Made by a program: the position numbers and the translations under genes. Below are positions 1 through 64,000 of a stretch of 64,000 bases of DNA, one piece after another. Below the pieces are notes generated by a model, which was given only the letters and a program-made list of their open reading frames with translations, had not been told where the DNA came from and ran no database searches. Positions within the stretch are counted from its first letter, which is position 1. The number at the start of each line of letters is the position of its first letter. This DNA comes from Macrolepiota albuminosa. Taxonomy: Eukaryota > Basidiomycota > Agaricomycetes > Agaricales > Agaricaceae. Location: positions 3,226,115 to 3,290,114 of the forward strand of contig JAMWFC010000082.1 of NCBI GenBank assembly GCA_027475525.1, written 5' to 3'.

Positions 1-2225
1 GTGTCCCCGCTTCAAAAGCTTGTGTCTGTCTCTCTCGCTGCCCGCCAACTCGCGTCCCCGTGAATGTTAGAGAGCTGAAAAAGGCCATGGCCCACCCAGA
101 AGGGATGATCAAAGTCCACCCATGGATCCCTTGAGTTTTCGACTCGGGAACTTCAAGCGAACGTTGTACAAGAAGGACTGGTATGCGATCGTCTTGCCGT
201 TCAGGATTGAGTGGCGTGCCAGGGATCAACAACTAGCCAAAGTCACAATTCAGAGATAAGCATGTTTTTACTCAGTCTATGCCTACTTTCGATCTCCGTT
301 CGTCCAGATCTTTCTTCTTGTATCGCGGCCTTGCAAGCTTTGTTCTAATATCTTCATCCCAAAGGTCACTTTGGGCTAGTTGCGCAGAAGGGAAGATGGT
401 TGTGGAGGAGATATGATCTGTTGCTGGGGCCTGAGCTTGAGCGTTCTTTGGTGGAAACCTGTCGGGAAAGAAGGTAAGAAGGCGTTGATTCAAGGGGAAA
501 GCACTTGCTTGAGACGTGGATCGACAACTTTGAACCCGACGACTGTGCCTTTACTCATACCTGCAGAAGTTTGCATGTTTTTAAATCGAGACCAAAACTG
601 CTCAAAAAGCCTCAATGAAGAAGCCGAAGATAGAGTAGAAGAAAAAGCTGGGCACCTGTTTGAAGTCTTCTCTTTTGTCCTGCGACACTGGGCTCAAAGC
701 ACCCCTCAAAACCTGGTTTGACTTTGGACCCATAATTTCAAAAATATTAACTTGACCGCGCAGGTCACTAATCTCAACCTCAACCTCTTTGTTCGCATTT
801 TCGTGTTGATACGCTTCAAGTGTCAGAGATGCTGAAGTCTGAATGGAGGACAGAACGTCTTGGTAAGTTGAAGGATGGGAGATGATCCACACAACTCGTA
901 AGGTCTCCGTATCAGGCAATGTAGAATTCTCCTGTTCCTTTTCTTTCCCCTTTCCCTGTGATTTCAATTTCCGTTTTAATGGTGGTTGACTAGCGGAGGT
1001 AAGATCAACGTCTCCATTGCCCTCTTCTTGCGGATGGAGCAGTAACGGTTTCCAGATCACTGTTATAGGGGAGATCAGACCAAATGGGTAGGAGCCTGAT
1101 TTATAGATGTAGGTTTCCAATGCTCGTGAACCACAGGAGTACCTGTTTACGTTGAGCCACCAAAGTGTATACATACGCAGTAGACCTGCCTCTTAGATCC
1201 AGGAGATGGGCCATTTGGATCACAAGATGTATCCAAGACCCGCTTCAAGACAGTTTCTGCTCCCTTCAGCTCAATGATAGAGTGATAAGATGCATCATGA
1301 ATTATGGAGCCGTGGACTGACGCCCTATGAGACGGGCGATATGATTTTTCGGTAGGGTGAACCGCCTACAACTCCGTTAGCTAGCCCAGAATCATGCGCC
1401 GAGGCCAAGACTAACAAGTCTGTAGCCCCACATGTTATCCATTTTCATTCGTTTCGCATGCCAGATATGTGTTTCTAGCCATAACTTGTCTCCTAAATGC
1501 GACTGAGTCTCTATACTGTGTGAGCACAAAACCGAGAAAACTGACTTTGCCGTCTTGCAAAAAGCTCAGTTCGTTTCAAACGCTTGTTCTTTCCGAGCCT
1601 TGAAATTGTACGACCTAGGATTTTCTTGCGAAGTGGGTCCATCTAGATCGATGTCAAGTCTTCTTTCATGGGCCAGTTAAAAGTGATTGCCGTTACCTCT
1701 GCACAAGCCTTCTCACGGAGTCTCAGAGGGACGCGACGGACATCATGACTAGCAGCTCTTCTGCGTAGATGACGAGGAAGAGCCTGCCAAGCTCTCGATG
1801 TTGAGCTCGCACTGGAAAGGGGAAGTGAGCTGCTTGAAAGACGCGCAAACGTGGTTTTATCACCTTGCATTCTTCATTGCATTGTGCATGGCATCAATTT
1901 CAAAGGCTCGTGCCTGCAATGAATACTTGTTCATGGTAAATTGCAATTACAAGTGATGTCCCACACCTCTGCGAATTTTTCAACGTCGATCGCGCTTGGA
2001 AGGCCATTCAAGCCTTTAGGATTTAGATTGGTACAAATTTGATAAACGAATGGAGCATTACGTACTGTTCAGTGATGCTTTCGACGGACCTGCCACGGCG
2101 TTTTCAGAGAAAGACACAGTTTTGACGGATTGCACTGCGATTGTACGCGCAGCAGTCATCTTGATTTTTTTCTTTTCGCGTCCCGTAGGTTCATCTCCGG
2201 AGCCTTCTTTGCGCTTATGTGCCAT
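1..2225 (-). CDS. POP1: POP1, RNase P/MRP protein subunit (3' part beyond window)
   Basis: Largest protein subunit of the nuclear RNase P and RNase MRP ribonucleoproteins, which trim tRNA 5' leaders and process pre-rRNA. The gene enters the window from its start codon at 2225 (MAHKRK, followed by a lysine-rich KKKIK nuclear-type stretch) and runs off at base 1. Motifs seen in order across exons: LPSAIDVEKFAE, ARAFEIDAMHNAM, LPRHLRRRAASHDVRRVP, THIWHAKRMKMDNMWGYRL, RPSHRASVHGSIIHDASYH, SGSYPFGLISPITVIW, and near the left edge GWTLIIPSGWAMAFFSSL, which belongs to the POPLD domain. The first set is the POP1 family signature. Exons are separated by short GT-AG introns, for example between NSLNG and its upstream exon near 2030-2070. 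The start chosen is the first methionine giving the family N-terminus; an in-frame methionine 12 codons upstream exists but adds nothing recognisable. The C-terminus is not visible. Confidence 0.93.
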
Positions 2226-2361
2226 AGCCGTAGATTGACACGACTTCCTGGAAAGGTTCAAGAAAAGTAGTAACGATGGTGAAAATCACGTGGACTTTCC
2301 GAAATCCGCCTCATTCAATGTCCACAAACGTCTGTTCAAAACTCAGGTTCAACTCCCTTGA
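2226..2361. promoter_or_regulatory. Shared divergent promoter region, POP1 / 2362 gene
   Basis: Only 136 bases separate two divergent start codons, so this stretch must contain both 5' leaders and promoters. I see no TATA box or other element I can name. Confidence 0.4.
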
Positions 2362-3117
2362 ATGGCTTCCCTACGCTGCCTTTCTGCCACACGTATAGCC
2401 TCACGTCATTCGACTACGACACGTCTCTTCTCTAGTGCCAAGGTGCTGAAAAACGAGGCCGGTTCTGCGAACCTTGGCACAACTCAGGTCCAACAGAAAC
2501 CTGTTGGAGGATTTCGTGGCGGGTATTCATAGTGTCCTACCGCCTAATGATGCGTTTTTGAGTTTTAAGCTATGATATAGAATCGTTGGATTTCTGTTTG
2601 GATTCTCCGTAGCCTCATCATATGCTGCATACCATCTTCTGGAAGAATACCAACGAGCATCTGCTGCTCTTCAAGCTAGCGTTGAAACGCTACAGCTCAG
2701 CACCGAAAAGGTCCTATCCTCTTCGATTTACCAGCTCTGCTTAGTACTTACGAACCTTGGTGCTCAGATATCTGCGCACATCCAGAGAATAGACGCTGTA
2801 GAAAAGGATCTGAAGGCGCTCTCACAAGCTTCTGCATCTAAGGAAGATATTTCTAGAGTTCGAGCAGAAGCTAAGAAACTACTTGATGGCTTACATGTCG
2901 GTTGGTGTCTTTCCCTCATGACGCGAAGGTGCAATTATATCTCAAATTGCCCTTTACACAGAATTCTTAGACTTGCGCTCACACGTCTGGGGTATACGTG
3001 AGTTTGATGTGCTGATTAATATCCAGAGGTGACTTACTTCTTCCTGGTCCAGAACAAGACATCCAGGCTTTTTCCAAGAAGAGCCTGCCAAACTCAGGAA
3101 CACAGGATCGAATCTGA
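2362..3117 (+). CDS. Predicted mitochondrial single-span coiled-coil protein
   Basis: Conserved fungal protein of unknown function, likely in a mitochondrial membrane. The N-terminus (MASLRCLSATRIASRHSTTT) is rich in Arg, Ser and Thr and lacks acidic residues, as in a mitochondrial presequence. Next comes a glycine-rich segment (QQKPVGGFRGG) and one hydrophobic span (IVGFLFGFSVASSYAAYHLL), then a heptad-like helical region (SAHIQRIDAVEKDLKALSQA) and EFLDLRSHVWGIQQDIQAF near the end. Four or so exons are joined by short GT-AG introns; the first is 2523-2580 and restores GG-IVGFLF in frame. The last intron ends just before 3052 and the stop is at 3115-3117. I recognise the overall pattern as an uncharacterised basidiomycete family but cannot give a function. 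Confidence 0.72.
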
Positions 3118-4401
3118 AGATCGAATCATGTCATGGATGGGCTGGAGACAGTACGCTCAAATTATTGTATTCCATCACCATCGTGATTCTGTTATCGGAC
3201 ATTGGGAGGGCTGCTTCAAGCAGCCAAAGATTTCGCAGTCCATCCTCAATATCTTATCTGTTCTGTGAAATTCCTGACGTGAAGGCTGTTGTTTCTCTCC
3301 TTTTGTGAAAATTTGCTGTGGGTCTAAGCTCACTGCGTGTCCATACACTACACAATATAGTGTATCGTTGTTGACTACACCCGTCTCCATGCGTTGGGTT
3401 TGTACGTCCTCCATCATATGAACGACCAAGCGTTGACCATCAAGTTTTACTTGGTCTTAATGACTTCTTTCCCTACCTTTCCAAGGTGGTTAATTGTCTT
3501 TGATTCATCATCAATTACTCTTGATGTGCATTACCCTACACAAAGCTGCGAACTTCGGTGATCGTTGAGTGCTTGAGGTCAAGACAACAAGTCAAAAAAA
3601 TACCATCGATAAGCCTAGTGGAATCTACACCTTTCGCCCGCACGTTAAGATCAGGACTCGACGCTTGTAGCGCCGTGTCTGCGTTGGATGGATAGTCAGT
3701 TCAAGAGAGACACTAACAGCCACCTCTTTTCTTTTCGTCGAGATGAGAGATGCCTCCACTGATTCATTGATCCATTACTCAGACTAGGTTTTTTACAGTT
3801 GAACATCATTACATAACTTCTGACAATCTTGAGTAGACACCGTTCCATTCAGCTTGAGAAAAAATGAACCGACTGGTCTACAACAGGGCAAACAGAATTT
3901 CACCCGCCTGACCAGGTGATTTTGTTTCAGACTAAGTTGTTCTTTACACATATAACATCATCACTTCTAACCATCTTGAGTAGACACCGTTCTATTCACC
4001 TTGAGAAAAAAAGAACCGGACGGTCTACGAAAGGGCAAACAGAGTTTCAGCCGCCTGACCAGGTGATTTTGTTTGATTGAATGAGTCGATGAACGTTCGT
4101 TGAGATCACCCAAGATAGATCGGGTGTGTGTGGAAGGCCTAGAATTTCTCAGCCCACGCATGCTTCTTGGTATTCTTCTTAGAACAAAGGACTCCTTGAG
4201 CTTCAGATGATTCCTCACAACCACACCATTCTTGAACCCGATTGGAGTTATTTTTGACAGAGGTACACTTCCATCAAGGAAGTTGCATGGTCTCTCATCT
4301 TGTGAAGCTGCCGCTTGCATGCCTTGGCGTTAAATACGCTCCCTCCGAGTGACGGCCCAAGTACGACTTTCCTATACTTGCCCCGAGTCACGTTTAACTG
4401 C
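3118..4401. other. Intergenic, with an unassigned minus-strand open frame
   Basis: Between the 2362 gene and the nuclease. The minus strand is open from about 3448 to 3175 and reads QVKLDGQRLVVHMMEDV, then YCVVYGHAVSLDPQQIF. It has no ATG start of its own and matches no family I know. It may be an exon of an undetected gene or chance. The rest holds the diverged tandem repeat at 3780-4074 and nothing else I can name. Confidence 0.35.
3780..4074. repeat. Diverged tandem repeat, two units of about 148 bp
   Basis: Unit one (3780-3927) and unit two (3928-4074) align end to end with scattered substitutions. Shared landmarks are cttgagtagacaccgtt, the A-run after cttgag, ggtctac, gggcaaacag and cgcctgaccaggtgatttt. 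Unlike the 77-bp duplications in this window, the units differ at many positions, so this is an old real duplication. Confidence 0.85.
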
Positions 4402-6636
4402 ATGATGAAGTGGCTCTCACTCTTGAGTTTCGTGACTACCTGTATTCCAGTCGCGTTGTCGACAACAATTGCTGAAATCCAGGGAAACAGCTTTAAGAGC
4501 CCTCTCAATGGGAAGGCGGTCACCAATGTCACCGGTGTGGTGACAGCAAAGGTACATTTCCCTGTTTCATAAGAATTACGACTCCTGATATTGAGCTAGT
4601 GGTCCAACGGTTTTTTCCTCGCTGGCGAACCATCTGATGATCTCCAGGTCTCTTCGGGATTGAGTATCTTCACCACCTCCGCTACCGACAGAAACATGGT
4701 CGAAGTCGGAGACTTTGTGTCACTTGGAGGACGAGTTTCAGAGTTCCGCTCCAACTCAAACCGCAACAACCTCTTCATCTCAGAGATTGACTCTCCGACT
4801 GACATTACCGTCATTTCGTCCAACAACGAGATTAAACCAGTTGTTCTCGGTGTCGACAGATCGCCCCCAACTCAGCAACTTACCAATTTAGATTCTGGTC
4901 CCGATGGGTATCTCTCCATCCCTAACAATGTTACTCTCGTGGAAGTTGTCAACGCCCCGTTACAGCCTGACCTCTACGGCCTGGATTTTTGGGAGAGCCT
5001 TGAAGGGCAACTCGTCGCTATCCCGAGCCCCGTCGCCATTGGATTTCCTAATTCATTTGGTGAATTCTGGGTCCATGGAGCTTGGAACGTGACTGGTAAG
5101 AACAGTCGCGGCGGCCTGAGTATCACAATCGGTGAGAGTTCCTCGAATGGCGTCTTGAACAGCTCTTTCTGACACTTTCTAGGCCCTGATAATAAACCCG
5201 ATGCAAATCCCGAGGCTGTTATAATCGGTGAACCCCTTGATGGCACCAAGTCGCCCTCTGTGGCACTCGGAACCACTTTGGCAGACATCACAGGAATAGT
5301 TTACTACCAGTACGTCGCCAGTGCCATTTATGCAATGTCATCGATCCACTTGCGATTAATGGATCCTCTTAGATTTGGTTTCTACTATGTCTTGCCCATA
5401 ACAGCTCCCGTTGTTACTGGTACCGCTAGTGGATCTGCGCAGCCCACAGAAATTGAGTCTGATTCTAGCTCTATCTCTTTTGGTGACTATAACGTAAGTT
5501 CGCAGCTGCCGAAGTTCTGATACATCGATTCCGTACTGATTCTAATGATTATCGATCAGGTCGAAAACCTGGCACCGACCTCTGCTCATCTCCCCACGGT
5601 CGCTGATCATATCGCTACCTTTCTTAAGACACCGGATATTGTCTTTGTTCAAGAGATCCAAGACAACTCTGGACCCACCGATGATGGGACTGTTATTGGC
5701 AACTTAACCTTGACTAATCTGGTTAATGCTATTGCAAGCATTAGCAACGTGCACTACAATTTCCTTGAAATCGCTCCGACTGATGACACCGACGGTGGCG
5801 AACCCGGCGGAAACATTAGACAAGCTTATTTGTAGGGGTTTCTCTATTGTTTCTATTCATTTCTTACAAGTTATAAAGGTATCGTCCCGAGAAGTTGTCC
5901 CTTGTCCCTGGGGCCCCTTCTGGTACTGCACTCGACAAAGTTGAGGTGATTGTATCTAATAACAAACCAACATTGAAGTAAGGCTGGTTATTTAATCACA
6001 ACTCGAAGCCTGACGCCTTGTCTCTAGCTTCAACCCTGGCCGTATTGATCCGACAAACTCAGCTTGGGACTCTTCTCGCAAGCCCCTCGTCGCACAGTGG
6101 CAGCTGCCCAATGGCCAGACTCTCTTCACGATCAATGTGCACCTCATCTCCAAGGGTGGTAGCAGCTCCAATTGGGGAGATGCTCGCCCACCTGTCAACC
6201 GGCCCGAATGTGCGCATGCAGCAGATCAGTCTTGTTGCTGTGAGTCTCTGGTCTTCTGTGGCTATCTCAATCCTTTGGTACTCAAATTCCGCCGTAGTCC
6301 TTCGCGCAATCCATCTTAGATGTAGATGACAAGGCCAATATCCTTGCCGGCGGAGACTTTAACGAATACATACAGACACGTGAGGTTTTCAAGCCTCTCA
6401 CTGATGTCCTGACCGAAGCAGATGAGGCCGCTGGCGTCCCTGACGTAGAACGTTACACCTACGTCTTCGATCAGAACTCTGAAGCTCTTGATCATGTGTT
6501 CTTGTCAGATGCTCTGGTTGGGTGCGGGGTTGAGATTGAGCACGTCCATGTCAATAACTGGGCACCCACGCTTTCTCAGCGTGCCAGTGACCACGATCCT
6601 TCCGTAGGACGTATCTCTCTGTGCGGGAATCTCTAG
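4402..6636 (+). CDS. Secreted DNase-I-like endonuclease/exonuclease (EEP fold)
   Basis: Predicted extracellular nuclease of the endonuclease/exonuclease/phosphatase superfamily, resembling the large secreted bacterial and fungal nucleases that carry an N-terminal OB-like domain. The start at 4402 (MMKWLSLLSFVTTCIPVALS) gives a clear signal peptide; the frame is open further upstream but without a better start. The N-terminal half contains a nucleic-acid-binding-like region (GDFVSLGGRVSEFRSNSNR). The EEP domain starts about SFGDYNVENLAP and shows the expected metal and catalytic positions: Glu in FVQEIQDN, HLISKGGSSSNWGD, Asp and Asn in LAGGDFNEY, and the terminal Asp-His in SDHDPSVGRISL. Several short GT-AG introns join the exons, for example after GNIRQAYL at about 5834. 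The stop is at 6634-6636. The absence of a membrane anchor supports secretion. Substrate preference cannot be told from sequence. Confidence 0.88.
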
Positions 6637-8040
6637 GCGTACTTGCAATGACTCAAATTTCGTAGGCAGTAACAATTGTAAAAATAACATGCTTTTCCTT
6701 CTACTCATCTCTATCGCCCTGCAAAGCAGATGGAAGTCACCTCTTTGCTAGGGGCTGGCGACAAAACCTATTTCTGGTGCCAAAAGAGTCCATATACCCC
6801 TAACTAACCCTAACCAACCGCAGGTTGTAATAGAAAATCGTGCGCCACAGAAAACAATACTGGATGGCAAATGGCACGCCGGTGCCGTCTTCTTTGACCC
6901 CCTGAATATCGAGGTTAGTCTTAGGTCGAGGTTCAAGACCCCGGCAAATGGCACGCCGGTGCCGTCTTCTTTGACCCCCTGAATATCGAGGTTAGTCTTA
7001 GGTCGAGGTTCAAGACCCCCTCAATGATGGTATAATAGAACTACTCGCCAATCAATAATCAAATGTGACGGATCCAACAAGTCATGGATTTTGGACATTA
7101 CGTATTTTCAGTGGCTTCGTCGTCGAGAAACCTCCTGGGGCCATTCCCTGATTGGAAAAGGGGGATGAGACCGTAGTCCCATCGAACCTGTTGGAAGGCG
7201 AGCTTTCGGAGCTCACTCCTTAACACTCGCGGAGTAGAGTGTTCGGACTATAATGAAGAATGTGAGACTGGGACAGGAGACTGAAAGAGTGTTTGAGACT
7301 ACACACGGATCGTACGGCTTGTTTCCAGCCCCCTTCGACCTAATGGCGGATCTGGGTTGACGTCGGAAATGCGTTGAATGTCAGGACATTGGATATTAGA
7401 ATCGATTGTGTATACATTTGCAACGTTGTCCGGTCATCACACATTATCTAAGCCCCCGCCTTCAAATTTTAATTAACTTGGACTTGATAATCTCGGTCAA
7501 GAGATTAAATTTGTGGGCAGGCTGTCGTCTGTGTGCTTCACTAGACTCGATCAGATGTCAACGTCTTAGTTGCTATCAAATGATGTACAATCTGGATATA
7601 CGAATTTACATTTTCGTTTGTTGTAGACAAGACTTAGTGTGTTGGGCAAACGACTATATTGTTCCTAAGTACCTATTGTAAACAAGATTATGGTATATCC
7701 GTTAGTCTAGTGTGATATTGATATTGAATAAGTAATACACACTCAACACACTCAGTCTCGGTTGGGTAAACGAAGGTGTTGTGCTTCCGTTTCCGATCAG
7801 TATAGTGCCCCGACGTGTACCGCGACTCCCTCCGTCCAACATCGTTGCTCGTAGATTTGAATGAGGAGCAGCGACCTTGTTAAGGGTGGGTCACATGATA
7901 TGATGTGGCGTCACATTTCCATCCGTCGCAAGTGGTGGTGACTAGTAACACATATTCCAGCCACACATACTTATTTGAATTGATCTATTACAGGTCCGTA
8001 GAACGTCTATGATACGTGCCTTGGAAAAACAATGTAGCCT
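6637..8040. other. Intergenic, no gene recognised
   Basis: About 1.4 kb between the nuclease and the polo-box kinase, which converge on it. Apart from the 77-bp duplication at 6866-7019 I see no conserved coding frame. Two short similar stretches, gttgggcaaacga at 7641 and gttgggtaaacga near 7759, may be remnants of a repeat. Confidence 0.5.
6866..7019. repeat. Perfect 77-bp tandem duplication (probable assembly join)
   Basis: Copies 6866-6942 and 6943-7019 are identical and directly adjacent. The base before copy one and the base after copy two break the period, so the duplicated length is exactly 77. Intergenic. Confidence 0.97.
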
Positions 8041-11000
8041 TCACTGCCCCGCTTGACTATCTTCAAATAGCGAGACAAATTCTTCAAATACCTTCATGCG
8101 TTCGCCTACTTCTCTCTTTGATGTACATTCTCGGATATTGTATCTGTAATTTCAAATTCGGGTCATTAGTATGATTGTAAATATTTTGGCACTGACGTAG
8201 TAGTTTTGCCGAGTTGACTCTTGAATTCCACCCAATCTTCGTCAACGTCTACATCAAGGGCGACGCCATCGAGGAACATGATTCTGTACCTCCCACCTTG
8301 CGAAATGTTTGATGCGTATCGTATACACCACCCGATAGACGGAATGAATCGAGTCTGTATCTCTCTTCCTGGATTCCCTCCCGTCAAATTGGCATTCTCA
8401 CGCCACGATATTTTGGAATTTAAATCGACGCCTTCTGCCTCGCTAGGTTGGCGATCCTTCAAAGAAATTGTGTTGTTGGGCGTATAGTCCGGGGTTGGAA
8501 GAACGAACGTCGATATCTTTGACGGGCGGGGGGCCAGACTCAGCGACGAGATGCTGTTTGTCAGTGTGGTCGTGATGTGTGTTGAAGAAGAGCGCTGGAC
8601 TGGCTTGTGAGAATCAGCAACATCTTTTTGGTGGTTGTCCAGGCTAGCTGTGGTGGGTTCAGACCGAGAATGCATCTTGTCCGTCAATTCCTCAAACACG
8701 TCACTTATCTTCACAAAAAGAGTTAGCTGGTGTAGAGCGTCTTCCTCATCTTGTTTTAGTATCTTCCACTCTTCAGTTGGAATGTAAGGTGATTGCGGCA
8801 TGGATGGGACGGTCTTCTTCGTCCATTCCTCCCCTTGGGAATCAGAAATATGTCGAGCTATCTCAAGAAATTGATCGTGGCGAGAGAATCGAATGCGCAA
8901 GACGGGACCATCTGCTTTGATTTTGTTTGATGTCGTGGAGGAAGATATCAACAATTCAATGTCTGCTTGTGGAGAGTTGGCCATCAAGGTACACTTCGTA
9001 GTTCTCATGTAGACTACAAGCTTTCAAGTGACGAATTAGCGCATATATGCCCAAATACCATGCACCTACCGATGGTGTTCGTTGTTTGATTTGGTCGACA
9101 AGACGGGCTGCGTCGTTGTATTGCTTCCAATAGGTTGATGGCAAGGACTGAAGAGAGAATTGGTGTGTCGGCTCGACAAGACAGCTTGGTGAACTTAGGT
9201 GTGGCGCGTGATACACAGAGACCTCAAAGAACGACTGAACTTTTCATAGGAATAGCGAGAAGATCAAATACTAACCTTCAGACCACTGGGATCAATCAGC
9301 AACACTTCCTCTCCTTTAGATCCTTTCCGGCGCTGGCAGATCAAATACTAACCTTCAGACCACTGGGATCAATCAGCAACACTTCCTCTCCTTTAGATCC
9401 TTTCCGGCGCTGGCTTCACGAAAATCAACAAGTAATGAGTGAGAGGGCAGAACAGTTATTTGTCCATAAATAGTCTTATGTGTCTGACAAGTCAGAGAGC
9501 TGGTATTGAAAGGTGTAGGTCTCTCGGTACCAATAGGGAGCTTGGGAATGACTTGAGCTCAAGGAAAGAAAAAGAATTGTAAACCGTCAGTACCGCCTGA
9601 ACGTCTCTAACAATTTCAATTGGTTGTTCTTCGTGAACCTTCTTGCAGACAGAGTAGTCTGGGATATCAGCGTGTTGGTCCCCGCACACTGTCTCGGGAA
9701 CCGTGTCTACGGTTCCCTGTGACACGGCTTCTGAAGCGGCCCCCGAGTCCAACTTTGAGCCGCCTGTACAGATCCTCAGCGCTGGTGCGGTGACATTGCC
9801 GCGCAGTGGAAAGGTGGGTGTAGGCTTTTCACAAGATGATTTGTAAGTTTTAAAAGGTGAAAGAGCTGCTATACGACTAGTTGGATCAGAGACGACACGC
9901 CTTGTGATCTTGCAAGACGCGATGTCGTTGGACAAAGCGGTTCTCAAGTCTATATTGCCGATATCCGCAAGAGCGACTCTTGCCCTGTTGTGCGAAGTCT
10001 GTGGGTGGACAAAGCGGTTCTCAAGTCTATATTGCCGATATCCGCAAGAGCGACTCTTGCCCTGTTGTGCGAAGTCTGTGGGAATGATCAGATGCATGTC
10101 TCGCTGTTCTAGAAGTGATAGGAAAAGAAGACGAGTTATCGGATCGTTGGCGGCCGCTTGAGGCGGCGGATGATATTTGCCCATATGATTTCTGATACAG
10201 ATTCTCCTGGACTGAAGTTGTAGGACGAAGAGACTTTACTGGCATGTCGGATGCAAGAAATGCATGGGAAAGAATATCGGGAACATATATTCGGTTCTCA
10301 GGGATCTAAAGGGGGAACACCATTAAGCAAGCAGGAACCATTCGCCAAGATTAATGTTCTCACAAATTGTAATGTACGGGAAATAAGGATTTTCAAGTCA
10401 TTGGACAAGTTCTCAGGTAGACGATTGGTTGTCTGCATAATTTTGGCCTGGTTGTTAACCTTAGTCCCGGCCTGATAAAGTTGTTCAATCAAGTTAGGGA
10501 ACAAAAACTGCTTGAACTCACTTCGAAAGGAGGTGAACCAGTCAAGCAGTATGACATCACGCATCCTAAAGACCAAACATCGGTAGGAAAACTAAACGAA
10601 CTTCCGGAGGCAATTTCACTAGATATGCTTGCTAAATAATAATAGATGCGAAGAAAAGCTCCTTACTTACGGCGCAGTGTAGCTTGAGGCAGGGAAAATG
10701 TCCTCTGTAGTATGAGCGTTGCTCTGTAAACGCACGGAGTATTTGAAGTTGGAAAGTTTCTAGTCATTGTGAGATCAGTCCGATGGAAACGAGAATCCTA
10801 CGTCAATTGGAACAAACCACTCCATAGTCACTAGTCAAAAGGACATTTGACGGGTTGATGTCACCGTGGACAATTAACTCTTTCCTTAGATATACAAGAG
10901 CATCGGTAAGACTCTTGGTAACACCTCGAAGCTCGGATTCAATGAGAGTTGGCTGAGGGCGAGATTTAAGGAATGTCGATAGGTCTCCAATAGAGCAAAG

Positions 11001-11409
11001 CTCTAGTATTTGAAAATTGTCCTGACTTGTAGAGAAGGCGGAGAAAAGCGAAACAATATTAGGATGATGAAGCGCTTGATGTAATGTGGTCGTGGTAAGA
11101 AAAGTTTTCTCATGTAGCTAAGAGAAAACCGGCGTCATAAGCAACCTTAAATTCGTACGCCCCCAGAGACAATGAAACCTTTTTTAATGCCAGATGTCGA
11201 TTTCTAAGGCGTCCAGTTTTGCAGCGTACATGATATACGGCAGATTTACAATGGTCGTAATGCAACTCTTCCACGATTTCGTACGTCTTTCGATGTCACG
11301 AACGTTTCCAAGGTAAGTGAGTTCGTCATGGACACAAGATCTGATGAAATTCTACCTCAGAACCATTCGCAACTACGTTACCAGATTGGAAAGTAACTCC
11401 CGGGGCCAT
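8041..11409 (-). CDS. Polo-box protein kinase, PLK4/SAK-like
   Basis: Predicted Ser/Thr kinase with a C-terminal polo-box region. The start at 11409 gives MAPGVTFQSGNVVANGSE; exon two continues TYEIVEELHYDHCKSAVYHV. The kinase domain shows ALKKV (VAIK-like lysine), LHHPNIVSLFSAFS, LELCSIGDLSTFL, the catalytic loop HGDINPSNVLL (Asp and Asn kept, Arg of HRD replaced by Gly) and TDVWSLGCVMSYCLTG. The glycine-rich loop is degenerate. After a Ser-rich linker come CTLMANSPQADIELL and GWCIRYASNISQGGRYRIMF, followed across an intron by TYNIRECTSKREVGERMKVF. That order matches the cryptic polo box and PB3 of PLK4. The true last exon lies past 8166 and ends at 8041; reading straight through would miss it. 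Two 77-bp duplications (9261, 9929) fall in the linker and disturb its frame, so linker exons are uncertain. It lies head-to-tail with MPS1. Family assignment is by motif order; another divergent polo-like kinase is possible. Confidence 0.75.
9261..9414. repeat. Perfect 77-bp tandem duplication inside PLK4-like gene
   Basis: Copies 9261-9337 and 9338-9414 are identical; both flanking bases break the period. It lies in the linker between the kinase domain and the polo-box region. Confidence 0.97.
9929..10082. repeat. Perfect 77-bp tandem duplication inside PLK4-like gene
   Basis: Copies 9929-10005 and 10006-10082 are identical; flanks break the period. The extra 77 bases shift the frame of the Ser/Thr-rich linker of the kinase gene. 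Confidence 0.97.
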
Positions 11410-12134
11410 TATGACAAGATGAGGATGATGAAGGTCTCCGGAGTGTCAAGAACAAAGAAGAAGGTAAAAACGATGGCCAGTAAAAGGTAGTATGCGTTCA
11501 AAATGTGAGATATGATGGTCGCCCAGAAAGAAAGAACACATACGTCATATCTCATACGAGCACGCGTTCGTCACACAGAGTCAAACTTTCTGACAGGCTT
11601 TAGAAACATATAGAATTGGAAGATACGCGATAAACAATAACCAGATTGAAAGAATGCGAATTCAAGGAATGGAGTTGTTCGTGACATACATGGCATAATT
11701 TCGTAAAAGAAGAACGGATAACCAAGGAGTATAAAAAAACCCAGTTGCATGGGTTGATGCAGGTTCTAATACATGTCGCTGAGCGACCAAGTACACATAC
11801 ACATAGTTCTAGCGACCGCGAAGTCAACAGGTCATATAACACAGGGAGAGAAATGAGCGAACGGGCCACACAAAGTGCGTTTTTACGACAAGGTGTCCTA
11901 AATGCGAATGACTGGGTAGGGAAAGGTGGTCGTGAATCATGTGAGGATGACGTGCGTTTTTACGACAAGGTGTCCTAAATGCGAATGACTGGGTAGGGAA
12001 AGGTGGTCGTGAATCATGTGAGGATGACGAAGTCCATGCTTGCAGGAGAGAACAATGAAAATAAGCTCATGAGTGCGAGGCATAATGCATAAGGGCTATG
12101 ATGGTTGAAGGGACTTGAGCTCTAATACAAGGCG
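11410..12134. other. Intergenic between PLK4-like and MPS1 genes
   Basis: Holds the 5' flank of the PLK4-like gene and the 3' flank of MPS1. No coding frame with family similarity. It includes the duplication at 11875-12028. Confidence 0.6.
11875..12028. repeat. Perfect 77-bp tandem duplication, intergenic
   Basis: Copies 11875-11951 and 11952-12028 are identical; one further base matches by chance before the period breaks at 12030. Confidence 0.97.
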
Positions 12135-15100
12135 CTAGGAACGGAACATTAACAATTGTGAGCGGAGATCATGCCGAAGAAGACATACTTCGGCTTCGCG
12201 TAGGAGACGCTCTGGGCTCATATCAGTGTTCTGAGCTTGCCCTAGCTTGATCCCGTACTCAAGTAACTGGCGCATATAGTAAGGGTTGATGACGGTCTCA
12301 TCAGCACCTACTTTGGCGAAAGTCTCGCCAGATGCCGATTTGACAACAGTTGAGTCAGTTTGCATTTTGAGGATACTTTCTCCAGGAGCAAGTTTGACAA
12401 CAATTTCGTCAGGAGCCAGTTCAGCTTTGAGTAGATGGATCAGAATATGCCAGACTGTAGCAGAGTCGTTACATACGATCAGTCATAGCTAACCAGTCCT
12501 GGTTCAGAAGCTCCGGGATCGTTGCTCTTTCTTTTGGATTACGAAGGAGACAGCCTTTCATTGTTTCAATGACAACACTTCGCACCCTCGTCTTAAGGTG
12601 ATCCAGTCGTTTCGGAGGCGTCGAGGCACCCGAGGAAGCACCGCTACTGGTTCTCGGAGTCGGTGCCAAAGGGACAGAGTACTCGGGAAAATCGATGACA
12701 TGGGCTGCATCAGGAATAGCCTTCATCTTTTGATAGACATTGAGATGTTGAAATGGGGGCATTCCATAGATCATTTGATAAAGAATGCAGCCTAATGACC
12801 AGATATCACTCGGTCTTCCAACTTTGAGGCGCCGCATTCCATCAGGCAACTCAATCGCTTCGGGGCTCATGAAGTTGACGGTGCCAATCTAGACGATTAA
12901 TCAAACCAGTCACACAAGGTACAGGGAAATGACACTGCGTACCTGATGATCCCGCTGGATATTAGTTGTATCATTCGCAATAGCATTTGCTATACCAAAA
13001 TCGATCAATTTCAACTGGCCCTTCACTATCACGAAGTTTGCAGGTTTCAGATCAGAGTGGACAATCTTTTCTTCGTGAATGACATGTACTGCCTGCAGCA
13101 TCTATACACCCAGATGTTCAGGAACATAGTTCTGGAATCACACAATAGTACGAACCTGTTTCCAATAGCCAGCCACACGAACCATATCTAACGGCTCGTG
13201 TACAGCTTCACTAATTAATCTCGCCAAGTCTACTTCGCCACATTCCATAACGAGCATCAAGTAACCTTTACTTCCTCCAGGTCCCGGTCTCACTTCACTA
13301 TCAATCAGTCGAATAATGCGAGAATTGCCTGCGAGACGTTTTAGGAGGGCTATCTCATTCATGTAGCCACTCATGGTCTCTGCGTCTGTCTTGTCAAGAG
13401 CAACTCTCTTGATTGCGTAGATCGTATTGGTGGAATCAAATACACGGTAGACACGTGAGGATCCGCCTTTTCCAATCATATCCAATCGGGCATATGTTTT
13501 CTTATTCACCTAAAAGAGGCATTATAGTTAAAGGGAGAAGACAAGATCAAGCCAACGTACAATAAGAGAACGGCTGGCTTGTGATGACGAAGTATGTGCA
13601 ACTGCGGGAACAGGAGGTCCAGGTGCCGCACGTAGTTGCTGCGGCTCCTGGTGTTGTTGTAATCGCCGACCCTCCCTTTCCCTTTCCCTCTCCTGTCGAT
13701 GCACATGTTCATCCTCACGCTCAGATACACTCCATCTTTTAGCAGGCCGTCCGTGTGACCCATCCTTCAGGATATTCTCAGGGGCAGTTGGACTCCGTTT
13801 GTGTGTCGACAGAGCGGTTGAGGATGCTGGAGACAGTCTGCCCGGTGCACGGGGCTGGGGCGGGGAACCACGTCCCGTTTTTATCAGAGGTGGGGACATC
13901 CTCCCTTTCAACGCTGACGGTGATAGCTTGCCAGGAGGGGTCGACCGACCGACTTTTGCACCAGGTGGAGACGTTCGACCAAGTTTGTTGCCGGTGGACG
14001 GCGAGACTTCTCCGATACGTGGTGGTTCCACCACTGTGGGTGATCCCAGATTCATGGACATAGGCATGGACCTCAAAGTATCGGAATCGCGACGTTTGTG
14101 AGCATAATGTCGATGTATTGGAGGCAGCGGTTGTTGTTGGTTCTGCTGTTGACCTTGGTCATAGTGCGAGTCGTAGTATTGATCTTGTTCGCCTTGCCGG
14201 CCTGCAACATAGATGAGAATATTGTGTCAAGGAGTCAAGATGTCACCTACGTTCAATTTCTTCCTCGCGTCGATGCTCTGCACAAACCAATCAGGAAGCC
14301 AGACCGCAGAGAAAGATTCACAAACGAACTCCTAATTTCCCTTTCTCGCTCTTCTAGTGTCACTCGCCTAGGTCCTCCCGTGAGATCATTAGCGGTTATA
14401 CCTATCATATTCCTCAATGGATTTATCTAGCCTGTAACCACGGAACGACTGACCAGATCGCGGATTCTGATATTCATCCCTGGTTTGCTGTTGCTGCTGT
14501 GTCCGTCCATATCCTGGGTCGTGCGCTGAACAAATGAGAAAATTAATCTACTTCTATGACACGGACGAGCTTACAATTCAAAGCATCACTGAGACTCGGT
14601 GACCGCCGTGACTGAGTGCTGGTAGAAATTGCCAATGCAACATCTGGTACACCAGGTTCGCGCACGCTACTCATGGAAACAATACCATAACTTCGTTGTC
14701 TTGTGGAAGGAGGTATTGATGGAGGCGAAGACTCAATGACATCTGTATCACCTACATTTCCCACTTCTGACAAGGGGACAGATGTCGGGAAAGGAGTTGT
14801 TGATGGCACATGTGGACGGACATGTTCATCATCTACCCCACTTCTGACAAGGGGACAGATGTCGGGAAAGGAGTTGTTGATGGCACATGTGGACGGACAT
14901 GTTCATCATCTACCAAAAGTCGTCAGTTGAAAAGGTTGATAAGAAAGCAAAAATCATACCTGCTTCATTTTCTAGTTCGGGAGTAGCAACAGGAATACTA
15001 TGTGACTCTGGATGCTATAATCCGGAAGCCTTACAACGTTCCCTGACATTGAAGACGGCAACATCACACGACCCGCTCTATGTGGACCAGGCATTATCTG

Positions 15101-15742
15101 TCGTTGGTGTCCCTCGAGAAGTCCTGATCTTGAATAAGGGATTCGAGGAGGCGCAACGCGGGGGTGAGGTTCGTGACCTTGTTCCGAATCACTTGCATTA
15201 AGGTTCTCTTTCTCGTGTTGGAGGAGGTCGGTAGCACGCAATGCTCGCATCAGAGGCCTCTGCTTGTTGCTCTCGTCCATTGCAACGCGTCGTGGCAAAG
15301 GCCGAGCTTTGTTGCTCATAAGCGCCGATCCCGAATTGGTACGTTGGAACGAACGTGGCGGTGGTTGGGCATCAGACTTTGGGGTGGCAGTAGTCACTAA
15401 TACGGGATACGCGCTTTCTGACCGCGAAAGCGATGCTCTTCTGGCTATTGCAGGCGGTGACGGTTTTGAGTGAGAGTCTGTTGGTTGAAGTGGAAGATTA
15501 TCTGGCGGCGTCGCTGGTGATGAGTGATTTGACTTGGACGATGAGCCTTTAGATAGGCGAACGTAATTGCCTTCATTGTCGAAGACATAGTCGAAAGAAA
15601 GGTCGTCAATAATGGATGAGTCGTCTGACGGGGGGCTTCCCAGGGATGTGCGATGCTTGTGTTCGACGGGTGTTTTCGGCGGGGACGTTGAGGGAGGCAT
15701 CGAAGAGAGCTTTGGAGACGCGGATGGCGACATGGCGGACAT
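12135..15742 (-). CDS. MPS1: MPS1/TTK dual-specificity spindle-checkpoint kinase
   Basis: Kinase acting at kinetochores in the spindle assembly checkpoint and in spindle-pole duplication. The start at 15742 ([18 protein letters not shown]) opens a long disordered N-terminal half rich in Ser, Pro and Arg, with an acidic motif [16 protein letters not shown] and a Gln/Arg/Glu-rich stretch (ERERERE). The kinase domain is unmistakable: [20 protein letters not shown] (Gly loop), [44 protein letters not shown] with the HSDLKPANF loop typical of MPS1, [22 protein letters not shown] and [16 protein letters not shown]. The C-terminal tail [16 protein letters not shown] also matches the family. The stop is at 12135-12137. 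Many short introns are present. A 77-bp duplication at 14760-14913 lies in the disordered half and disturbs one exon there; collapsing it restores [18 protein letters not shown] running into [11 protein letters not shown]. Confidence 0.95.
14760..14913. repeat. Perfect 77-bp tandem duplication inside MPS1
   Basis: Copies 14760-14836 and 14837-14913 are identical; one extra base matches by chance. It lies in the disordered N-terminal half of the kinase gene and includes coding sequence. Confidence 0.97.
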
Positions 15743-16008
15743 GACGGGCAGCGATGAAAGCAGAAACACAGCAAGCAGAGCAAAAAAGAAAACAAACCAG
15801 TCTAACTTGGAATCTTGAATGAACCAACACGACACAGGAGACCCCGGTTCACCCTGTCCGTCTTCCCATTGGCTACCGGAGATCTCCGGTTGGGGGCCTC
15901 TAAGTTCTTCCTGCAGACGCGATCACGGGATTCTTTCAACGCGTTGACTGCCCGCGTGACTCGGAAACATTTAACATTTAAGCGCTCGATGATAAGATGA
16001 AATCTAAT

Positions 16009-17545
16009 CTAGAGTTTACTTTTAGACTGTACAATGCCGTTCATCTGTCCAACAATTTCTTCAACTTCCCTTTCCAGCCTTTCCAAAAGTTCCTTGCATG
16101 TCGGTATGTCCGTAATCAATCCAACAGTGACACCCGCGGACCAAATCCCATGATCAGGGTCTCCTATCTCGTACACTTTACGCCCTCGTGCTCCTGACAC
16201 AAGTTCTCTAACATCCTCAAACTTGGCACCGCCAGGGCGCCGTTCGATATCGACGACTTCCAAAGCTACCTTGTTCTTGTAAACTCTTGCAGTGTTGCGG
16301 AGCGTCCTGAAGATGTGAATAGTGTCCGTTTCTGACGATGCTACAATCTTCTCTTTAATTTTCTGATGGATGGGACTGTAGAAGAAAGTCAATGTTAGCA
16401 CTCTATACCACGATCTAAGTTACCTCTCAACAGTGCACATGAAACGCGTTCCTTTGTGAAAGAAATCAGCTCAGAGAAGGAACGGCAAGGAAAGGATCCT
16501 CTTACCCATATTGATACCCTGAGTATCCATCATGAGAATCGAGCAATATAATTATAGATATAAGCGACGCTTACAGCTGCTCCCAAAGCCAATGCAGCAG
16601 CAAAACCACGACCGTCCGCAACGCCTCCAGAGGCAATGAAAGGAATCTTCAATTCTTTGACTGCTCGTGCGAGCTGAAATGAGTTAAGTGTAGGAACGCC
16701 ACATACTCACGACAATCAACGCACAAGCACAAGACCACCGATATCATCTTCCCCAGGGTGTCCGGCACCTGTGAATATGTTCAATATCAAACAAAATTTG
16801 TTTTTAGCGAACGGAGGACATACACTCGAACCCGTCAATGCTAAGAACGTCCACCCCATGACGCTCTGCGGACTATTGAAAAATTTTTTGATTATCTATC
16901 TAACAAGGGATGAAACTGATCCACAACCGCGGACCTTTGCGTGTCGAATAGTGGTGCATTTGTGCAAAACAATGCAGCCTTTGTTCTTGAAAAACTTGAT
17001 CAGAGGCCCCGCTAGAGATCTTCAATGTTCATCAAAAGTTACAGACGGAACAGAGACCAACGATTGTTCCCCGCAGTTTCAAATATCCGTACTCCCTCCT
17101 CCACTGCTGCACGAGCATAACCTTCATAATCGGGTGGGTTAATGCTGGGAAGCAGCGTAATGTTTACCCCAAAAGGCTTCGATGTCAGTTTGCGTGTTTC
17201 ACGGATCGCCGTCCTAAGCGCTTCGGGAGAGGGTTGGGTAAGAGCCGTCAAGATGCCTATAGACACAATGTGAGAAAATGAAGGTAGCTTGAATGGAGAG
17301 CAACAAACCTAGACCTCCTGCCTCGGATACTGCTGCTGCCAATCGGGGGACGCCCACCCTATGACATGATAAGAAACAGTTCATAGTGTAACAGTGCCTC
17401 TTGAATAGATTACCATTGCATCCCCCCTTGAACAACAGGCCTATATATTTCATCAAGTCAGCTATGATGTTGACGGCGAAGCTGGAAGTGTGAAGGAGAC
17501 GCACACACGAATCCCAAGAAGCTTCGTCAATGGTGTCACGATCAT
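16009..17545 (-). CDS. Nitronate monooxygenase (2-nitropropane dioxygenase family)
   Basis: FMN-dependent TIM-barrel enzyme that oxidises alkyl nitronates such as propionate-3-nitronate. The start at 17545 gives MIVTPLTKLLGIR, then across an intron PVVQGGMQW and VGVPRLAAAVSEAGGLG, the conserved N-terminus. Further motifs: ILTALTQPSPEALRTAIRE, KPFGVNITLLPSINPP, VRIFETAGNN, AGHPGEDDIGGLVL (flavin/substrate region), KIPFIASGGVADGRGFAAAL and, at the C-terminal side, DPDHGIWSAGVTVGLITDIP. The stop is at 16009-16011. Length and motif order fit the class I fungal family of about 350 residues. The gene lies behind MPS1 on the same strand, 266 bases from its start codon. Usually cytosolic or peroxisomal in fungi; no targeting signal was seen here. 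Confidence 0.92.
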
Positions 17546-18818
17546 GTCCGTGGTACTGTTGGGATGTTCTTCCGGGCTTCTCGGGTGATAGACACCTTGA
17601 CGAAAGCTGAACAGGTTAGCGTGAATCACTACGGGCCACAAGTGCACAGAAGAAAGGAATGAGGAACGTGATTTCCTTCTCGGCCCGGGTCCCGGAGCAA
17701 GGTACGCGAACACTTGAGAACAACTTGAAGCTCTGCTCCCGTGTATTGGTGGTTGTGTGAGTATCCAGGAAGTCCTGTTGGCCATTGTATGTCCAACCTA
17801 ACTTACCTTTCCCTCCCTCCAGCAACGTCATACACCAACTTCCTTCCTGCCGTTTTCCCTCCCTTTTACATGCGAAAACGCAAAACTGTTCCTTGATTGA
17901 AATGCTCTTGTTCTTTTCTTTACTAGTGTATCCTTGTAACAGCTCAAAATGAATATAACTGTGGCCAGCCCTTATCAAACAGTTGTCAAGCCGCTCAATG
18001 TCCAGTTTCCAATATTGGAAAATCAACTCCACATAGTATCCAATCGGCAAATTATCGTTAGGTATCTTTGGCACAGAGGTCCAGGAGAAGGTAATATCCA
18101 TCTGTTCACAAGCTATAAGCTTGTACACATCGATTGAGGCCCATTTTTGTTTATCAGGATTTTTTCATCGGAATTTTCACTCGCCACATTCGTCCGGTTC
18201 GCAATATTAGTCAGACAGACTTCGGACCCTTTCCCTCAGTCAGCCCCAGTCTAGACATGTTTTTCCTAAACGTCAATCAGAGAACTGTGGCTTCAAAGGT
18301 AAATCGCCGTTATTCTTCGTGATTATTTCTGGGCGCTTGTAGAAATATTTTTGTTATTTATCTGAGTTGCCGCCAGTGCCGCTGTCTTTTCCCCTTGTCA
18401 TATGAAACTAATCTAGCGCTTACTCCGTTTCAACAGCCTCAGTCTCATGGAGATGCTGTGAAAGTCCTTTGATTTGGACTGAACGCCACCAAACCATCAC
18501 GGCACACAGGATAATCGATTCTAGTTTCCATATCAACCTAAATAGTCCCTTTTGAGAACTTTGGCGAATGTATCGTCCTTCTGCGTTCGCGCACCCTCAC
18601 AGCACCTTGATTCCTCCACTTAGCATGCCGGCAGTACGAGTTACACAATTAATCCCTGTCTAGTTGCATGAGCATGCTGCGGTACACATAATCGAAAAAA
18701 GGAGAATATGGAAGCGATGGTCTGTGATGCTGTGGTGTAACCTGGCCGTCTCGTATATAATGCAAAAGTCGACGCCATTCTTGTACAATTTCCTGGCCCT
18801 CCCCTCTTCTTTGGCAGA
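17546..18818. other. Divergent intergenic region, long open frame but no recognised gene
   Basis: Lies between the start codons of the nitronate monooxygenase (-) and the first dsRNA-binding protein (+). A minus-strand frame is open from 18128 to 17616 (170 codons) and includes ITFSWTSVPKIPNDNLPIGY, but it overlaps the expected promoter and matches no family I know. I do not call it a gene. Confidence 0.4.
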
Positions 18819-19541
18819 ATGACGAATCCCTCCTGTGAGCTTCCTCTCCTTTCAATATTGCACCTCTCTCAAGTCACCTCTGCTAGACCACCGCATTATT
18901 CTTGAAAGCATTCTCAAGCGTTATGGATTGCCCCCCACCCGACGTGAAATTCTTGAGCCTCATCCTCCATTTATTGCCAGGGTCACCGGTATATTTCTTC
19001 TACGTACCAGTGATTCTTCCAGATTCACATGAATAACAGTCCAGATAGGATCCAGACATCACTCGTTTTCGTCAAATCCCTACATCGTCCGTGCCAAGGC
19101 AGAGGATCAAGCCTGCCGGCAAGCCATCATCGGTCTCGAGGGGTTGGGCTATAGTACGTCGTTACTTCTTTCAAAATCAACTGACGTTCTCCTGATCATT
19201 GAAGCAGAGCGCCTCCGTTCGTCTCCCTTTGTTTAATGTTAATGGGTCTAATGATGTCCGAAAAGACTTCAAGAGCGAATTGAATAATATCGTCCAGAAG
19301 GCCAGGATGACCTTGGATTTTCAATACGCTCAGTCAGGTCCAGAAAATTGTCGCCTATATACATCAACAGTCATGAGTACGTTCGTCTTTGTCCGGCCTT
19401 GGGGTTCGATTGATGTTTTGCCTAGTTAACGGACAGCCTTGCCATCGTTATACAGCTACTTCCACGAGTGAGACACATGCAGATGAATTGGCTTGTAAAC
19501 TGTTTCTGGAAGCATATTACCCGGAGTACAGATACGTCTGA
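18819..19541 (+). CDS. Double-stranded-RNA-binding domain protein
   Basis: Small protein with a C-terminal double-stranded-RNA-binding motif. The start at 18819 gives MTNPSYHRIILESILKRYG once a short intron (from about 18834 to 18886) is removed. A first, weaker RNA-binding-like unit reads HRIILESILKRYGLPPTRRE, then SFSSNPYIVRAKAEDQACRQ and IIGLEGLGY. The second unit is clear: FKSELNNIVQKARMTLDFQY, QSGPENCRLYTSTVM and, across an intron, NGQPCHRYTATSTSETHADE and LACKLFLEAYYPEYRYV, which is the dsRBM pattern of helix, GP turn, three strands and Ala-rich helix (here HADELACKLFLEA). The stop is at 19539-19541. The junction near 19150-19205 is not resolved. A second dsRNA-binding gene follows on the same strand. 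Role in RNA metabolism is inferred from the fold only. Confidence 0.75.
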
Positions 19542-21246
19542 TCTTCACTGTAGTTCTCCTTAGAACGGCACAAAACGCCGAAGTCATTTAAGACAAATTG
19601 TTCCCACCAGAATACCCTTGACCTGTCATTGGTCATGTTATCGATCCCTTCATCATTTGCCTTTTCATTGTCTCTTTACCCGTTGACTATTTCCGGAGTC
19701 ATAGTCGCATTTGCAGATCCGGAATTTACCATGATGTAGACATGTTTCGTTATCGTATATCAGTCTTTCATGTTACTCAATTTGTCGAATGAACCACAAT
19801 ACATGATACACTAGAAATGCTGTTTTTCTAACAGCTACTACAATCTATTCGCAAAATTCCGTCTCAAACTGTACATATCGGACCGCATCGTCAGTAAGCC
19901 TCTTTTGGTACAAGGTCGGGGGTATGTTTCATATTTCCGTCTGAAACCGTCATGTTCGAAGCCGTTAACCTTGCTTCTGAATTACTAGGGCAAGATCTTC
20001 TCGCGGGACATATCTGTAAGAACGAACGTTGGCTGTCAATCAGATGAGCACCGATTAAACAGCCTCTCAGTGGCCAAGCTGTAGATAGTAGCTATAAGTA
20101 AAAATTGACTTATCCTGTGAAGCAATTGCTCAAATGTGGCCTTCTATGCATCAACCTTTGCCGCTAAAAGCCTGCCACCGACTTCGGTCGAGTTGATCGA
20201 CCGGGAGTCTGAGATGGCAGATCCCGCCACATAGCATAGTCCGATATCCAATAGGTAGAGCTCATGTCATCCAAGCAACGGTTCACTCACACGAATTTAC
20301 AGCCCCCGCAGGCTCAATGATACCTTGAAAATTTCTTCTACCCTTCCCCCGTCCGCGCGATTACGCCTCTTACCGATCATGGATGATATTCAATTTTAAA
20401 GATCCGGCACTGACGATCGCTGATTTTATCCATCACCCCCCCGGGAGCTCTTGACCTAATGCGTAGATTTCTACCGTTTGTCCTTGATTTACATGTATTC
20501 AAGGGGTGGGTACCCCCCCGGGAGCTCTTGACCTAATGCGTAGATTTCTACCGTTTGTCCTTGATTTACATGTATTCAAGGGGTGGGTAAGGGGTGGGTT
20601 CATCCGCTTCATAAACATGCGGCGTTTCTGGCCCTTCGGAGCTAAATTACTTCCCATCAATTCAGCAGCCCTCGCACCCAGGGATCTGCCAGGACGTGAC
20701 CACATTATCACATACGCGTTTCAACCAGGATCTTCGTTCAAAAAGTACTGTGACGACCCATTAACCTTCAGATCTTTCAAAGATGATAGATAGCCTGAAA
20801 CTTTGATATCGATAGGCTGAAACTCCAGTGATAAGCGCTCAAACCCCGACGTCAAGTCGTCAAGTAGTACAGTTTTTCTGTCGCAATCTGAGCCCCTTGT
20901 CATGAACCATCACTCACGCAAAATAGACCTGGTAGATTCCATTCTATTACCCCTTTGGTTCGATGGTTCCTGTTCTCCCGAGCGGTTTGACCTTGCCGTG
21001 ACGCAGATCTCAATATCTGCTCCCATACACACAACAACGACCCCTGACGTGTCCTTACTACGACATGTCTAACGCGGCTCGCTTGCCCCACATAGACATG
21101 CCTTACAGTTTCAAGCTGCAGTCCTTTGTACCCTTCTCAGACGTAATGTTGGGACTGTGTACCCATCATTTCTGTATAAATTAAGAGCGGTTTGGACCAG
21201 GAGTTGCATTCGTACCTATTATCGTGCCAGGACTATCTCATAGAAC
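19542..21246. other. Intergenic, possible decayed coding sequence
   Basis: Between the two dsRNA-binding genes. Plus-strand 20600-20790 is open and reads LPINSAALAPRDLPGRDHII, but neither a start nor a family is evident. The 77-bp duplication at 20435-20588 lies in it. Nothing else recognised. Confidence 0.4.
20435..20588. repeat. Perfect 77-bp tandem duplication, intergenic
   Basis: Copies 20435-20511 and 20512-20588 are identical, with a C-tract near the start of each copy; one extra base matches by chance. Confidence 0.95.
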
Positions 21247-22337
21247 ATGTCGTGTAACGGGCTTTCCCATTTTTCTCTTGACCAGACTCAATTTTTCTCA
21301 GCAAGTGCTCAACGAGAACTTGAAACTTTTGCGAATTGGCATGGTTTGTCAGTGGGTTACAGACTCAATTTTTCTCAGCAAGTGCTCAACGAGAACTTGA
21401 AACTTTTGCGAATTGGCATGGTTTGTCAGTGGGTTATAGGCAGTATGACACTGGTTATCCGAGTCTCTGCGAAGTTTCAGTGTCAGGTAAGACTTTGTAT
21501 CTTCTCTCGATGAAGTCTTTAGAGTTACTGACAATAGAGTTTTAGTGGATGGCGTACCTTACTCTGCGACACATCCCGATCAAAATATGGCTTGGAAATG
21601 GCTTCTGGCTCTGCCCTTAGTGACCTTCGACAGCGACTCGCCCAAAGTACGTGCTTTGACGCTGGTATATTTCTCATCCACTTTTCCTTCTTACTTGATT
21701 GTTCAAGGAAATTCTAACCGTAAAAGACACTCAATCAAAAATTTTGTGCCTTGACTAAGAAGTCACTCATTAGCCTATTCCACGCATAGATATATCACAA
21801 CACCCCAGTATCGTAAGTTTTTGCTTTACCATTCCCTCGATTCACTTCAAACGATTACCAAACCCACCAGATCATGGGACTCCTCATACTTCACGTAAGT
21901 TGGTGAGACGATGATTCTTAACTTCCTGTTCTGATATCAGAATTGAACAGACCATGCGACCACTGAATCGCGTGAGCTAGTAACTCCACATCTCAAACTT
22001 CTCGTATAAATTTCTTCTGTCACCTGTCAGGAGATTATAGGATGCACCTGAACAACATGGCGGCTGCCCGCGGGCTTACACCTGTCAGCTACGAGGGCGA
22101 AACCCGCACTGGGCCTGAACACAACCCTACCTGGACTTCCACCGTATATGGTAGGGACCACGGAACGTTTTCTTTTTTCGATTATGGACTCAGTGTTTAT
22201 ATTTAATAGTGTGCGGGGTCAAGCGCGGTGAAGGCTGGGGCAGGAGCAAAGGCGCTGCTCGCGAGCGGGCAGCTCAACAAGCTCTAGACCACCTTGCCAG
22301 CCTCAGCTACGAGTATTCTGGTCGACTTCCATCATGA
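21247..22337 (+). CDS. Second double-stranded-RNA-binding protein (two dsRBM units)
   Basis: Protein with two RNA-binding-like units split over small exons. The start at 21247 (ATG TCG T, then an intron ending in ctcag) gives MSSSAQRELETFANWHGLSV when the 77-bp duplication at 21283-21436 is counted once. Unit one continues YRQYDTGYPSLCEVSVSVDG, VPYSATHPDQNMAWKWLLAL. Small exons follow in 21780-21990. Unit two is a canonical dsRBM: RMHLNNMAAARGLTPVSYEG, TGPEHNPTWTSTVY and, across an intron, VCGVKRGEGWGRSKGAARER, AAQQALDHL. The stop is at 22335-22337. Same two-unit plan as the gene at 18819, so the pair could come from an old tandem duplication, although their sequences are now far apart. The middle exons and the start are my reconstruction from splice signals and are less certain than the dsRBM itself. 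Confidence 0.65.
21283..21436. repeat. Perfect 77-bp tandem duplication inside second dsRBM gene
   Basis: Copies 21283-21359 and 21360-21436 are identical; flanks break the period. Each copy carries an intron end and the start of the first RNA-binding unit, so the exon appears twice. Confidence 0.97.
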
Positions 22338-22983
22338 TAATTACATACCTCTTACTGAATCCACCGTCTGCAATTTGTGATTTTCTTTACTTTACGAATC
22401 CAAGGACGAGTTCGGACTTGTGACAGTTTGAGGAATACTCTTTCTGGCATGATTTTTCATAGTAGCCGATCCTTTTTCGGTCCTTAGGTTTCGAGAAGCT
22501 ATACGACTAACTTGGGAAATCTATATTGTCATGCGCAGGACGTCCTTGTGACCTTCTCCCAAATATACCGAGAAGCTATACGACTAACTTGGGAAATCTA
22601 TATTGTCATGCGCAGGACGTCCTTGTGACCTTCTCCCAAATATACTGGTACAACTTGATAAATCTTAGTTTTCAATTGAGACAAGACCAGAAGAACATGT
22701 GTACCGAGATCTCTGAGCTACTGGCATGTTCCGCGTCGACTGAAAAACAGTACCGAATATGATTGGGTTATATATCGGTTTCCTCCGACGATGTACGATG
22801 AATGGCTCTCAATAATGCATCGCTAGTGAGCCGTCGGTTTCCTAGATTTCAAAGAATGGACCATGGTCAGGAGAGAGAAACAAGTTTTGCAAAGCAAATT
22901 CAGAATTTTATTTGCCATCAACAACGGATACACGTTCACGGGAGCACTAGAGCGCCGTATCACTAGGTTGAAAGACAACACAC
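22338..22983. other. Convergent intergenic region
   Basis: 3' flanks of the second dsRBM gene and the peroxiredoxin gene. It contains the duplication at 22492-22645; no gene recognised. Confidence 0.6.
22492..22645. repeat. Perfect 77-bp tandem duplication, intergenic
   Basis: Copies 22492-22568 and 22569-22645 are identical and both flanking bases break the period. Confidence 0.97.
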
Positions 22984-23753
22984 TTACTCCGCGACCTGTA
23001 ACGGAGTTGGACCAGCATCAGACTGGTCAAGTGAGGCAGTTTCCTCCGCCTCCAACTTGACCAGCCATTTTGCTACAAACTTTGAATGTGCGCCATAATT
23101 GATCGTCGTGTCTAGAGTGTCTCTGCCGACCCAGTATGTCAACTACCATTGACGCGCTACATAGGGGAAGATTACCTGACGGTGCCCATCTTGTCAATGA
23201 TGACTGTAACGCGCGCAACGGGGGCCAAACCCAACAGACCTTTGCCGATTCCGTAAGATTTGGCAGCCTGTCCGTTCATATCGCTCAATACTGGATACTT
23301 GTAGAGTCAGCTGAACCATCTACTCTGGAATAAAAGGAAATGCAGGGTAATTGATACTCACCGTCAGCTTCTCCTTCTCCACAAACTGCTTCTGCTTGTC
23401 AACGGGATCGGGGCTAAGCCCAATGATCTGAACTTTTCCAGGCTTGAAAGAATCTTTCTCTGGAAGGATATTAATGGCTAATCGTGACCTATTATCCAAG
23501 GGAATGTGGGAGCGGAGCTCACCGGCGATTGCATCTCGGAACTGGCAAGCTTCCTTAGTACAGCCATACGAGCCTATTTAAAAATCAGTTACCAAGGCAG
23601 CCTTTGCAGGCCGAACGCGATACCTGAGCTCGGGTAAAAGAACAGCACAGTCGGGATACCCGATTCTCCTGGTATCAACGAATACGTTTCTCCTGTGTAG
23701 TTCGGGAGGGAGATAGACGGAGCTGGTTTTCCAACAAGCGTTACATGAGACAT
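22984..23753 (-). CDS. Peroxiredoxin, PrxQ/BCP type
   Basis: Thiol peroxidase that reduces hydrogen peroxide and organic peroxides, normally recycled by thioredoxin. The start at 23753 gives MSHVTLVGKPAPSISLPNYT, the usual N-terminus. The active-site segment, assembled across an intron, is PSSGSYGCTKEACQFRDAIA: the peroxidatic Cys lies in YGCTKEAC and the second Cys five residues later is the typical resolving Cys of the PrxQ/BCP class. Further on are VQIIGLSPDPVDKQKQFVEK, YPVLSDMNGQAAKSYGIGKG, APVARVTVIIDKMGTV and a C-terminal helix VAKWLVKLEAEE. The stop is at 22984-22986. Length is about 175 residues, normal for the family. Diverges from the DAHP synthase gene across 1.2 kb. Confidence 0.93.
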
Positions 23754-24964
23754 GGTGGAAGTGGAAGGTCAATCTGTGTGTGGGACATTTCTGAGACTAA
23801 GCGAGAGAAGATAAGCCTATAAGTCGTAATCACAAACATATCCAGGTTGCTTTGCTCTGACGCTGTAATTGATGAAATTGACCGTCTCAAGGGCAAAAGG
23901 CGATCGTGCTCGTCATACTGCAGCGCAAGCCAATACCAAAGGACACAAACACGAACAAGGTGTTACGAATATACTCTGCTTGCGTGATACTTACACAAGA
24001 TACCCGACATTGAGCCATTGAGGAGATGACGACAATTTTACACGTTGTTTTTAATGCTGAAAGCCCTTCATAGAAGAAAACGTTCAAATTCGACCGATGC
24101 ACGTAGTTCGTGCGTAATATTACAAGCAGCAAGGAGAGCACGTGTGATTTGATGGCCGAAAAACGATTGAAAGGGAATCAAGATCGAGTAGAATTAGGTG
24201 AGATTGTAACACTACAAGAAAATAAATGTAGACATGTCATGATAGGTTCTGAGCGGCGCTCATTGCCTCTGCCGAATGCTTCACATCAGAAGATATCTTG
24301 AGCTTGATTTTAGTTGCGACGTACCGGCATTTGCTTCAGCGAAGCGCGCCCCTACCCTTTCCGAATGTTTGATGAACTTTTCCGTGCAATTCATAATACA
24401 TCCCTCCTGTTCGAATTCTGAGAATAAAAGACTGGTTGAAGATTCAAAGGTCACACCTCCTTCGATGAGAGAGCTTTGCTTGTGAAGTCGTTACAGCACG
24501 TGTTGAAACACTTTTCAACCAAGTTAGAGTACATTTTCAAAAAGTCTTGCATCTATATAATGCTCTGGTCATGTTTTACTTCGGAAGAGAGGAACACGTG
24601 TATACTTGTTTCTTTTCAATGACTTTCGTCATATGGGCCTGCTCGGCCGCGTTGAAGTTTGAAAAGTCCATAATGTGTGGTCAATGGAATGAGGTGACGA
24701 GGCCGAAAGCGAAATCTTCGGTTTCAAGTCCGAGCCGATCAAACTCACTTTTACAGCCACGTGCGAAGATTGATCGAGTCTCCAGAAATATTTCCCAAGC
24801 TTCGAGTCATCTGTCCAGTCTGTCCTCCCACATCTGTCCGACTAATACGAAAACGATAATCAACAAACACAATTCCTAGTAAGTGTCTACTTTTATACGC
24901 CTGATCATGAAGTTCATCTTCCACACTCTCGTTATCAGTGCCTGATATTAATCTCAATACTGCC
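23754..24964. other. Divergent intergenic region, no gene recognised
   Basis: Between the peroxiredoxin and DAHP synthase starts. Open frames here are short or lack family resemblance, including a plus-strand one at 24547-24879. Confidence 0.5.
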
Positions 24965-26406
<1,442 letters not shown>

Positions 26407-27782
26407 AAGGTCGGATGATATTTTGGCTACTCATCGGATGGATACTCATGGAATAGTGGAAAATGGGCAAATCTCGAGCTCAATGTAAGGTTGATCATAT
26501 TACAACGATTGTGTATGGTTTCGGAATGATATGTCTACAAGTTAGTTCATATTTGGCGAATATGCGGATTCCCAGTTCTGTGGTGAATAGCGGCTGTTAG
26601 CAATCTTGAGTTGCGAAGAGTGACTGATCAGGCAAGGAAGGGTGTCTCTCCTTGACATCCTTTATCATCTGCAACGAATCATGTGCTGTTAACATCTTAA
26701 ACTATAATCTATGTATCGCAACCCAATACAGTTCAGTCTTCCATTTCACCCCACGAAATCCACATGTACTGTACTAGGATCTGTCATCTTTTGACCAAAC
26801 AGGAGATTGTTCTGCATAATGATGTGGCGCTGATGTAACCGAGATATGTAATCACACCGAGAAAGGAACCGGATATATATTGGAATTTGTCACAAATTCT
26901 GAACAAATGTGGAATGCGATAAGCTAATTATGTGGGTACAGAATACCCGTCAGGTCGGTCCCACTTTTATCTACATTCAAGATGTATGCTCTCGGCATTG
27001 AATGTGGATTCGGCATGAAAGGAAAGATCGGCGTAAAGGCGAGTGCCGTAGGTGGCGAGCGTTTTCGGAGGCCTCTGCGTGCCAGTTCTCCGTTCTCACC
27101 CGCACCTCTCATCCCTTCAGACTTTATGGTGGAAAGCATTGCCCGAAGCAGAATGCTTGAAGGGGAAAGTTGCAAGACTTGATCAGATAGCGACTCTCCC
27201 AGGGTACTTGTGTTGTATGATCCATGAGCATCGGGTTGTCATCCGCAAACACTCACTTTGGAAGCTTCAAATAGCTTATCCAAAGTCTTGTTGCTCGGAA
27301 TTGATTTTGATGCAGAAGTATGAGCTACATGTGACTTGTCTGGAAATGTCGATCCAAATTACAGGGTCCGAACAAAGTCCTTCAGTTGAATTGGTGGCGG
27401 GACCAGCGTGCCACAGCAGAATTCCGTGGACTACGCAAGTGATTCGGACCAAAGAGGGGCGCTGATCGCAGAATCGTCATGATAACGGGATTGGTAAACA
27501 AATCAGGCGCAGGGATTGCCCGGAAGAAACGCAAGTCTTTTGAGGACGAGAGGTATAGTAACGACGGTACCCACAGCGGAGGACAACGTGGCAGAAGCTG
27601 TCGGCATTGTTTGACTGTGACGGCGGCCCGGCGGTCGGTCAGAGTCGTGACATCATCACCCGGTTTCAGTTCTGTCTGGCTTATTTGAGGGCGGGGCCCG
27701 GAGATGAAGTATACGCGAGGCCGCCCTTTCAATGTGTATAATACACTAATCATCTCGGACCAAGGTTGCCTTCTCTCCCACT
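26407..27782. other. Intergenic, no gene recognised
   Basis: About 1.4 kb before the sterol glucosyltransferase start. Overlapping open frames occur on both strands in 26920-27750 (for example minus-strand 27175-26924), but none resembles a family I know. Confidence 0.45.
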
Positions 27783-30700
27783 ATGGTCCAGTTCCGTAGA
27801 TGGACCAAGAACCTCTCTTTGTCCCGCTCAAGCACACTCAGTGATGATATCGAGGACCTTGCTGCCACCTCTGATCCACCGACCCTTTCTCAACTCTATG
27901 GAGAGGCCGCAGAATTCGAGAAAGTTCTTGCCAATTCTGGTTGTATCGATTGTCGGCGCTCTCATAAAGATGGTTCAAATGGCTTTTCTGACCTCGTCGG
28001 TCGCGATCTCAACCATTATGAGCAGGCCGTGGCAGATCGTGTAAACAAATTTAGCGTTGCTCGGTCTTATGCAAATCATGCTTTCGACTCATCCGGCAAC
28101 AAGCAGGATGTCCTTGAGGACGATGGTGCTGGGTCTATGACTCCAATTATTGATCGCATAGTAACAGACTCGAAGGAGAACGAATCTTGGCAATTGGATC
28201 CTCCGCAAATTATTTCCCTTCTTATTGATGAATTTGGACCGTTAACAACGGAAGGTGAGGAGGAAAAGCTGCTTCTGGAAACAGACGGATGTTTGATACT
28301 AGACGTCTTCATCATGGTCAGTATCGATCTCTCGCTATCGTTCATTAATAGATATCAAGGTTTTCAGGGCGTCATACATGTCACCACACATCGCGTTGCG
28401 TTTCACGCTTCTTTGCTTGAGAGCAAACCAAATTTGCCACTATCTCAACGTGTAATTAAAACTGGGCCCGCTGTCCTCCATAGGAAGGGATGGCGCGCAA
28501 AGCGTCGTATCTGGTTAGAGCTATCATATGACATGTTATGTGCCTACACGTCCAGCAGCGACGAAGGTAGGCTCCGGCCGCTAACCACCATTCTTTGTGA
28601 GCCGATCGCTCTCTATTTCAATTGTAGTCTTTTTTCTGAACACCCATAGTTGCCTTTGTAAAAAAGGTTCAACCGATTAATCCGCAACACCCAAGATTTC
28701 TTCGCATAGAGTTAAACGACCGTTCTCGGGATCTTGTCGATGCATTCGAGTTCGATACTGAAGAATCAGCGCGTGACTGGTTCAGAGAACTCACAGGCAA
28801 GTCATAATTAACTATTTTTTCTTTACTTTGGGTGAATGAGCGCCTCAAGGTGCCATATTTATGTACCGTCATCAACGGCAGGTAGCTCTTGATACGTCAA
28901 TTCCGGAGGAGGAAACTGGAATACGCCTCAGTCTTCCTCTTAATAGGATTGCCAGGATACGATTCGGATGCTATCCAGAATTTCCGTGTGTTGCATCTCT
29001 TCTAGTACAATCATTGCCGGTGGAAAACACCGAGGACGAAGATGCTGTCATAGAGCAAGAAACCATACACATTGGGACGATCAGGCCGACCCATTCGTGG
29101 AACCACTTAGAGAAACGTGTCCGAGCTGCGCGGCATCAATTGCTAAGTAGACCACTGGACCAATTTCCTGTCTTCATTGATTTTGGTCCATTAACTTTTC
29201 ATGAATCGCAATCGATGCCGTATGATACAGATATGCCTTGGATCAAAGAGGTTGCTATTCGTAGGGCACTTGCATTGGGTTCTGATGAAACTCATATATG
29301 GGGTAAGATGCCTGTCAGTCATAGGTCCAAAGAAGTAACGGTTCATTCAATGCAGTCATCAGAGCTAGGATATGTCGCAATGTTTCCTCAACAGGGTATT
29401 TCGTTCTCACCGACCACTTCCTTTGTTTCTGGAGCCTATCGTCCACAAACGACCTCAAGTACCGTATACCTCTCCTTAAAATACAGACGATTAAACCGTT
29501 CAGCGTATCACTTTGCCTTCTCCACGGGTTAGCGGTCACAGTTAAGAACAAATTACCCCTCAAGTTTGTTTTCAAAAACTCTGATTCGCGCGACGATGCT
29601 CTCGAAAAAGCCACAGCTGCTTTAGAAAGAGCTCGCTTTCCCCCCATCTCGACAGCCACGCTCACCCTTTCACGCACAGCTACTATGACCTCTGCGACTG
29701 CCGTGTCCATGTCTCCAGAATCGATTGTGGACTCTTCTTCGAATACGTCTGAAACACCTAAATCAGCGAGTTTCAGTGCTACCAGCGTCCTTTCCCCGCT
29801 TTCTCGAACTGTCAAGGCCGTACAAGCCGCTGGTTTGCCCCCTTATCTTCATCTGAGGTTGCCCAAGGCGATCAATTTGCCTAGGGAAATGCTGCCAAGG
29901 ATGCCATCAATGCATTTTGTATGTTTGACGATAGGTTCGCGAGGGGATGTACAGCCGTATATCGCCCTTGGACTTGGGTTGATCAAGGAGGGCCATAGGG
30001 TTACCATTGTCACTCATGAGGAATACAGGGAGTGGATTTTGAGCTTTAAACTTGACCATAGAACAGCTGGTGGTGATCCGGGCGCATTGATGAAGCTTAG
30101 CGTTGAGAATAAGGTATGTAAATTTTTTTGGATTTGCACACCCAGACGGGCCAACTGAGACAGTCATTTAGATGTTTTCGCCCGAGTTTTTCAAAGAAAG
30201 TCTGACAAAGGTGCGTCCTTGACTTGAAATCCTTTCAAAGCATGAGTTTTTTGAATTCTGTGATTTAGTTCCGACCTTGGCTTGATCAACGTACGCATTT
30301 CTATTATAGACGAACATATTTTTTCCTGACTCTGGCCTCATCAGTCCTCGTTGATGCATGGAATGCGTGTCGTGATGCAGATGTTTTGCTGGAAAGTCCA
30401 TCTGCAATGGCGGGTGTACACATTGCCGAAGCTCTCAGTAAGCCTTCGTGAAAAATACGAGTTCTTTTATAACCAACGGCCTGCAGGTATTCCTTATTTT
30501 AGAACATTTACCATGCCATGGACCAAGTCAGTTTTGCCCCTGTTATAATGCAGATGGTCCATGTTCGAACTTATGCATAGGACAACGGAGTTTCCCCATG
30601 CATTTCTGAGTCCTCCGGTGGAATCTCCAGCGTTTAACAGTGCATCGTGAGTATTCCACCGTTGAATGATAAACGCCTCAACTCAACGGTAAAAATTAGT

Positions 30701-31919
30701 TACGTGTTGTTCAGGTATCTATCATTACCTATACAGCTGGATCGTCTCATCTGATCATCATACAGCAACGTATTGTGGACAGCTACGTCACGACAGATCA
30801 ATAAGTGGCGACGACAAGTTCTGAAAATCCCCAACACCGACATGGGTCACCTTGCACAGTCCAAGATTATAACTATCTATAATTTTTCACAGGTACGTTA
30901 TAGCGTTTTGTATGTTGCACACGCTTAACGAACAACAGGCTGTTGTACCCAAACCCTTGGATTGGGGAGACACCACCATCATCTCTGGATAGTTAGTTAT
31001 TTTCCTCCGGTTGGCGCCTTAGTGCCACGTTTTAACCATCTTTGGTTCTTTCACAGCTGGTTCCTGGACAATCCGGATCTGAACTGGGTACCACCACAAA
31101 GTCTACTCGATTTCATGGCCAAGGCACGGGAAGATGGGAAGCCACTCGTTTATATAGGTTTTGGATCTATCACGGTCCCAAACCCGCCCCGCGTCACAGA
31201 ACGCCTCGTGAAAGCTGTTGTTCAAAGTTTGTACTTCACACAATCAAGGCCAGGATCCATCACTGATCAGGGAGAGGATAGGTGACGTTCGTGCGATTAT
31301 ATGTAAAGGCTGGGCTACGAGGATGAGCAAGGTTGCGGATGAGGATAACACTGAGATACCGCCAGAGTGTTACATGATTGACAGGATACCGCATGATTGG
31401 CTTTTCCCACAGGTTGATGCGGCGCTGCATCATGGTGGTGCTGGGACCACCGGTGCAAGTCTCCGTGCGGGGATACCGACGTTGATCAAACCGTGGTTTG
31501 GTGATCAGTTTTTCTGGGGTGCACGGGTGCATAGGCTCGGGGTCTGTTGTGAATTGTATGTTGACTTGAACAGCGTACTCATTGTGTTTTCCGTTTCAGG
31601 CTGGACTTCGGGTACCCAGCTTGAGGGTTTCGGACTTGGTCCATGCTCTGACAAAAGCCACCACCAGTCCGTGAGTGTCCACGGAAACTTGGTTATACTG
31701 GATATGAGTGGCTGATAGGTGGTGTTTCTCAGCATGATGAAGGAGAAAGCAGCGGATGTAGGCGAGAAGATCCGCAGTGTGAGTTGTCTTTTGTTTCTAG
31801 GTTTTCTTTGTGTGTTCTTTCTCTTAGTCCCCTTACAGGAAGACGGTGTGCGCACGGCTATTCATACGATATACACTTACCTCCCGCGAGCTGCTCGGGA
31901 TCGGACGTCCCTAGACTAA
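27783..31919 (+). CDS. ATG26: UDP-glucose:sterol 3-beta-glucosyltransferase (ATG26/UGT51 type)
   Basis: Membrane-associated enzyme that transfers glucose from UDP-glucose to ergosterol; in some yeasts it takes part in peroxisome autophagy. The start at 27783 ([20 protein letters not shown]) begins a long regulatory half. A first GRAM-like region surrounds [16 protein letters not shown], a PH-like region contains [17 protein letters not shown] and ends with [12 protein letters not shown], and a second GRAM-like region has [15 protein letters not shown]. The catalytic half starts at [18 protein letters not shown] and [17 protein letters not shown], continues [43 protein letters not shown] and reaches the UDP-sugar-binding signature [19 protein letters not shown] followed by [16 protein letters not shown]. 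The end is [15 protein letters not shown] with the stop at 31919. Domain order is that of fungal UGT51/ATG26. Introns are short and frequent in the catalytic half. Whether it acts in pexophagy here cannot be said. Confidence 0.93.
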
Positions 31920-33089
31920 TTTTTTTTTGGATATGTAAATACTCATTTGTTTTGTGCGGTATGTTATGGTATCCGTTGCTTATTTCACTGCATCTCGTGG
32001 ACGTGTACTAATTAACGCGAAACCCTATTCCTACACTACTATTAATAGTCCCCCACCGTAATACTACCCATGTAATCGCTCCTTCTCAGCGTAATTGAAT
32101 CTCCTCTGTCAATGTATTTTTACGTTTGGGTTCGGGAAAGGGGGCCAAGTGAGGGTGAGTGAGTGGGAAGACCGCATTATACAAACCCCATGGGGCGTAG
32201 ATAGAACGACCCATCATGATGCTGATGGATGTAGTTCATCATGCATCATAACTCAACAGGAGACCCGTTGTTTCGAAGCTTATTCTCTTTGTACTTCGAG
32301 ACGGCACGGCATGATCATCTTGTCCGTGCTCATGCTGTGCCGTGGGTAAATTTCGACTCGGACAGGATGATGTTGGGATGACCTCTGATTTAACGAATCG
32401 GTTTGCTTTGCTTTGCTTCGTTACTTACTTAGTTAGTTAGTTAATTGGTTGTTTTTTTTCTTTTTTCTTTTAATGCAGGTCGCGTCGCCGGGAAGAACGG
32501 TTGGTTTATCGTAGATCATCGATTGCGGCGCATACAACATTATGCATTAAGGTTATCCATACAACCCGTGACTTCCGAGTCCGCAGATAAAGGCCCCCTG
32601 AGCTGAGAAGCGCCCAGCGGGACCTGAGTAACGCTGCTGCTTCGCGGCCTTCATATATACGTACCTTCATACTTACGGATGAACCCAATAACGACACGAT
32701 TAGCGGCTGCATTGATGTATGTAAGAGAACACGAGGGGGGGACCTTGCTTATGTGGACACCCTCGATCTCCGGGATGACGCCAAACCAAACTCCATACCG
32801 AAAAAGTATGCTTTCGAGTCCAAGTCCAAGTACAAGTGCGAGATCCATGTCCAATGTCAATGCCAATTTGAATTTGTAGTTTTTGTTAGATTGAGTTACT
32901 ACTACATATTCGTTGCAGCTAGTTCCAGAAAATGATATGATTACGAGTATCGCTGGGGAGGGCAGGAAAAATAAATAGCGGGATAGCGAAGGGATATTAA
33001 ATAAAAAAAAAGAAAAAGAAGAAGGATATCATTTCCAGGGTTATAGATCTATGAACCATAGGGAGGGAGCAGGGGGAGCAGAGGTGCTC
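31920..33089. other. Convergent intergenic region, no gene recognised
   Basis: 3' flanks of the glucosyltransferase and the DUF6533-like gene. It contains pyrimidine-rich and A-rich low-complexity runs (about 32440-32475 and 33001-33025). Short open frames near 32.5-32.9 kb have no family resemblance. Confidence 0.5.
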
Positions 33090-34649
33090 TCACTTCCTCG
33101 CGTTCGAAAAATCATCATATCCAATCTGACGATTAACAGTGATCTTAACGCCAACAGGGGCTGAGATGTGCTCTGCTGATTCGGCGTCGTGTTCGGCGAG
33201 GACGACGGGCTTCGCCTCGTTCTCGCTGGCCTTGTCGCTGGTCCACTCTGCCTCGGGCTTGGAGCGCATCTCGTCGAGGGTGTACGTGTGGCCTGGGTTG
33301 TGCGTGGACACGTTCGTCGGGACGCCGCCTGTGCGGGTGGAGATGACGTGTGCGGTGCGTGAGGAGCCGGCGTGGGACCCGGCGAGGGCGAAGGACCCGC
33401 CGTGTACGAGGCTCCCGCGGACGGAGAGTATGATGCGGAGGGTCATCGAGGTTGTGAGGACCGCTGCCATGCTGTTTAATTTTTTTTTAGTAATATTACT
33501 TTTGGCGGACGGAGGAAGTGGGTACCTGGTTACGATGGTCTTGACGGTATCGTTTATGCCGGTCGGCGTAATCACGAACCAAAAGATCATGTTTGTCAGG
33601 TTGACTAGGAAGATGGCCTGGGAATGATGGTTAGGCCGAATGTCAAGGATTGATGGTTGTCAACGGTGAGGACTTACACCGTAGAGGTTGAGTCCGTCAC
33701 GGAGCATCAGCTTCCAGAGGCTCAGAGGTTTGGCTTCGAGGGATGAGGACTTACACCGTAGAGGTTGAGTCCGTCACGGAGCATCAGCTTCCAGAGGCTC
33801 AGAGGTTTGGCTTCGAGGGACTTGAAGGAGCGGACAAGGCGAGGGCGAACTGAGAGGTAATTAGTATCACGAAAAGGGAACCGGGGAACGGTTGGACGTA
33901 ACGTACAGAAGCGGTGTAGAGCAACGTCGGAGCAAGCCAGTAGATACCGACCCAGTTGTGCTTAGGGCCAGCAATGCAACCTTGACCTTCTAGTAGGGGA
34001 ACCGCTATCGAAGACGTTGAGCTCAAGGATGTGGAATGAAGGTGTCGGTGAGCGCACATCTATAAAAGCCGCAACACACAGCGGTGACGACGACCTGGAC
34101 AGCAAAGAGCGTGCCCATCCCATATAGGATGGTCCTATTTTTTTCGTAGATTGCATGAATCCGCATGACATGGACAACTGGGAAATGCTCAGTAAACCAC
34201 AGCTGATACAGCAATGGAATCGCAACGGACTTGAGGTGGCGGCAAGCAAGATAGCGGTGCAAATGGGCTCGAAGAGATAGAAATGCTGGCATTGCTGGGT
34301 GATGGACGTTGTGAGGACGTTTTGGAAGATTTGATAGCGCCCAGACTTACGCTTTGCGACCACTTGGTATCGAAAAACGCGACGGCTGATATGATGTGAG
34401 GAAGTGTGCTCCATGTCGGATGCAAAGAGGCTCACCGACGATGACAAACTCGACGGGCATGAAAACTCTGAGAAAGTTGAAGATGATCTTGAAGGTGGGC
34501 CAGCCAGGAGACCTGAGGAGACGCCAGGAGCGGGGAGAGAGGACGAGGGTGTCCCATGCTGCGACGGTGAGGGTACAGACGAGGAAGTACTTGTGAGCAC
34601 TGAGATGGGGCGGGAGATTGAGAGACGGGGGAAGGTCGAGGGTCGACAT
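33090..34649 (-). CDS. DUF6533-like seven-span membrane protein
   Basis: Integral membrane protein of a family expanded in Agaricomycetes; function unknown, with a layout reminiscent of serpentine receptors. The start at 34649 gives MSTLDLPPSLNLPPHLSAHK. The first span region reads KYFLVCTLTVAAWDTLVLSP, followed by RSWRLLRSPGW and FNFLRVFMPVEFVIVG, the DUF6533 pattern. Later: HVMRIHAIYEKNRTILYGMG, TLFAVQVVVTAVCCGFY, GCIAGPKHNWVGIYWLAPTL, KPLSLWKLMLRDGLNLYG, AIFLVNLTNMIFWFVITPTG and SMAAVLTTSMTLRIILSVRG. A hydrophilic cytosolic-type tail ends GYDDFSNARK, stop at 33090-33092. Exons are joined by short introns. The duplication at 33667-33820 repeats the LWKLMLRDGL exon end with its donor site, which would give a doubled loop if read literally. 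Confidence 0.8.
33667..33820. repeat. Perfect 77-bp tandem duplication inside DUF6533-like gene
   Basis: Copies 33667-33743 and 33744-33820 are identical and flanks break the period. Each copy includes an exon end and its splice donor. Confidence 0.97.
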
Positions 34650-34760
34650 GGGAGGCACAAAGAAGGACCGAGATGATATGTTGGGTATATAAGGACTAGT
34701 AAGCATTACTTATACTATGGCTACAATCAAGTGTGGGAATCAGTCCAAATACTAACCCAT

Positions 34761-35466
34761 ATGTCCTCCCCCTCCCCCTCGTCGGCCCCGGACAACTCCA
34801 GCAGCTTCAAAAACTCGAGCAACCTCTATCTGTACGTCCCGTCTCTGCCCCTGGCTGCTGCAATCTGATACACAGCCAGCGTCACGTTTCTCGCAACCCT
34901 GTTTCTGCTTTTGTTTGTCTCCTGCGCCATCGTTCTGCGATCGTTTTTCCTCCGGCGCCGGTACCAGCAACGGCTCGACGAGGCCTATGCGGCGGGGATC
35001 ATGCTTGCACCGCAGGCACAGGGCTCGCGAAGGCATCGGTACGGGCACAGACCGAAGCTGTATACGTCGTGGGTCACGGCGGAGGGCGGCCAAAAATGGA
35101 GGGATATGATGGTAAACGTCTTTTTTTAGTGGAGGGCGTGACACTTTTGACTGATTGCGCCGCAAGCCTGTGTCTGCGCTGCCTGTCCAGGCGAAACGAC
35201 GGCACAGATCAAAACACCACCAACAGCCTCCATCACCCCCTTCCTCCATCTGGCGCCTTCTATCTCCCCCTCCCGTCACCGCTCCCGTCAAGTCCGAACC
35301 AGAGAAGCCTTCCAGGCTCCAGGTTTCCGTCCTCATCGCCATGCCTTCTCCCAACAAGCCTTTGAGCACACGCTCTTCCATCGACAAGGACTTTGACGAC
35401 GATTCTGTCCCAAATATCGTCTTTGGCGTCACACGCATACCATATAGACACACCACTCGTCAGTGA
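34761..35466 (+). CDS. Single-span membrane protein, conserved in Agaricomycetes
   Basis: Small predicted type III-like membrane protein of unknown function. The start at 34761 gives MSSPSPSSAPDNSSSFKNSS, a Ser-rich N-terminus; after a short intron (donor at 34832) the membrane span reads VTFLATLFLLLFVSCAIVL, followed by a basic anchor RSFFLRRRYQQR. Downstream are GHRPKLYTSWVTAEGGQKW, a Pro-rich cytosolic region and the conserved-looking end LQVSVLIAMPSPNKP and VPNIVFGVTRIPYR. The stop is at 35464-35466. The start is 111 bases from the divergent start of the DUF6533-like gene, so the two share a promoter region. I recognise the general pattern from other mushroom genomes but no function is known to me. 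Confidence 0.72.
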
Positions 35467-35587
35467 TCCCCATCAGACATGTCGCTTTCCCATGATACCC
35501 AGCCTTGTCATACCATAGCCGCATTTGTACCCTTTGCATTGTAATTCGTCTTGCCATCGCTGTCAAATAATAATAATTTCATCATAA

Positions 35588-37486
35588 CTATCCATCGTCC
35601 ATATCACTATCCCATATTTCATCAACAGAGTCTTCACCATCATATTCATCATCATCATCAACAAACTCTTCGTCTGATGGCTCAAAGAAATCTAGCTCGT
35701 CCACATGCTCACGAAGCCACTTGATCTCTGCTTCATTGATCTCGTCCTCCTCACTCATCATTACCTGCTTTATCGGCACTCCGGCCGCACTCCGGGCCTT
35801 GATGAAGGAACACATCTCGGATCCAGAAACACCCGTCGCAATGATCTTGTACAGATTCGGACAATATATCCTTTGAGTCTGCGTCGTCGATCCCCCTGCC
35901 GTCACACTCGTTGGGAAAAGCTGTCTGAATATCTCTTGCTCCTCTTCGTTCGAGCAGTTGATGTTCAACGTCTTCAAGCCCACGAGCTGCCCGAGCATAA
36001 GTTCTATTGTCCCTCTGTTACACGGCAGTCCCGATATCTTCATGTGTTCCAAGCCTGCAAAGATTGATTTGTTCGTCTTGGGCATCGGGAGCGTCAGCTG
36101 CTTCACGACTTCTGTATAATCTTCTTCGTCAAAGTCAAGTGCAAGATTATGGACGTTTGGCACAGAGAGCCTTTTCAGCAGCGCAATCGCGTACGAGGGC
36201 TTGTGATAGCAGAAGACGAGCTCCGTGAGCGAGGGAATCTCAATGATGTCCGTCTCCCAGTTGTTGCTCTCCAGATCGTGCTCTCTCGGCCCCGACAGGC
36301 ATAGATCGAGATTGCGCAGGTTCGGCGACGAGTTGATGATCTGTGTGAATGTGGCAAAGGAAGGGCGGACGTCTTCTGTGTGGTAAGACAGCTTCAAGTC
36401 GCGTAAATCAGACAGCAGCGTAAGAGAACGGTCCCAGTCGAGATGCACTCCCCACAATAGTACATCGCGTAGTTTTGGCGCATTGCCGTTGAAAATAAGC
36501 AAGGGATCCTTGAGCTCCGCGGGGCTAAAGGTCTCGTAGTCTTCGTTGTCTTCGCAGTGGTATAACCCCAAGGTCTCAAGCAGAGGCGCAGAAGCGCATT
36601 CGGACAGGCGAGAAAGGAGCATGTGCATGTCCTTCCAGGTACCTGTGGTAACGTCAAAAGAGCGCCACTGAGCCACGAGCGGTACAACTATATCAAGTAT
36701 TTCTTTAATATCGGGTAATCGGAAATGCACATGTTCGAGAGCGCATTCAAGGTGACCATGTGGAATGGAAGAAACAAAGCCAGCTATTGAGGATCCATTA
36801 TTCGAGTCCTCGGCCGTGTCTGCAGGGGACTCTTCGTCCTCTGAGGCAAAAGTACAGTCGATATCAATATCAAGCGGTCCACCCTTTGCGCGCTGTATCC
36901 AAATCTTGGACTTTTCAAACGGCGCGCCTTCTGTGAAGGTTAGCCTCGTCCATAATTCTGGCGTCTCGATGGCCACCTCGCGCCAATGTCGACACACGTG
37001 CGAGACAAGCACCTGAAACGGCAAAAGCGTCTCATCCTCGTCCTCGTCCTGGTCCTCCTCCCCGTCAACGTCCATCGCGCCGTCCGCCCGCTGCTGCACC
37101 TTCCCTTTCGCCTTGAGTCTCGCCACCACCGAATCATCCAGCTCACCCGGGTCCACATCCTCCTCGTCCGTCCACCCATCTCTCAAATCAAAATCAAACC
37201 CATCCGCATAAAACTCGTCCTCCTCCTCGTCCTCGTCCACCTCGTTCCACTCCTCCGCCTCCATCTTCGTCCCGACGACGAATATGTGGGCTAGGAGCTC
37301 CGGCGGGAGCGCGTTCACCGGGCACCCGGTAGGCGTGACGAAGGGGTTGTTCGCGAGCATCTCCTTTGTGATTCTCACCATTGCGGCTTGCGGCGTGAGC
37401 GACGAGTCGGCGCTCATTGCGGAGACGACCTCTTTTTTGAGATCGGCGGCGAGCACGGCGGCCCGCGGAGATGGTTTGGGCGCCAT
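35588..37486 (-). CDS. F-box-like protein with acidic insertion and leucine-rich region
   Basis: Probable substrate-recognition subunit of an SCF ubiquitin ligase. Single exon of 632 codons from the start at 37486 (MAPKPSPRAAVLAADLKKEV); the frame is open a further 62 codons upstream but the family-type N-terminus begins here. The F-box appears split: CPVNALPPELLAHIFVVG at about residues 55-72, then roughly 90 very acidic residues (several runs of Asp and Glu), then FQVLVSHVCRHWREVAIETP and ELWTRLTFTEG at about 165-195. The remaining 430 residues form irregular leucine-rich repeats (for example LETLGLYHCEDNEDYE, LRNLDLCLSGPREHDL, LVGLKTLNINCSNEEE), and the C-terminus is again acidic (EEFVDDDDEYDGED). 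Basidiomycetes carry very many F-box proteins; the target of this one is unknown. Confidence 0.82.
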   Translation of the reverse strand: MAPKPSPRAAVLAADLKKEVVSAMSADSSLTPQAAMVRITKEMLANNPFVTPTGCPVNALPPELLAHIFVVGTKMEAEEWNEVDEDEEEDEFYADGFDFDLRDGWTDEEDVDPGELDDSVVARLKAKGKVQQRADGAMDVDGEEDQDEDEDETLLPFQVLVSHVCRHWREVAIETPELWTRLTFTEGAPFEKSKIWIQRAKGGPLDIDIDCTFASEDEESPADTAEDSNNGSSIAGFVSSIPHGHLECALEHVHFRLPDIKEILDIVVPLVAQWRSFDVTTGTWKDMHMLLSRLSECASAPLLETLGLYHCEDNEDYETFSPAELKDPLLIFNGNAPKLRDVLLWGVHLDWDRSLTLLSDLRDLKLSYHTEDVRPSFATFTQIINSSPNLRNLDLCLSGPREHDLESNNWETDIIEIPSLTELVFCYHKPSYAIALLKRLSVPNVHNLALDFDEEDYTEVVKQLTLPMPKTNKSIFAGLEHMKISGLPCNRGTIELMLGQLVGLKTLNINCSNEEEQEIFRQLFPTSVTAGGSTTQTQRIYCPNLYKIIATGVSGSEMCSFIKARSAAGVPIKQVMMSEEDEINEAEIKWLREHVDELDFFEPSDEEFVDDDDEYDGEDSVDEIWDSDMDDG

Positions 37487-38044
37487 TATGGTTGCTTGCG
37501 TGCCCTTTGAAACCCTGGGTGGAATGTTTGTCAAGCAGTGTTTACCGCGATTAGTAGCTTCAAAGGGGATTGAAAAAATTTGATGAGATCTAATCTCCAC
37601 GTGATGTGATAATCTGTCTCCGTTTGCCACTGCTGGTCCCAGAACCTGTTTCCACCCGGAAAAAAATGACAAAGAAATGTGTCATACCATTTCTTTGGCA
37701 ACTTTTTGCCTTAGAAAAAGGCATTTTTCCATTGTCTTTTTCTGATGGAAACAGGTTCTGGTCTAGCAGTGTTGCCAGCAAAGGGATGTCGAAACGTCAA
37801 CCATAATATTATGCACTTCACAACCATTATTACGCCCGAGTAGGGATATGTTCCATAATGCTGAAATTTTTTCAACACAACTGGTGCTAGCAAGTTTTTT
37901 TTATGGCCTGTGGTCAAGGAGGACCCTGCAAGGTCACGTAACAAAGAGGGAGATTTCAGTGGGAGCATTTGCCCGTCATATGAGATTAAGAAAACATGCA
38001 AGATCCATACGAGGTCAAAACTGCTGTGGGCGACAAAAACATTT
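37487..38044. other. Intergenic between F-box and eS19 genes
   Basis: 5' flank of the F-box gene and 3' flank of eS19, both on the minus strand. It contains the foldback element at 37624-37776. Confidence 0.6.
37624..37776. mobile_element. MITE-like foldback element with imperfect terminal inverted repeats
   Basis: The left arm (37624-37653) and right arm (37747-37776) are inverted copies: ccagaacctgtttcc on the left pairs with ggaaacaggttctgg on the right without mismatch, and cactgct pairs with agcagtg after a one-base gap. The interior of about 93 bases is A/T-rich and codes for nothing. Size and structure suggest a miniature inverted-repeat element; I found no clear target-site duplication, so a simple hairpin-forming repeat is also possible. 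Confidence 0.6.
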
Positions 38045-38724
38045 TTACTCCTCATCCTCCTCAACGTCCTCCTCCTCATCTGCCTCCTCCTCCTCCTTGG
38101 AGGACTCGACAACAGCAGTCGCAATCCGGTCCAAATCCCGCTGACCGTCCTGGGAAATTCTCCGTCCTCCATTTTCTGTCTGCTCGAGCACGCCGATTTT
38201 CTCAAGGGCTTGGCAGACTTTGCGCTGCACGGACGCGGACGAGTCGGCGTGGTGCGAGGGGCGGTTGCCCCGTCGGTTGCGACCACCGTGGAGTTTTGTC
38301 AGGGCACCGATACCGACGTCCTTGCGGAGGTATATGTGCCGTGCAACGGCAGCTATTGACCACCGTGGAGTTTTGTCAGGGCACCGATACCGACGTCCTT
38401 GCGGAGGTATATGTGCCGTGCAACGGCAGCTATTATACGGATACAAACACCAGGATGCACGCATTTTAGAACTTTTGCTGCCATACGCACCTGCACGGAC
38501 ATAGAACCAATCGGGATCGTAGGGTGCGAGTTCCTTGAACGAGGCGGTTTTGACGAGATCAACCCAAACAGGAACCTCGAGTTTTCCAGAGCGCTTCAAG
38601 TGGGAAGCGTAGGCGGTGATGAAGGCCTCTGCGCTAGGGAGGATACGGACAAGGTCGTCGACGACATACTTTTTTTTTGATCTGACAGAGGTTCGGCATA
38701 CCTGATATCACGTACTCCCGGCAT
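38045..38724 (-). CDS. RPS19: 40S ribosomal protein eS19
   Basis: Structural protein of the small ribosomal subunit head, needed for 18S rRNA maturation. The start at 38724 gives MPGVRDI, which splices to SAEAFITAYASHLKRSGKLE, then VPVWVDLVKTASFKELAPYD, PDWFYVRA, AVARHIYLRKDVGIGALTKL, HGGRNRRGNRPSHHADSSAS, VQRKVCQALEKIGVLEQTEN and GGRRISQDGQRDLDRIA. This is the full eS19 sequence pattern. After it comes an unusual strongly acidic tail of about 20 residues (KEEEEADEEEDVEEDEE) before the stop at 38045-38047. The duplication at 38281-38434 repeats an exon start and the end of the intron before it; counted once, the frame is normal. Confidence 0.95.
38281..38434. repeat. Perfect 77-bp tandem duplication inside eS19 gene
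   Basis: Copies 38281-38357 and 38358-38434 are identical; flanks break the period. On the minus strand each copy holds an intron's last bases and the exon coding ARHIYLRKDVGIGALTKLHG. Confidence 0.98.
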
Positions 38725-39849
38725 GTTGACGTTGTTTGCTTGAGGAAGGGAGCGGGGAGGCGGGCGTGCACGACGTTGGCGGCTTTGTGTGTATCAATTT
38801 TGTCCAGTCCTGGCTGTGAGCGCGTGGCGGCTTCGGCATCCTCCGCATAACTGTACAGTTGCTCAAAAGGGCTCACAGGATTAGTCAGCGGCATTGCTTT
38901 TGTGTTTTGGCTCTGATTTTCCTGGTCCCTGCGGTTTTCTGTCGTCTATGTATTGTGTCTCATGCTAAGAATCTTTGTTTCGGGAGCCATGTGGAATGGT
39001 CGTGTGGTGTCTTTAAGAATCGACAAAAGTCTGCTAAAGTTGTCACACGCTACTGCCTGGATCCTAAATTCATTTTGTATTGAAAACCTACCAGCAATGT
39101 CTTCGTTTTGATCTCATCCGGATTGGATGGATTCTTCCTCTGCGTCTGATTCTTTTACTATTTTAAGATACTATCAATCCCTATCCTTTGGCCGTGAATT
39201 CAAGAGTCAATATCCATAGGGCAAGGCCGACAAGATCGGATTTGTTTCTACTTCTATGCGCCGTTCAATGTTTCACAATGCCGATCATCTATACCTCTTG
39301 GCATCTCGAACAGTTTTGGATCAGTTAGTCAAGGGGTTCATGTAATGCATTATTCTCTCCAACTTGGGAGCAAACTCGACCGCATACTTACGTGGTAGTA
39401 CTTGGAAATGACCATCTGTGCAGGTCAACTCTTCACCGCCACTTCAAGGATCTTTTACGACATTGACTGCTGGAGGATTGGTGATGTAGGCGGTGTTGAT
39501 TCGTTGATTAAACCTGGATTTTGGCGGTGTAACATTTTGCGGTCATGATTTGATATATGACTGACTTTTCGACGTGTGCCCTATCAGTCCTCTACAACGA
39601 ACTTTGATATGAAATGACAATTTGATTAGCATCTCAAGTCAAGTTATTTCGCGACGTACCCCAGCCCATTAAAGTTCCAATACCAATCACTACAGTCACA
39701 GCACATTACCACTATAGCTACTATCATACCAAACCGGCGTAGAGTACATTAGCTACCCCCGCCTCTTAGCCCTGTATTGCGGCTTGCCGGCGGTATAAGC
39801 CAATTTCATTCATTCATTGAGTTATCTCATCAATGGTCATTTTCCCACG
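38725..39849. other. Divergent intergenic region, no gene recognised
   Basis: 5' flanks of eS19 (-) and the second F-box gene (+). No conserved frame seen. Confidence 0.55.
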
Positions 39850-41208
39850 ATGATGCACGAGTTCCAGAACAAATTACAGATGGATCATTCTATCATGGCT
39901 TTACCGCCAGAGCTATGGGTGGAGATTTTCGTCTGGTACGCATTCAACGACTCATTAGCACCACTGAAAATTCAAAGCGTTTCAAAATGCTGGAGAGATC
40001 TTGTCACTTCTTCGCCCAGGGTGTGGCGACATGTCCTGCTTGATGATCGGGTTCATTCCCCTCTCTTCCTGAGAACACAGGCCGAACTCTGGGCGGAGCG
40101 GTCAAGGCCGATTCCTATGGACATTGAGCTGCAAATCGCAACGCATGACCACATACTGCCTATCTTATCACCCCTGCTTCCTCACATCGGACGGTGGCAC
40201 TCATTTATAATAGGGGATCAACAGGAAAGAGTCTTTTTGAAAGACGTTAATCCTTCAGCTCGTCGCTTGACCGATCTTCATGTCTCGATACAGGATCCTA
40301 CCGACAAAATTCCCCTTCACACCTTCACAACGTATGACCAGAGTTTCGGCATGCAAGTAGACGTTTCCCAGCTCCCCAGTTCTCAGCTTCTTGTTCCACT
40401 ACGCATCACCAATTTACGTCTTTCGGAAGATGGCCCTTACTACCCTCACAGTGAACCCCGGGAAATCCTTGGTTTCCTATCAGCCTGTCCCGAGCTCCAA
40501 ACCTTCTTTTTTATGGGTTGGCTTGTTGAATTTCCTTCACCTGATCCTCCTCTTCCTATTGTTTCTCTTCCTCAACTTCATACCATGCACTTGAAGAGTA
40601 CTTGTATGACACGCGCAATTCTGTCACACCTTGATACTCCCCGATTGACGAACCTATACCTTGCACAGTTGAACACGGAGTTTGAGTTGAGCGGTGAATA
40701 TAACGAGGAAGGCGACAGCGAAGATGAAGCTCATGATTTCTCCCAGTCTCCTTCGACCGATCGTGCAACGGGTATGGGGCTGCGCACTCTAATCAACCGC
40801 TGCAATCCGCCGATACGGCTCCTTGACATGGACTATAGCGACCTGCGTACGAAGGATTTCCGGTTTGTCTTCGAGAGACTACCTCTGCTACGGGACTTTC
40901 GCATTGTTGCCTCCGACATGTCCAATACTGTCATTGGACTCCTCAGTCCGTACACCCTTCTTGGAGACCAGTCTCCGCGCATACGACTTCGTCATTTACG
41001 GTCGTTGTGCTTACAGAACTGCAATCGTCTTTCTGGAGACGCGGTCTTCAATGCATTGGCTGCACGTGTACACTACACCAATCAACAGCCAGCTCTTGTC
41101 GAACCACTGAGGACTGTGACCATTGTCACTTGTGATATGGTTCGCTATGAGCACGGTGAAAAACTCACGGAGCTCTTAGGGAATAGGTTGCAATTCCGAC
41201 TAGTCTGA
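39850..41208 (+). CDS. F-box protein with leucine-rich region
   Basis: Probable SCF ubiquitin-ligase adaptor of the common basidiomycete F-box type. Intronless, 452 codons from the first in-frame ATG at 39850 (MMHEFQNKLQMDHSIMALPP). The F-box reads LPPELWVEIFVWYAFNDSLA, then IQSVSKCWRDLVTSSPRVWR, the usual hydrophobic and Trp positions. The rest is an irregular leucine-rich solenoid: LLPHIGRWHSFIIGD, LTDLHVSIQDPTDK, LLVPLRITNLRLSEDG, LPQLHTMHLKSTCMTRAIL, LRHLRSLCLQNCNRLSGDAV. An acidic loop (NEEGDSEDEAHDF) sits mid-protein. The stop is at 41206-41208. Unrelated in detail to the F-box gene 2.4 kb to the left. Target unknown. Confidence 0.82.
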   Translation: MMHEFQNKLQMDHSIMALPPELWVEIFVWYAFNDSLAPLKIQSVSKCWRDLVTSSPRVWRHVLLDDRVHSPLFLRTQAELWAERSRPIPMDIELQIATHDHILPILSPLLPHIGRWHSFIIGDQQERVFLKDVNPSARRLTDLHVSIQDPTDKIPLHTFTTYDQSFGMQVDVSQLPSSQLLVPLRITNLRLSEDGPYYPHSEPREILGFLSACPELQTFFFMGWLVEFPSPDPPLPIVSLPQLHTMHLKSTCMTRAILSHLDTPRLTNLYLAQLNTEFELSGEYNEEGDSEDEAHDFSQSPSTDRATGMGLRTLINRCNPPIRLLDMDYSDLRTKDFRFVFERLPLLRDFRIVASDMSNTVIGLLSPYTLLGDQSPRIRLRHLRSLCLQNCNRLSGDAVFNALAARVHYTNQQPALVEPLRTVTIVTCDMVRYEHGEKLTELLGNRLQFRLV

Positions 41209-41709
41209 GTGGCAGTTGCAATGTCACTGTGCCGAGCTTTTGCCAGTGTACGCGCAACTTTCATGGTTTTCAGAGACCCTGAAGGTATGAACACTGTCCG
41301 GCCGTTAATAGTTTGGTGTATTCCTACTCTGAAAACTATACCGGGTATTAATATTTATGGATAGGACGCCGTGTTAATCTTCTCACACCTTTTCACGGCT
41401 TCCTTTTGTTGTAACACATTCTCTATTCTATATCGCCGTGCTTGCTCACCCTCCGCTCGAAAGGCAATGAATGCCCTGGAGCAAAACTGCGAGTCAGCGA
41501 TTATGCATGCATTCGGTTGGCCTGACCAAGAATAAGTCTTACAAACGACGAAAGCACAGAGCCTGTTCAGCAATCAAATTTAGCTGACACGCTAGATGGG
41601 GAATGATATTTGTGCTTCACAAGAGAAGTGGACTTGAGTGGTCGTGCAAGATTAAATCTTTGGGAGAGCTAGACCTATATATTACTTCCAGTTTGAAATA
41701 CAAAATATG
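41209..41709. other. Intergenic, nothing recognised
   Basis: Between the F-box gene and tRNA-Asp; no conserved frame or RNA feature seen. Confidence 0.6.
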
Positions 41710-41799
41710 TCTTTGCTAGTATATCGGTTAGTACACGCGCCTGTCATGGGTCATCTCGTGTGCGCGCGCGAAAGCTGGGTTCGACTCCCAGGCAAAGAG
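41710..41799 (+). tRNA. tRNA-Asp (anticodon GTC) with short intron
   Basis: The acceptor stem tctttgc (41710-41716) pairs perfectly with gcaaaga (41792-41798), discriminator g at 41799. The D arm contains the B-box-side partner ggttagta; the anticodon stem cgcgc (41736-41740) is followed by loop ctgtcat with anticodon GTC at 41743-41745. The T arm ctggg-ttcgact-cccag is at 41775-41791. The gene is about 17 bases longer than an intronless tRNA-Asp; the excess begins one base after the anticodon-adjacent purine, the canonical intron site, with the 3' anticodon-stem strand gcgcg following within 41762-41770. A T-run downstream (ttttt near 41806 and 41828) suits RNA polymerase III termination. 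The exact intron length (16-18) is ambiguous because of the gcgcgcgcg run. Confidence 0.88.
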
Positions 41800-42015
41800 A
41801 TTCATTTTTGATCTGTTTCTTGATCTTTTTTCCTGATGAGAGATCAGTTTGGAAAGGGATTGAAGAAAATGATGGATTAAGAACATTGATTCTAGATAAG
41901 TATATCAGATTCTACTTACTGGGCCACTGAGAAAACGCGGGTCAATCACGTGAAAGGACGTAACAGCAACTTGATACTCGAACTTTACTTCATCCCTCAT
42001 CGTTATTTCATCCAC

Positions 42016-43101
42016 ATGGCCGTCTTAGAGAGCAATGATCAGCTTGGACAGCTCTGGGCTCTCATTCAAGAACTGAGTGAACAGCTACATCAGAATCGTA
42101 GCATCTCTGTATCTTTACTTGCACAGGCCGAAAACATTAAGGTAACGAGTAGAAACCCAATCTATTGTCCTCTCAACTGAACCTTGGACCTAGAATCAAG
42201 CCATTCACTCTCAGTCTGGATTTGTCCTCCGTCGGTTCGCGTTCTGTGCCTTCATGTGTTCTTCATGGCTAACTTCTATAGGTTCAACCTTGATAAATCT
42301 CAAGGTTCGTGATGGGAAGAAGCCTCAAGAATTGGTTGCTTATGGGAAGTAGAGGAATACGACGCTGAATTGGAACGAATGAATACGTCGATGCTTGCTG
42401 AAAATCAAGCTTTGCAACGTGACAATAAGCAACTAAATACTTTAATCAAGGAGTATGAGCAGACGCTCGAGACTCTCATGAGTTGAGTATCATGTTTGCC
42501 ATTGAATTCATTATTGTTGACGACGAGTACATTGATACTCATGTAGGCAGCTTCCGGAATCGCGCAGTATGTGATTTTTTTTTTGCTTTTGACGTCCGCG
42601 AGCCTTGATGTATTTCTCCTTCTACAGAAAGACGTACAGGAACAAGAGCTTTCATTGATACGTGAATACGAGACGAAACTGCTTGCACGACAGGATGAGT
42701 ACGTTGCTCAGGACCTTGCTTCTGCCGTCACTTTCTCGCAATCCCTCGCCCGCATTTCCTGTCTCCTCCGCCAAGTCGTCCGATCCCTTAATGGCGAAGA
42801 CCTCCCTTCGCCCGTTACCAGACAAGATGGTGAAGATAATTACGAACCTTGGGCAGCTACGACTGCATCTCAGTATGCTCTTGAAAGAGAAATTGAACTT
42901 AGTCGGCTTGAGACTGAGAACGAGGAACTAAGGCGAATGTTAGGTTCGTATGCAGCGTCTGGGATTCGTCGAAGCACTTCGGAAGTACGGCCGACTTTCG
43001 AGCCACCCCGACGAGAGGATGAGGAGATGAATGTACAGAATTCAGAGAGTACTCCAGCTATCGTTGGGCCATTCGGTACATATAAGCGTCTACGTTCGTA
43101 G
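42016..43101 (+). CDS. STRIPAK coiled-coil subunit, SIKE/FGFR1OP2 family (SCI1-like)
   Basis: Small coiled-coil protein of the striatin-interacting phosphatase and kinase complex; the filamentous-fungal homologue is known as SCI1. The start at 42016 gives MAVLESNDQLGQLWALIQEL, SEQLHQNRSISVSLLAQ. After introns come SGFVLRRFNLDK and EEYDAELERMNTSMLAENQA, then the family hallmark LIKEYEQTLETLMS followed by SFRNRA, and a second coiled coil EQELSLIREYETKLLARQDE. The C-terminal part has LEREIELSRLETENEELRRM and a loosely conserved end VGPFGTYKRLRS with the stop at 43099-43101. Introns are short; one donor is gttcgc at about 42235, restoring VLRRFNLD. In fungi the complex governs hyphal fusion and fruiting-body development, which is inference for this gene. 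Confidence 0.83.
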
Positions 43102-45189
43102 GTTTGAACTTGTGCACAAAGTGACTAACTACTGCTGAGATATCGTTGATATGCTAATCGTTCTTCCTCAGGTGACCGTTTCAGGCTTTACTCTTGCTCA
43201 CTGGGGTATTGGTTTGCAGTATCACGTTAGCTCTTGCCCTGTTGATATTCAAATTTCACCTGGAGTAGTCATGCAGTCCGGCTGGTGAGGAATGACCCGG
43301 ACTCGGACTGGCGCCGTGCTTGTGAAGACGAGTCACTTCAATTAGCGCATTTGGGGAAAGCTCTTGCGAGAGTTGTGACGTAATTTCGGTCTAATGCCTT
43401 CATGAAGCTAGAACGTGAATATATAAAATTCTCTATCATCATGTTCACAGTTCTGTGATAAAAAGAATCTGGGCTGCAGACATGTTTACTAACTTGATTG
43501 ATTCGACGAAGGGTTTGGAAGCCATGTACTTGCTGATACTGGTGGCCTCCCCTATGGTCTCGTACACTGATGCTATTTTTTCTTGTAGGTGGTTGTCTAT
43601 TCCAAGCACCCGACCGGCTGGACATACAGTGCCTCATAGAGCTCATGTCTTAGATGAGTCCGTACCCTCGTACTTTCGTCGAGTTGTTTCGTGAAAGATG
43701 CCTGATTCTGCAGTTTTCCCCTCTGAAATTCTAGGAGTCGCAGATCTAGATTTCGATGGTTTAAGCAAATCCTCGTACTGGTTTCTGCAGTTTTCCCCTC
43801 TGAAATTCTAGGAGTCGCAGATCTAGATTTCGATGGTTTAAGCAAATCCTCGTACTGGTCATACAACCCTTGTATCCCTTCTCGGCTGAACCATTGTTCA
43901 TAACTCAAATTCTCGATAAGCAACATCACGCACTTGATGTCTATGACTTTTTTCCAACGTAAAGCAATCTTTCTGAATTATGCCTGCACGAAAATGTATG
44001 GAGGCATCTTGTCTATCCCGTTTTGCTTTACAAGATATCGGGTTTGGCTCGCCTGGCATCGGAGGTACCCATGGTACGCAGACTTTTGTCAAAGTTATAG
44101 CTTTGCTAATGTCTTTATTCGCAGAATGCAAGAAGTTACATATTAAATCATGGTTACCTTGAAGTTATACTTAAGAAAACCCATTAGAACCCCGCAAACC
44201 CCACTAGGTGATAGCCAACGCAGCCTCTAGGATGCAATGTATGGAAGAACCCGCAAGATGCTCATCTTTCTCGTAAAGCTATCGTAATTTATCCCTCGCC
44301 CTTTTTACTGTTCAAGGATCCAGGCTCAATTTGCGATTTTATTAACTAGCCATAACCGCTAGGCCTCCGATCTGGACTGTCTTGCTTCTTGGCAATCGCC
44401 ATTTCCAGCAAAAGCAAGTATGTACTCTCCGGGAAGTAGGGTCATACGGTGATGTAAGAGCTTACGAAATCGGGACTCCTCGGTCCTATGTATTTCGGCA
44501 TGCTCTTTTTTGTGCATCCGTTTGAGCGTCTGGCAATTGATCAAGTAGCCCCTCATTTGCTGACATTCTTTGTTTATTCGCACATAATGTGAGTACTCTG
44601 GGCAGCAGGTCTACGTTCTTGTAATCCTTGTCAGCTAAATCAGGCCTTTGATTCGGTCCCACGCAGAGTGTCATTGCTCACGCATGGGGCATCAAGAACC
44701 CATGATTGAAGCGCGTGTCATATTTTAAGTGACAGAAAAAATTCGGGAAAGTGCTGTCATTGTTTGCATATAACGGCCGGTATCCCTAGAAAGTTTTCTG
44801 TATGGTGGTGACGGTTGGCTGGCGCACAAGAAGAGCAGTGGATGTGCTTTGAATGAGTAGTTTTGTTAAGGGTCTGATATGAATGTCCAGAAAGTTGTTA
44901 AGGCACACGAAAGGTACGGCAAAAGTAAGCGAGAAAACATCTTGAATTGAAGATGGGCAGCTGTTTCTTCTTGCACGTTGATTAGAATTGCTTCGATGAA
45001 AATGAGTTTGTATCCAGAGATATGTGGACAGAAGACGTTGAAGTAATGATAAAGCGGCTGTGCCTCGGCGTGTCAGCGATTTTACTCCCGTCTCGTCTGA
45101 TGCAACTGGTTGACGTCTAACCCGTATCTTCTCTTTAAATTTCGGGTTTGGCTCGTCTGTCGTTCTCGACGAGGGAGCAATCCCGCGAA
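43102..45189. other. Region with unassigned minus-strand open frames
   Basis: No confident gene. Minus-strand open stretches at 43929-43597 (LIENLSYEQWFSREGIQGLY), 44131-43898 and 44674-44359 (RFRKLLHHRMTLLPGEY) could be exons of one gene interrupted by the duplication at 43706-43859, but I recognise no family and cannot join them reliably. The right end is the promoter side of the PH-domain gene. Confidence 0.4.
43706..43859. repeat. Perfect 77-bp tandem duplication
   Basis: Copies 43706-43782 and 43783-43859 are identical; flanks break the period. It falls inside a minus-strand open stretch of unknown status. Confidence 0.97.
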
Positions 45190-48100
45190 ATGCACGGCTT
45201 CCGAACAACGTCCGGCTCTCTGACTCCTTTCCGCCTTGGCTCCCCCTCAGACAGTTCTCAAAGGTCGGGCTGGAATGAAGGTAGTAGAGACGACAACGAC
45301 AGCCGTACAAACTCAAGAGTGCGCCGGGCGTCGACGCAGTCTGGATACAAGGGAAAGGAAACAGCACATGATAAAGTCAATAGGCCTTCGACGGCACCAT
45401 TCCCTTTTGGTGTGCTAATTGTCCCTTAAATATTTTCTTTTCCCGCAGCGTTGCTCACGAGCGTTTTTCAGTACCAAACTCATCTTTCCCCTCCTCACGC
45501 CATCGACCATCGCATGAATCTGCCAGACCTTCAACCGCGGATGCAATGCACACAAAGAAAGCTCGAGGAAGTATTCTTGTCGCTGCCTCAGACGCTCTTG
45601 GCCTGAAATTTGGACGCAAAAAAACGGCCATAATAAGACAGCCTCCTCCAATGCCCTACATGCTTCCCGGTGTCATAGAAATTAGTGCTGCTAGGAAGGA
45701 AGACGAAGAGCGTGACAGACTGAGAGAAGCAGCAGCCCACTCTATCGGTCTTCAAGTTATACCAACACGGGAGACATTAGAGGAGAGTGCTGAAGTAGAT
45801 GAAGGTGAGGAAGTTCAAACCATGGACAGGAATTCCGACTACTACTACAGCAGATAACGAGGAACAGGCTGATGTTCTCAATACTGTTTCCATGTCTTCC
45901 AAGAGTTCCATCCGTTCGGTTGCCTCACCTTCTAAACCTTTCCGCCGCCGTCCGACGTCACTACTTGTTCCCAGTCGAGCGAACTCCATATCCATCTCCT
46001 CTATCCCACCATTCCCGTCTACGTTCACAGTCATCGACAAATACCAGCAATCCGGAACCATGCTCAGTAAGTATTACCCAACATCGTCACTTCGGATTTT
46101 TGCTCTTTCCAAGAATTGGCGCCATAAATTCATGGTTTTATCGTCACCGAATCTCTTTGTCACACGCAATTCAGGTCCGTCTGTATCTTATCTACACCTC
46201 TTCAAGTCTGCAGCAGGAGAGGAGAAAGAACTGGAGCGTTTGGAAATCAACGAAGATAGCGTTGTTTTTATATCCGAGGAGGAAGTAGGCGGCCGCAAAC
46301 ACGTTGTCAAAGTGGGAGGCGTGGATGTTGGTGCCATGAAGAAGGAGCTTAATTGTGAAGAAAACGGGAGAACCATGTGGTTCTTACATATAGCAGATCA
46401 AGGGGAGGCTCAGAAATGGATTACTGCCATAAAGACAGTGATTCTAGGCCAAAGGTGAGTACAAACTATGGGGTTCCTATCGCACTTTCTAACAAGGATA
46501 CACAGGACTGTTCGTGCTGGGTTAGGCTTGCCTATCCTTGGAGGTGTAGGAGTTGAGCCTCGCGGTGACATGGACGTCATGCTTTCTATGCGTGCTCAAG
46601 GTCTCATTGCTCCACTTGGAACAACGAAGTCCCAGACGGCACCGAATGGGTCCGCCGCAAGCGAGCGTAATTATGCATCATCGGTATCTTCCCACCACTC
46701 GCAGGCAACCGTATCCAGGTCCGGATCTACAAATGCAGTCTCTGCTATCAGAGGCTTTCTCTCTGGATCCACACGGCCTCGGTCCGGGTCTCGTGCGACA
46801 TCGATACAAATGCAGTCTCTGCTATCAGAGGCTTTCTCTCTGGATCCACACGGCCTCGGTCCGGGTCTCGTGCGACATCGATTTCCATAGATTCACAACA
46901 TGATAGAGATAGAGATCCTCAAGAGGACTCCTTCGGAAGCGTCGGTAGCCATCTCCTTGGCAGGCCAATTGTTACGGACACCAGTCTACGTCCTCACTCG
47001 GTCATGACCCATGCGAGTCTACCTATTTCAGGCTCTGGGTGGGATCGAGAACTGCCATTGAGCGTCCTCCGCACTGGATGTCGACAGTGACTCCGCCTGT
47101 GGAACCCGTCGCTATCAAGACCGACAGGGCCAACCGATCACTCTCATTAGGATCCTTGTCTCTTCAACCACCTCCGCGAAAGCGTTGGACTTCAGCCGGG
47201 CCGGCGCGACCCGGGGAGTCCGTTGACGTTGATATCGCGGCTTCAGCTAAGGCGGAGGCGGAACCATCTTCTAGTACCGCCGCGTCAAGGTTCACCTTTG
47301 GTACACCCGAGGATCGGTCCAAGACACCATCTATACAATCCGTGTCTACAGTGGCTTCGGCAGAAAACTCAACACCTGTGGACAGGATGAGTAGCAGTAC
47401 TAAGCGAAGCTCGCGGCGGTGGTCAAGACAAGGCATGTTGCCTCGGAGACATTCACCGCCAAGTGGGCCTCCACCGTCTATTCCCACGAATCAAGGGTAT
47501 GTCTCGAGAGCGGGACGTTTGTCTGTGGAAATACCAACGACTCGAAGCGAGGCTAGTTCAATTCACTCTGGAACAGCTCAAAAGAGCTTTGTTCATAGCC
47601 TATCGTCCTTCTCCAAGCGAGCCTCGGGTTCTTCAGTACTAAGTGCTTCAAGCTCCTTAAAATCATCCGTTGCCTCTCGCCCGACATCAAGTCATAGACT
47701 ATCAATGCCTCCGCAACGTCCTCCGCCCACGTCTGCTCCGCCTCCTGCACCTATCCATGATGCGAACTACCAAGAAACTACGCCAACACGCAACGTCCTC
47801 CGCCCACGTCTGCTCCGCCTCCTGCACCTATCCATGATGCGAACTACCAAGAAACTACGCCAACACACCAGCAAAGTCTCCAATCCGTGATACTAATGTA
47901 CATCGCACATTCAGACTCTCTTTGATAGCCCCTAAACCTCCGCCTACGAGTGTTTACCGCCTCGTCCTGACGAAATATCGTCCAAATCACATCGAAGAAC
48001 ATCTACCGGGAGTTTCCCCTTTAAGTTGACGTCTATGGGCGTCGTCTCTGGTTTGTCAACGCCCGTTCCCGTTGTTCCCTCTCCACCGTTTCCTCCACCT

Positions 48101-48598
48101 ATCGACCCTCTACCGCCGACACCCACGGCGCTACAGTCCACAACGTCCTCTCGACCGGCACGGCCGCTCTCACTTTCATTCAGAGACCGGTTTCGAATCT
48201 CCAGCGCACCGTCACCACCGACAGCATTGTTCATGAAATCACGAGAGAAAGACGATGTCCTTGGTGGCGCTACGTCATTCTATCGTCCATTGTCAGCAGT
48301 GAACAACTCGACGGTGTCTCCCTCGACAACACAGTCGTATGATGGAGACCCCAGCTTTTTGCAAATTCACACTCCTGTGATATCACATCTACCAGCACCG
48401 CGTGCCCTCCCCGAACCTCATGATATCATGCCGTTGCCTCCGCCTCCTCGGCGGGGCTCGAAGGCCATACCTGTCATAGGTTCAGATACCAAATCACTGG
48501 ATTCAGAAGAAGATGAGCTCTCTTTGGACGGTGAACGCAAGCTGATCTCACTCTCGCGTCCAAGTTCAGTTGTCTCTCTCGGGGTTGTAAACGTGTAA
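45190..48598 (+). CDS. PH-domain protein with long Ser/Pro-rich disordered regions
   Basis: Predicted phosphoinositide-binding or cortical scaffold protein. The start at 45190 gives MHGFRTTSGSLTPFRLGSPS. Across an intron come VAHERFSVPNSSFPSSRH and MHTKKARGSILVAASDALGL. A 46-base intron at 45805-45850 (donor gtgagg, acceptor tacag) joins SAEVDE to ADNEEQADVLNTVSM. The PH domain spans about IDKYQQSGTMLSKYY, SKNWRHKFMVLSSP, SYLHLFKSAAGEEKEL, HVVKVGGVDVGAMKKEL and TMWFLHIADQGEAQKWITAI, ending with the expected Trp helix. The remainder is low-complexity Ser, Pro and Arg with proline clusters such as PSPPFPPPIDPLPPTPTAL and an end SVVSLGVVNV, stop at 48596-48598. Two 77-bp duplications (46728 and 47712) shift the frame. 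Further frame changes near 47.03 kb and 47.97 kb may be introns or single-base errors and I could not resolve them. Confidence 0.75.
46728..46881. repeat. Perfect 77-bp tandem duplication inside PH-domain gene
   Basis: Copies 46728-46804 and 46805-46881 are identical; one extra base matches by chance. Wholly inside coding sequence after the PH domain: the first copy ends in frame at RATSI, the second is read out of frame and reaches a stop. Confidence 0.97.
47712..47865. repeat. Perfect 77-bp tandem duplication inside PH-domain gene
   Basis: Copies 47712-47788 and 47789-47865 are identical; one extra base matches by chance. It lies in the Pro-rich tail; the first copy reads RPPPTSAPPPAPIHD, the second is out of frame. 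Confidence 0.97.
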
Positions 48599-48828
48599 TT
48601 TTTCTAGTTTTTCTCATCGGCATGTTCGGAAACTGAAGGATCCATTATTTCGTATTTTGTTCTACCGTATGCTGCACACTTCGTTCAATGTCAATCAAAC
48701 ATTTTCTTACACAGTAATGAGCATTCGTTCAGGAAAGGACTGGGGCAATAAAAAAATGCGTGTGGTAGTATACAACAGTGAAAAAATATAAGTAATAACA
48801 GAGCAACCAGTCAGTTATAGTAGATCTT

Positions 48829-57979
<9,151 letters not shown>

Positions 57980-58798
57980 CCTCAAACTTGATGGAAATGG
58001 AGAAAGAGTCGTTGCTGAAGTAAGCAGCGACTCCACATTGTGCACGGACCTCAAAGATTGTTCATCTACTTCAGCGAACTTTTTCATCGTCGATCCTATG
58101 CTCTATGAGTCTATGACAGCATGCTATTCTGGACAAGAATCATTGCACGAGTCATATACCTCCTTTCCGGCATGACTCTTCCGCGATGTTGTCTCATATA
58201 CTGTAACACTTTGGTCCAGTATTATGAGGACCACAGTGGATCATCTAACAAGATTGACTGTGCCCAGAAAAACCGATTGTGACCAACTGAGGTTTATCTG
58301 ACAGTTTCATGTTGATTGGCTCTGAAGGCGCGTTTGCTGGACAATATATGCTGCCTATTCCACCATCACTAGTATATGTTACTTTTCATTTTGATGCTCA
58401 ATAATGTGCCTCAGTGTCGTCGACGAGGATTTCCACACGCACGCGTGAGCACTCAGCTACACACGTCTTGAGTTCAGATCGTATAGTTGACGCATTATTG
58501 TTGGAAGATTGATCACTCGAGCTGTAGGAAATGACGGATATTAAGCAGGCACCTGCGGCCAGTGCAAGACAATCTTACGCGTTTCTGTTCATCCATGGTA
58601 GCCGATCATCGATCGTCTCCCGGACTTCTCGGAGTTGCAAGGAATCGCGCATATGCTTCTCAACGAATGATATGTCTACAGAATACGCGTCGAGTTTGAA
58701 GTATGTCGATAAGTTGGAAGGAGGCTTAGCCGTGAATCGGCTCAAGAGATGAGGACTTAGTGAGTACATGCGTATAAAATCATCGTAGTGGTTCACAG
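57980..58798. other. Intergenic between SAP-domain gene and PRP8, small open frames
   Basis: PRP8 promoter region and 3' flank of the SAP-domain gene. Overlapping open frames exist on the plus strand (58531-58752, with an ATG, MTDIKQAPAASARQSYAF) and on the minus strand (58796-58575). Neither resembles a known family, so neither is called. Confidence 0.4.
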
Positions 58799-61010
58799 TT
58801 ATCGAGCCCGGCCACCCGCATCACACTGCAGTAATTCCATCCACACACTGGCAACACCGTCTTCTTCACAGCCAATCTGCATTCCGTTGTCCTTAAGAAT
58901 ATAGTACTCTCGTCCCGGGGTCTGTACTGTTGCCACAGCGCAATGAAGTGGTTTTCGATCTGACGATGTGAAATGCACGCTCTCTACGTGATGATGTCTA
59001 AAAAGAACTCCAAAAAGCAGCACGTATTTTTGTTCTCAGAAGAGACTTACGCTGGGAGGAAGAGATGGAGCATAGAGTCCTTCATAGACGGTCTGTGGAT
59101 TCGGGACGGAAATCCGTTGCTTTCCTGTACCATCTCAGTCGACGACATCCAACGACCACTAACACTGGAAGACAATTCATGCGAGGGAACAACTTCGCTG
59201 TTGTTGCAATTCCCATACCTATTGCTGACCACGCAGGCCAGGACATACCGCTCTGCAACAACTCGCTTTGCAGCGCCGATTTTGCCTTCGGCTTCGATCC
59301 TTGACAACCACAACTTACTTATTCCTCGAGAGTATTCTTCGTAGTTGGCCCACTTTAGACGTTCCATCAGTGACGAGTGATAAATACCTCCCATACGTGT
59401 TAAATGTTGGTGGACATAAGCAGACCAGTCTGCTCGCAAAGGTATCGTGTTTTGGAGAGCATTTTCTCCGTCCATGCGCACTTCTGGATGTCCAATAACC
59501 TCGCATGTCGCCTCAAGAACGTACATTATCTCCTTTCCACGACACGAATGTACTTGAACACTCCAGATCTCTCCTTCCACAACTTCTTGCACATCAAAAA
59601 TCCTGAAGTTCTTCTCTATAGTCAAGCCAATGGATACTTGAAAGAACAAGCGAGTGAGAAGGAACCTGTTTCTGGAGTTGAATATGATACTTTAGGAAAG
59701 AAAGAGCGACTTGCCTTGCTGCAATCGTTGCTTGCTTTGCATTGTCAGGACTCGTCCATAAGCGACTCAGGATCGAGTATTTGCCGACAGAAGCCTTCCC
59801 AAGAAACGAGGATTGAAAAGTACTTTGGCGGCTAATACATTCCTTTTTCCGAGCTGTTAGATATGGCCACATGTTTGTCGAGTTTGGTGAATATTGCTTC
59901 ATCATGGATGTAAGTCGACATCCAGAAAAGTCTTGGATTAAACGCTGTGCTGCGGAAATGTAGACTTTCATGACCATGGAAAATTAATAATAACAGGAGT
60001 TGAATTTGCAGCAACAGACCTGCATATCGAAAGAGACGAGAGCACTGCGCCAGACTTTTGAGATCCCCCGGTGAGACAAAACAGAATGCTAGCGAAAAGC
60101 GCAAGACATTTCTGCGTTGTGACAAAGATGGAGGCATTGTAACAGGCAGGAGCTGTAACAAAGGAGGGTCGTCGAAGTTCAGGTCATACGTACATGTTAG
60201 CATATTGTCAGTAAGAAGGGGAGAACCCTTGGGCGTCGCGTCTTGTCGGATAAGATTATCTGCTTTCTTGATCACGAGAGGAACAAAACGTTTTCTATTT
60301 TTCATGGTCTGTGTTTGCTCGGCAGCTGTTTGAAAAGGTTTAATCGAGGCGGAAACAGGACATCTCAGCATCGTTGAAGTGTCCAGGACAGTCGGTACGA
60401 CTAACGCGGGGGAGTGAGCCACAGGAGTGAGTTTTCCCGGTGAAGATAAAGAATCAACCGTGTGGAGACTGGAAAGAACGGAAGGCGTCGACAGTCCTGC
60501 AGATTGACCGCATATATGCGGCGAGTTAATCGCAAAAGTATTCTTTTTCTTAAGCCTGTCGACATTTCGTAGCCCCATCTCGGCTTTGCGTTTCAACGCG
60601 GGAGAGATCCCGGGAGTTGTCAAAGGAGCAGTCTGTGGTGTGCGCGTGGGACGAAAAGTAGCGGTAGTACTGTTGACTGACTGTTCAGAGTCTTTCTGCG
60701 CTGGCATTGACGCACGGGAACTTGCATGCTCCTGAGAAGTCGCTTGGGAGATGTCACAGTGGACTGCAAGCCCACCAGGCAGTGCTGTCGTGCTCGAGCT
60801 CGATTGAGGTGCTACATCTGATGAAACATCGGGCATCTTCAGAGGAGTTTGTGCTCCCTGAGCATGGTCAAGAATCTTTTGAATGATCGCAGCTTTTTGA
60901 AGCTTTGAGTAGGCCGAAATTTTCTTTTCCTTGCATATTGCCTTTAGTTGAGGAACAGTGAGTTTTGATAAAGCCTCGGCATCCAGTGTACCAGTAGACA
61001 TATCCTGCAT
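58799..61010 (-). CDS. SAP-domain protein, conserved in basidiomycetes
   Basis: Predicted nuclear DNA-binding protein of unknown role. The start at 61010 (MQDMSTGTLDAEALSKLTVP) leads directly into a SAP motif, LSKLTVPQLKAICKEKKISA, YSKLQKAAIIQKIL, the two amphipathic helices that bind AT-rich DNA. A disordered Ser/Thr/Pro region follows with basic patches (LKRKAEMGLRNVDRLKKKN) and FVPLVIKKADNLIRQD. The folded second half contains LLPVTMPPSLSQRRNVLRFS, FVSPGDLKSLAQCSRLFRYA, VYISAAQRLIQDFSGCRL, QYSPNSTNMWPYLTARK, VEGEIWSVQVHSC, LEATCEVIGHPEVRMDG, LKWANYEEYSRGISKLWLSR, AKRVVAERYVLACVVSN and, across an intron, HHVESVHFTSSDRKPLHCAV and EYYILKDNGMQIGCEEDG. The stop is at 58799-58801. The wording of the second half looks like a conserved fungal domain, partly reminiscent of an F-box-derived region (SLAQCSRLFRYA), but I cannot name it. 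Confidence 0.75.
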
Positions 61011-62254
61011 TCAAGGTGGAAACTCCAGAGATAGACAAGGCCAAGAATCTCCTGATGGAGTCTGAAGGCAAGAGATAATGTTAATTCGAAACATCCTCAC
61101 ATCTAGATTAGATTGCACATTTTGTGGCGGTTCGGTTTCCTGCTATGGAAATAACTGGCAGTTAACCTCTGTCACAGGATAGTAAATCGTGATAGTAGGT
61201 CGTTTGTCCTAATGGGACACAACGAAACTGGGGAATCACGGCTAAATCACTTGCTCGGTCAAGGTCCATCTTCTTGCCAAAAAAAAAGTATTTTGTCTGT
61301 CGGGAGGGTTCGGAGGAACCCGTCCCACTTCGCCAGAAAAACTTATGTGTTTGGACTACCATGCTGTAAATAGAATAATGGAAATAATGACTCACACAAG
61401 CGATGAAGTCAAAGAGTTCATATTTCTAACTACTTTGGTTTGATACTTGACTCCAGGCGTTACTTATTTACGTTATCTGAAACTTGTACTTATATCTCTC
61501 GATACTTGACTCCAGTTATTATTATATTGTCTACTATATACGAATACATCATCGTTACGCTACAATGCTGCGACAACGGCGTATGTAACGGCTGGGACAT
61601 CATATCTACTGATCACCCCTATCTCTTATTTCCCTGTGATTCTCTTCGCTGCTTTCTACTGTACAATTCGGTTACTCGTATTACCGGAGGTATATAAGGA
61701 CCCTGTATTGTAATTAGTAGCCAGTTCTTTCTAAATCGAGGACTTAACCCAGTTCTATACGGTTGACGAAAGACTGTAGTGTAACGAGACCGTGACTATA
61801 CGCTGCCGTTACACAACCAACCTACTCAAGATCGAGCTTACAGTCATTTGCAGAACGTAAGGTGGGGATGAACTGCTCAATTTATTCTGTTGTAGCGGAT
61901 AATAAGAACAAGTGTTAGTTAAATGACAAACATGTTGGAGTGGCGTGGATGTGACGAATGTGAAGGCACAACGGGTACGGCACAAAGGGTACGGCCACAC
62001 CATCAGGGCCACATGCAGGGGCCATGATCGCTTTGTCTGACGCACTTATATACAGAATGACGCCTACCGTACCCTCACTGAGGGTACGTTGCTAGATTAC
62101 TATGGACACTTACATATTTACTAACATAAACTCGTACCTAGATATCTTGCTTATACGTGATCTACCTAGGTGCTCGTCACACCTACGTGCAGTAACAGTT
62201 AGGTGTCTAACAAAACAAACTACTTGATCATAATACGGTTTCAGGAGGAACAAT
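61011..62254. other. Gene-poor AT-rich stretch with repeat fragments
   Basis: No gene recognised. The direct repeat gatacttgactccag occurs at about 61442 and 61501. A candidate solo LTR lies at 61584-61813. The motif gggtacg recurs between 61970 and 62090, partly inverted (cgtaccctcactgagggtacg near 62068). Confidence 0.5.
61584..61813. mobile_element. Candidate solo LTR
   Basis: A 230-base segment bounded by a perfect 9-base inverted repeat, tgtaacggc at the left and gccgttaca at the right, so it starts TG and ends CA as LTRs do. A TATA-like tatataagg lies at 61691, placed as an LTR promoter would be. No primer-binding site, polypurine tract, coding remnant or clear target-site duplication is visible beside it, so it would be a solo LTR whose target repeat has decayed, or a coincidence. 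Confidence 0.45.
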
Positions 62255-62452
62255 TCATTTGAGAGAACCCATACCCTGCAGTTTGAGTGATTCTTTGCCG
62301 ATAACAGGTTTCAACTCATCTTCCGAGCCACTGGAGGCCGTGACATATTCTTCAGATTTCTTGTAGGCATGAGTTCGATGTGCAGGCTTTGTATCAAACA
62401 ACTGTTGTACTCCTTTGCTTGCATAATCTCTATATAATGCGACGACGCCTGG
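62255..62452 (-). CDS. Orphan 3'-terminal exon of an unidentified gene
   Basis: Reading leftwards from a splice acceptor (tttcccag at about 62453), 65 codons stay open and end with a stop at 62255-62257. The peptide begins VVALYRDYASKGVQQLFD, continues TKPAHRTHAYKKSEEYVT, ASSGSEDELKPVIGKE and ends SLKLQGMGSLK. Composition (charged, SSGSEDEL acidic patch) looks like a real protein C-terminus. Upstream there is no matching exon: the sequence enters a near-perfect 77-bp duplication and then AT-rich repeat and satellite DNA. The body of the gene is therefore probably missing because of a false join, or it was truncated in the genome. I do not recognise the family. Confidence 0.5.
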   Translation of the reverse strand, partial: PGVVALYRDYASKGVQQLFDTKPAHRTHAYKKSEEYVTASSGSEDELKPVIGKESLKLQGMGSLK

Positions 62453-62597
62453 GAAATGATGTGCTTAGTCAGTTTTGACAGTTTCTGACTAAGGCTGACA
62501 AATAGTTGTCTTTTTGGTCTGACGCCTGGGAAATGATGTGCTTAGTCAGTTTTGACAGTTTATGACTAAGGCTGACAAATAGTTGTCTTTTTGGTCT
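62444..62597. repeat. 77-bp tandem duplication with one mismatch
   Basis: Copies 62444-62520 and 62521-62597 differ at a single base (tttctgac versus tttatgac). Start and period fit the others; it is the only one of fifteen that is not perfect. Confidence 0.95.
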
Positions 62598-62940
62598 GTT
62601 TTGAATAAATGTTGGTAGATAATGCTTAAAAAATTCAGATAAAATCACTAAAAAATTAGAAAAAATTCAAGGCTTACTGATACACTGAGTTTAGTTTTTC
62701 TGAGATTTATAAATCCTTAATGAAATCTGAAAATTTCAAGAAAAATTCAATTGCTCTGTTTTTCAGGAGATGTTAGTGGAAAATGCTCAAATAATTCCAG
62801 GAAAATTACCAGAAAATCAGGAAAAATTCAAATGCTACTAATATACTGATTTTTAGTTTTTTAAAGATTTATAAATGCTGAATAAAATCCGAAAAATTCA
62901 ATTTAGTTTACAATAATGCTTTGAGAGTTGTGGAAAGAGG
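62598..62940. repeat. AT-rich diverged tandem repeat
   Basis: Two diverged units of about 155-160 bases, the first from about 62610 and the second from about 62768. Both contain an aaaattca-rich start, then ctgat followed by tttagtttt, then gatttataaat and aaaatc(t/c)gaaaa. No coding potential. It sits against the 61-bp satellite. Confidence 0.6.
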
Positions 62941-64000
62941 ACTGAGTTGTGAAATGCGGAGGCCTTAACCGAACGAAGTGAGGTTGAGGCCGGGAATAAG
63001 CACTGAGTTGTGAAATGCGGAGGCCTTAACCGAACGAAGTGAGGTTGAGGCCGGGAATAAGCACTGAGTTGTGAAATGCGGAGGCCTTAACCGAACGAAG
63101 TGAGGTTGAGGCCGGGAATAAGCACTGAGTTGTGAAATGCGGAGGCCTTAACCGAACGAAGTGAGGTTGAGGCCGGGAATAAGCACTGAGTTGTGAAATG
63201 CGGAGGCCTTAACCGAACGAAGTGAGGTTGAGGCCGGGAATAAGCACTGAGTTGTGAAATGCGGAGGCCTTAACCGAACGAAGTGAGGTTGAGGCCGGGA
63301 ATAAGCACTGAGTTGTGAAATGCGGAGGCCTTAACCGAACGAAGTGAGGTTGAGGCCGGGAATAAGCACTGAGTTGTGAAATGCGGAGGCCTTAACCGAA
63401 CGAAGTGAGGTTGAGGCCGGGAATAAGCACTGAGTTGTGAAATGCGGAGGCCTTAACCGAACGAAGTGAGGTTGAGGCCGGGAATAAGCACTGAGTTGTG
63501 AAATGCGGAGGCCTTAACCGAACGAAGTGAGGTTGAGGCCGGGAATAAGCACTGAGTTGTGAAATGCGGAGGCCTTAACCGAACGAAGTGAGGTTGAGGC
63601 CGGGAATAAGCACTGAGTTGTGAAATGCGGAGGCCTTAACCGAACGAAGTGAGGTTGAGGCCGGGAATAAGCACTGAGTTGTGAAATGCGGAGGCCTTAA
63701 CCGAACGAAGTGAGGTTGAGGCCGGGAATAAGCACTGAGTTGTGAAATGCGGAGGCCTTAACCGAACGAAGTGAGGTTGAGGCCGGGAATAAGCACTGAG
63801 TTGTGAAATGCGGAGGCCTTAACCGAACGAAGTGAGGTTGAGGCCGGGAATAAGCACTGAGTTGTGAAATGCGGAGGCCTTAACCGAACGAAGTGAGGTT
63901 GAGGCCGGGAATAAGCACTGAGTTGTGAAATGCGGAGGCCTTAACCGAACGAAGTGAGGTTGAGGCCGGGAATAAGCACTGAGTTGTGAAATGCGGAGGC
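62941..64000. repeat. 61-bp satellite array, about 17 identical units, running off the edge
   Basis: From 62941 the sequence repeats every 61 bases to the end of the window (62941, 63002, 63063 and so on) with no difference that I could find between units. Each unit contains an imperfect palindrome: ggccttaacc and ggttgaggcc are inverted copies with one mismatch (a possible G-T pair), separated by gaacgaagtga, so each unit could form a 10-bp stem. No frame codes for a recognisable protein. The array begins abruptly after tggaaagagg. Confidence 0.95.

What the first reader, a model, noticed from the sequence alone, without database searches (positions are those of the whole stretch)
6866..62597. 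Fifteen unrelated sequences each duplicated in tandem with a period of exactly 77 bp
Adjacent direct duplications start at 6866, 9261, 9929, 11875, 14760, 20435, 21283, 22492, 25940, 33667, 38281, 43706, 46728, 47712 and 62444. I checked the break of periodicity at both ends of each: length is 77, sometimes plus one base by chance. Content is unrelated, copies are perfect in fourteen of fifteen, and they hit exons, introns and spacers alike, breaking housekeeping genes. Replication slippage or transposition would not give one fixed length with arbitrary content. Contigs from a de Bruijn graph with k=77 overlap by 77 bases; joining them without trimming produces exactly this. I infer assembly joins. 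If they proved real they would be a new kind of fixed-length duplication process.
Basis: partly seen in the sequence, partly recalled or inferred. Interest (0 to 1): 0.9.

Follow-up and report, generated by a model that had tools for sequence, protein, structure and literature searches.

The report
Assembly-software artefact of fixed 77-base doublings
This mushroom genome assembly contains many adjacent doubled 77-letter stretches that were almost certainly written in by genome-assembly software using 77-letter words, not made by the fungus, so genes that look broken by them are probably intact in the organism.

Summary
In detail: 15 adjacent two-copy duplications of period exactly 77 at the stated places, 14 perfect. 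They continue beyond the window. In 302,007 bases read from the same 100.1-Mb, 129-contig assembly (window included), 94 of 95 exact two-copy tandem units of periods 20-399 have period 77. With near-perfect and shortened runs there are 100, one per 3.0 kb, on 16 of 20 stretches. Run lengths fit 77 plus chance matches; borders show no clear motif. The organism is Termitomyces-like. In a PH-domain gene and a PLK4-like kinase gene, relatives' proteins match the doubled stretch in two frames, so they hold it once. In one retroelement the doubling is absent from some copies and sits at different places in others. In all 8 copies with near-identical comparison sequence, one unit border falls on a one-base deletion that 0 of 8 single-unit copies have. 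That is how a branch node or anchor word of a 77-mer graph would look. Verdict: software artefact. The exact step (untrimmed joining of overlapping contigs, or 77-mer-anchored correction or gap filling) stays open. Raw reads, the decisive test, were not available.

The parts
6866..7019 (.). 77-bp unit doubled in tandem (perfect, run 77)
9261..9414 (.). 77-bp unit doubled (perfect, run 77), in the PLK4-like kinase gene (- strand); the unit seems to run from exon into intron (inferred from the frames)
9929..10082 (.). 77-bp unit doubled (perfect, run 77), in coding sequence of the PLK4-like gene; residues 306-330 of the T. cryptogamus protein match twice, in different frames; the frames imply a one-base deletion at the 10082 border
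11875..12029 (.). 77-bp unit doubled (perfect, run 78)
14760..14914 (.). 77-bp unit doubled (perfect, run 78)
20435..20589 (.). 77-bp unit doubled (perfect, run 78); the right flank starts with a further copy of the unit's last 11 bases
21283..21436 (.). 77-bp unit doubled (perfect, run 77)
22492..22645 (.). 77-bp unit doubled (perfect, run 77)
25940..26093 (.). 77-bp unit doubled (perfect, run 77) across what looks like the end of an intron and the start of the next exon of a DAHP synthase gene (+ strand)
33667..33820 (.). 77-bp unit doubled (perfect, run 77)
38281..38434 (.). 77-bp unit doubled (perfect, run 77)
43706..43859 (.). 77-bp unit doubled (perfect, run 77)
46728..46882 (.). 77-bp unit doubled (perfect, run 78) in coding sequence of a PH-domain protein gene (+ strand); shifts the frame from +1 to +3
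47712..47866 (.). 77-bp unit doubled (perfect, run 78) in the same PH-domain gene; shifts the frame; the frames imply a one-base deletion at its right border
62444..62598 (.). 77-bp unit doubled with one mismatch between copies

Best explanation
The doublings are not in the fungus. They were written in by an assembly, hybrid-assembly, gap-filling or correction program that works with a 77-mer graph. Where the graph branches, or where the draft disagrees with the reads, the 77-letter word next to the difference serves as shared overlap or anchor; at these places the program wrote that word twice instead of once. Shown: the fixed period, arbitrary content, spread over the sampled contigs, absence in relatives' proteins and in sister repeat copies, and unit borders lying on single-base differences where this could be checked. 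Inferred: that the program's word length was 77, and that the fault was either untrimmed joining of contigs overlapping by k or double insertion of an anchor word. I put the two sub-mechanisms at about equal odds; the frame-breaking one-base deletions at the borders lean slightly towards the correction or gap-filling step.
For: 94 of 95 exact two-copy tandem units in 302,007 sampled bases have period 77; 100 sites including near-perfect and shortened ones lie on 12 of 15 sampled contigs. Extra matching beyond 77 is as chance predicts, with no clear border motif. 16 of 20 stretches hold sites, one per 3.0 kb, extrapolating to about 33,000 in 100 Mb; since 77 is not a multiple of 3, each exonic one shifts frame. 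At 46728, 13 of 13 PH-domain homologues compared have query residues matched twice, in frames +1 and +3; at 9929, 4 of 6 kinase homologues do so and the other two do not align there. For one retroelement segment I chose 20 further copies from the hit list: 8 have no period-77 doubling, 10 have an exact run of 77-78 starting at several different places, 2 have runs of 45 and 60. In 8 of 8 dup-bearing copies with close comparison sequence (L019 and seven fetched ones) the only alignment gap lies within 2 columns of one unit border. A recount at the three places concerned finds one base fewer in exactly these copies, each at one place only, and in 0 of 8 single-unit copies. At each place the doubled word lies on the left in some copies and on the right in others (L048 against L034 and L035; L031 against L030; L019 and L029 against L033), as expected for the two anchor words of one bubble. 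In a second repeat family the one site with a 98% comparison (L012 against L049) has a substitution at the base beside the unit (about 4% likely by chance).
Against: No raw reads, assembly record or second assembly of the species was available, so the artefact is inferred. A plain graph overlap should be identical in both copies, yet 4 of 100 sites carry 1-2 mismatches and two perfect runs are only 61 and 75 long; later editing of one copy would explain this but was not shown. A further imperfect site (L019 near 1897) and a period-76 run of 56 in L011 fell outside the counting rule. A unique stretch (window 20000-26500, four sites) gave one match in the final assembly, so no branch is visible there. 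L036, L038 and L039 show no gap at the border, but their comparison copies are distant; L050 and L051 were likewise uninformative. The left border reached 0.297 bits at one position, just over the 95% background limit of 0.282. The bacterial contaminant contig C129 (12.8 kb) has no doubling, so the cross-organism proof I hoped for failed.
Confidence: 0.97

Rival explanations
1. A real cellular process duplicates exactly 77 bp in tandem at random places, for example a staggered break with a fixed 77-base offset filled in and joined.
For: Fixed length, arbitrary content and near-perfect copies are what one recent process of this kind would leave; run-length excess without microhomology also fits a template-free fill-in.
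Against: At one per 3.0 kb with a frame shift at each exonic site, a large share of genes would be broken. In the retroelement the doubled word sits directly beside a one-base deletion in 8 of 8 informative copies and in none of 8 single-unit copies, which such a process would not produce. No fixed 77-bp duplication process is known to me (recall).
Confidence: 0.01
2. Ordinary tandem duplication by replication slippage, unequal crossing over or microhomology-mediated repair.
For: Adjacent direct duplications are a common mutation class (general knowledge).
Against: These give a spread of lengths; here 94 of 95 exact two-copy units have one length, and there is no excess matching at the borders.
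Confidence: 0.005
3. Target-site duplications left after excision of a mobile element.
For: Such footprints are direct duplications of fixed length and arbitrary content; repeat families with hundreds of candidate copies exist in this assembly.
Against: A 77-bp target-site duplication would be far longer than any I know (recall). The copies abut directly, with no bases between them, and the one-base deletions at the borders are not explained.
Confidence: 0.005
4. Both haplotypes of a dikaryon concatenated at their ends (false haplotype duplication).
For: False duplications from heterozygosity and read errors are documented (PMC9516828, passages seen).
Against: Haplotype overlaps should vary in length and differ by SNPs; here the length is fixed and 96 of 100 runs contain no mismatch.
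Confidence: 0.01

Closest known systems
k-length overlaps at contig ends of de Bruijn assemblies (SPAdes and relatives)
   Same: Neighbouring graph contigs share a word whose length is set by k. [quoted passage not shown] That the overlap equals k, and that 77 is SPAdes' usual largest default k for 150-base reads, is recalled.
   Different: Here the doubled words lie inside long contigs, about every 3 kb, and, where checkable, beside single-base deletions that look like long-read errors; the pipeline and its k are not known to me.
False duplications in genome assemblies (heterotype and homotype; PMC9516828)
   Same: Spurious extra copies in an assembly that mislead gene annotation, some caused by sequencing errors (passages seen).
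   Different: In the passages shown they are recognised by read depth, heterozygous k-mers and gaps between copies; none of those passages describes copies of one fixed k-mer length.
Target-site duplications and tandem duplications by repair
   Same: Adjacent direct repeats of arbitrary sequence.
   Different: One length, no element between the copies, no microhomology, borders on one-base discrepancies where checkable.

Membership tests
77-mer graph artefact of assembly software | one fixed unit length across the assembly, independent of content | tested here: met
   94 of 95 exact two-copy units of period 20-399 in 302,007 sampled bases have period 77
77-mer graph artefact of assembly software | extra matching beyond k only as chance gives | tested here: met
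   44/31/13 observed vs 49.4/24.8/13.8 expected, p 0.33
77-mer graph artefact of assembly software | a unit border coincides with a sequence difference (branch or anchor edge) | tested here: met
   8 of 8 informative copies in one repeat family, at three places; 1 of 1 in a second; by reading frame at gene sites 9929 and 47712; 46728 has a 6-base in-frame difference from relatives there. Not informative: L032, L036-L039, L050, L051, the other window sites
77-mer graph artefact of assembly software | spacing of neighbouring sites never below k+1 | tested here: inconclusive
   minimum 160 among 77 spacings; about 3 below 78 expected if exponential, so only weak support
77-mer graph artefact of assembly software | absent from other genomes or other copies of the same sequence | tested here: met
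   13 of 13 PH-domain homologues at 46728 and 4 of 6 kinase homologues at 9929 match in two frames; 8 of 20 chosen repeat copies have no doubling and the others carry it at varied places
77-mer graph artefact of assembly software | no reads span both copies; read depth halved | not testable with these tools
   no raw reads
77-mer graph artefact of assembly software | also present in foreign DNA assembled together | tested here: inconclusive
   none in the 12.8-kb Pseudomonas-like contig C129; too short to decide
Tandem duplication by slippage or repair | variable unit lengths, microhomology at borders | tested here: not met
   single length, no excess matching
Target-site duplication | copies flank a mobile element or its remnant | tested here: not met
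   copies abut directly

The most novel reading that the evidence does not exclude
A real, very active process in a Termitomyces-like fungus makes tandem duplications of exactly 77 bp next to fresh one-base deletions, about once per 3 kb.
Probability: 0.01. Interest if true: 0.95.

Novelty: not a real feature. Interest (0 to 1): 0.1.

Why it matters
As biology it most likely does not exist. As a warning it matters: at about one site per 3 kb, many gene models from this assembly would be frame-shifted, pseudogene and gene-loss counts would be inflated, and the assembly would be lengthened by roughly 2.5 Mb (about 33,000 sites times 77, extrapolated from the 302-kb sample). A scan for a lone tandem-period spike at an odd k value is a cheap quality check for public assemblies.

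Tried and rejected
Looked for a second haplotype carrying the sites: window 20000-26500 gave one match in the assembly; a 10-kb query had candidates that could not be scored. Looked for a mitochondrial contig through COX1 to test a second compartment: no match. An rRNA search was tried four times and never answered. The contaminant contig gave no doublings. Homopolymer enrichment at the borders of 45 unambiguous sites: slight at best (fraction of runs of 3 or more 0.13-0.22 against 0.16 background); position-wise information: one left-border position just above the 95% limit, the mean equal to background. Pfam scans covered all 15 sites, but both strands at only 7; at 6866, 11875, 14760, 43706 and 62444 only the minus strand, at 38281, 46728 and 47712 only the plus strand. 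They led to genes at 9261, 9929, 25940, 46728 and 47712; for the other ten sites I assigned no gene. Literature on the artefact: searches listed 15 of 78, 8 of 21, 12 of 42 and 10 of 55 papers; no listed title or abstract start describes tandem doublings of one fixed k-mer length inside contigs, but the lists were capped and I saw only passages of two papers on the point. Searches for the assembly's own paper (19 of 19 listed; none; 15 of 3,699; 12 of 1,269) did not identify it. Of PMC10021994 I saw passages: T. cryptogamus v2.0 is 70 Mb in 64 contigs, so it is not this assembly. My note said 17 of 21 stretches; the correct figure is 16 of 20. A first reading of 'about four' deletion sites in the repeat was corrected to three places. 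The 20 repeat copies were chosen (11 full-length hits other than the query, 9 split hits), so 12 of 20 with a run is not a rate.
Full report
Observation. All 15 doublings exist at the stated coordinates. An all-period scan of the window shows period 77 and nothing else apart from a 61-bp satellite at the window's end (Tandem Repeats Finder). Fourteen pairs are perfect; 62444 has one mismatch. Nine runs are 77 long and five are 78.

Beyond the window. The window is bases 3,226,115-3,290,114 of contig C65 in a 100.1-Mb assembly of 129 contigs. I read 302,007 bases from 15 contigs, window included. Among exact two-copy tandem units of any period from 20 to 399, 94 of 95 have period 77. Allowing one or two mismatches and shortened runs of 60 or more, there are 100 sites on 12 of the 15 contigs. 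They lie on 16 of 20 stretches, one per 3.0 kb on average, or one per 2.8 kb without the window; extrapolated, about 33,000 in the genome. Density ranges from none to 12 per 10-kb stretch. The counting rule left out one more imperfect site (L019 near 1897) and a period-76 run of 56 bases in L011. After removal of repeated units and sites near stretch ends, 92 sites remain, 88 of them perfect; their run lengths fit 77 plus chance matches (p 0.33). Maximal border information was 0.297 bits on the left, 8 bases inside the unit, and 0.166 on the right, against a 95% background limit of 0.282; the mean over positions equals background, so I see no clear motif. Homopolymers are at most slightly enriched. 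The shortest of 77 spacings between neighbouring sites is 160.

Organism and genes. Protein searches place the genome beside Termitomyces (Lyophyllaceae): best hits are DAHP synthase 88% over 61% of the query, a PH-domain protein 83% over 79%, and a PLK4-like kinase 70% over 88%. At 46728 in the PH-domain gene, one HSP in frame +1 runs through the first copy and the next, in frame +3, covers the second copy. In 13 of 13 homologues compared, the same query residues are matched twice (for example residues 489-517 of P0124). The second site in this gene, 47712, also throws the reading out of frame (seen with P0123 only). In the PLK4-like gene, residues 306-330 of the T. cryptogamus protein match twice in different frames at 9929; 4 of 6 homologues show this and the other two do not align there. 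At 25940 the unit covers what looks like an intron end and the exon start of DAHP synthase; the closest homologue, P0001, has that motif once. Here splicing to the second copy could still give an intact protein, so this site does not by itself argue for an artefact.

Sister copies within the assembly. A segment of a retroelement with a doubling (L019 7290-7750) had 698 candidate relatives, of which 40 were scored. I chose 20 further copies: 11 full-length hits and 9 split hits. Eight have no doubling; ten have an exact run of 77 or 78, starting at several different places of the same element; two have runs of 60 and 45. For L019 and seven of the fetched copies, both halves match single-unit copies at 99% or better, and the only alignment gap in each is one base within two columns of one unit border. 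A direct count at the three places concerned gives the same: each of these eight copies is one base short at exactly one place, the one at its unit border, and none of the eight single-unit copies is short anywhere. Three copies share the first place (L034, L035, L048), two the second (L030, L031) and three the third (L019, L029, L033), so the events are not independent. At each place the doubled word lies to the left in some copies and to the right in others, which is what the two anchor words of one bubble would look like. L036, L038 and L039 had only distant comparison copies and showed no border gap; L032 and L037 had partial runs. In a second repeat family the one site with a 98% comparison (L012 against L049) has a substitution at the base beside the unit, about 4% likely by chance; L050 and L051 had no close comparison. 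At gene sites 9929 and 47712 the reading frames also imply a one-base deletion at the unit's right border; at 46728 there is a 6-base in-frame difference from relatives there, which may be a species difference. The remaining window sites could not be checked in this way.

Interpretation. A unit that has one fixed length, arbitrary content and a border on a discrepancy is the k-mer next to a branch of a graph with word length 77, or the anchor word used to bridge a discrepancy. Writing that word twice gives this pattern. Overlaps at contig ends created by SPAdes are documented, and Unicycler removes them (PMC5481147, passages). The one-base deletions look like uncorrected long-read errors, and the PH-domain gene has two more frame changes away from the doublings. 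Contigs of several megabases also suggest long reads. This makes a 77-mer correction or gap-filling step at least as likely as joining of untrimmed contigs. I cannot separate the two with the data at hand.

Against. Four of 100 sites carry mismatches between copies and two perfect runs are short. The contaminant contig C129, whose best-matched protein is up to 98% identical to Pseudomonas, has no doubling in 12.8 kb. No reads, methods section or second assembly could be checked. The biological alternative would need a duplication process of fixed length, unknown to me, acting tens of thousands of times, and in the checkable repeat copies each time beside a one-base deletion.

Verdict: artefact, confidence 0.97.

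Noticed in passing
window 62941-64000, on to window coordinate 64150 (L002): Satellite array of a perfect 61-bp unit, 19.8 copies (exact period-61 run of 1149 bases).
   Followed up: partly
window 47040-47060 and about 47950; DAHP synthase near 26270: Further frame changes relative to Termitomyces proteins away from the doublings, looking like single-base deletions of an under-polished long-read assembly.
   Followed up: partly
G000 contig C129 (L020, L028): Bacterial contamination: one protein of this 12.8-kb contig (a dapE-like succinyl-diaminopimelate desuccinylase by recall) is up to 98% identical to Pseudomonas records.
   Followed up: yes
G000 contig C30 (L011, L025): A block with doublings recurs 13,143 bases further on: six doublings at exactly that offset and a seventh 58 bases off; two gaps of exactly 100 N occur. 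A retroelement-rich, probably misassembled region.
   Followed up: partly
window 62609-62901: Imperfect tandem repeat of period 161, 1.8 copies, next to the satellite.
   Followed up: no
window 20435-20600: Beside the doubling, the last 11 bases of the unit are repeated once more in the right flank.
   Followed up: no
window 12490-13494, - strand: A full-length protein kinase domain (PF00069, E 4e-45) in one frame, uninterrupted by a doubling, between the sites 11875 and 14760.
   Followed up: no
G000, COX1 search: No COX1 match in the assembly; the mitochondrial genome may have been left out, though an intron-split gene could be missed.
   Followed up: no
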